Part shown: in pieces, positions 1-33,448 of the stretch
Position numbering within the stretch: the stretch's first letter is position 1
Layout of the letters: each line of letters begins with the position of its first letter
DNA from: Desulfosarcina sp.
GTDB taxonomy: Bacteria > Desulfobacterota > Desulfobacteria > Desulfobacterales > JAFDCJ01
NCBI GenBank assembly: GCA_029288035.1
Contig: JARFPZ010000411.1
Location: 1 to 33,448, forward strand
Reading direction: 5' to 3'
DNA length: 33,448 bases
Notes under the pieces: generated by a model
What the model was told of the DNA's origin: nothing
The model's input: only the letters and a program-made list of their open reading frames with translations
The model's database searches: none
Made by a program: the position numbers and the translations under genes

Positions 1-93
1 CACCATGGCCAGCACCCCGACAGTGCTTCGCTGCAATCCGAGAAAACCGGAGATCCGGGCCAATCTGCCCGAATTGGATTTTTTGCTTACCAT
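1..93 (-). CDS. Probable MFS transporter, N-terminal fragment (cut by window edge)
   Basis: The minus strand has an ATG at 93-91 behind a purine-rich ribosome site (AGGGGAAAG). It is open for 31 codons to the window edge. The peptide begins with a basic, polar stretch (MVSKKSNSGRLARIS) and then a GFLGLQRSTVGVLAMV segment that looks like the entry into a first membrane helix. This resembles the N-terminus of some major facilitator transporters. Only 31 residues are visible, so the family call is tentative and the substrate is unknown. It is divergent from the ABC operon that starts at 460. Confidence 0.5.
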   Translation of the reverse strand, partial: MVSKKSNSGRLARISGFLGLQRSTVGVLAMV

Positions 94-208
94 GGTTCTT
101 TCCCCTGTCGTCTGATCATTTTCTTTTTTATAAGATCTCGCCTCGTATGATTGATATGTATATTTTATCTATTATTTTCTGCTGCTTAAAAACGCAACAA
201 TGAAATTT

Positions 209-228
209 CTCCGCGGCTAGCCGCGGAG
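209..228. promoter_or_regulatory. Perfect 20-bp palindrome, candidate operator
   Basis: CTCCGCGGCTAGCCGCGGAG is identical to its own reverse complement. It is very G+C-rich inside an A+T-rich intergenic region and has no spacer or following T-run. That favours a dimeric regulator's operator over a terminator. It lies 231 bp before the ABC operon start and 116 bp before the divergent MFS start. Confidence 0.45.
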
Positions 229-260
229 GATAATGTTTTTAGGATTTAACTCCCTTTTAT

Positions 261-274
261 CGCAGCAAGCTGCG
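261..274. repeat. Short dyad CGCAGC-AA-GCTGCG
   Basis: This is a 6-bp perfect inverted repeat with a 2-nt centre, lying between two similar TTAACTC(C/T) words. It may be a second regulator site or a small leader hairpin of the ABC operon. No function can be read from the sequence alone. Confidence 0.35.
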
Positions 275-459
275 GGGAATTAACTCTAGGAGAGATTAAA
301 TAGATAACATCGCTTAAACAACAGGACGAAGAATAGCAAAAGGATAATAATATCGATCGTTTCTGATTTGAGATTTTATAGCGGTTTCGTCGAATTAACC
401 AATTGTGACATCAAGACCAAGGTAAACAAAAATTAAAAACCGAAAAAGGAGGAAAATCA

Positions 460-2001
460 ATGAAAAAGCGATTGGGAGTCATGGGGATTGCGCTGGTAAT
501 GTGCTTGTTTGCTGGTGCTTCGTCGGCACTTGCCGCACAGCCTCAAAAAGGGGGAAGCTTGGTTTTCGGCTCGGTCACCGAGGTTGCCAGTCTCGATCCA
601 CACGTCTATCAGGGAACCGCCTGGAAGACCATTAATTTATGTCTCTACAACAGCTTGCTGGGTTTCGACGAAAAGGGGCGGCCCACGGGCGCCTTGGCCG
701 AGAGCTGGGAAACCCCGGATGCCAAAACCATTGTCTTTCACCTCCGCAAGGGTGTCAAATTTCACAAGGGCCAGGCGTTTACGGCCGCCGACGTCAAGTA
801 CTCGCTTGAAAGAATCCTGGATGCTGCCACCGGTGCCACCTTACGTTCCAACCTCAAGGGCGTCAACGTCACCGTCGTCGATGATTATACCGTCAAAGTC
901 GAAAAAGACGTACCGGACGTTACCCTGTTGAGCGTCTTGGCAATGGGCGAGACGGCGATCGTCTCGTCGGAATGGATGAAAACCGGTCCCAACGTGAAGA
1001 TCGAAGCCAACGGCACCGGTCCGTTTGTCCTGATGGACAACGAGCCCAAGGTACGCGTGGTGGTGGAGCGCAACGCCGATTACTTTGAGAAAGATTTGCC
1101 CCATCTCGACAAAATCGAATTTCGCATGATCAAAAACGGCGACGCGCGCGTCAACGCCTTAAAAACAGGTGCCGTTGACGTCATCGATACCGTGCCGTGG
1201 AAGGACATCGACATTCTTAAAGCCCAGCAGGGGCTTGTGGTGGATGTCGAGGACGGCGAATTCATGAATCTTTGGCTCAACGCCACCCAAAAACCTCTGG
1301 ACGATCCGCGGGTCCGCCAGGCAATCGCCTACGCCATCGATCGCCAGGCGATTTCAGAGGCGGCTTTTTTCGGCTACGGCACACCGCTTTACGGCCCCCC
1401 CACCATTGCCGGATCGTGGTATTACAATGAAGCGCTGAATAATACGTTTAAACGGGATGTGGAAAAGGCCAAGCAGTTGCTCGCCGAGGCCGGTCACGGG
1501 GATGGTTTCGAGCTGGAGCTGCTAACGTATCACGGTCTTCAAATTTACACCATCACCGCCCAGATTGTGCAAGCCAATCTCAAAGAAGTCGGGATCGATG
1601 TCAAGATCAAATTGTCCGAATGGGCCGCGGTGGTTGAAAACAAAAACAAAGGCACCTATGACTTCTTGGTATACGGCGTGACCATCAAGAGTCCCGATCC
1701 GGACGTGTATTCGTACTATTTTGGCTCGGAATCGACCTACTGGGCCAAACCGATCGGATTTATGGATGCCAAGATCGAAGACCTGCTGCAAAAAGGCCGC
1801 GCGACCACCGACACGGATGCCCGCAAACAAATCTACCGCGAGCTCGAAAAGCGCGTTCTTGAACTCACACCCTGGGTTCATATCAACTGGCGGGCCAATT
1901 GTCATGCGTTTAAGGACAAGGTAAAAGATTACGTCCATCTGGGCGGTGCTTTGGCCGAAAGTTATCCCAGCCTTAAGTATACCTGGCTCGCAGGGAATTG
2001 A
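460..2001 (+). CDS. ABC transporter periplasmic solute-binding protein, family 5 (peptide/nickel type)
   Basis: The protein has 513 aa, a normal length for SBP_bac_5 binding proteins such as DppA and OppA. Residues 1-25 are a Sec signal peptide (basic MKKR, hydrophobic core, ending SSALA-AQ); the core Cys is not in a lipobox, so the mature protein is probably soluble and periplasmic. Family landmarks are GSVTEVASLDPHVYQ near the mature N-terminus, LAESWETPDAKTIVFHLRKGVKFH, the FTAADVKYSLERI helix, and DPRVRQAIAYAIDRQAI around residue 285. The start is set by a perfect AGGAGG at 448-453. It is the first gene of a five-gene operon and would deliver ligand to the two permeases that follow. The ligand (peptide, opine, nickel complex or other) cannot be told from sequence. 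Confidence 0.95.
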   Translation: MKKRLGVMGIALVMCLFAGASSALAAQPQKGGSLVFGSVTEVASLDPHVYQGTAWKTINLCLYNSLLGFDEKGRPTGALAESWETPDAKTIVFHLRKGVKFHKGQAFTAADVKYSLERILDAATGATLRSNLKGVNVTVVDDYTVKVEKDVPDVTLLSVLAMGETAIVSSEWMKTGPNVKIEANGTGPFVLMDNEPKVRVVVERNADYFEKDLPHLDKIEFRMIKNGDARVNALKTGAVDVIDTVPWKDIDILKAQQGLVVDVEDGEFMNLWLNATQKPLDDPRVRQAIAYAIDRQAISEAAFFGYGTPLYGPPTIAGSWYYNEALNNTFKRDVEKAKQLLAEAGHGDGFELELLTYHGLQIYTITAQIVQANLKEVGIDVKIKLSEWAAVVENKNKGTYDFLVYGVTIKSPDPDVYSYYFGSESTYWAKPIGFMDAKIEDLLQKGRATTDTDARKQIYRELEKRVLELTPWVHINWRANCHAFKDKVKDYVHLGGALAESYPSLKYTWLAGN

Positions 2002-2029
2002 GGACTGAAAATCTTCAATCTAAGATCGC

Positions 2030-2977
2030 ATGCTACAATATCTTCTACGTCGCCTGTTCGCCTCGATAATTATGATATTTGTGGCGGGCACCATTGTTTT
2101 TTTCATTATCCACCTGCTGCCGGGCGATCCCGTCATGCTGCTGCTCGGGGATGCTGCCACCGAAGATGTGGTCATTGAAAAAATGCGGCAGAAACTCAAG
2201 CTGGATCTGCCCATTGCGGTCCAATATTACCAGTGGGTCAAGGGGCTACTGCAACTGGATCTGGGTCAATCCATCCAGACCGACCTTCCGGTGACCACCG
2301 AGTTATTTCGACGCATCCCCCGCAGCCTGGAATTGATTTTGGCGGCCCTGCTGCTGTCGGCCCTATTCGGAATACCGCTGGGGGTCGTGGGCGCACGCTA
2401 TCCGGACTCGGCCAAAGGATGGGTGACCTCGCTGATCGCCGTGACAGGCTTTTCGGCACCGGTCTTTGTGAGCGGCATCATTCTGATTATTATCTTCTCG
2501 CTATCGTTAAAACTGCTGCCCTCTTCCGGTTACATTCCGCTGATGGAGGATCCCCTCGGCCACCTGCGATTTTTGGTACTGCCGGCCCTGACCCTCGGAT
2601 TCGGCTTTATGGGTGTCGTCATACGGGTTACCCGTTCCAGCTTTCTGGACGTCCTTACCAAAGATTTCGTGCGCACGGCGCGCGCCAAGGGCCTGACCGA
2701 GCATCTGGTGCTGTATCGTCACACATTGCTCAATTCACTGATCCCCGTCATCGCAGTGTTAGGCGTGCGTGCCGGAAATCTGCTGGGCGGCACGGTAATC
2801 ATCGAATCCTTGTTCGACTGGCCGGGGTTGAGTTCGCTACTGGTCAGAAGCTGCTATGATCGTGATTATCCGGTGATCCAGGGATCTCTTTTGTCGATTT
2901 TTCTGATGTTTGTCTTAATCAGCTTGGCCGTCGATTTATGTCAGGGTATTTTGGACCCCAAGTTAAGAAGACAGTAG
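2030..2977 (+). CDS. dppB: ABC transporter permease, DppB-like
   Basis: The 315-aa inner-membrane protein is of the binding-protein-dependent permease family (BPD_transp_1). The N-terminus has the typical LLRRLFASIIMIFVAGTIVFFIIHLLPGDP helix and motif. About six membrane helices follow, and a cytoplasmic EAA-type loop (DFVRTARAKGLTEHLVLYRH...NSLIPV, around residues 212-245) docks the ATPases. It lies 28 bp after the binding-protein gene and 9 bp before the second permease. The ribosome site before this ATG is weak. With DppC it forms the transmembrane channel. Confidence 0.93.
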   Translation: MLQYLLRRLFASIIMIFVAGTIVFFIIHLLPGDPVMLLLGDAATEDVVIEKMRQKLKLDLPIAVQYYQWVKGLLQLDLGQSIQTDLPVTTELFRRIPRSLELILAALLLSALFGIPLGVVGARYPDSAKGWVTSLIAVTGFSAPVFVSGIILIIIFSLSLKLLPSSGYIPLMEDPLGHLRFLVLPALTLGFGFMGVVIRVTRSSFLDVLTKDFVRTARAKGLTEHLVLYRHTLLNSLIPVIAVLGVRAGNLLGGTVIIESLFDWPGLSSLLVRSCYDRDYPVIQGSLLSIFLMFVLISLAVDLCQGILDPKLRRQ

Positions 2978-2986
2978 GAGTAAAAC

Positions 2987-3811
2987 ATGCTCCCGATAAA
3001 TATTAAAAAGCATTTCAGACTACTCGTGGGTGCCCCGGTTTTGGCGGTCCTCATCTTTGCCGCCTGTTTCAGCAGCTTCTTGGCACCCGCGGATCCTTTT
3101 GAAATCGACACGAAGAACATCCTGAAAGGCCCCTCGCGACAGCACCCTTTCGGTACGGATCAGATCGGACGCGATATCCTCAGCCGGGTGATCTACGGTG
3201 CCCGGGTGTCTTTAAGCGTCGCCGGATCGGCGGTTTTTTTCGCCACCCTGATCGGCGTTCCCATCGGGCTGCTGGCCAGCTATATCGGCGGCCGCGTTGA
3301 GAACATTCTCATGCGGGTCATTGATGTGTTTGTGTGTCTGCCTGAGATATTCGTGGCCATCGTTGCGATGGCATTTTTGGAGCACAGTCTCAGAACGCTG
3401 ATATTTACCATCGGGCTGCTCTACTTCCCCCAGTTTGCCCGGGTCACCTACAGCGTCGCATCCTCCATAAAAACCAAAGAATATATTTTATCGGCCGTCG
3501 CCTCGGGTGCCGGTGGGCCGCGCATCGTATTTCGCGAGATCCTGCCGAATATGGCGTCGGTCATCATCGTGCAGATATCCTTCACCATGTCGTTTGCCAT
3601 GCTGCTGGAAGCCGGCTTGAGTTTTTTAGGCTTGGGCGTCATGCCGCCCCAGCCGTCTTGGGGTCAGATGGCCGGTACGCTGAAGGATTTTATCTTCATC
3701 AACCCCATGCTGGTGGTCTTTCCTTCAGTGGTTTTATTCCTGGCCGTTTTTGCCATCAACATGATCGGCGATTGGCTGCAGGACTGGCTGAACCCGGAAA
3801 TTGTTCGCTAG
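2987..3811 (+). CDS. dppC: ABC transporter permease, DppC-like
   Basis: This is the second BPD_transp_1 permease, 274 aa. It shows the DppC/OppC N-terminal pattern: one helix, then [24 protein letters not shown] around residues 51-74. The EAA-like loop ([24 protein letters not shown]) and [17 protein letters not shown] near the C-terminus are also characteristic. The start has a good AGGAG site that overlaps the stop of the upstream permease. It heterodimerises with DppB. The 3' end is close to or overlapping the next gene, depending on which start that gene uses. Confidence 0.93.
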
Positions 3812-3815
3812 AATT

Positions 3816-4799
3816 ATGAAAACAGACACCCTGTTGCTCCAAGTCGAGGATCTGCATACCGTTTTTTACACCGACGCCGGTGTCGTCAGGGCGGTCAACG
3901 GGGTTGAGTTTGCACTCGCGCCAAAGCAGATCCTCGGTTTGGTCGGTGAATCCGGCTGCGGCAAGACCGTAACGGGACTTTCTATTTTAGGCCTGATCCC
4001 GCAACCACCGGGAAGAATCGAACAGGGTCGGATCGTCTTTGAAGGCACCGATCTGCTCACCCTTAGCGACAAAGCCATGCGCCGTATTCGGGGCAATCGC
4101 ATCGCCATGATCTTTCAGGAGCCGATGACCTCCTTAAATCCGATTTTTACGGTCGGCTATCAGATCAGAGAAGTATTGCGCATCCATCGTCAGGTATCGA
4201 AAGATCAGGCCAACGGGTTAACCGTCGAAATGCTGCAAAAGGTCGGACTACCCGATCCGGATAAACGCATGCACGAATACCCCCACCAAATGAGCGGCGG
4301 TATGCGCCAGCGGGTGATGATTGCCATGGCGTTGTGCTGCAGTCCCCGGCTCATTATCGCCGATGAGCCCACCACAGCCTTGGATGTCACCATCCAGGCT
4401 CAAATTCTGGAATTGATCCAACGCCTTAGAGTCGATACCGGAACGGCCATTTTGTTGATCACCCACGATCTGGGTGTCATTGCGGAAATGGCGGATACCG
4501 TGGCGGTCATGTACGCCGGCAGAATCGTCGAGCATGCTCCCTGCGACGATCTTTTTGACAATCCCTGCCACCCCTATACGCTGGGATTAATGCAGTCGAT
4601 TCCCCAAATTGATCAGCCGTTGACCGGGACCAAAAGCCTGCAAACCATTGCGGGTGTGGTGCCCAGTCTGTTGGACTTGCCGGCGGGATGTGCTTTCCGG
4701 GAGCGCTGTAACCGTGTGATGACCAAATGCCGACAGGATCCACCATTTTTCCCCATAACCGACGGGCATCGGGTAAGGTGTTGGCTGCATGAACGTTGA
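3816..4799 (+). CDS. dppD: ABC transporter ATP-binding protein, DppD-like
   Basis: The 327-aa cytoplasmic ATPase has Walker A GESGCGKT at about residues 44-51, Q-loop [12 protein letters not shown] signature MSGGMRQR near 159, Walker B LIIADEP near 179 followed by TTALD, and H-loop ITHD near 217. The C-terminus carries the oligopeptide/dipeptide transporter extension with spaced cysteines (CAFRERC...KC). I chose the ATG at 3816 ([15 protein letters not shown]), the usual N-terminus for the family. A TTG at 3801 would add five residues and overlap the permease gene. Neither start has a strong ribosome site. It pairs with the DppF-like ATPase encoded next. Confidence 0.93.
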
Positions 4800-5760
4800 T
4801 CCGCTGGTAAAGACAGACCGCCTCAAAAAGCATTATCCCGTGCGATGGAGTTTTTTCGGACGCGCCATCGTTCACGTCAAAGCGGTAGATGGAATCAGTC
4901 TGACCGTCAACAGGGGCGAAACCCTGAGTGTCGTGGGGGAGTCCGGCTGTGGCAAATCGACCCTGGGCCGCTGTATCCTTAATCTGGAAGAACCTACCGA
5001 CGGTATCGTCTATTTTGAGGGCCGCAACTTGCAGGCATATCGGCGGGCTAAAATGCGGCAGATGCGGCGACACATGCAGATGATCTTTCAGGATCCTTAC
5101 GCGTCGTTAAATCCCCGTAAAAAGGTCAGTCGGATCGTGGGGGATGTCTTTGACATCCATGATATGCTGTCTAAACAGGAGCGACAGCAGCGCGTGCAGG
5201 AATTGCTGGATATCGTTGGATTGAGCGAAGAGCATGCCCGGCGGTATCCTCACGAATTCAGCGGCGGTCAACGGCAACGCATCGGCGTTGCCCGCGCCCT
5301 GGCACTGAACCCTAAACTGGTCGTTGCGGACGAACCGGTATCGGCATTGGATGTGTCCGTTCAAGCCCAGATTCTCAATCTATTGATTGAATTGCAGTCA
5401 CAGTTCGATCTGACCTACCTGTTCATATCCCATGATTTGAGCGTCGTTCGTCACATCAGTGATCGCGTGGCCGTCATGTACCTGGGTAAAATTATCGAAT
5501 TGGGAAGCTGCCGTGAACTTTTTCTGCAGCCCCTGCATCCATATACCGAAGCGCTGATTTCGGCCGTCCCGATTACCGATCGCAAAAAAAGGGGTCGGCG
5601 GATTATCCTGGACGGCGACGTTCCCAGCCCGCTGAATCCTCCCCGGGGCTGCCGTTTCCATCCCCGCTGCCGCTATCGTCAAAGCCGATGCACAGACCAA
5701 GAACCTCAATTGAGGGAAGTAAACGCAGGTCGCTGGGCCGCCTGCTACTACTCGCTGTAA
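4789..5760 (+). CDS. dppF: ABC transporter ATP-binding protein, DppF-like
   Basis: This is the second ATPase of the importer, 323 aa. Walker [10 protein letters not shown] lies near residue 50, Q-loop QDPYASLNP near 104, signature [15 protein letters not shown] near 157, Walker B LVVADEP then VSALD near 177, and H-loop ISHD. The C-terminal oligopeptide-transporter domain carries [14 protein letters not shown]. The N-terminal [22 protein letters not shown] insertion is typical of DppF/OppF and distinguishes it from DppD. Its ATG overlaps the end of the dppD-like gene by 11 bp, indicating translational coupling. It is the last gene of the operon. Confidence 0.93.
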
Positions 5761-5814
5761 GATAATTGAAAGATCGGCCTCCTTTTCCTCTAACTTGCCG
5801 GCACGCACCCCCGC

Positions 5815-5840
5815 TTTCCATCTCCGAAAAAAGATGGAAA
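5815..5840 (+). terminator. Inverted repeat after the ABC operon, possible weak terminator
   Basis: TTTCCATCT and AGATGGAAA form a 9-bp perfect stem around an 8-nt loop, 55 bp after the dppF-like stop. No T-run follows, so intrinsic termination would be weak. It may instead be a processing or stability hairpin. Confidence 0.3.
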
Positions 5841-5905
5841 ACCGGATTCTTTCCTTGTATAGTGTATCAACTTTATTCATATTTAATAAGAAAGGAAATA
5901 TTACA

Positions 5906-6460
5906 ATGGAAAAGTCAAAACTCGGTCCACAAACACTGCTTTATCCAATGCCGGCTGTGTTAGTCGGTGCAATGGTTGGCGAAAAACCCAATTTTATGAC
6001 AGCGGCCTGGTGTGGTATAGCGGCATCTAAACCCCCTGCCATCTCGGTTGCACTGCAAAAAATAAGACACACCTTGAAGGGGATTAAGGAACACGACACT
6101 TTCTCGATAAACGTGCCTTCCACAACTATTGCCAAGCAGGTAGATTATTGTGGCATCTATTCGGGTAAGAAAAGAGATAAATCGGAGCTTTTCAATGTTT
6201 TTTTCGGCGTCCTGAAAACTGCGCCGCTTATCCAGGAATGTGCGGTAAATCTCGAATGTCAGGTGATCCATACCCTGGATCTAAAAAGCCATGAGTTGGT
6301 GATTGGCGAAATAATTGAGACATACGTGACCAAGGATTGTGTTACCGATGAGAAACCCGATCCCGAAAAAATAGATCCCCTCATTTATACACCGGGAGTC
6401 ATGCAGTATCAGCGCCTGGGCGAAATAGTCGGCAAAGCCTTTCATATGGGGAAGGATTGA
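5906..6460 (+). CDS. Flavoredoxin-like flavin reductase domain protein
   Basis: The 184-aa protein belongs to the flavin-reductase-like FMN-binding split-barrel family and resembles flavoredoxins of sulfate reducers. Supporting motifs are PMPAVLVGAMVGEKPNFMTAAWCGIAASKPP, with the PNFMTAAW FMN-pocket motif around residues 28-35, SVALQKIRHTLKGIKEH, and FSINVPS...DYCGIYSGKKRDK. These proteins bind FMN and pass electrons in the cytoplasm. The upstream in-frame ATG at 5795 is rejected because the ATG at 5906 has an AAGGAAA site and gives the family's usual N-terminus (MEKSKLGPQ). A weak promoter-like pair lies upstream (TTGTAT at 5855, CATATT at 5878, spacing 17). It converges on the stress-protein gene 39 bp away. 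Confidence 0.87.
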   Translation: MEKSKLGPQTLLYPMPAVLVGAMVGEKPNFMTAAWCGIAASKPPAISVALQKIRHTLKGIKEHDTFSINVPSTTIAKQVDYCGIYSGKKRDKSELFNVFFGVLKTAPLIQECAVNLECQVIHTLDLKSHELVIGEIIETYVTKDCVTDEKPDPEKIDPLIYTPGVMQYQRLGEIVGKAFHMGKD

Positions 6461-6499
6461 TAAAAGCTGCTGCAATAGATATTTATAAGTTTAACTGGA

Positions 6500-7018
6500 T
6501 TAGGGTAATCGAATAACCAAGACCGGGATGGTAGATTGTCTGACCACCCTTTTTGCAGTGCTGCCGATCAGGACGTCGGTGATGCCGCCATGGCCATGGG
6601 TGCCCATGACGATGAGATCACAATTCTTTTCTTTTGCTGTTTGGACGATAATTTCAGCAGGCTCTCCGTTTAGGATTAGAACTTCATCGGTGACAAAGGT
6701 CTGATCTTTCGCATCGACATTCACCTCCTCGGAAAATGCCTGGAGAACCTCCTTTATGGCGATATGATCCCGCTTCTTACCGATCAGTTGATCCCGGGCT
6801 TCGGAATAACGTCGGTTTTTGATTTTTTCCCAGGTGTCGGTATTGATCATGTTCGTTATAAATTCTTCCCCGGGAAATTCAGCAAGCACATGCAGGATCG
6901 TGATGCCGGCGTCATACATATTGGCCAGGCTGACCGCATAGGAAAACGAGTGGACGGCGGTTTCCGACAAGTCGGTTGCATACAGGATTTTTCTGATTTG
7001 GATGTCGGGTAGTTTCAT
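6500..7018 (-). CDS. Universal stress protein (UspA family)
   Basis: This is a single-domain Usp of 172 aa. It opens with IRKILYATDLSETAVHSFSYAVSLANMYDAGITILHV, the family's first strand and helix with the D in ATDLS. It ends with the nucleotide-binding motif GTHGHGG, nine residues, then GSTAKRVVRQSTIPVLVI (G-x2-G-x9-G-S). That identifies the ATP-binding subclass. The middle is slightly longer than in the smallest Usps, with a charged helix around residues 60-95. It is a cytoplasmic stress protein of unknown specific role. It is followed on the plus strand by a convergent flavoredoxin gene and preceded by a repeat-rich gap. Confidence 0.9.
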   Translation of the reverse strand: MKLPDIQIRKILYATDLSETAVHSFSYAVSLANMYDAGITILHVLAEFPGEEFITNMINTDTWEKIKNRRYSEARDQLIGKKRDHIAIKEVLQAFSEEVNVDAKDQTFVTDEVLILNGEPAEIIVQTAKEKNCDLIVMGTHGHGGITDVLIGSTAKRVVRQSTIPVLVIRLP

Positions 7019-7065
7019 TTCTATAACCTTTTGTTACACCAATAAAAAAGAACAAATATATTCAC

Positions 7066-7204
7066 CTGACGCGAAGGACGCTGAGAGTAAATTTCCTCAT
7101 CTTCTCTTTGCGTTCTCCCGCTCTCCGAGCTGTAGGCTCTTCGAGCCGGAAGCCGGGCCGTAAGCCCTATTCTATGGGCCGGAGGCTGAGTCTCTGCGGT
7201 GAGC
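7066..7204. repeat. Degenerate intergenic repeat with a nested insertion
   Basis: The stretch carries the word pattern GACGCGAAGGACGCTGAGAG ... CTCTTTGCGTTCTCCCGC ... TCTCTGCGGTGA. It is imperfectly palindromic and typical of dispersed intergenic repeats in environmental bacteria (recalled, not searched). Between CTCTCCGAG (ending 7129) and TCTCTGCGG (starting 7191) sits an unrelated 61-bp G+C-rich segment. It contains GGCTC-TTC-GAGCC and GGGCC hairpin arms and is bounded on both sides by GAG. No gene is apparent. Confidence 0.45.
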
Positions 7205-7219
7205 TATCAGCCAAAGCCC

Positions 7220-8545
7220 TTATCTCCCGAAGTACAAATCGGGAAGCCACAGGGCAATCCCGGGAAAAAGCATGACAATGCCTAAACCGATCATCATCAC
7301 CAGCACAAAGGGTATGATCGAGCGGTAGATGTCCGCCAGCGTTACCTCCTTGGGCGCCATGGCCTTCATCAAAAACAGATTATAGCCGAAGGGCGGCGTC
7401 ATGTAGGCAATCTGGCAGGTGATCGTATAGAGAACGCCGTACCAGATCGGATTATAACCCAGACTGATGACCAGGGGGACATAAAGGGGCGCAACAATGA
7501 TCAGCATGGCCGTATCGTCTAAAAACATCCCCATCAGAATGTAGGACAGTTGCATCATCACGAGGACACCAAAGGGACTGAGACCCCACCTTTCAATAAA
7601 CAGCGACTTGATGGCATGCACAGCACCCAGACCGTCAAAAACGGCACCAAAACAAAGGGCAGCCAGAATCACCCACATGAACATGCAACTGACGCTCAGG
7701 GTATTTTTTAATGTCTCATCCAAAACCTTCCGGTTTAACCGGCCCTTGACGAGAGCGGCAAGGGTCGTTGCGGTTGCACCGGCGGCCGAGCATTGAACGA
7801 GACTGGTGAACCCCAGCAGGAAAAGCCCGGTCATGGCAAAAATAATGACCAGGGGAACGATCCCGGCCCTGAGCAATCGCAACTTCTGTCCCCAGGTGAT
7901 GGTTTCCAGCTCTTCCTTTGATAACGTCGGACCCAGATGGGGTTGCATTCGGCATCTGATATAGATGTAGGCCATAAAAAGGCCTGCCAAAAGGAAGCCG
8001 GGGAAAACACCGGCCAGCCATAGCTGGCCCACGGATTGCCTGGCGATCATGCCGTAGAGAACCAGCACCACGCTGGGCGGGACCATTATCCCCAGGGAAC
8101 TACCGGCCTGGATGACACCGGTGACCATGACCTTGTCATAATTGCGCTTCAGCATTTCCGGTAAAGCGAGGCTGGCGCCGATGGCCATGCCGGCCACACT
8201 CAGACCATTCATAGCGGAGACGGCGACCATCAGCCCCATGGTTCCGATGGCCAAACCACCATTGACCGGACCAAACCAGACATGGAACATGCGGTAGAGA
8301 TCGCTGGCGATACCGGATTCCGAAAACATATAGCCCATATAGATGAACAACGGCAGTGTCAGGAGCGGATACCAGTTCAGTAAAGCAAAAGCCGCGTTAA
8401 AGGGCATCTCGGCAGCACCCTTTCCCCACAGCAATAGCGCAAAAGCGGTAGCCACACCACCGATGGCACCGAAAACGCGCTGTCCGGTGAGCAGCATGAG
8501 CATCATCGAGGTAAAAATCAGTATGGCAATCAGTTCATAACTCAT
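7220..8545 (-). CDS. dctM: TRAP transporter large permease, DctM family
   Basis: The 441-aa, strongly hydrophobic protein has about 12 predicted membrane helices, the normal size for DctM. Conserved features are PLFIYMGYMFSESGIASDLYR near residue 70, NGLSVAGMAIGASLALPEMLKRNYDK near 120, QAGSSLGIMVPPSVVLVLYGMIA, and LSYILMGMFLDDTAMLIIVAPLYVPLV. It is the sodium-coupled transport channel for organic acids. It is the last gene of the operon: the dctQ-like stop lies 1 bp before its ATG. The substrate is unknown. Confidence 0.94.
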   Translation of the reverse strand: MSYELIAILIFTSMMLMLLTGQRVFGAIGGVATAFALLLWGKGAAEMPFNAAFALLNWYPLLTLPLFIYMGYMFSESGIASDLYRMFHVWFGPVNGGLAIGTMGLMVAVSAMNGLSVAGMAIGASLALPEMLKRNYDKVMVTGVIQAGSSLGIMVPPSVVLVLYGMIARQSVGQLWLAGVFPGFLLAGLFMAYIYIRCRMQPHLGPTLSKEELETITWGQKLRLLRAGIVPLVIIFAMTGLFLLGFTSLVQCSAAGATATTLAALVKGRLNRKVLDETLKNTLSVSCMFMWVILAALCFGAVFDGLGAVHAIKSLFIERWGLSPFGVLVMMQLSYILMGMFLDDTAMLIIVAPLYVPLVISLGYNPIWYGVLYTITCQIAYMTPPFGYNLFLMKAMAPKEVTLADIYRSIIPFVLVMMIGLGIVMLFPGIALWLPDLYFGR

Positions 8546-8546
8546 A

Positions 8547-9056
8547 TTACAGTTTCTCCCCTCTTGCCTTTGCCAGGTCTTTGAAAAATGTCGCGATCGC
8601 CTGCAACAGCATCAACAGGACGCCAGTCCCCATGATAATCTTGATGGGAGCCATATACGGCGCCCAGGCGGATCGATTTTTTTGTCCGTACATGACCGCA
8701 TATTCGATGCTGGAATAGGCCCCGACGAGGAGAAACACCAGATAGAAAATCAGAAATAGACAGGTAAAGGCGTCCACCGTCGCCTTTTTCTTGTCCGACC
8801 AGCGGCCATAGAGCAGATCCATTCTGACATGCCCCTTAAGGATCATGGAAAACCCACCCCCAAGCAGATAATAAGCGGCCATGGTGAACTGTGCCATCTC
8901 AACCGCCCAGATGCTCGACTTATCGAAGAGGTTTCTGGCGATCGGCTCGTAAAGCAGGATCCCGATCATAGCAAAGACCAGATACATGGAGAACGTGCCG
9001 ACCACCGTGTTAATTGCATCAACGGCGTGGACGAATTTTTTTACCGCTTTAGGCAT
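8547..9056 (-). CDS. dctQ: TRAP transporter small permease, DctQ family
   Basis: The 169-aa protein has four predicted membrane helices, as expected for DctQ. Its pattern is FDKSSIWAVEMAQFTMAAYYLLGGGFSMILKGHVRMDLLYGRWSDKKKATVDAF. The W-A-x-E and GHVRMD-LLY elements are the family's most conserved positions. It partners DctM in the inner membrane. The start is preceded by GGAAAGGGGC. It is coupled to dctM with a 1-bp gap and separated from dctP by 119 bp that hold a hairpin. Confidence 0.92.
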   Translation of the reverse strand: MPKAVKKFVHAVDAINTVVGTFSMYLVFAMIGILLYEPIARNLFDKSSIWAVEMAQFTMAAYYLLGGGFSMILKGHVRMDLLYGRWSDKKKATVDAFTCLFLIFYLVFLLVGAYSSIEYAVMYGQKNRSAWAPYMAPIKIIMGTGVLLMLLQAIATFFKDLAKARGEKL

Positions 9057-9099
9057 CTTTGCCCCTTTCCTTTGGTATCTTTACCCGCAATCAAAATTA

Positions 9100-9136
9100 C
9101 CTTCCCCGGACGGTATTACGATCATGCCGGGGAAGG
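9100..9136 (-). terminator. Hairpin between dctP and dctQ, likely partial terminator or mRNA stabiliser
   Basis: CCTTCCCCGG (9100-9109) and CCGGGGAAGG (9127-9136) form a perfect 10-bp G+C-rich stem with a 17-nt loop. Read on the minus strand it is followed by TAATTTTGATT, a short U-run. Its place just after the binding-protein gene suits a device that yields more binding protein than permease. That role is inferred. Confidence 0.6.
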
Positions 9137-9175
9137 CAATGTTATGATGATGCCAAACGCATGCTGACTGGCTGA

Positions 9176-10225
9176 TTAATACCGGTAGGGAGGGCCGGCA
9201 TCTTTCATGGTTTGGGCGTAGTCTTTGAGTATTTTGACCACCTTGGCGCTTCTGGGGCTCTTTTTGGCAGTCTCGTCCCAGAATTTAAGAGCGGCATCTT
9301 CCACCTGCTTCCACTCCTCGGCCGGGATGGAGGTCAGCTCCAGTTTCCCGCCCTTGGTACGGTAATGCGCCTCCCCCCACCAGTACCAATGCTGCCGGTA
9401 GTAATGCGAACTGTCCATTTGAAGCTTGAACAAGGCTTGCAGATGCTCCGGCAGGGCGTTCCAGGAATCGGAGTTGGCATAATACGATCCCGCCCAGGCG
9501 CCGGAAATGGGATTGGTCAGGTAATATTTGGTGACATCGGCCCATCCGACCGTATAATCTTCGGTAATACCGGACCAGGCCACGCCGTCCAGCTCACCCG
9601 TTTGAACCGCCATTTCGATGTCCTCCCAGGGCAGGGCCACCGGGACAACGCCGAATTGTTGCATGAACCGGCCCCCGGTGGGAAACATGAACATTCTCAG
9701 CCCCTTGAGGTCTGCAAGTTTACGGATTGGCTTGGTGGTCGCGAAGTTGCACGGGTCCCAGGCACCGCAGCTTAGCCAGGTGACGCCTTTGACTTCAGCG
9801 AAAGCTTCCTCCCAGATCTCGTTCAGTCCATACCAGTGAAACAGGGCCGGGACATCCAGTGAATAGCGTGACGCAAAGGGAAAGTACGCACCAAATACAG
9901 ACACATCAACCGGCGCCGCGATGGAGTCATCGTCACTCTGGACGGCGTCTATGGTTCCCTTCTGCATGGCTCTGAACAATTCACCGGTGGGCACCAGTTG
10001 ATCGGCATTGTACAATTCGATCACCATCTCACCGTTGGCGACCTTGTTAAAGGCATCGATGGCCGGTTTACAAACATGCTCGGAAAGGGCTGCACCGGCA
10101 TAGGTTTGCATTCTCCACTTGATGGTGGTTTTCTTTTGCGCATGCACGAAGGGCGCGCTTACCGTTGTAGCTGCCACGGCAGCAGCTCCCACGCCAGCTT
10201 TTTTGAGAAAATCGCGTCTTTTCAT
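9176..10225 (-). CDS. dctP: TRAP transporter substrate-binding protein, DctP family, Tat-exported
   Basis: The 349-aa protein begins MKRRDFLKKAGVGAAAVAATTVSAPFVHA-Q, a twin-arginine (Tat) signal with R3-R4 and a cleavage site near residue 29. The mature part follows the DctP pattern: WRMQTYAGAALSEHVCKPAIDAFNKVANGEMVIELYNADQLVPTGELFRAMQKGTIDAV, IRKLADLKGLRMFMFPTGGRFMQQFGVVPVALPWEDIEMAVQTGELDGVAWS. The arginine in LKGLRM corresponds to the residue that usually contacts the ligand carboxylate. AAAGGAG precedes the start. It resembles the keto-acid/mannitol-chloroaromatic subgroup of DctP (recalled), but the ligand is not determined. Confidence 0.93.
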   Translation of the reverse strand: MKRRDFLKKAGVGAAAVAATTVSAPFVHAQKKTTIKWRMQTYAGAALSEHVCKPAIDAFNKVANGEMVIELYNADQLVPTGELFRAMQKGTIDAVQSDDDSIAAPVDVSVFGAYFPFASRYSLDVPALFHWYGLNEIWEEAFAEVKGVTWLSCGAWDPCNFATTKPIRKLADLKGLRMFMFPTGGRFMQQFGVVPVALPWEDIEMAVQTGELDGVAWSGITEDYTVGWADVTKYYLTNPISGAWAGSYYANSDSWNALPEHLQALFKLQMDSSHYYRQHWYWWGEAHYRTKGGKLELTSIPAEEWKQVEDAALKFWDETAKKSPRSAKVVKILKDYAQTMKDAGPPYRY

Positions 10226-10296
10226 TTTATTAGGCTCCTTTCATGGTTATAGGGTTAACAACCAACCAAATATTCGATATGGGCGGCATAAAGCTA

Positions 10297-10314
10297 TAGA
10301 TGTATATACAGCTA
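10297..10314. promoter_or_regulatory. TGTATATACA-centred palindrome, candidate operator for the TRAP operon
   Basis: TAG-A-TGTATATACA-G-CTA is an 18-bp near-perfect dyad with one mismatched pair, 72 bp upstream of the dctP start. A GTATAC-like core is the style of GntR/FCD-family operators, which often control TRAP operons (family knowledge). No regulator gene is visible in the window. Confidence 0.4.
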
Positions 10315-10500
10315 CATATGTTACTTTATGTTGGTTTTTCATTCTTCAAATCATCTATCGCCTTAGCCTAACCAGGTTTGTGCCGGCGAATGGCAAGCTA
10401 AATGCCTCATTGTCGGTAGATTTGCAATGGATATTGCCGGAACCTTCTGGTTATCCCGTTTTTTTTACCTCGCTGAATATGGCGCTGTCAAGTATTTTGT

Positions 10501-10600
10501 TAAAATTCAGAACAACTGACGTGTCGCAAATCTGATGCAGCACAAATGTCTATGGCCGCGCCAAGAGTGTCGGATTTCGGACGAATCGTTCTGAATTTTA
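10501..10600. repeat. 100-bp element bounded by perfect 13-bp inverted repeats
   Basis: TAAAATTCAGAAC (10501-10513) and GTTCTGAATTTTA (10588-10600) are exact reverse complements. Inside them GTCGCAAATC and GGATTTCGGAC are partly complementary, extending the dyad imperfectly. A T-rich run (TTTTTTAGTTTTT) follows. It may be a small palindromic mobile unit, an insertion-sequence remnant, or a structured RNA with terminator. Confidence 0.45.
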
Positions 10601-10758
10601 TTTTTTAGTTTTTGTCGGTTCTATAACCAAAATCAAGGTTGTTGTCATAAGGCGGTGGATGTTTCGTTGCAAATCGTGAAAGTGATGTCGGCAAGAGCAT
10701 GGTTGATAACAACCTTTCAATCCCGGAGCAGCGCTTTTTCCTTCGACCAAAAAAGGGA

Positions 10759-10786
10759 TTGACTCGGTGTATAGCGCCGTTATATT
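10759..10786 (+). promoter_or_regulatory. Possible sigma70-type promoter for the kinase gene
   Basis: TTGACT (10759-10764), a 16-bp spacer and TATATT (10781-10786) are close to consensus and face the kinase gene, about 250 bp before its start. Prediction is by eye only. Confidence 0.35.
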
Positions 10787-10982
10787 TTTATAGATTAAAT
10801 TTTCGGCAGTGAATAGTTGCTGATAAATCCGGCAGAAGATAACGACGCGCGTCCCTTCGGCCATCGGATCGGCAACAGACTCAATTCATAAGCCACCGTC
10901 TATGCCGATATGAATTTAAAAGGTTCTACCGTTACCGCGAGAGCATATGTCATAGTGCAAACCTGATCGATGCCGGCGGCTT

Positions 10983-11010
10983 AAGAATTGAGATAAAAAA
11001 AATTCTTTTT
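10983..11010 (+). terminator. Small A/T-rich hairpin with T tail before the kinase gene
   Basis: AAGAATT and AATTCTT form a 7-bp stem with an 11-nt loop and are followed by TTT, 24 bp before the kinase ATG. It could weakly attenuate transcription into the gene. The stem is A/T-rich, so this is uncertain. Confidence 0.3.
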
Positions 11011-11033
11011 AGACCGAGAAAGAGGAAATCGAC

Positions 11034-11987
11034 ATGTCCGACACAACACGCCTTTTAGACCAGGAATTTACAGCAGACGTATGCCATCAACTTTTACCGG
11101 ATTGGAAAGGGCTTGATATCCGTATCTCGCAACTCAGCGGCGGGATAACCAACAAACTATACCGCATTCGGTCGGAAAAAGGAGACTATACGGTTCGGAT
11201 TTATGGCGACAAAACAGATCTGTTCATCAACCGTGACTACGAGGCCCATACGATTCAGGAAATGGCCAAAGTCGGCGTCGCCTCGAATATGATTAAATAT
11301 ATGCCCGAACTCGGGGTCACCATCGTGGAATTTATCGGAGATTCGATCGTTCTCACCAATGATCATTTTCTGGATTCGGCCCTCTACCCCAAAATCGTGG
11401 CGCCGATCCAAAAAATCCATTCGAGCGGGGTCCGGCTGAAACAGATTTTCAATCCCCTTGTGGAAGTAATGAAAATGTCGGCCATTCTCAAACGCCTCGA
11501 TGCCAGATACAAGGAATTTGATATTTCGGGCACCATTCAGCGTTTGATCAAACTGTCGAGCATCATCAACATCCCGGAAAATGAATATACACCTTGCCAC
11601 AATGACCTGCTGGCCGACAATTTTATCCTGATCAACGACGATGCCCGCGACAGGTACGATGCGCCCATGTATATTATCGATTGGGAGTATGCCGGCATGG
11701 CACCCAGGTACTATGACATTGCGGACATGTTCCAGGAGATCCTGGTACCCCGCGAATCGGAAAAAGGCATCGTTGCGGAATACTGCAATGACGAGAATTT
11801 TGAACGAACCCTTTTCTTAATCGATCTGTTCAAACCGTTTCCGGATATTTACTGGTTTTTGTGGAGTCTGATTCAGCTCAATATTTCTAAAATCAAATTC
11901 GATTATTACACTTACGGCAAGACCAAATATGACAATGCCGTAGAGAATTTGAAGTTTATCGAAAATGAGTACGGTGTTGCCGTTTAA
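11034..11987 (+). CDS. Choline/ethanolamine kinase-like phosphotransferase
   Basis: This is a 317-aa cytoplasmic protein of the choline kinase / aminoglycoside phosphotransferase fold. The N-lobe has LSGGITNKLYRIRSEKGDYTVRIYGDKTDLFINRDYE (Gly-rich loop, then the ATP-binding region). The catalytic Brenner motif is HNDLLADNF (H189, N190, D191), and the metal-binding aspartate is in IIDWEYAG (D216), followed by PRYYDIADMF. This pattern is closest to LicA/choline-kinase types. It would phosphorylate a small amino alcohol such as choline or ethanolamine, but the substrate is inferred. The start has AGAGGAAA. It stands alone, divergent from the TRAP operon; a shared substrate with that importer is possible but unsupported. 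Confidence 0.88.
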   Translation: MSDTTRLLDQEFTADVCHQLLPDWKGLDIRISQLSGGITNKLYRIRSEKGDYTVRIYGDKTDLFINRDYEAHTIQEMAKVGVASNMIKYMPELGVTIVEFIGDSIVLTNDHFLDSALYPKIVAPIQKIHSSGVRLKQIFNPLVEVMKMSAILKRLDARYKEFDISGTIQRLIKLSSIINIPENEYTPCHNDLLADNFILINDDARDRYDAPMYIIDWEYAGMAPRYYDIADMFQEILVPRESEKGIVAEYCNDENFERTLFLIDLFKPFPDIYWFLWSLIQLNISKIKFDYYTYGKTKYDNAVENLKFIENEYGVAV

Positions 11988-12123
11988 ACACCTCTCTGAA
12001 TCTTAATTCATGAAAGAAATACGGTTTACAGCAGACCAGATAAAAATTGCGCCCACCTGTTCCAAAAGATTCTGTGCTTCCAGCAATAAGGTTGAGTACA
12101 GACTCCCTTAATTTCCCAATCCT

Positions 12124-12184
12124 GAATTCTCTATGCCTGCCGCACCATAATCCGGCCCTATCGGGCGGCGGCAGGTCCGAATTC
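12124..12184. repeat. 61-bp palindromic intergenic repeat flanked by GAATTC
   Basis: CCTGCCGC (12136-12143) and GCGGCAGG (12168-12175) form an 8-bp stem. CCGG/CCCTATCGGG words sit in the loop and a GAATTC word lies on each outer side. The layout resembles a dispersed palindromic unit rather than a gene terminator, because no T-run adjoins the stem. Confidence 0.4.
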
Positions 12185-12319
12185 CAATTATAGATTCATC
12201 CCCCCATCCCTATTTCATCTTTCTAATTCTCCTAATATGAGGTTGAAGACGCTCTCTGGGAAATAAATTTCTGAATTTCTAAACAATGATTTCACATCAC
12301 CCCAATGTCACTGTTTTTT

Positions 12320-12368
12320 CGTATTCACTCTAAGTGACTGTAATACGATCATTATTGTATTTTTTTTT
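12320..12368 (+). terminator. T-tailed hairpin with overlapping alternative hairpin
   Basis: AATAC (12342-12346) can pair with GTATT (12357-12361), which runs into a T-tract to 12368: a weak terminator form. The same AATACG can instead pair with CGTATT (12320-12325), supported by TCACT/AGTGA inside. The two folds exclude each other, as in an attenuator. Stems are short and A/T-rich. It lies 137 bp before the next gene. Confidence 0.35.
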
Positions 12369-12504
12369 CATCCCTCTAGTTTTTGCACGATTATTGCTGT
12401 GAGAGACGAACTATTATTTGAATACCAACAGTGTCCAATGCACTGATCGGAGTGAGAAGAAGTAGCTTCTTACAAGCTCAAAAAAATACCGGATCGGAGG
12501 TTCA

Positions 12505-13458
12505 TTGCAAATATTGAGGAATGCAGCGACGGACGGGAAAATCGGCAAAATTCGTTATGGGCGGAATAATTCAATAATCGTGATTGCGGCGACGCTACTA
12601 TGTCTTGCAGCGGCCTCGATAACGATGATGAACTCTGACAACGGCAGCGCCGCCCGGTCAGAAGCTAGCGGCTACTCGATCTCAAGACAAGTTCAATACA
12701 GTTTTACGCTACAAAATAAATCCCATCGGGTGATAAAGCAAGCCGAGCTGTGGACCTTTGCACCAGTGAAACAAACAGCCAACCAACTGTGCTTTAAATT
12801 ACAGGCCAATTATCCTTACAAGCTACTGACCGATGACAGCGGCAATCAGATACTTTATTTTACCTTTGAGAATCTGGCACCTTACGGCTCCAGGGTTGTT
12901 ACCATTAAAGCCAACCTGCTTGTCACTGCCACAGCCAATCCAATTCCGTCAGGACCATCGTCCCGGGATTTGAATCCCCAAAAGTATATCGAGTCGGATC
13001 ATTCCGCCATAACCAGGATAGCGCACAAAATGCAGGCACCCGACGCATCCAAAACCATAGAAAAAGCCTTTCGCTGGGTGGCAGGCAATGTGCGTTACAG
13101 TGCTTACGCCGGCAGAGATCGCGGAGCTCTATATGCGTTGGCGCATAAAAAGGGTGACTGCACAGAATATGCAAACCTTTTTGTCGCCCTGTGCCGTGCC
13201 AACGGCATCGCCGCACGCCCAATCGGAGGCTATGTTTTCCCGCAAAGCGGCATTTTAAAGGCAAGGGATTATCACAACTGGGGTGAATTTTATAAGAACG
13301 GCACCTGGCAGCTGGCCGATCCGCAAAACCGTGTTCTGATGAGGAATGCAGCCGATTACATTGCCATGCGTATTATTCATGGATCTGAAGATGACCCGAT
13401 GGGTCCATATAATCGCTTTCGGTTCAGGGGTGAAGGATTGGAGGTAAAGATGAATTAG
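12505..13458 (+). CDS. Exported or membrane-anchored transglutaminase-like (papain-fold) protein
   Basis: The protein has 317 aa and a TTG start behind GGAGG (12496-12500). A single hydrophobic segment at residues 24-40 makes it a signal-anchor or secreted protein. Residues about 60-140 form a beta-rich N-terminal domain (YSFTLQNKSHRVIKQAELWTF). The transglutaminase-core follows with a visible catalytic triad: C219 in KKGDCTEYANLFVALCRANGIAARPIGGYV, H257 in YHNWGEF, and D272 in LADPQNR. Such enzymes cleave, deamidate or cross-link peptides outside the cytoplasm; the actual reaction here is unknown. It is followed after 246 bp by the giant repeat-protein gene on the same strand, so a surface-protein partner role is plausible. 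Confidence 0.87.
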   Translation: MQILRNAATDGKIGKIRYGRNNSIIVIAATLLCLAAASITMMNSDNGSAARSEASGYSISRQVQYSFTLQNKSHRVIKQAELWTFAPVKQTANQLCFKLQANYPYKLLTDDSGNQILYFTFENLAPYGSRVVTIKANLLVTATANPIPSGPSSRDLNPQKYIESDHSAITRIAHKMQAPDASKTIEKAFRWVAGNVRYSAYAGRDRGALYALAHKKGDCTEYANLFVALCRANGIAARPIGGYVFPQSGILKARDYHNWGEFYKNGTWQLADPQNRVLMRNAADYIAMRIIHGSEDDPMGPYNRFRFRGEGLEVKMN

Positions 13459-13564
13459 TTGGGACGGTATAACGTCGCAAAGTAAGACTCTATATGAGCT
13501 AAAAAAGTTCAATTAAGCGTCAATGACGATTGGGGTAAGATTTATAAAATTTAATGGAATAAGC

Positions 13565-13583
13565 ATAGGTGTCGAGCACCTAT
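13565..13583. repeat. Inverted repeat ATAGGTG-N5-CACCTAT
   Basis: This is a perfect 7-bp stem with a 5-nt loop, about 107 bp after the transglutaminase stop and 122 bp before the next start. With no T-run it could be an operator or an mRNA-end hairpin. Confidence 0.35.
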
Positions 13584-13606
13584 ACTGATTGTAATGATCT
13601 AGATAT

Positions 13607-13681
13607 CTTCTGTCATCTGTAACCTGTCATCTGTCGTCTGACATCTGGCATAGAGCATCCGACATCTGTACTCTGTCATCT
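13607..13681. repeat. Degenerate tandem CTGTCATCTG-type repeat
   Basis: About eight imperfect copies of a 9-10-nt word (CTGTCATCTG, CTGACATCTG and variants) run head to tail and end just before the ribosome site of the next gene. The unit is too short and irregular for CRISPR. Similar intergenic tracts occur in related bacteria (recalled). It could cause slippage or influence expression. Confidence 0.55.
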
Positions 13682-13704
13682 AATATATGTATTCAGGGGG
13701 AAAA

Positions 13705-16700
13705 ATGGGAAAGGCATACTTCTTTGATCGCCGAATAGCGCTGTATTTTACTCTTCTCCTCGGATGGGTAGCAATGAATCCGGCCGTTTCTTTTGCCGTT
13801 GACTCGGTCTGTGCCCGGGTGAAAATCGAGATCAAGCAGGAATTGACGCTGGAACGGCAGGCTTTTGATGCCCATCTACGAGTAAACAACGGCCTCTCTC
13901 ACATAGCTCTGGAAGACACTCGCGTGGATGTCTTCTTTACCGACGCAGCCGGGAACCCGGTATCGGCAAGCTCCGATCCGAACGACGGCAGTGCACTCTT
14001 CTATATTCGCCTGGATTCCATGGAAAACATCGACGATGTCAATGGCAACGGCACGATATTGCCATCAACTACCGCCGATATCCACTGGCTGATAATTCCA
14101 TCCCCTGGTTCATCCAACGGTCTGGAGTCCGGCACACTTTACTATGTGGGTGCCAGGTTTACGTATCTGATCGGCGCTCAAGAAAAGGTCACCGAAGTCA
14201 CACCCGACTATATATTTGTCAAGCCCATGCCGCAGATTTCCCTGGATTATTTTCTACCCATCGAGGTTTACGGCGATGATGCCTTCACACCGGAGATTGA
14301 ACCACCGGTGCCGTTCTCGATGGGAGTGCGGATTAACAACACCGGTCATGGCGTCACCAAAAATCTGAAGATTGATTCAGCCCAGCCTAAAATTGTGGAA
14401 AACGAGCAAGGCCTTTTGATCGGTTTTTCCATCGAGGGGAGCGAGGTCAACGGGAAGACGACCACCGACAGCCTGCTGGTAGATTTCGGTGATATCGATC
14501 CTGACAATGCAGCAACAGCCCGCTGGAACATGAGTTGCACCTTGTCCGGAAAATTTATGGAATTTTCAGCCGGTTTCTCTCACTCTGATGAGCTTGGTGG
14601 TGAGCTTACATCCTTGATATCGGACGCACGCACTCATTTTCTGGTCCATGATGTCCTGGTGGATCTTCCCGGACGCGATACCATACTGGATTTTCTGGCC
14701 AAGGACGGTGATATTTTTCGGATTTATGAATCCGATGCAGTCGATACGGAAGTCACGAATCAGTCTGGTACATCAACCCTGCAAATGAACGGTAGTACAG
14801 GCGCCTTGACGGCATCGCCAACCAACGGCTTTATGTATGTACAGCTGGACGATCCCTTCGGTGGTGAGAAAGATATCAAAGATGTCATCCGATCGGACGG
14901 TAAGATCTTCAAAACTCATAACGCCTGGATGTCCAAAATCAGAAACGAAGACCACAGCTGGCGGCACTTGATCAATCTTTTCGATGTCGATACCCCGGGC
15001 GCTTACACAATCAAATTTGCGGAAGCCGACGACATACCGTTGCCGCCGGTGCTGCAGTTCATTGAGAACCGCATCGGCCTCGAAGGTTTGCCGGTCTCAA
15101 TCTTGGTGGAAGCCGACGATCCCAACGGATCAATTCCGGTGCTTTCGGCAACACCACTTCCGGCTGGTGCAAATTTTACGGACCAGGGCACTGGAAGCGG
15201 CATCTTTAACTGGACCCCTGCATTGGGCCAGGCCGGAAGCTATGAAATCACATTTAAAGCTTCAGATGGCCTCCTGGCACATACCCGGCGAGTGGTTCTG
15301 ACCATCAATTCTATCCATGATAGCGATGGTGACGGCATGCTGGATGCCTGGGAGATGCAGTATTTTGGATCCCTGGACCGCGACGGAACCGGGGATTTTG
15401 ACCAAGATGGTATTTCCGACCTGGAAGAATTTTTATACGGCTCCGATCCGATCATCGAAGAACATGCACCGAGTACGCCTGTAATTATTTCGCCTCAGGC
15501 GGATGCCCAAGTCAACCTAATGCAACCGGAGTTGGTAATAGAAAACAGCATCGACGAAGACGGTGACGTATTGACATATGAATTTGAGGTCTTCGCCGAT
15601 CCTGCCCTAACTATCAGGGTCGCCGCCGAAGTTGAGGTTACCCAAGGCGTCACAACGACTTCCTGGAACATTCCTGAAACTCTCGACGACAATCGCCGCT
15701 ACCATTGGCGCGTCAGGGCCACCGATGGATATAGCTTCAGTTTATGGACTTACGGAACTTTCTTTGTCAATACGATCAATAATACACCCGGACCATTTTA
15801 CATCAGCAGCCCCGGAGACGACACGGTAGTTGATACCCGAACACCTGTACTGGAAGTCACCAATACCGTGGACCCGGATGAAGATGAGGTAACTTATACC
15901 TTTGAGGTCTATGACGACAATACCCTCAGCAACCCGGTGGTCTCTGGCACCGATATTCCCCAGGGACCGTATGGCAGCACCTCCTGGATGGTTGACTCTG
16001 CCCTGGCAGATAATACCTGGTATTTTTGGCGGGCCGTGGTCACCGATGATCACGGTGCCTCAACTCTAACCGCCGTGGGTTCCTTTCTGGTTAACATCGA
16101 CGCATTGGTGCCGGAAGCCCCCCAGCCGGCATCTCCGGCCACCAACAGTGATGTCTCCACCCGACAACTGGATCTGGTGGTTACCAATTCGGCGAATGCT
16201 GGAAACCACAGCTATTATTTTGAACTGGACAAAGCCGAGACCTTTGACAGCCCGGCCAAGCTTACATCCGGGGAAGTAATCGAGGGTACGGATACCACCG
16301 CCTGGCATGTCTCCGGGCTGGATGACAACACCTGGTATTTCTGGCGGGTCAAAGCCGGCAATGGATCTGGGGAAAGCGGTTGGACCCAGCGTGCATTTTT
16401 TGTCAACACCGCTAATGACGCGCCCTTTTCACCGACACTCAAAAATCCGGGCAGGCAGGCCTGGCTGGGGACCTTAACACCCGCGCTGGATTTGAGTCCT
16501 GGCATTGATCCGGAAGCCGACAACCTTTCCTACCGATTCGAAATTTACGCTGATGAGGACCTGACCACCCTCGTTGAACACGGTGTGTCCGCATCTGCCC
16601 AATGGCGAGTCCCTTCGGAATTGACCGATAAAACCCGCTATTTCTGGAGAGCCCAAGCCGAAGATGTCCACGGTCTAACCGGCAATTGGATGGATACCGC

Positions 16701-19200
16701 CTCCTTTTTTGTTAAGGATACCGGCCCCGATGAACCACCAGCCGAAATAACCGTCAACGTAGCGGCCAGCCTTGGAAGCGAACTTTCCGGCCTGAAGGTT
16801 TATGCTTTCACGGAGTTTGGCTCTTATACCGGAATAAAAGCCGTTACGGATGAAACCGGAACGGCCCTTTTTGATACCAAGGATTTCACCGATGGCAGCT
16901 ATAAGTTTCGAGTGGATTATTTGGGTTACCGTTTCTGGTCTGATTCCATCCTGTTACCAGGTACCTATCGAGCGGAGGTCGTCATCCATCAAGAAACCGT
17001 TGAGGTCACCGTGAAAACCGGCATCGGATCATTGCAGGGAGTTAAGGTATATCTTTTTTCGGCCGATGGCGCTTACCTCGGCCTCAATCAAAAGACAGAT
17101 GAAACCGGACAGGTAAGCTTTATGCTGCCCACCGGCGTATCATTTAAATTCAGAGCAGACATCCTGGGCGGAAAGTACTGGAGTGAGGATACCACCCTCA
17201 CTGCCGGTGGAGCAACCACCGTTGACCTGAATGCCGGCGGCGGTGTTTTCCAGGTGACCTTGCAAGAGGAGCCGGGTGTGCCATTGGCAGGGATCAAGGT
17301 CTATCTATTCAGCCAAAGCGGCCGCTATCTGGGGTTAAATCAGGTTTCCGATACCATGGGACACGTGGCATTTGACGTCTCCGAGGGTACCTATACCGTT
17401 CGGGCTGATTTACTGGGCTATCAATTCTGGAGTCCCGAAACCCATGTAACCATCGATACAAATATTGATTTTACCGTCGCCCACCAGGACGTCATCGTCA
17501 CCTTAGACAACGGAACTCCTGAAGTCTTCGAACCGTTGGCCGGGATAAATGTTTACCTTTTCAAGCCTTCGGGTTCATACCTTGGGAAAAACCAGGTCAC
17601 CGATGAGAACGGACAGGCTCGCTTTCATCTACCCCGCCAGCCTTATCAAATCCGGGCGGATTTTCTGGGACAACAGTATTGGTCGGATCTTTTCACCTGG
17701 ACGGACCCCATCGTCACCATCCCCATGGCCGATGTCGAAATCACCGTAACCGGAGGTGGGTTTCCCGCCCAAGATCAGGCCGTGTATGTATTTTCACCCT
17801 CCGGTTCTTATCTGGGTATCCGTCAAACCACCAACGGCGACGGCAAAGTGTTTCTCCGGCTGCCGCAAGGAGAATATCAATTCCGCGCTGATTATCAGGG
17901 TAGCCGATATTGGAGTGATGTGGAATCTGTGACAGCCGCTCAGCAGAATTCAGTCACGATATCAACCGGTGGCGGTAGTTTTGCCGTATCGATTTTAAAA
18001 TCAAATGGTCAACCCCTGGCTGGTATCAAATGTTACGTATTCAATGCGAGTGAGGCCTATCTGGGCTTGTATGGCGCCACCGATGGCAATGGACAAGTTT
18101 TCTTTGATCTGGCAGATGGAAATTTTAAGTTCCGGGTAGATTATCTGGGCAGCCGGTTTTGGAGCAATGAAGTTTCGGTACCGCAGGTATTGTCGACGAA
18201 TGTGGCCATTGAGCACGAAACTGTGGAGGTCAGTGTGACCACGAGTGCGGGTGCTGTCAAAGGTGTGAAGATTTATCTTTTTTCTGCCAACGGCACTTAT
18301 CTCGGCCGCTATAAAGAGACGGATACAGCGGGCAATGTGTCCTTTGATCTTCCGGTTGACAGCGATTATCAGTTCAGGGCCGATATTCTGGGCAGTAAAT
18401 ACTGGAGCGATGTGCTTAGGGTTTCCAGCGGCTTAACCAATTTTATACCGATTGACGCCGGCGGGGGGGTGTTGCAGATGACTGTGCAAAAGGACGAGGA
18501 TTTACCCATGCCGGAATTAAAGGTCTATCTCTTCAATACCGCCGGCACCTATCTTGGCCGGAGCGCGACAACCGATGCCACCGGAAAGGTAGAATTCAGG
18601 GTACCAGAAGAAAGCTACATGCTGCGGGCGGATTACCTCGGCTACCAGTTCTGGAGTGAGGAGATTTTGGTAGTCGAAAATACGGTTATGGAGATGCCGA
18701 TACCCCACCGGCCGGTTGAAATTACCGCACAGGGATCTTTTCAAGGCATGTCGGCACCCATTGAAGGAATCAAGGTCTACTTGTTTTCCCCGACAGATAC
18801 ATATCTGGGTCAATCTAAACTCACCGATGCAGACGGCAAGGCCATTTTTGACTTGCCTCAGAAGAGCTACAAGGTGCGAGTGGATTATCTGGGCTACCAA
18901 TTCTGGTCCGAGGCTTTCCAGTCAGACGATACAACGGTGACGATAGGTCGGGGCTTGGCCGAAATTCACGTCCAGCGTTCCGGCAACGATGTCGCCGGAG
19001 CCAAGGTCTACCTGTTCAGTGAAAACGGTTCTTATCTCGGATGGAATGAAATCACCAACCTAACCGGTATCGCTGAGTTTGTGTTGCCTGATCGTGCATT
19101 TAAGTTCCGCATTGATGAAAATGGTGAGCAACACTGGACCCCGCTGATTCAAATCCATGCCGGTCAGCAAAGTATGATTGATTTTGATCTTGATCATTAA
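13705..19200 (+). CDS. Giant secreted repeat protein (Ig/Fn3-like modules plus ten C-terminal ~80-aa repeats)
   Basis: The protein has 1831 aa. The ATG at 13705 is chosen because it follows AGGGGGA; the ATG at 13687 has no ribosome site. Residues 1-30 are a Sec signal (ending NPAVSFA). Residues ~30-445 are unrecognised and beta-rich. ~446-536 is a cadherin/He_PIG-like Ig module (SATPLPAGANFTDQGTGSGIFNWTP). 539-583 holds calcium-binding DxDGDG loops. ~590-1010 has four Fn3-like modules, each with a (Y/F)xWR strand and an FFVN-type end. ~1014-1831 is ten tandem repeats with the pattern G(I/V)KVYLFS, YLG, TD-x2-G, FR(A/V)DYLG, then F/Y-WS, ending at the C-terminus. It is a likely surface or extracellular structural protein. 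No anchor motif or catalytic domain is visible. Confidence 0.93.
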   Translation: MGKAYFFDRRIALYFTLLLGWVAMNPAVSFAVDSVCARVKIEIKQELTLERQAFDAHLRVNNGLSHIALEDTRVDVFFTDAAGNPVSASSDPNDGSALFYIRLDSMENIDDVNGNGTILPSTTADIHWLIIPSPGSSNGLESGTLYYVGARFTYLIGAQEKVTEVTPDYIFVKPMPQISLDYFLPIEVYGDDAFTPEIEPPVPFSMGVRINNTGHGVTKNLKIDSAQPKIVENEQGLLIGFSIEGSEVNGKTTTDSLLVDFGDIDPDNAATARWNMSCTLSGKFMEFSAGFSHSDELGGELTSLISDARTHFLVHDVLVDLPGRDTILDFLAKDGDIFRIYESDAVDTEVTNQSGTSTLQMNGSTGALTASPTNGFMYVQLDDPFGGEKDIKDVIRSDGKIFKTHNAWMSKIRNEDHSWRHLINLFDVDTPGAYTIKFAEADDIPLPPVLQFIENRIGLEGLPVSILVEADDPNGSIPVLSATPLPAGANFTDQGTGSGIFNWTPALGQAGSYEITFKASDGLLAHTRRVVLTINSIHDSDGDGMLDAWEMQYFGSLDRDGTGDFDQDGISDLEEFLYGSDPIIEEHAPSTPVIISPQADAQVNLMQPELVIENSIDEDGDVLTYEFEVFADPALTIRVAAEVEVTQGVTTTSWNIPETLDDNRRYHWRVRATDGYSFSLWTYGTFFVNTINNTPGPFYISSPGDDTVVDTRTPVLEVTNTVDPDEDEVTYTFEVYDDNTLSNPVVSGTDIPQGPYGSTSWMVDSALADNTWYFWRAVVTDDHGASTLTAVGSFLVNIDALVPEAPQPASPATNSDVSTRQLDLVVTNSANAGNHSYYFELDKAETFDSPAKLTSGEVIEGTDTTAWHVSGLDDNTWYFWRVKAGNGSGESGWTQRAFFVNTANDAPFSPTLKNPGRQAWLGTLTPALDLSPGIDPEADNLSYRFEIYADEDLTTLVEHGVSASAQWRVPSELTDKTRYFWRAQAEDVHGLTGNWMDTASFFVKDTGPDEPPAEITVNVAASLGSELSGLKVYAFTEFGSYTGIKAVTDETGTALFDTKDFTDGSYKFRVDYLGYRFWSDSILLPGTYRAEVVIHQETVEVTVKTGIGSLQGVKVYLFSADGAYLGLNQKTDETGQVSFMLPTGVSFKFRADILGGKYWSEDTTLTAGGATTVDLNAGGGVFQVTLQEEPGVPLAGIKVYLFSQSGRYLGLNQVSDTMGHVAFDVSEGTYTVRADLLGYQFWSPETHVTIDTNIDFTVAHQDVIVTLDNGTPEVFEPLAGINVYLFKPSGSYLGKNQVTDENGQARFHLPRQPYQIRADFLGQQYWSDLFTWTDPIVTIPMADVEITVTGGGFPAQDQAVYVFSPSGSYLGIRQTTNGDGKVFLRLPQGEYQFRADYQGSRYWSDVESVTAAQQNSVTISTGGGSFAVSILKSNGQPLAGIKCYVFNASEAYLGLYGATDGNGQVFFDLADGNFKFRVDYLGSRFWSNEVSVPQVLSTNVAIEHETVEVSVTTSAGAVKGVKIYLFSANGTYLGRYKETDTAGNVSFDLPVDSDYQFRADILGSKYWSDVLRVSSGLTNFIPIDAGGGVLQMTVQKDEDLPMPELKVYLFNTAGTYLGRSATTDATGKVEFRVPEESYMLRADYLGYQFWSEEILVVENTVMEMPIPHRPVEITAQGSFQGMSAPIEGIKVYLFSPTDTYLGQSKLTDADGKAIFDLPQKSYKVRVDYLGYQFWSEAFQSDDTTVTIGRGLAEIHVQRSGNDVAGAKVYLFSENGSYLGWNEITNLTGIAEFVLPDRAFKFRIDENGEQHWTPLIQIHAGQQSMIDFDLDH
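15319..15450 (+). other. Calcium-binding DxDGDG loops within the giant repeat protein
   Basis: Residues 539-583 read DSDGDGMLDAWEMQYFG, then DRDGTGDFDQDGISDLEEFLYGSDP. These are spaced D-x-D-x-D loops of the thrombospondin type-3/EF-hand-like kind that bind Ca2+ outside cells. They form a hinge between the Ig-like module and the Fn3-like array. Confidence 0.75.
16744..19197 (+). repeat. Ten tandem ~82-residue repeats, arranged as two blocks of five
   Basis: Each unit is a small beta-sandwich-like module resembling carboxypeptidase-regulatory/prealbumin-type domains: VEVTV, L(A/Q)G(I/V)KVYLFS, GxYLG, TDxxGxxxF, FR(A/V)DxLG, (F/Y)WS(D/E). Unit boundaries pair up at a distance of five. Units 2 and 7 both open ETVEV(T/S)V and lead into a GGG. 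Units 3 and 8 follow that GGG and end in a histidine-containing hinge. Units 4 and 9 carry an extra PLAG/PIEG lead-in. Units 5 and 10 are the short ones. Confidence 0.85.
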
Positions 19201-19290
19201 GCAACGCGTAAGATGAAACTTAAGACAAGCAGTATCGTTTAAGTTAATTTATCCTCGCTCCTTATTGTACATTCGGAGAAACGGAGGGAA

Positions 19291-20238
19291 ATGAAGTTTA
19301 CCATAACATCTAGATGTAAATATCTTCTGATCGCAGCCGTCCTGATACTGGGTTTGTCAATCCAGGCGCCGGCTGACGCTGGAAACCATGGGACCAATAA
19401 GGCCGATAAGTCCTATACTCGCTTTTCTGCATTACCGGAGAAGTTATTCAAACGCAAACTCAAGCAGCATGATCCTTCCTATGCAATATCACCGGAAGCA
19501 GTTCTTTACAAATTGAAGCAAACTCATAATATCACCCTCGTAGATGTACGCAGCCCGGAAGACTTCAAGCGATTGCATATACCCGGATCTCTCAACATTC
19601 CTTTGCATGCAGTCAAAACCAAAGGCTTTTTAAGGTCTGTTGCCGTTGTCCTCATCCATGAAGGGTTTCAATACAGTTTGCTGGAAACCGAATGTCGTCA
19701 ACTTACGGATATGGGTTTTAAAGTGCTTATTTTGGACGGAGGTCTACCTGCCTGGGAACGCAGCGGAAATAAAGTTGCTGGAGACCTATTTGCGCTGGAA
19801 GAAATGCAAATAGTATCTCCTCAGGTTTTATTCCAAGAAAAAGATTACGAAAACATCCTGTTACTCGACATCTCCCCGGTTAAGTCAAACATCTCCAGGC
19901 AGTGGATGTCTCACTCAAAGCACCTGCCGGTTTCGGCTGAAGCGGGCGAATGGGCAAGAAAAATTGAGCGGACTATCGCAAGCCATAAGAACCAACCATT
20001 TTTCTCTATTCTGGTTTTTAATGAAACCGGCGATGGCTATGGCAGAGCAAATAAAATACTATCCAATCTGGGCCTAAATGCTTTTTTTCTACAAGGCGGT
20101 GTTGCCGGTTATCGTCGATACTTGAGAAATTTAATGCTTTCCTGGCAGCCACTGGATAGCCGTATCAAGACAAGCCGGAAATGCAGAACCTGCGTCAAAG
20201 AGAATGAAGAAAACATCATCACCCAAGTATGCAAATAA
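19291..20238 (+). CDS. Exported double-rhodanese protein lacking both catalytic cysteines
   Basis: The 315-aa protein has a Sec-type N-terminus (residues ~10-30, ending PADA) and GGAGGG before the ATG. Domain 1 (~65-160) is clearly rhodanese-like: ITLVDVRSPEDFKRLHIPGSLNIP, then GFKVLILDGGLPAWERSG. Its active-site loop reads IHEGFQY, so Ile122 occupies the cysteine position (C-x2-G pattern) and the arginine is Gln. Domain 2 (~172-285) ends AFFLQGGVAGYRRYL, and its loop NETGDGYGRA has Asn244 in the cysteine place. Sulfur transfer by the usual mechanism is therefore unlikely, and a binding or structural role is more plausible. The C-terminus has CRTC and a final Cys. It lies 90 bp after the repeat-protein gene and 35 bp before the RHS gene, probably in one operon with the latter. 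Confidence 0.85.
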   Translation: MKFTITSRCKYLLIAAVLILGLSIQAPADAGNHGTNKADKSYTRFSALPEKLFKRKLKQHDPSYAISPEAVLYKLKQTHNITLVDVRSPEDFKRLHIPGSLNIPLHAVKTKGFLRSVAVVLIHEGFQYSLLETECRQLTDMGFKVLILDGGLPAWERSGNKVAGDLFALEEMQIVSPQVLFQEKDYENILLLDISPVKSNISRQWMSHSKHLPVSAEAGEWARKIERTIASHKNQPFFSILVFNETGDGYGRANKILSNLGLNAFFLQGGVAGYRRYLRNLMLSWQPLDSRIKTSRKCRTCVKENEENIITQVCK

Positions 20239-20273
20239 TCGCAAACCAAAAACATTATGGAGAGGAAAACTTT

Positions 20274-23200
20274 ATGATGAATAAGCAACCCAACAGCTCA
20301 ATTTATAATCAATTCATTGGAGGGTTCAAATTCTATGAATTAAGGTTGCAGAATCAATCAACATACAATCTTTTTACGATCATAGCTTTTATCGTCATCC
20401 TGTTTTCCATTCCATCGACAATATGCGCTGAAACATTTGTCAGCGGCGACATCAGACAAAATACGACCTGGACTCTTGAGGGCAGTCCTTACATTGTGAC
20501 CGGTGACATAACCGTAGCCAGTTTGGATTATAGCTATCATAGCGATCCCGATTCGGTGAGGCTGACCATCGAGCCGGGAGTACAGATTCGCTTTAATCCG
20601 GGTACGGGCTTGATTGTGGGCATAGGTTTTCACTCGATCGCCGGCTATTATGGTGCCTTGTCGGTGCAGGGAACTGCAGAGTCTCCCGTAGCCTTTACGT
20701 CCAACGCAGAATCGCCGGCGCCGGGGGACTGGAAGGGGATCTATTTCCGCAACGAAACCCATGATGCAGCAACCCTGTTGGAACACTGCGTTGTCGAATA
20801 TGGCGGACACACTCAAAATGCGAACATATATTTTGCCAATGCAAATCCAGTCATAAATAACAGCACTATCCGATTCAGTAGTTCGGACGGAATCTATTTA
20901 AGCAATTCATCACCTGCTATCGACAACAACACAATAACCAATAATTCCAACTACGGTATTTCCGGCAATATCTATTCGGCAGGATTCATCACCGATAATA
21001 CGCTTTCAGATAACGGCCAAGCAGCCATTAACATCCATCCGAGTGCAGCCGGAAGGGTCAGCGGAAACAGTGGTTCTGGCAATGGTCAGGATCTCATTCG
21101 GGTCTATGGGGGTGAGTTGAGAGCTAACAGCACCTGGGTAAAGCAAGAGTTGCCCTTTGGCATTACCGGTGACATAACCGTGTCCAGTTGGGATTTTAGC
21201 GATCACAGTAATCCCTGTTCGGTGACTTTGACCATCGAGCCGGGGGTGCAGATTCGCTTTAATCCGGGCACAGGCTTGATTGTGGGCATAGCTTTTCACT
21301 CGAATGCCGGCTATTATGGGGCCTTATCTGCGCAGGGGACGGCAGATTCCCCTATAATTTTTACTTCCAACGCAGCATCGCCGGCACCGGGTGACTGGAA
21401 GGGGATCTATTTCCGCAATGAGACCCATGATTCAGCAACCCTGTTGGAGCACTGCATCGTCGAATACGGTGGTCATACCAACAATGCCAATCTTTATCTT
21501 TCCAATGCCAAACCAACAATCCAATACAACACCATCCGCAATAGCAGCCATTCCGGACTGTACATTAATGGGGGCGGTTCCAACGACGCTTCCATCCGCT
21601 GCAATAATCTCAAAGACAACCTCTATGGGGTATATGTCGTCAACAACGCCTACCCCTTAATTGCCGGTAATAATTTTCTGAGAAACCAAATCTACGGTGT
21701 TAACAACACCGGTACCACCAGCGTGAATGCCAAAAACAATTGGTGGGGGGATGCCGACGGTCCGGGGTTTAACGGTGATGAAGTTTACGGAAACGTGGAC
21801 TACGCACATTGGTTGACAGCCGAAAGCGACTGCATCAATACGCCGCCCACCAATAACCTTCCATTTGAGCCCAGATATCCGATCCCGGACAGCGAAGCCG
21901 TGCGGGTGCCGGTGCTGGAAGAGGAGCAGCCCATAGCTGTTACACTGACGTGGGTAGGCGGCGATCCCAATCCGTGGGATACAGTAGTCTATGATGTATA
22001 TTTCGGAACGGATGTGGACGCCCTCGAACTCATCGCTGAAGCTGTCGAAACAACAACTATTGATAAAACCGATCTTGCGGATGGCACCACCTATTACTGG
22101 AAAATAGTAGCCAAAGACGATGCCGGTGCCGAAACCGCCGGGCCGGTTTGGAATTTTACAACGATGGGTGATCTGCCGGATCTGATTTTTTCCGATGTTG
22201 TCTGGAATCCGACCTCCGATCTGCAAGCCGGACAGACCATCACCTTTACAGCCACGGTTGAAAATATCGGCAGAGGACCCGTTGTCGATGCCTTCCAAGT
22301 GGATTTTAATATTGATGGTACTAGCATCGGCAGCAAAACGCTTGACTCGGTCATCGCTGCAGGCAGCATAACCCAGGTCGTTCAATCCTGGACGGCTCGC
22401 ACCGGCGATTTTGGCATCGAAGTAATGGCCGACAGCACCGGAACGGTCGTCGAGTCCTTTGAGGAGAACAATACCCTGTCGGCCGGTTTACCTAATATCA
22501 TCGATCCAACTGCGCCGGAGCTTGTCAGCACCGTCCCGGATCACAACGCATCGTTAAATGATCTCTCCCGCATTGAGTTTACCTTGTTTGATCAATTCGG
22601 CACTGTTGATGATGCCGCCGTTATCGCCGGCGTTTCCGTAATCGACAGCAACAACCAGTCGGTCGGTTTTAGCGTGTCTGAAAATAATGATATTTTTACC
22701 ATCACGCCGGATAGCTTGCCGCTAAATGACGGTACCTACGAGGTTTCCCTAACTGCAATCGATTTGACCGGCAATACCCAAAGTTACAACTTTTCTTTTA
22801 CGGTAGACAAACAGGACCCGGCTGAACCAGTTATTACCGGCGGCACGGTCACCAGCGGCGTAATCCAGGCGCGCCCGGCCCAAAACAGCTCCAGCAGCGC
22901 CACTGTGACCTTGACCGGCACCTGCGAAGACAATACCGATGTATGGATCAATAACCAGCTAACAGTAGATTCAGGCAGTAACGACTGGTCGGTGGATATG
23001 ACGTTGACCCAGGGAAATAATTCGCTAGAAATCTGGGCAGAAGATGCGGCCGGCAACCGCAGCCCGTCCGTATGGGTGGACGTTCAGGTTGATTCCATCG
23101 CTCCGATTATCACCGACGTCGCGCCGGCAAACAACAGCTTTATCAATATCTCACCGGTCACGATCATGATCGATTATCAAGAAACCGGCAGCGGCGTGAA

Positions 23201-26200
23201 CATCGAAAACAGCAGTCTTTCGATTAGAAACGGCAATCAGGTGGAAGTTGCCGGGACCTGGTCCGATTCCGACGGACATCAACTGATCTTTAGCCCGGCG
23301 ACTATATTGGAGGAATCCTCTTATACGATCGCTCTTAAACTAGTCGATAGTCTGGGCAATCAGGGTGCGGCTGCCCAATATCATTTTACCGTGGACACGA
23401 TCCCGCCGCCGGCTCCCCAAATCCACCCGGTCACATCACCGACCCACAACCCCACCCAGGAGGTAACCGGCACCAAGGAAGCCTATGCCGCCATTCTGGC
23501 AAATGGACAGCAGGCGGTGGGTCACACAGCCTCAACCGACTGGCAACATACATTGAACCTGGTCAGCGGCCAGAATCAATTTACATTTATCTCTAGAGAC
23601 CGGGCCGGTAACCAGGGTGAGGGGATTAGCGTCGGCATACTATTCGACGATATTCCGCCACCGCCCGTGAATACCCTTGGGGTAAATGGGCAGGGTGACG
23701 GTACCACGGTCTATCTGGACTGGAACGGTTATGACGAGACCGGCCATGGCGATATTGCTTTTTATCGGATCTATGCTGAAACCGCCGCCTTCAACAATGT
23801 TTCCGGGCTCACCCCACACAGCACGACGGCTGCCGGACACTTTTCCGCCACCGCACAAAACCTCGCCCGCAGCACCACCTATTGGTTTGCCGTCATCGCT
23901 GTGGACGCCATGGGCAATGCCCAATCCACGGTCAATCCTGTCTCCGGTGCACCTCTGGACGTGGTACCGCCGGAAGATATCGCAAACCTTCAAGTCCAAT
24001 CATTCGCCGATCGTCTGGTATTTACCTGGAATCATTCGGCCGACACTGCCGGCGACTTGGCCGGCTACCGGATCGCTTTTGGCGATGACAATACCGGCCA
24101 GATTATTCCGGCCACCCAAAATTCCTATGAAAAGACCGGTCTGACTGCAGCCGCCGGCTACCTGTTCAAGGTCTTTGCCATTGATAACGACACCAACGAG
24201 AGCAACGCTGCAGCAATCACGGGGGTAACCTTGCTGCCGAATCCAGGCAACACAGCAGCAGATCCCCAAAGCGGGTATGTGGATCTCTCCTGGAATGGGG
24301 CGACGCCATTGCAATATGTGAGGCACTATGCTGTTTATAAAAGCGAAAGCGGTTTTTCAACAATCGAGGGGCTGAGCCCGCTTCTTACCACGACAAACAC
24401 AACCGCCAAAGTCGCCGGTTTGACCAACGGCCAAACTTACTATTTTGCGGTGACCACCGTAAACGTCTCAGGCGGCGAAGATAAAGCCGTGTCCACCGTC
24501 TCCGCCACACCGTCGCAGGATACTTCAGGCCCTGAAATCAGCGACGTAAAAATTGACGGATCCATTCTGGTCAGCGGCCACATCCTGAACAAACCGGCGA
24601 CCTTCACCGCGGTTGCCACCGACCCGGCCGGAATCAGCCGGTTGGAGTTTGCCATCGATTCAGATCCGATCCGCACCGATTACAATCCCGTATATTCCTG
24701 CTACTGGAATGTCGTACCCATCGACAACGGTAATTACACCCTGACCGTCACTGCCTATGACACCCTGGGCAACAGCTCGACCCTTGACGTTGCTCTGGTG
24801 GTCGCCCTGGAACCGCCCGCAGCCCCTGTTATCAACCAGCCGGTGAGTGGCATTCTCACCAATCAACCGACGATGATGGTTTCCGGCCTTGGAGAGAAAT
24901 ATACCGACGTCATGGTTTATAATAATTCGACGGAAGTCGGTAATTGGGCAGCGGTGGACGCTCTCGGCAATTTCAGCGCTTCTGTAACTCTGGCTGAAGG
25001 TGAAAACCGCTTCCAGGCCGCCGCCCGCAACCCGGCCGGCATCGGACCGTTAAGCAGCCAGGTGCTGGTCTCCCTGGACACCAGCCTGCCGGCAAGTCCC
25101 ACAAACTTGATGGCCCAGGCCAAACAAGGCGGGATTGTGCGCTTAACCTGGCAGCCGCCGTCGGATACATCGGTTTCTGGCTATAACCTGTATCGCAGCC
25201 ACAGCCCTTTCAGTGACACCCAGGCAGCCGCCAAAATTAATGCCAGTCTAATAACGATGCCTGTATTTGAAGACCTCCCCCCAGCTGACGGTATCTGGTA
25301 TTACCACGCCACCACCATCGATATTGCCGACAATGAAAGTCAGCTCTCCAATGAGGCGCCGGCAGTGTCCGATAGCACCGCACCGCGAGCGGTGTCCATC
25401 GATTATAGTTCCCGGGGGCCCTATGACCCGGCCGGCGAAAGGATGGCGGCGGCAACCGTAAACCTAATACTCACGGTCAATGAGCCGCTGCAGACCACCC
25501 CTTATTTAAGTATTGTTCCCCAGGGTGGGATGCCGCTTGCGGTGGCGCTGACCAAGGACACGGATCTGACCTATACCGGATTCTTTGTAATATCCGCCAC
25601 CACACCCGGCGGAACGGCCCATGCTATTTTTTCCGGTCGGGATAGTGTCGGCAACCGCGGCACTGAAATTGATGCCGGTGCTTCCATCCAAATCGATACC
25701 GCCGGGCCGGCGATCCGTCGTCTGGTGATTGACCCCTCATCTCCCATTAAAAATGATGAGCAGGTGCCGGCAACGGTCACGGCAATAGTCGGTCTCAATG
25801 AACAGGTAAAGAACGGTACCCGACCGCAGCTAGCTTACCTGCTCTCAGGGGAAGGGCGTCAGACCAGCGACATCGATCAATTGAGCGAAATGAGTCCCCA
25901 GGCCGGCGATGCTCAGACCTGGCAGGTCCAATTCACCCTGCCGGCGGATGCCGGCCTGAACGAATCGGAAACATTTTATTTCATCTACCAGGGATCCGAT
26001 GATCTGGATAATCTCAATGACAGGATTCTAACCGATAATATTTTCCAGGTCTACCAGAGCGACCTGCCGCCCCTCGAGCCACCCCAAGGACTCACCGCTG
26101 TGGCGCTGCCAGAGGGGCGGATCCGGCTGACCTGGAATGCCGTGGATGAGGCCGTGGGGTATCAATTATACCGCAAGGCACCGGGGGAAAGTGAGTTAAT

Positions 26201-29200
26201 CGAATATCAGCGTCTTGACCTGGTTGTAGCATATACGGACCCAACCGCAGTTGACGGCCCTTATACCTATACCGTGGCCAGCATTCGCCGGCAAAACGAC
26301 CAGGAAGCTGTCAGCGGTCAGAGTGCCGAGGTGACCGTAACGTCTGATTCAATGGCGCCCGACGCACCTCATAACTTGGCTTTGGAACTTGTGGCCAACG
26401 GCATCAAGGCCGAGTGGTCGCCACCGCCGTTTACCGAAGCAATGACATATTCGCTCTACCGCGCAGCAGCATCTGAAATTATTTCGGTGGCAGGCCTCGA
26501 TCCCCTGGCCATCGGTATCGCCCAAACCCTGGTGGTGGACCCCATGCCGTCACCATCGGCCCATTGTTATGTGGTGACTGCGGTGGATGCCGTGGGCAAC
26601 GAGTCGCCGCCGTCAAACTCATTTTACCTGAACTTCCAACTCTTACCAATATCCGGTATCACCGTCCTGCAAGCGGACAACGAGCCGCCCCAGGTGACCT
26701 GGACGCATCCGGGGGGCGATATTGCCGGCTATGACATTTACCTGGGGACGGAAGATGAGCCTGTCAAGCTAAACCCAACCCTGTTGACCGGGCATTCGTT
26801 TATCGATACTGGTTACGGCCGGGATGAACGACGTTACACGGTAACTGCCCAAGATAACAACGGGGTAGTCAGTCTGGGACGTAGCATCCGCTTGCCGAAA
26901 CTTTCAGCAGCACTTGTTGAGGGTGTCCGGATCAGACGCGGCATTATGAATCGCCTGGATTATGTCGTCTCAAACGAGGGATCGGACCGGGTGGCGAGCA
27001 TCCGGCTGAAGGTCACGGTGGGTTCCCATGATCATACCTCGGATATATTCAGTCTCGATCCGGGCACATCCCGTACAATCCCCGTGGTCGTGGGCGGCTA
27101 TGATGATTTGGAAGGCATGGCCGCATTGACTACAACTATCGAAGTCACCCCGCAATCCAATGAAATCGTTCAGATAGTCCGCAGCAATTACATCGAAGTT
27201 GACGACGGTATGTTGGTGCTGCAGATCTTAAACGAGGAATTCACCCGGGCGGCATCGGGCCGGGTTCGATTTACCCTGGAAAACACCGGTGAAGCCGACA
27301 TCGAGATCATTACCGCCCGGAATTCGGGCACGTCCCCATCCGACCAGATCATATTCTATCTGGTCGATGAAGACGATAATGTGCTCACTTCAAAAGCATT
27401 TACCCAGACCGTCGGCGATAAGATTGTCACCCTATCAAACCGCAACACCGTGGCCCGCATTGGTGTCGGCCAAACCTTTACCTCGGACTTTATCACCCTC
27501 CCGGTCCCGGCCAATGCGCCCGATGACGTCACCCTCCGCCTGGATATCGCCAATGTTTATTATCACCAGGATCAGACCACCCAGGTCACCATGAAAGGGC
27601 TTTCCTCCACCCATCAAATTGCCATGGTGGATACAGCCTACTACGGTGAGGTGGCAAATATGGTTCCTCAAATCTCCACCGGCGATCAGGACATCATGAT
27701 CACCGGGCAAGCCGTGGAAAGGGTCAGCGGTGATCTAATGGCAAATGTACCGCTGAACCTCGTGATCACCATAAACGGCTTTGAACGTGCCGCCAGTGTC
27801 TACACCGGTGAGGATGGTATTTTTAATCACCATTTCAAGCCGCTGTCAGGTGAATCCGGAGTCTACGAGGTACGAGCGGTGCACCCGGACCGCACCGACA
27901 AACCGGTCCATGGTCAATTTGTGATCAATCGGGTGAGCGTCACGCCGACGGCCATCAATTTGAACGTACCTAAAAACTACAGCAAAACCGTCAGCATCCG
28001 GGTGGACACCGGTGAGGGGACTGCCGTTAACAAGCTGCGTCTGGAATACAATCGGGAAGATCAACCCACCGAAGAATATCCCCCGGGTGTGCACCTGACC
28101 ACCGGCGCCGCCAATGCCTATTTGGACGGCAACAAAACGGCCTGGCTGCCATTTACGCTGTGGGCCGATAATACGGCGGAGACCTCCTCAAAGCTGGTGC
28201 TCAAGGTGAAAAGCGATGAATCCCATCCAGACGCCTGGGGTACGGTAACGGTCAACACGCAATTTTCCGAGGCCAGCCCGGTGCTGCACTTTTCACCGAA
28301 TCACGTGGAAACCGGCACGTCTCGTGAAAAAGCGGTCACCGAAACCGTGGTGCTGGAAAATAAGGGTTTGGCGCCACTCAATGACGTCAGGTTGTCACTG
28401 CACAACCAAGACGGCAGCCCGGCCCCGGGCTGGGTCTATCTGACCTCATCTGCGGACCAGGGCGTCATTGAGGTGGGCGATCGACGTAATCTCGGCATTG
28501 CGTTTTCTCCCACCTCCGCCGTGGCCGAAGGTAATTATGCCTTTGGTCTGCGGGTCAACGCTTCCAACTATGCGGCCACCACCATCAATTTGCATCTGGC
28601 CGTAACCCAGCAAGGCCGGGGCAATGTCTTGTTTAAGGTTTCCGACATATATACCGGCACCCTCAACCAAAACGGCGATCTCATCCAGGGACTTGGCGAT
28701 GCCAGGATAAAACTCCAAAATGAGGCGGTCCTGATCGAAGAATACACCGGCTACACGGACAGCTTCGGTGAAGCCTGGTTTGAAGATATCCCTTCCGGTC
28801 GGTACAAGTGCCGCATTACCGCAAAGAATCATCAGGATTATATCGGCCGTATCTGGATCAAACCGGGGGTCTCCCTGAATGAAGATGTTTTCCTCGACTA
28901 CAACCTGGTGACGGTGGAGTGGGAAGTCAATGAAATCACCATTGAAGACAAGTATGAAATTGTATTGACCGCCACCTATGAAACCGATGTACCGGCGGCG
29001 GTGGTAGCCGTCCAGCCCGCTTCGATCAGCCTGCCGACCATGAAAGCCGGCGATGTGTTTAACGGTGAATTCACCCTGACCAATTACGGGTTGATTCGCG
29101 CCGACGACCTGGAAGTGAGTTTGCCGCCCGACGATCCGTATTTCATCTACGAGCTGATGGGCGGTCTGCCGGACAGCCTTTCCGCCAAGGAACAAATAAT

Positions 29201-32200
29201 CGTCCCTTACCGGGTCACCTGTATCAAATCTCTCGATCAGCAGGATGACGGTCTGGCCACCGGCGGTGGCTGCCATAACTACCGAACCTGCGCGGTGGTG
29301 GACTATGGCTATGTCTGTGCCAACGGGCAGTCGACCAAGGCCGCCATCAATCATTGTTGGACCCGAACCTATGGCGAATGCACCACTGGCGGCAGTATCA
29401 TCATTAGCGCCGGCACCGGCGGCGGCACCTGGAGCGTCGGTGGCGGCACCGGTAGCGGCACCATCTCCAAACCGGCCCCCAAGCCCAAGACCATTCAGGG
29501 CGTGACGTGCTTTCCGAAGCCGACGCTCAAAGAATGGTTTTTTGAAAAATGGGGCGCTTTAAAGGAAACCTATAAAAATTGGAAACAAAACGTCGGCTGC
29601 TCGGTGAACACGGTCACACGGCAATACAATGACGATGCCGTCGATTTGGCCGTCAAAGTACCCGGTGGGATGGTGTCTGTCCAGCGCTGGTTTTACAACG
29701 ACCAGTGGTCATGGGGGTATACCCGCAGCAATCTCAAATTTAATTTGAGCTCACTGGGAGGGGGCATTGAATCCATAGATAAGGGTGGCGTCGTTTACGA
29801 GGCTTCTGCAATCGACGCGAACCTGTTTGTCCATGATGTTTATAAAATAAGCCGACGTGATGATGCCTATCGATGGGAAGATAAACGTGGCTCCTGGAAA
29901 GAATATGACGCAACCGGTCGTTTGACGTCTTTCGGTAACCGCACCGGTGTTTTAGGTCGGCTGTTATACGAGGAGGGAGAAAACGGCGAGCCCATCGGTG
30001 TGGCGGATCGCAATGACCAACAGGTACTCTGGTATGAGTATGACGACGATGATCGACTGCAGGCCGTACATGATGTTGATGACCGCAGGGTAGAGTACAG
30101 TTACACCAACGGCCGTTTGACGGCCGTAAGAGATGTGCTGGGCAACGATACGTCTTACCAGTACGACAGCAAGGGACGGTTGAGCATGACCCTTGATGCC
30201 GCAGGGCGCCCGACGATCATTACATATGACAGCTATGGCAACGTTGATTCCGTATTGGATCAGGATGGTAACGGCCATGGCTTTGAGTATGATTACGATG
30301 AAGCCAAAAGTGAACTATATGCCAGGATAACGTCCACATCCGGCAGAATAAAGGAAGTCTGGTACGACAAAGACGGTGAAACCAGAAAAGTTGCCATCAA
30401 TGGCCGCATCTTGCAAAAGATCGAAAAAGATGGTCGCAATCTCATCATCACCGGTGAGAAAGGCAAGGTAACCCGCAAGGAATTTGATGAGTGGGATAAT
30501 CTCACCCGTGTCATTTATCCTGACGGCACCTCGGCATCCTTTGAATACGAGCATAAATTCAACAAACCCACCCGCTCCGTCGACCAGCGAGGAAATGTCA
30601 GTGAATATGAGTATGACGAGCAGGGTAATCTCATCACTAAGACCGAGGCGGTCGGAACCCCTGTCGAAAGAGTGACAACCTACACCTATGATGAAACCAG
30701 CCGGCTGCTGACCGCGACCGTTGAGGCCGATGACGACACAGAAGCCGCCACCACGACGTTCGCCTACGACGAAAACGACAATGTGGACGCCATCACCGAC
30801 CCTGAAGGCAACAAGACTTTATTTTTGGGATATGATAATTCCGGCAACCTGCTGAAGCTGCACGATCCTCGCGGGTATGAGTGGACCTTTGAGTATGATG
30901 ATCTGGGACGGTTGACATCCCAGAGCGATCCCCTCGATCACATCACCGCTTATGAGTATGACGGGGCTAACAACCGGACAGCCGTCATCAATGCACTACT
31001 TAAACGCTTTGAGTTTGAATACGATGACCATAACAATCTGATTAAAGCCATCGATCCTTACCAAAAGGTTATCACGACCGAGTACAACACCGACCATCTG
31101 CCGCTAAAGGTGATTGATCAGGAAGGCAAGCTTTCTGAAGTAACACATGATAACGAAGGCCGTACTATTGAAGCCATCGACGGTGCGGGCAACGAAATCG
31201 TCTACCATTATGATGAAACGACGGCGACATCGGTCTCCTCTTACAAGCCGGTGCGCATCGACTATCCGACCTTCAGCCGAAAATACGACTACGACGACCT
31301 TGAGCGCGTCGTCCAGGAAGTCGATATATTGGATGAAACCACCAGCCGCACCCGCAGCTATGTTTACGATCCGGCCGGTAATATCATCGCAGCCTCGAAT
31401 GAGCAGGAAAGCACCACCCAGTACGAATACGATGCCCTCAATCGTCTGGTAAAAACCTCCGATCCCCTAAACGGTGTCACCAAGCGCAGTTATGATGACA
31501 GGGGAAATCTGATCGCCATCGAAAACCCCAATAACGGGATCATCTACTATGAGTATGACCGCAACAACCGTCTGATCAAAACCATCCGGCCGATGCTGCA
31601 GGAAACCGCCTACGAATATGATGCCTCCGGCAACCGCACAGCGGTCTATGACACCAAAGGGCAAAAGATTGCCTACGATTACAATCCTCTGAACCGTCTG
31701 ACACGGTGCAGGTACTACGCCGTCGGCGATCATGCCAACCCGGTCAAAATCGTCGATTTTACCTACGATAATCTGGGCAATATTAAAACCTACGACGACG
31801 GTACCACATCCGCTGAATATACTTACGATGATCTCCAGCGCAAGATCGGTGAGGTAGTCGACTACGGACCGTTTACCAGCAGTATCTCCTACGCCTACTA
31901 TGCCAATGGTCTGAAAAAGACCTTTAGCGGCCCGGATGGTGCAGCCATCGACTACATCTATGATGAAAACAACCGCATCAGCCGCATTGACATTCCCGGC
32001 CAGGGACAAATTACTTACAATACCTATCAGTGGAACAGCCCCACCCGCATGACGCTGCCCGGTGGCAGCGCCACCGACTACAGCTACGATCCCTTAATGC
32101 AGATTGAGTCGATCGCAACCGAGGATCCGGGTCAAAACCCGCTCATGACCCGCGATTATACCTATTCGGCGACAGGCGACATCACGACGAAAGACACCGA

Positions 32201-33448
32201 GCACGGCAACTACACTTACCAATATGACGAGCTGCGGCGATTGTCCGAGGCCGTCAATCCGTTAGGCGCTAATGAAGCCTATAGCTATGATGCCTTGGGT
32301 AACCGTTTGACTGCCGCCGGCGTAGCGGGAGACTGGCGCTACAATGCCAACAACGAGCTGTTGGGTTATGACAACGTTTCGTATTCATATGATGATAACG
32401 GCAATACCACCCGCAAAACCCAGGGAGTCCAGGAAACTAATTACGTCTACGATGTGGAAGATCGTTTGATACGGGTAAAAGGCAACGTTGGTGACGTAAT
32501 TGCCGAATATTACTATGATCCCTTTGGCCGCCGGCTGTGGAAAGAAGTTGACGGAATACGGACATATTTTGTATACTCGGATGAAGGTTTAATCGGTGAG
32601 TATGATGAAAGCGGTGCAGAAATCCGCGGCTACGGATACGCGCCGAATTCGCAATGGAGCACCGATCCGCTCTTTTACAAACGGCAGGGCCAGTATTACT
32701 GGTACCAGAACGACCACCTGGGTACGCCGCAGAAGATTATCGAAACCAGCGGCCGGGTCGTCTGGTCGGCGCTGTATGATTCGTTTGGTAATGTTCAGAT
32801 CGAGACGTCAGAAATTACCAATAACCTGCGTTTTGCAGGCCAATACCACGATGCCGAAACCGGACTGCACTATAACCTTAACCGGCACTACGACCCCACC
32901 ACCGGTAGATATCTCAGAACGGATCCCTACGGCGAAGGCCTGAATCTGTATGCCTATGTGTTTAATAATCCCAATAGTCTGATAGATCCGCTGGGATTGT
33001 GTCTTTATAATAAAGTATCAGGATGGGTGCATGGCGGCCTGGCGGTCATTGGTTTAGTGCCTCTTCTTGGAATTGTTCCCGACCTTATTGATGCCGGTCT
33101 TTACCTGCTTCAAGCCGAGTATAGCGATGCAGCGTTGGCGGGTATTGCTGCAATACCCATAGCTGGCTATTTCGGCCGTGGGGCACAGTATGGGGTTAAA
33201 TTCGTTAAGTGGGGCTCCAAGTATTTGCCGGATGCTATTAATTTCGCGAAGAAGGCAAACAAATTAGGAAAAAACTTATACCAAAAGATATTTGAGAAAT
33301 TTTCCCCAAAGACTAGAATTTTTTGGTCTGGAAGTAGTGAAGCACGTGCCGCTGCAGAATCATTCGCTAAAGCAAACGGTGGTAAAACTCTGGAAATGAC
33401 ATTGCCAGGTAGAATATTAAATAAGGCTACGACTAAGCGAACTTATCC
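20274..33448 (+). CDS. Giant secreted RHS/YD-repeat protein with probable C-terminal toxin (3' end beyond window)
   Basis: The frame is open for 4391 codons from an ATG behind GGAGAGGAAA, with no stop before the edge. The signal peptide has a long n-region (core residues 33-49, STICA). Residues 54-540 are two beta-helix modules (PGVQIRFNPGTGLIVG, GDWKGIYF) closing in AKNNWWGDADGPG. Next come an Fn3-like module (~555-632), a CARDB-like module (~633-733), many Ig/Fn3-like modules (to ~2780) and a carboxypeptidase-regulatory-like module (~2785-2880). A Cys/Gly-rich linker (3000-3070) is followed by dozens of YD repeats (~3200-4140). The RHS core (YYWYQNDHLGTPQKI, AGQYHDAETGLHYNLNRHYD, GRYLRTDP, NLYAYVFNNP) ends in DPLGL (4238-4242). 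A hydrophobic pre-toxin segment and a charged tip follow. It is a surface polymorphic toxin by architecture. Confidence 0.95.
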   Translation, partial: MMNKQPNSSIYNQFIGGFKFYELRLQNQSTYNLFTIIAFIVILFSIPSTICAETFVSGDIRQNTTWTLEGSPYIVTGDITVASLDYSYHSDPDSVRLTIEPGVQIRFNPGTGLIVGIGFHSIAGYYGALSVQGTAESPVAFTSNAESPAPGDWKGIYFRNETHDAATLLEHCVVEYGGHTQNANIYFANANPVINNSTIRFSSSDGIYLSNSSPAIDNNTITNNSNYGISGNIYSAGFITDNTLSDNGQAAINIHPSAAGRVSGNSGSGNGQDLIRVYGGELRANSTWVKQELPFGITGDITVSSWDFSDHSNPCSVTLTIEPGVQIRFNPGTGLIVGIAFHSNAGYYGALSAQGTADSPIIFTSNAASPAPGDWKGIYFRNETHDSATLLEHCIVEYGGHTNNANLYLSNAKPTIQYNTIRNSSHSGLYINGGGSNDASIRCNNLKDNLYGVYVVNNAYPLIAGNNFLRNQIYGVNNTGTTSVNAKNNWWGDADGPGFNGDEVYGNVDYAHWLTAESDCINTPPTNNLPFEPRYPIPDSEAVRVPVLEEEQPIAVTLTWVGGDPNPWDTVVYDVYFGTDVDALELIAEAVETTTIDKTDLADGTTYYWKIVAKDDAGAETAGPVWNFTTMGDLPDLIFSDVVWNPTSDLQAGQTITFTATVENIGRGPVVDAFQVDFNIDGTSIGSKTLDSVIAAGSITQVVQSWTARTGDFGIEVMADSTGTVVESFEENNTLSAGLPNIIDPTAPELVSTVPDHNASLNDLSRIEFTLFDQFGTVDDAAVIAGVSVIDSNNQSVGFSVSENNDIFTITPDSLPLNDGTYEVSLTAIDLTGNTQSYNFSFTVDKQDPAEPVITGGTVTSGVIQARPAQNSSSSATVTLTGTCEDNTDVWINNQLTVDSGSNDWSVDMTLTQGNNSLEIWAEDAAGNRSPSVWVDVQVDSIAPIITDVAPANNSFINISPVTIMIDYQETGSGVNIENSSLSIRNGNQVEVAGTWSDSDGHQLIFSPATILEESSYTIALKLVDSLGNQGAAAQYHFTVDTIPPPAPQIHPVTSPTHNPTQEVTGTKEAYAAILANGQQAVGHTASTDWQHTLNLVSGQNQFTFISRDRAGNQGEGISVGILFDDIPPPPVNTLGVNGQGDGTTVYLDWNGYDETGHGDIAFYRIYAETAAFNNVSGLTPHSTTAAGHFSATAQNLARSTTYWFAVIAVDAMGNAQSTVNPVSGAPLDVVPPEDIANLQVQSFADRLVFTWNHSADTAGDLAGYRIAFGDDNTGQIIPATQNSYEKTGLTAAAGYLFKVFAIDNDTNESNAAAITGVTLLPNPGNTAADPQSGYVDLSWNGATPLQYVRHYAVYKSESGFSTIEGLSPLLTTTNTTAKVAGLTNGQTYYFAVTTVNVSGGEDKAVSTVSATPSQDTSGPEISDVKIDGSILVSGHILNKPATFTAVATDPAGISRLEFAIDSDPIRTDYNPVYSCYWNVVPIDNGNYTLTVTAYDTLGNSSTLDVALVVALEPPAAPVINQPVSGILTNQPTMMVSGLGEKYTDVMVYNNSTEVGNWAAVDALGNFSASVTLAEGENRFQAAARNPAGIGPLSSQVLVSLDTSLPASPTNLMAQAKQGGIVRLTWQPPSDTSVSGYNLYRSHSPFSDTQAAAKINASLITMPVFEDLPPADGIWYYHATTIDIADNESQLSNEAPAVSDSTAPRAVSIDYSSRGPYDPAGERMAAATVNLILTVNEPLQTTPYLSIVPQGGMPLAVALTKDTDLTYTGFFVISATTPGGTAHAIFSGRDSVGNRGTEIDAGASIQIDTAGPAIRRLVIDPSSPIKNDEQVPATVTAIVGLNEQVKNGTRPQLAYLLSGEGRQTSDIDQLSEMSPQAGDAQTWQVQFTLPADAGLNESETFYFIYQGSDDLDNLNDRILTDNIFQVYQSDLPPLEPPQGLTAVALPEGRIRLTWNAVDEAVGYQLYRKAPGESELIEYQRLDLVVAYTDPTAVDGPYTYTVASIRRQNDQEAVSGQSAEVTVTSDSMAPDAPHNLALELVANGIKAEWSPPPFTEAMTYSLYRAAASEIISVAGLDPLAIGIAQTLVVDPMPSPSAHCYVVTAVDAVGNESPPSNSFYLNFQLLPISGITVLQADNEPPQVTWTHPGGDIAGYDIYLGTEDEPVKLNPTLLTGHSFIDTGYGRDERRYTVTAQDNNGVVSLGRSIRLPKLSAALVEGVRIRRGIMNRLDYVVSNEGSDRVASIRLKVTVGSHDHTSDIFSLDPGTSRTIPVVVGGYDDLEGMAALTTTIEVTPQSNEIVQIVRSNYIEVDDGMLVLQILNEEFTRAASGRVRFTLENTGEADIEIITARNSGTSPSDQIIFYLVDEDDNVLTSKAFTQTVGDKIVTLSNRNTVARIGVGQTFTSDFITLPVPANAPDDVTLRLDIANVYYHQDQTTQVTMKGLSSTHQIAMVDTAYYGEVANMVPQISTGDQDIMITGQAVERVSGDLMANVPLNLVITINGFERAASVYTGEDGIFNHHFKPLSGESGVYEVRAVHPDRTDKPVHGQFVINRVSVTPTAINLNVPKNYSKTVSIRVDTGEGTAVNKLRLEYNREDQPTEEYPPGVHLTTGAANAYLDGNKTAWLPFTLWADNTAETSSKLVLKVKSDESHPDAWGTVTVNTQFSEASPVLHFSPNHVETGTSREKAVTETVVLENKGLAPLNDVRLSLHNQDGSPAPGWVYLTSSADQGVIEVGDRRNLGIAFSPTSAVAEGNYAFGLRVNASNYAATTINLHLAVTQQGRGNVLFKVSDIYTGTLNQNGDLIQGLGDARIKLQNEAVLIEEYTGYTDSFGEAWFEDIPSGRYKCRITAKNHQDYIGRIWIKPGVSLNEDVFLDYNLVTVEWEVNEITIEDKYEIVLTATYETDVPAAVVAVQPASISLPTMKAGDVFNGEFTLTNYGLIRADDLEVSLPPDDPYFIYELMGGLPDSLSAKEQIIVPYRVTCIKSLDQQDDGLATGGGCHNYRTCAVVDYGYVCANGQSTKAAINHCWTRTYGECTTGGSIIISAGTGGGTWSVGGGTGSGTISKPAPKPKTIQGVTCFPKPTLKEWFFEKWGALKETYKNWKQNVGCSVNTVTRQYNDDAVDLAVKVPGGMVSVQRWFYNDQWSWGYTRSNLKFNLSSLGGGIESIDKGGVVYEASAIDANLFVHDVYKISRRDDAYRWEDKRGSWKEYDATGRLTSFGNRTGVLGRLLYEEGENGEPIGVADRNDQQVLWYEYDDDDRLQAVHDVDDRRVEYSYTNGRLTAVRDVLGNDTSYQYDSKGRLSMTLDAAGRPTIITYDSYGNVDSVLDQDGNGHGFEYDYDEAKSELYARITSTSGRIKEVWYDKDGETRKVAINGRILQKIEKDGRNLIITGEKGKVTRKEFDEWDNLTRVIYPDGTSASFEYEHKFNKPTRSVDQRGNVSEYEYDEQGNLITKTEAVGTPVERVTTYTYDETSRLLTATVEADDDTEAATTTFAYDENDNVDAITDPEGNKTLFLGYDNSGNLLKLHDPRGYEWTFEYDDLGRLTSQSDPLDHITAYEYDGANNRTAVINALLKRFEFEYDDHNNLIKAIDPYQKVITTEYNTDHLPLKVIDQEGKLSEVTHDNEGRTIEAIDGAGNEIVYHYDETTATSVSSYKPVRIDYPTFSRKYDYDDLERVVQEVDILDETTSRTRSYVYDPAGNIIAASNEQESTTQYEYDALNRLVKTSDPLNGVTKRSYDDRGNLIAIENPNNGIIYYEYDRNNRLIKTIRPMLQETAYEYDASGNRTAVYDTKGQKIAYDYNPLNRLTRCRYYAVGDHANPVKIVDFTYDNLGNIKTYDDGTTSAEYTYDDLQRKIGEVVDYGPFTSSISYAYYANGLKKTFSGPDGAAIDYIYDENNRISRIDIPGQGQITYNTYQWNSPTRMTLPGGSATDYSYDPLMQIESIATEDPGQNPLMTRDYTYSATGDITTKDTEHGNYTYQYDELRRLSEAVNPLGANEAYSYDALGNRLTAAGVAGDWRYNANNELLGYDNVSYSYDDNGNTTRKTQGVQETNYVYDVEDRLIRVKGNVGDVIAEYYYDPFGRRLWKEVDGIRTYFVYSDEGLIGEYDESGAEIRGYGYAPNSQWSTDPLFYKRQGQYYWYQNDHLGTPQKIIETSGRVVWSALYDSFGNVQIETSEITNNLRFAGQYHDAETGLHYNLNRHYDPTTGRYLRTDPYGEGLNLYAYVFNNPNSLIDPLGLCLYNKVSGWVHGGLAVIGLVPLLGIVPDLIDAGLYLLQAEYSDAALAGIAAIPIAGYFGRGAQYGVKFVKWGSKYLPDAINFAKKANKLGKNLYQKIFEKFSPKTRIFWSGSSEARAAAESFAKANGGKTLEMTLPGRILNKATTKRTY
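20496..20813 (+). repeat. Direct repeat copy 1 (beta-helix module, period 666 bp)
   Basis: This segment matches 21162-21479 at a constant offset of 666 bp (222 codons) with no visible indel. Long identical DNA runs include CAGATTCGCTTTAATCCGGG and GACTGGAAGGGGATCTATTT. Most differences are single bases, so the duplication is fairly recent or is kept similar by gene conversion. Confidence 0.85.
21162..21479 (+). repeat. Direct repeat copy 2 (beta-helix module)
   Basis: This is the second copy of the 318-bp segment that starts at 20496. Both encode the GDITV...TIEPGVQIRF...APGDWKGIYFRNETHD...LEHC(V/I)VEYGGH stretch of the beta-helix. The sequence following each copy diverges quickly. Confidence 0.85.
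29271..29510 (+). other. Cysteine/glycine-rich linker ahead of the YD shell
   Basis: Residues 3000-3036 hold five cysteines (3000, 3006, 3015, 3028, 3036). They are followed by a flexible tract of GG/GTGGG and SKPAPKPK. More cysteines sit in GVTCFPKP and VGCSVN. This separates the Ig/Fn3 stalk from the YD region and could be a disulfide-locked hinge. The function is inferred. Confidence 0.6.
29880..32690 (+). repeat. YD-repeat (RHS) array
   Basis: A few dozen units of the G-x-x-x-x-x-x-YD-x-x-G-R/N-L type occur (for example YEYDEQGNLI, YEYDDLGRLT, YEYDALNRLV, YDYNPLNRLT). In known RHS and TcC proteins such arrays fold into a hollow shell that encloses the C-terminal toxin (established for the family). 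Confidence 0.92.
33000..33448 (+). other. Probable variable toxin tip of the RHS protein (incomplete)
   Basis: After DPLGL the protein has a hydrophobic segment with Gly/Pro pivots (GGLAVIGLVPLLGIVPDLIDAGLYLL ... ALAGIAAIPIAGYFGRG), as in pre-toxin segments of many polymorphic toxins. A soluble tail follows (IFWSGSSEARAAAESFAKANGGKTLEMTLPGRIL) and runs off the window. The tail resembles C-terminal domains I recall from other RHS toxins, but I cannot name its activity. The immunity gene would be expected just downstream. Confidence 0.65.

What the first reader, a model, noticed from the sequence alone, without database searches (positions are those of the whole stretch)
12505..33448. Four-gene exported locus: transglutaminase, giant repeat protein, dead double rhodanese, RHS toxin
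Four consecutive plus-strand genes all carry export signals and no cytoplasmic gene interrupts them. The set combines an extracellular papain-fold transglutaminase with an intact triad, a giant beta-module protein that could be its substrate or scaffold, a secreted rhodanese pair without cysteines, and an RHS giant with a probable toxin tip. I know of no described system with this composition. A possible model is surface display or processing of the RHS toxin, with the transglutaminase cross-linking or trimming the large proteins.
Basis: partly seen in the sequence, partly recalled or inferred. Interest (0 to 1): 0.72.

Follow-up and report, generated by a model that had tools for sequence, protein, structure and literature searches.

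The report
Conserved export module for RHS toxins
Four neighbouring genes for exported proteins (an enzyme that cuts or cross-links proteins, a catalytically dead rhodanese, a giant scaffold protein and a giant RHS toxin-type protein) recur together in many unrelated bacteria, in some of them inside one run of genes with a type II secretion machine, so they most likely form one undescribed system for exporting antibacterial toxins.

Summary
The four genes are real and form one conserved module. Profiles of the transglutaminase (TG), the pseudo-rhodanese (RH), the giant's N-terminal domain (GN, ~300 aa) and an RHS-specific region (RN, ~770 aa) hit nearly the same few genomes: 2-3% of 297 Desulfobacterota, Fisher p 1e-4 to 7e-15. 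The genes also lie together in Beta- and Gammaproteobacteria and in MAGs assigned to Verrucomicrobia, Lentisphaerae, Elusimicrobia and Myxococcota. The TG triad C219/H257/D272 is conserved wherever aligned (73-74 of 74). GN matches nothing in Pfam, NCBIfam or PDB. In relatives the RHS protein ends in different known toxins (Ribonuclease with Barstar next door; Tox-REase-9; Ntox16). In betaproteobacteria RHS, GN, a T2SS-like machine, RH and TG form one same-strand run; canonical T2SS genes adjoin the module in three other loci. Best model: a type-II-secreted polymorphic RHS toxin with a GN scaffold and a TG/pseudo-rhodanese maturation pair. TG chemistry, the toxin tip of this copy (cut by the contig end) and T2SS dependence are unproven.

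The parts
12505..13458 (+). TG: exported transglutaminase-superfamily protein, 317 aa, Cys-His-Asp triad intact (C219 at 13159-13161, H257 at 13273-13275, D272 at 13318-13320)
   Evidence: Pfam Transglut_core E 6.4e-23; triad conserved in 73-74 of 74 relatives
13687..19200 (+). GN giant, 1837 aa: export signal, GN domain, Ig-type modules, CarboxypepD_reg-type repeats at the C-terminus
13801..14709 (+). GN domain, about 300 aa, all-beta, conserved across phyla, no known family
   Evidence: alignment A3; no Pfam hit, no PDB relative; model pLDDT 82
19291..20238 (+). RH: exported double pseudo-rhodanese, 315 aa; catalytic Cys position is H123 (19657-19659); conserved C298 at 20182-20184
   Evidence: Pfam Rhodanese E 4.5e-14; model pLDDT 88 and Foldseek matches; 0 of 48 relatives with catalytic Cys
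20229..33446 (+). RHS giant, at least 4406 aa, open at the contig end: export signal, beta-helix, CARDB/Big/fn3 modules, RN region, YD core, truncated tip
26931..29231 (+). RN region, about 770 aa, conserved pre-shell region of the RHS protein, specific to this module and its divergent GN-RN kin
   Evidence: alignment A6; distribution; weak Pfam traces only
29526..32999 (+). YD/RHS core, ending with Rhs_assc_core and DPLGL
   Evidence: Pfam RHS_repeat and RHS, NCBIfam TIGR03696
33000..33446 (+). Start of the variable C-terminal tip, 149 aa seen, cut by the contig end
   Evidence: no Pfam toxin match; no continuation contig found

Best explanation
The locus is the deltaproteobacterial version of a widespread secreted polymorphic-toxin system. 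The RHS giant carries a variable C-terminal toxin at the end of its YD shell. Its own RN region and the separate GN giant form a scaffold for it. All four proteins enter the periplasm by Sec. Export across the outer membrane is by a type II secretion (T2SS-type) machine: dedicated and encoded in the same run of genes in betaproteobacteria, and the genome's general T2SS in this organism. TG, with an intact triad, covalently matures the giants by transamidation or by a specific cut, and the pseudo-rhodanese is its non-catalytic partner or substrate adaptor. Shown: the conserved module, the conserved TG active site, the dead rhodanese, toxin tips and a Barstar neighbour in relatives, and gene linkage to T2SS in some lineages. 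Inferred: T2SS dependence, TG substrate and chemistry, the role of RH, and killing.
For: Co-occurrence of TG, RH, GN and RN (Fisher p). Conserved clusters with permuted order. GN found in 15 of 20 genomes whose RH-TG pair was first seen without it. RN and GN in one ORF in G021:C36. Toxin tips in relatives: PT-HINT plus Ribonuclease followed by Barstar, PT-HINT plus Tox-REase-9, Ntox16. One same-strand run with a T2SS-like machine in four betaproteobacterial genomes; canonical T2SS beside TG in L102, L078 and L092. TG triad conserved, rhodanese Cys lost. RH directly precedes TG in 39 loci. Published precedent: the RHS bacteriocin Bcn-A loses activity in a T2SS secretin mutant (PMC7259588).
Against: In the window and in most deltaproteobacterial loci no T2SS gene lies within the fetched flank. 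The tip of this RHS copy is cut off and no immunity gene could be seen. T2SS is common, so its presence in the genome says little. Nothing tests TG activity or any contact between the proteins. A divergent GN-RN subtype without recognised TG or YD repeats exists, so TG and the YD shell are not strictly required partners. Many carriers are MAGs.
Confidence: 0.55

Rival explanations
1. Surface-structure model: the GN and RHS giants are adhesin or matrix proteins, cross-linked to each other or to the envelope by TG. The RHS part is a display shell, and killing is secondary or absent in deltaproteobacterial members such as this one.
For: Both giants are rich in Ig, fn3, CARDB and beta-helix modules. 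The betaproteobacterial machine has PilM/N/O-like parts and several pseudopilins and could build a surface fibre. The divergent GN-RN subtype shows no YD repeats. No toxin domain is seen in this window.
Against: Three relatives end in three different known toxin domains, one with Barstar next door. Short genes follow RHS in several loci, as immunity genes do.
Confidence: 0.25
2. TG is mainly a releasing peptidase: it cuts the RHS protein or GN to free the toxin or the surface complex, without forming isopeptide bonds.
For: The fold family includes peptidases; the best PDB sequence match is 3isr, named a putative cysteine protease. Some tips also carry a self-cutting PT-HINT domain, so processing is part of this toxin class.
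Against: Sequence cannot separate cleavage from transamidation. PT-HINT would already supply release in the loci that have it.
Confidence: 0.3
3. The genes are neighbours by chance, each serving an unrelated exported function.
For: Gene order varies between lineages, and TG-GN spacing in the window is 228 bp.
Against: Co-occurrence and linkage in many lineages, and correlated distances TG-RH, TG-GN and RH-GN with r about 0.71 (shared descent also contributes to this).
Confidence: 0.01

Closest known systems
Polymorphic RHS toxins with an inactive N-terminal transglutaminase domain (Zhang et al. 2012, PMC3482391)
   Same: Exported RHS proteins with variable toxin tips, associated with a transglutaminase-fold domain
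   Different: There the domain is fused to the N-terminus of the toxin and has lost one or more triad residues. Here TG is a separate gene with an intact, conserved triad, paired with a pseudo-rhodanese and the GN giant
Bcn-A RHS bacteriocin locus of Xanthomonas perforans (PMC7259588)
   Same: RHS-family toxin, activity lost in a T2SS secretin (xpsD) mutant, dedicated immunity gene, accessory genes needed
   Different: A 1398-aa toxin with three small accessory ORFs (124, 100, 290 aa); no TG, pseudo-rhodanese or GN giant is described. Its homology to the present proteins was not tested here
T2SS and type IV pilus-like machines
   Same: The betaproteobacterial runs hold T2SSE, T2SSF, T2SSG-type pseudopilin and Secretin domains
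   Different: The secretin has TPR and C-terminal cohesin domains, and the operon ends with RH and TG, which are not T2SS parts
T6SS Rhs and Tc-type toxins
   Same: YD/RHS shell with a variable C-terminus
   Different: No PAAR, VgrG or SpvB/TcB domain was detected in P0005; a hydrophobic N-terminal export stretch is present instead

Membership tests
Polymorphic RHS toxin system | RHS/YD core ending in the Rhs_assc_core domain | tested here: met
   Pfam RHS_repeat E 4e-70 and RHS E 2.8e-12; TIGR03696 E 1.5e-23
Polymorphic RHS toxin system | Variable C-terminal toxin domain | tested here: inconclusive
   Tip of the window copy is cut by the contig end, no Pfam match. Relatives: Ribonuclease, Tox-REase-9, Ntox16
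Polymorphic RHS toxin system | Immunity gene directly downstream | not testable with these tools
   Contig ends inside RHS, no continuation contig found. In a relative Barstar follows the Ribonuclease tip
Type II secretion substrate system | Sec-type export signal on the cargo | tested here: met
   N-terminal hydrophobic stretch in all four proteins, hydropathy only
Type II secretion substrate system | T2SS genes in the same genome | tested here: met
   G000:C632 GspD-type secretin and GspE; congener G005:C132 has a fuller set
Type II secretion substrate system | Export depends on the T2SS | not testable with these tools
   Needs a mutant; only linkage in relatives and the Bcn-A precedent
Transglutaminase-like superfamily (Transglut_core) | Domain match and Cys-His-Asp triad | tested here: met
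   81.5 bits against a cut-off of 23; triad conserved in relatives. Activity itself not tested
RHS toxins with inactive transglutaminase domain (PMC3482391) | Triad residues lost and domain fused to the RHS protein | tested here: not met
   Separate gene, triad intact, no such Pfam hit in P0005
Active rhodanese | Catalytic cysteine in the active-site loop | tested here: not met
   Absent at that position in 48 of 48 sequences, although the fold is rhodanese
T6SS Rhs or Tc toxin | PAAR or VgrG leader, or SpvB/TcB region | tested here: not met
   No such Pfam domain in P0005

The most novel reading that the evidence does not exclude
A secretion-linked toxin class in which an active transglutaminase, guided by a pseudo-rhodanese, covalently joins the GN giant to the RN part of an RHS toxin in the periplasm, and a T2SS-type machine (dedicated in betaproteobacteria) passes the assembled rod to the surface. 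GN and RN would be new domain families that define the class.
Probability: 0.25. Interest if true: 0.88.

Novelty: new variant of a known kind. Interest (0 to 1): 0.74.

Why it matters
How Sec-dependent RHS toxins cross the Gram-negative outer membrane is poorly understood. A conserved cluster that puts toxin, scaffold, maturation enzymes and a T2SS-type machine side by side makes that question directly testable in cultured isolates. It also points to two large uncharacterised extracellular regions (GN, RN), a conserved secreted pseudo-rhodanese, and a transglutaminase-type enzyme with likely dedicated substrates.

Tried and rejected
Chance neighbourhood: rejected by co-occurrence and linkage. 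Sulfur transfer by RH: rejected, no catalytic Cys. T6SS or Tc-type Rhs: no marker domains. A continuation contig for the toxin tip was sought and not found. Foldseek of the GN model gave only generic Ig-sandwich matches with TM at or below 0.31, not taken as homology. The only held paper with transglutaminase, rhodanese and RHS repeat together (PMC13274458) lists them as unrelated genes in a mutation table. The cohesin-type secretin is not a specific marker: secretins of 560-680 bits occur in the class without a shown link to TG. My first reading that GN lies elsewhere in betaproteobacterial genomes was wrong in several cases: it is on the same contig, just beyond the 10-kb flank.

Full report
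What is there. The window is one whole contig (G000:C512). Its right half holds four plus-strand genes: TG 12505-13458, the GN giant 13687-19200, RH 19291-20238 and RHS 20229-33446, the last open at the contig end. The gaps are 228, 90 and -10 bp. Upstream lie a choline-kinase-like gene and transporter genes with no apparent relation. Each of the four proteins begins with a hydrophobic stretch.

TG and RH. TG has Pfam Transglut_core at E 6e-23. Its triad is C219, H257, D272; over 74 relatives C is found in 74, and H and D in 73 each with one gap. RH models confidently as a double rhodanese (pLDDT 88). None of 48 relatives has Cys at the catalytic position (mostly N, G, D or H), while C298 near the C-terminus is present in all 44 that reach it.

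One module, by presence. Among 58 relatives, strong TG homologues are in G000, G005, G021, G030, G031, G044 and G045. RH is in six of these seven, and GN and RN are in all seven, with weaker or partial hits in G021, G030, G031 and G044. Among the other 51 genomes GN appears once and RN twice. Among 296 other genomes sampled from the phylum, TG occurs in 5, RH in 5, GN in 9 and RN in 8, with Fisher p 8e-8 (TG-RH), 2e-6 (TG-GN), 1e-6 (TG-RN), 1e-4 (RH-RN) and 7e-15 (GN-RN). Genomes are related by descent, so these p-values are indicative only.

One module, by place. Gene order varies: TG-GN-RH-RHS in the window and G031; RH-TG-RHS-GN in G045; TG-RH ahead of a second TG-GN-RH in G005. Permuted orders with the same members argue for selection on the set. 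A scan of named genomes gave 80 loci, among them Desulfosarcina cetonica, Desulfatitalea alkaliphila, Thiothrix caldifontis, Motiliproteus, Spongiibacter, Microbulbifer and Chitinolyticbacter, and MAGs assigned to Verrucomicrobia, Lentisphaerae, Elusimicrobia and Myxococcota. Within the fetched flanks, window included, 57 of 81 loci have TG plus RH and 44 of 81 TG plus GN. Of 20 genomes whose RH-TG pair was seen without GN, 15 have GN when searched whole, several on the same contig beyond the flank.

GN and RN. GN is 49-76% identical to the window's copy over 30 members of several phyla, with 46 invariant columns. It has no Pfam hit, no NCBIfam hit in that stretch and no PDB relative by sequence. 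The model is all-beta with only generic structural matches. RN is about 770 aa, 35-53% identical to the window's copy, with only weak Pfam traces. RN is fused to the YD core in the window and carried by a separate gene in several gamma- and betaproteobacteria. In G021:C36 RN and GN lie in one ORF, which suggests that they work together.

Toxin evidence. In Thiothrix caldifontis the RHS protein ends in PT-HINT and a Ribonuclease domain, and the next gene is Barstar. In Chitinolyticbacter albus it ends in PT-HINT and Tox-REase-9, and the next gene has a weak DUF4304 match below cut-off. In a Moraxellaceae MAG the tip is Ntox16. These relatives are polymorphic toxins. In the window the tip is cut after 149 aa, without a match, and no continuation contig was found.

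Secretion link. In G351 and G358 (betaproteobacteria) RN-bearing and YD-bearing genes, a short immunity-like gene, a glutaredoxin-like gene, GN, T2SS-like genes (F, E, secretin, pseudopilins, and a G-type pseudopilin in G351), RH and TG follow on one strand. G349 and G350 show the same run with RHS cut by the contig end. The secretin of this machine has TPR and cohesin domains. Canonical T2SS genes lie beside TG in L102, L078 and L092. The window's genome has a GspD-type secretin and GspE on another contig, and its congener G005 has a fuller set. Most deltaproteobacterial loci show no T2SS gene within the flank, so T2SS export here is inferred from relatives. Bcn-A of X. perforans is a published RHS bacteriocin whose activity needs the T2SS secretin (PMC7259588).

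Mechanism. The proposed path is Sec export, maturation of the giants by TG with RH as partner, then outer-membrane export by T2SS. RH directly precedes TG in 39 loci, 34 of them overlapping or at most 10 bp apart (ORF starts are the longest possible, so overlaps are inflated). Cross-linking and cleavage by TG are both open.

Novelty. Zhang et al. 2012 describe inactive transglutaminase domains fused to RHS toxins. I found no paper in the held open-access library on a separate TG with intact triad together with a pseudo-rhodanese, GN and RHS. That library lacks most subscription journals and preprints, so absence there is not proof. I file it as a new variant of polymorphic RHS toxin systems.

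Noticed in passing
L172 (G277:C27), L173 (G093:C75), L174 (G231:C135), L176 (G254:C363): A divergent subtype pairs an RN-bearing giant without counted YD repeats with a GN protein; no TG is recognised nearby, but in L173 a rhodanese-domain gene follows (2153-2932, minus).
   Followed up: partly
L175:12170-16858 (G021:C36): RN and GN homologous regions lie in a single ORF that runs off the contig end.
   Followed up: partly
L161:13181-13555, L163:18526-19083: A glutaredoxin-domain gene sits between the short gene after RHS and GN in betaproteobacterial runs; it might act on the conserved Cys of GN and RH.
   Followed up: no
G005:C1171:9467-9712 (L041): A short GN fragment lies between the first RH and the second TG, suggesting a duplicated and decayed copy of the module.
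   Followed up: no
L156, L158, L159 (G350:C22, C57, C59): Three further cohesin-type secretins occur in the Polaromonas MAG that holds L106; their clusters were not read.
   Followed up: no
L125:7585-16665 and L096:12491-19522: In some gammaproteobacteria the RN part is its own gene, and the following gene begins a YD-type protein with its own apparent signal peptide.
   Followed up: partly
window:16900-19197 and GN giants of L051-L130: The number of CarboxypepD_reg-type repeats at the C-terminus of the GN giant varies from none detected to 16 between loci.
   Followed up: no

What the first reader, a model, noticed from the sequence alone, without database searches (positions are those of the whole stretch)
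33000..33448. Unassigned RHS toxin tip with a hydrophobic pre-toxin segment
The junction DPLGL is followed by a hydrophobic Gly/Pro-punctuated segment and a charged tail starting at IFWSGSSEARAAAESFA. This is where polymorphic toxins exchange warheads. The activity is not recognisable and the domain is cut off, so the downstream sequence should hold the rest and an immunity gene.
Basis: partly seen in the sequence, partly recalled or inferred. Interest (0 to 1): 0.6.

Follow-up and report, generated by a model that had tools for sequence, protein, structure and literature searches.

The report
Truncated NAD-destroying RHS toxin tip
The end of this giant secreted RHS protein is the first half of a known kind of bacterial weapon, a CD38-like ADP-ribosyl cyclase that kills rival cells by destroying their NAD; the rest, and probably an Imm74-type antidote gene, lies past the end of the assembled contig, so this is a recognisable member of a known toxin family.

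Summary
A 4,400-residue secreted RHS protein ends its RHS core at DPLGL (32985-32999). A hydrophobic segment of about 75 residues, a charged linker and a toxin domain follow. The window is the whole contig, so the gene is cut at 33448. A profile of relatives built without the window scores the tip at E 1.2e-15 (best of 5,000 shuffles: 8.8). With the window as one of its 20 rows, the profile matches crystal structures of ARCtox (2.6e-20), Tac1 and CD38. A model of the closest complete relative (pLDDT 92) superposes on ARCtox with Z 11.1. The first Trp and first Glu of the W-E-W-E active site are present; the second pair lies in about 55 missing residues. In the closest relatives an Imm74 immunity gene starts within about 15 bp of the toxin stop. 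The own bin holds neither the second half nor a convincing Imm74. The hydrophobic segment is a shared pre-toxin adaptor, found before several different warheads. Tox-ARC with RHS and Imm74 was described in 2012: a new member of a known kind.

The parts
20274..20429 (+). Start codon and long N-terminal signal peptide (ends ...FTIIAFIVILFSIPSTICA/ETF), implying Sec export
   Evidence: Read by eye from the sequence; RBS-like GAGAGGA just before ATG 20274; not run through a signal-peptide predictor
20430..30494 (+). N-terminal stalk: beta-helix, CARDB, bacterial Ig-like, fn3, glucodextranase-B-like domains
   Evidence: Pfam hits to the translation
30495..32774 (+). RHS/YD repeat region
   Evidence: NCBIfam RHS_core and YD_repeat_2x; Pfam RHS_repeat 4e-70 and RHS
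32775..32999 (+). RHS-associated core domain ending in the DPLGL junction
   Evidence: TIGR03696 residues 4183-4257, 81 bits
33000..33227 (+). Hydrophobic pre-toxin adaptor segment (~75 aa)
   Evidence: Shared with L003/L116 (HNH-like), L044 (ARC) and RHS tips L117-L121 and L123-L125 with other warheads; no Pfam match
33228..33314 (+). Lys-rich charged linker between pre-toxin and toxin
   Evidence: Direct reading of the translation; hydropathy negative
33315..33446 (+). Truncated Tox-ARC (CD38-like ADP-ribosyl cyclase) domain, first ~45%; Trp codon 33324-33326 (FWSG), Glu codon 33393-33395 (TLEMT)
   Evidence: phmmer 9ro8 0.0093, 9ouf 0.097; profile of relatives without the window 1.2e-15; own-genome profile hit 1.0e-17, window row included

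Best explanation
The tip is the N-terminal half of a Tox-ARC warhead on a secreted RHS polymorphic toxin. Inferred working: the protein is exported by Sec, its RHS shell presents or encloses the tip, the hydrophobic pre-toxin segment helps release it or carry it across the target membrane, and the ARC domain hydrolyses NAD+ and NADP+ in the target cell and stops its growth. A small Imm74-family protein, encoded directly after the toxin stop, would block the active-site cleft in the producer. Shown here: family membership of the truncated domain, the first catalytic Trp and Glu, RHS and pre-toxin context, and the fold and W-E-W-E residues in the closest complete relatives. Inferred: activity, delivery, and the missing second half and immunity gene.
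For: phmmer of the last 53 residues against PDB finds only two chains, both bacterial ADP-ribosyl cyclase toxins: 9ro8 (0.0093) and 9ouf (0.097). A profile of plasmid-borne ARC toxins, chosen without the window, also picks the tip. A profile of relatives without the window gives 1.2e-15 versus 8.8 for the best of 5,000 shuffles. The profile including the window matches 9ro8 2.6e-20, 9ouf 3.8e-19 and CD38/Aplysia cyclase about 1e-7 over the whole domain. Nitrosomonas relative L067 passes Pfam ADP-ribosyl cyclase PF02267 (27.3 bits, cut-off 25), through the half that the window lacks. L043 is 72% identical over 43 aligned residues and L067 69% over 39. AlphaFold2 model of the L043 domain: pLDDT 92.3; Z 11.1 to ARCtox, 10.6 to Tac1, 9.8 to CD38. 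The window's FWSG Trp and TLE Glu align to ARCtox W273 and E299, whose alanine changes abolished toxicity in E. coli (PMC12605009; mapping). Imm74 follows L043 and L067 above the Pfam cut-off, and L041 and L071 just below it.
Against: Only about 45% of the domain is in the window; the second Trp and essential Glu (W323/E356 of ARCtox) are beyond the contig end, so an intact enzyme is not shown. No second half and no convincing immunity gene turned up in the bin. The relatives were fetched with a DNA pattern that fixes FWSG...G.TLEMT, so similarity inside those motifs is partly by selection.
Confidence: 0.92

Rival explanations
1. The tip belongs to the ARC fold but is not a toxin: a cADP-ribose-producing or inactive ADP-ribosyl cyclase on a surface protein.
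For: Non-toxic bacterial ARC enzymes exist (Nac1, which has Ala in place of the hydrolysis Glu; PMC12356396). In distant relatives L113/L114 the TLE Glu is replaced by TPGG.
Against: The window keeps the Glu (TLEMT) that PMC12356396 links to hydrolysis of the cADPr intermediate, it sits at an RHS toxin tip, and its closest relatives are followed by Imm74 immunity genes.
Confidence: 0.05
2. A different, unrelated toxin that only shares a short FWSG/TLE motif by chance.
For: Single-sequence E-values are modest (0.0093 and 0.097).
Against: Similarity runs beyond the motif: the LPG+(I/V)L(N/D)K.TTK.TY tail is shared with L043. Profile E is 1.2e-15 without the window, against shuffles at 8.8.
Confidence: 0.02
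3. A naturally broken (displaced, orphan) toxin tip, truncated in the genome rather than by assembly.
For: No second half was found elsewhere in the bin; truncated copies occur among relatives (L057 and L063).
Against: The frame is open to the very last base of the contig, and the contig end coincides with the cut, which points to an assembly break.
Confidence: 0.1

Closest known systems
Tox-ARC polymorphic toxin domain with Imm74 (Zhang et al. 2012, PMC3482391)
   Same: C-terminal ARC domain on RHS proteins is listed, with Imm74 as main immunity partner; the window has an RHS core followed by an ARC domain.
   Different: Window domain is cut off; no immunity gene visible.
ARCtox PANA_2924 of Pantoea ananatis (PDB 9ro8, PMC12605009)
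   Same: First catalytic Trp and Glu, FWSG and GG.TLE motifs; fold of the closest complete relative (Z 11.1).
   Different: PAAR/T6SS carrier there, Sec-exported RHS giant here; Trp-to-Glu loop three residues shorter; the closest complete relative is only about 30% identical over the structural match.
Tac1 of Streptococcus parasanguinis (PDB 9ouf, PMC12356396)
   Same: Same fold and active site; NAD(P)+ hydrolysis through a cADPr intermediate is shown for Tac1.
   Different: LXG/T7SSb carrier; activity not tested for the window domain.
Human CD38 and Aplysia ADP-ribosyl cyclase (PF02267)
   Same: Core fold and W/E/W/E active site (relative's model Z 9.8 to CD38).
   Different: The animal enzymes are longer, with extra helices.

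Membership tests
Tox-ARC / CD38-like ADP-ribosyl cyclase toxin | First active-site Trp (W273 of ARCtox) in an FWSG motif | tested here: met
   Codon 33324-33326; aligned
Tox-ARC / CD38-like ADP-ribosyl cyclase toxin | First active-site Glu (E299 of ARCtox, E146 of CD38) in a TLE motif | tested here: met
   Codon 33393-33395; invariant column in A2
Tox-ARC / CD38-like ADP-ribosyl cyclase toxin | Second Trp and essential Glu (W323, E356 of ARCtox) | not testable with these tools
   Beyond the contig end; nearly invariant (at least 90%) as W60 and E95 in the alignment of relatives
Tox-ARC / CD38-like ADP-ribosyl cyclase toxin | Two-lobed CD38-like fold | tested here: inconclusive
   The window holds only the first part. 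Closest complete relative L043: pLDDT 92.3, Z 11.1 to 9ro8
Tox-ARC / CD38-like ADP-ribosyl cyclase toxin | Sequence match to the family | tested here: met
   Profile of relatives without the window 1.2e-15; independent plasmid ARC profile also hits
Tox-ARC / CD38-like ADP-ribosyl cyclase toxin | Imm74 (or other) immunity gene directly downstream | not testable with these tools
   Contig ends inside the toxin. No Imm74 in the bin with the Pfam model, only E 0.617 with a family profile. Present behind relatives
RHS polymorphic toxin | RHS repeats and an RHS-associated core ending in DPxGL, followed by a tip | tested here: met
RHS polymorphic toxin | Homologous cores carry different tips | tested here: met
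   Tips in related genomes differ completely
T6SS Rhs effector | N-terminal PAAR domain | tested here: not met
   No PAAR hit in P0001; N-terminus reads as a signal peptide, so it is filed as a Sec-exported RHS protein, not a T6SS Rhs effector
Described pre-toxin domains (Pfam) | Match to a Pfam model by the hydrophobic segment | tested here: not met
   No Pfam family at E <= 1 for the isolated segment

The most novel reading that the evidence does not exclude
The 75-residue hydrophobic segment is an undescribed pre-toxin module, absent from Pfam, that RHS and PAAR-type proteins of this order put in front of many unrelated warheads (ARC, HNH, GIY-YIG and unassigned domains). It would act as a common release or membrane-translocation adaptor, so that swapping a warhead means swapping only what follows it.
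Probability: 0.3. Interest if true: 0.45.

Novelty: new member of a known kind. Interest (0 to 1): 0.3.

Why it matters
It turns an 'unassigned' toxin tip into a specific, testable prediction: an NAD(P)+-destroying CD38-like enzyme with an Imm74-type antidote. It extends Tox-ARC to this lineage: besides the window's own genome, one of 395 sampled genomes of the phylum had a profile match. It also shows a shared hydrophobic adaptor in front of warheads of different kinds, which could help find further toxin tips.

Tried and rejected
Pfam on the tip alone: only a chance DUF5759 hit at E 0.13. tblastn of the last 53 residues in plasmids and phages: none. Single-sequence search of 395 genomes of the phylum: only weak hits, and the nine that were translated look like chance (one search was a failed script). 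Viral-contig scans: no confirmed relatives. Search for the last 39 bases elsewhere in the genome, to find an adjoining contig: none. Search of the own bin for the second half with ARC profiles: only the tip itself. Imm74 in the own bin: none with Pfam, 0.617 with a family profile, taken as chance. A structure prediction of the pre-toxin alone was not run.
Full report
What is there. The window is a complete contig (C512, 33448 bases) of a 689-contig genome bin. Its last gene is an open frame of 4,406 codons with no stop before the end. ATG 20274, preceded by GAGAGGA, opens a protein with a long signal peptide-like N-terminus (read by eye, no predictor run). Then come beta-helix, CARDB, Ig-like, fn3 and glucodextranase-B-like domains, RHS/YD repeats and an RHS-associated core that ends at DPLGL, window 32985-32999. 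There is no PAAR domain, so this is best read as a Sec-exported RHS giant and not a T6SS Rhs effector.

The tip. After DPLGL come about 75 hydrophobic Gly/Pro-rich residues (19-residue hydropathy means up to 1.87), a Lys-rich linker, and RIFWSGSSEARAAAESFAKANGGKTLEMTLPGRILNKATTKRTY, which runs into the contig end. phmmer of the last 53 residues against all PDB sequences finds only two chains, both bacterial ADP-ribosyl cyclase toxins: 9ro8 (ARCtox of Pantoea, E 0.0093) and 9ouf (Tac1, E 0.097). A profile made from plasmid-borne ARC toxins, chosen without using the window, also picks out the tip.

Closer relatives. A degenerate DNA pattern for FWSG...G.TLEMT, scanned over 84,980 species genomes, gave 38 stretches. 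I judged about 22 to be ARC domains by their further conserved motifs. Most of the other stretches are one unrelated family from Maribacter and Aquimarina; two Pectobacterium stretches (L037, L072) were left out of the alignment. The closest are L043 (Alphaproteobacteria MAG, 72% over 43 aligned residues) and L067 (Nitrosomonas aestuarii, 69% over 39). Because the pattern fixes about nine residues, identity inside the motifs is partly by selection. The independent evidence is outside the motifs. L067 passes the curated Pfam cut-off of ADP-ribosyl cyclase PF02267 (27.3 against 25 bits) through the half the window lacks, and 13 of 20 alignment members match PF02267 at E <= 0.1. The family profile (A3, window as one of 20 rows) matches 9ro8 at 2.6e-20, 9ouf at 3.8e-19 and animal CD38/Aplysia cyclases at about 1e-7. 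With the window row left out, the profile still scores the tip at 1.2e-15 in a search space of 400,000; the best of 5,000 shuffled tips reached 8.8.

Structure and active site. The L043 domain folds with pLDDT 92.3 and superposes on ARCtox (Z 11.1, 98 residues, 2.7 A), Tac1 (Z 10.6) and CD38 (Z 9.8). ARCtox has four active-site residues, W273, E299, W323 and E356, and alanine at any of them abolished toxicity in E. coli (PMC12605009). I mapped these onto sequence. The window holds the first two: Trp at 33324-33326 and Glu at 33393-33395, 23 residues apart instead of 26. The second two fall in the missing part; in the relatives they are nearly invariant (W60 and E95 of A2/A3). The retained Glu corresponds to Glu516 of Tac1, which promotes hydrolysis of the cADPr intermediate (PMC12356396), so the predicted main product is linear ADP-ribose. 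Activity is inferred, not tested.

Immunity and the missing half. In L043, L067, L041 and L071 a gene for a protein of 85 to 118 residues starts between 14 bp before and 7 bp after the toxin stop. L043 and L067 score above the Imm74 cut-off (42.5 and 46.4 against 27.1 bits); L041 and L071 fall just below it (25.3 and 26.1). The window's own bin (93% complete) shows no second half of the domain, no Imm74 with the Pfam model and only an E 0.617 hit with a profile of the relatives, which I take as chance. The last 39 bases occur nowhere else in the bin. The simplest reading is an assembly break at a variable region, with the remainder unbinned; a natural truncation is not excluded.

Variable tips. 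Related genomes carry homologous RHS cores (up to 57-58% identical in a congener over much of the core), and the tips behind DPxGL differ entirely from one to the next. In a 395-genome sample of the phylum, besides the window's own genome, only one had an ARC profile match, consistent with a rare, exchanged warhead.

Pre-toxin segment. It is not part of the ARC domain. It aligns with a DUF4150/PAAR-like protein that ends in an HNH-like nuclease (L003; both labels judged from the sequence, not from a family hit) and with a Flavobacterium RHS protein that carries it directly in front of an ARC domain (L044). A three-row profile, two of whose rows come from the window's genome and G023, found nine further genomes among 389 of the order at E <= 1e-4. 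Most of these sit behind an RHS core and are followed by different domains. Pfam recognises GIY-YIG in one (L119, 23.6 bits, above cut-off) and weakly HNH in another (L117, below cut-off); other tips, such as L118 and L120, match nothing convincing. The isolated window segment matches no Pfam family at E <= 1. Its role in release or membrane passage is inference, in line with the general idea of pre-toxin domains in PMC3482391.

Comparison with the known. Tox-ARC with Imm74, including RHS carriers, was listed by Zhang et al. in 2012 (PMC3482391). PMC12605009 and PMC12356396 (both 2025) showed NAD(P)+ hydrolysis and solved structures. The window is therefore a new, truncated member of a known kind. 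The most novel remaining part is the shared pre-toxin adaptor.

Noticed in passing
L044, L046, L059; L049, L051; L042, L053, L058, L069; L063, L068 (downstream of the ARC domain): At least four further groups of small downstream genes follow ARC toxins in place of Imm74; the four representatives scanned match no Pfam family convincingly and are candidate alternative immunity families.
   Followed up: partly
L113 and L114 (genome G195, contig C108): Two tandem paralogous proteins, one with a signal peptide-like start in the stretch read, end in ARC-like domains in which the TLE Glu is replaced by TPGG; possibly cyclase-type rather than hydrolase-type enzymes.
   Followed up: no
L117-L121, L123 and L125: The same pre-toxin segment precedes different warheads (HNH-like, GIY-YIG and unassigned) behind RHS-type proteins of the same order.
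   Followed up: partly
window 13687-19200 and 19291-20238: A 1,837-residue Ig-like/carboxypeptidase-regulatory-like protein and a rhodanese-domain protein lie directly upstream of the RHS gene on the same strand.
   Followed up: no
window 12505-13458 and 11034-11987: A transglutaminase-like protein and a choline/ethanolamine kinase-like protein upstream on the same strand.
   Followed up: no
G005:C681 and G005:C649 (L110, L111): Congeneric contigs with 57-58% identical RHS cores also break off inside the core, suggesting that assemblies fail at these repeats.
   Followed up: no
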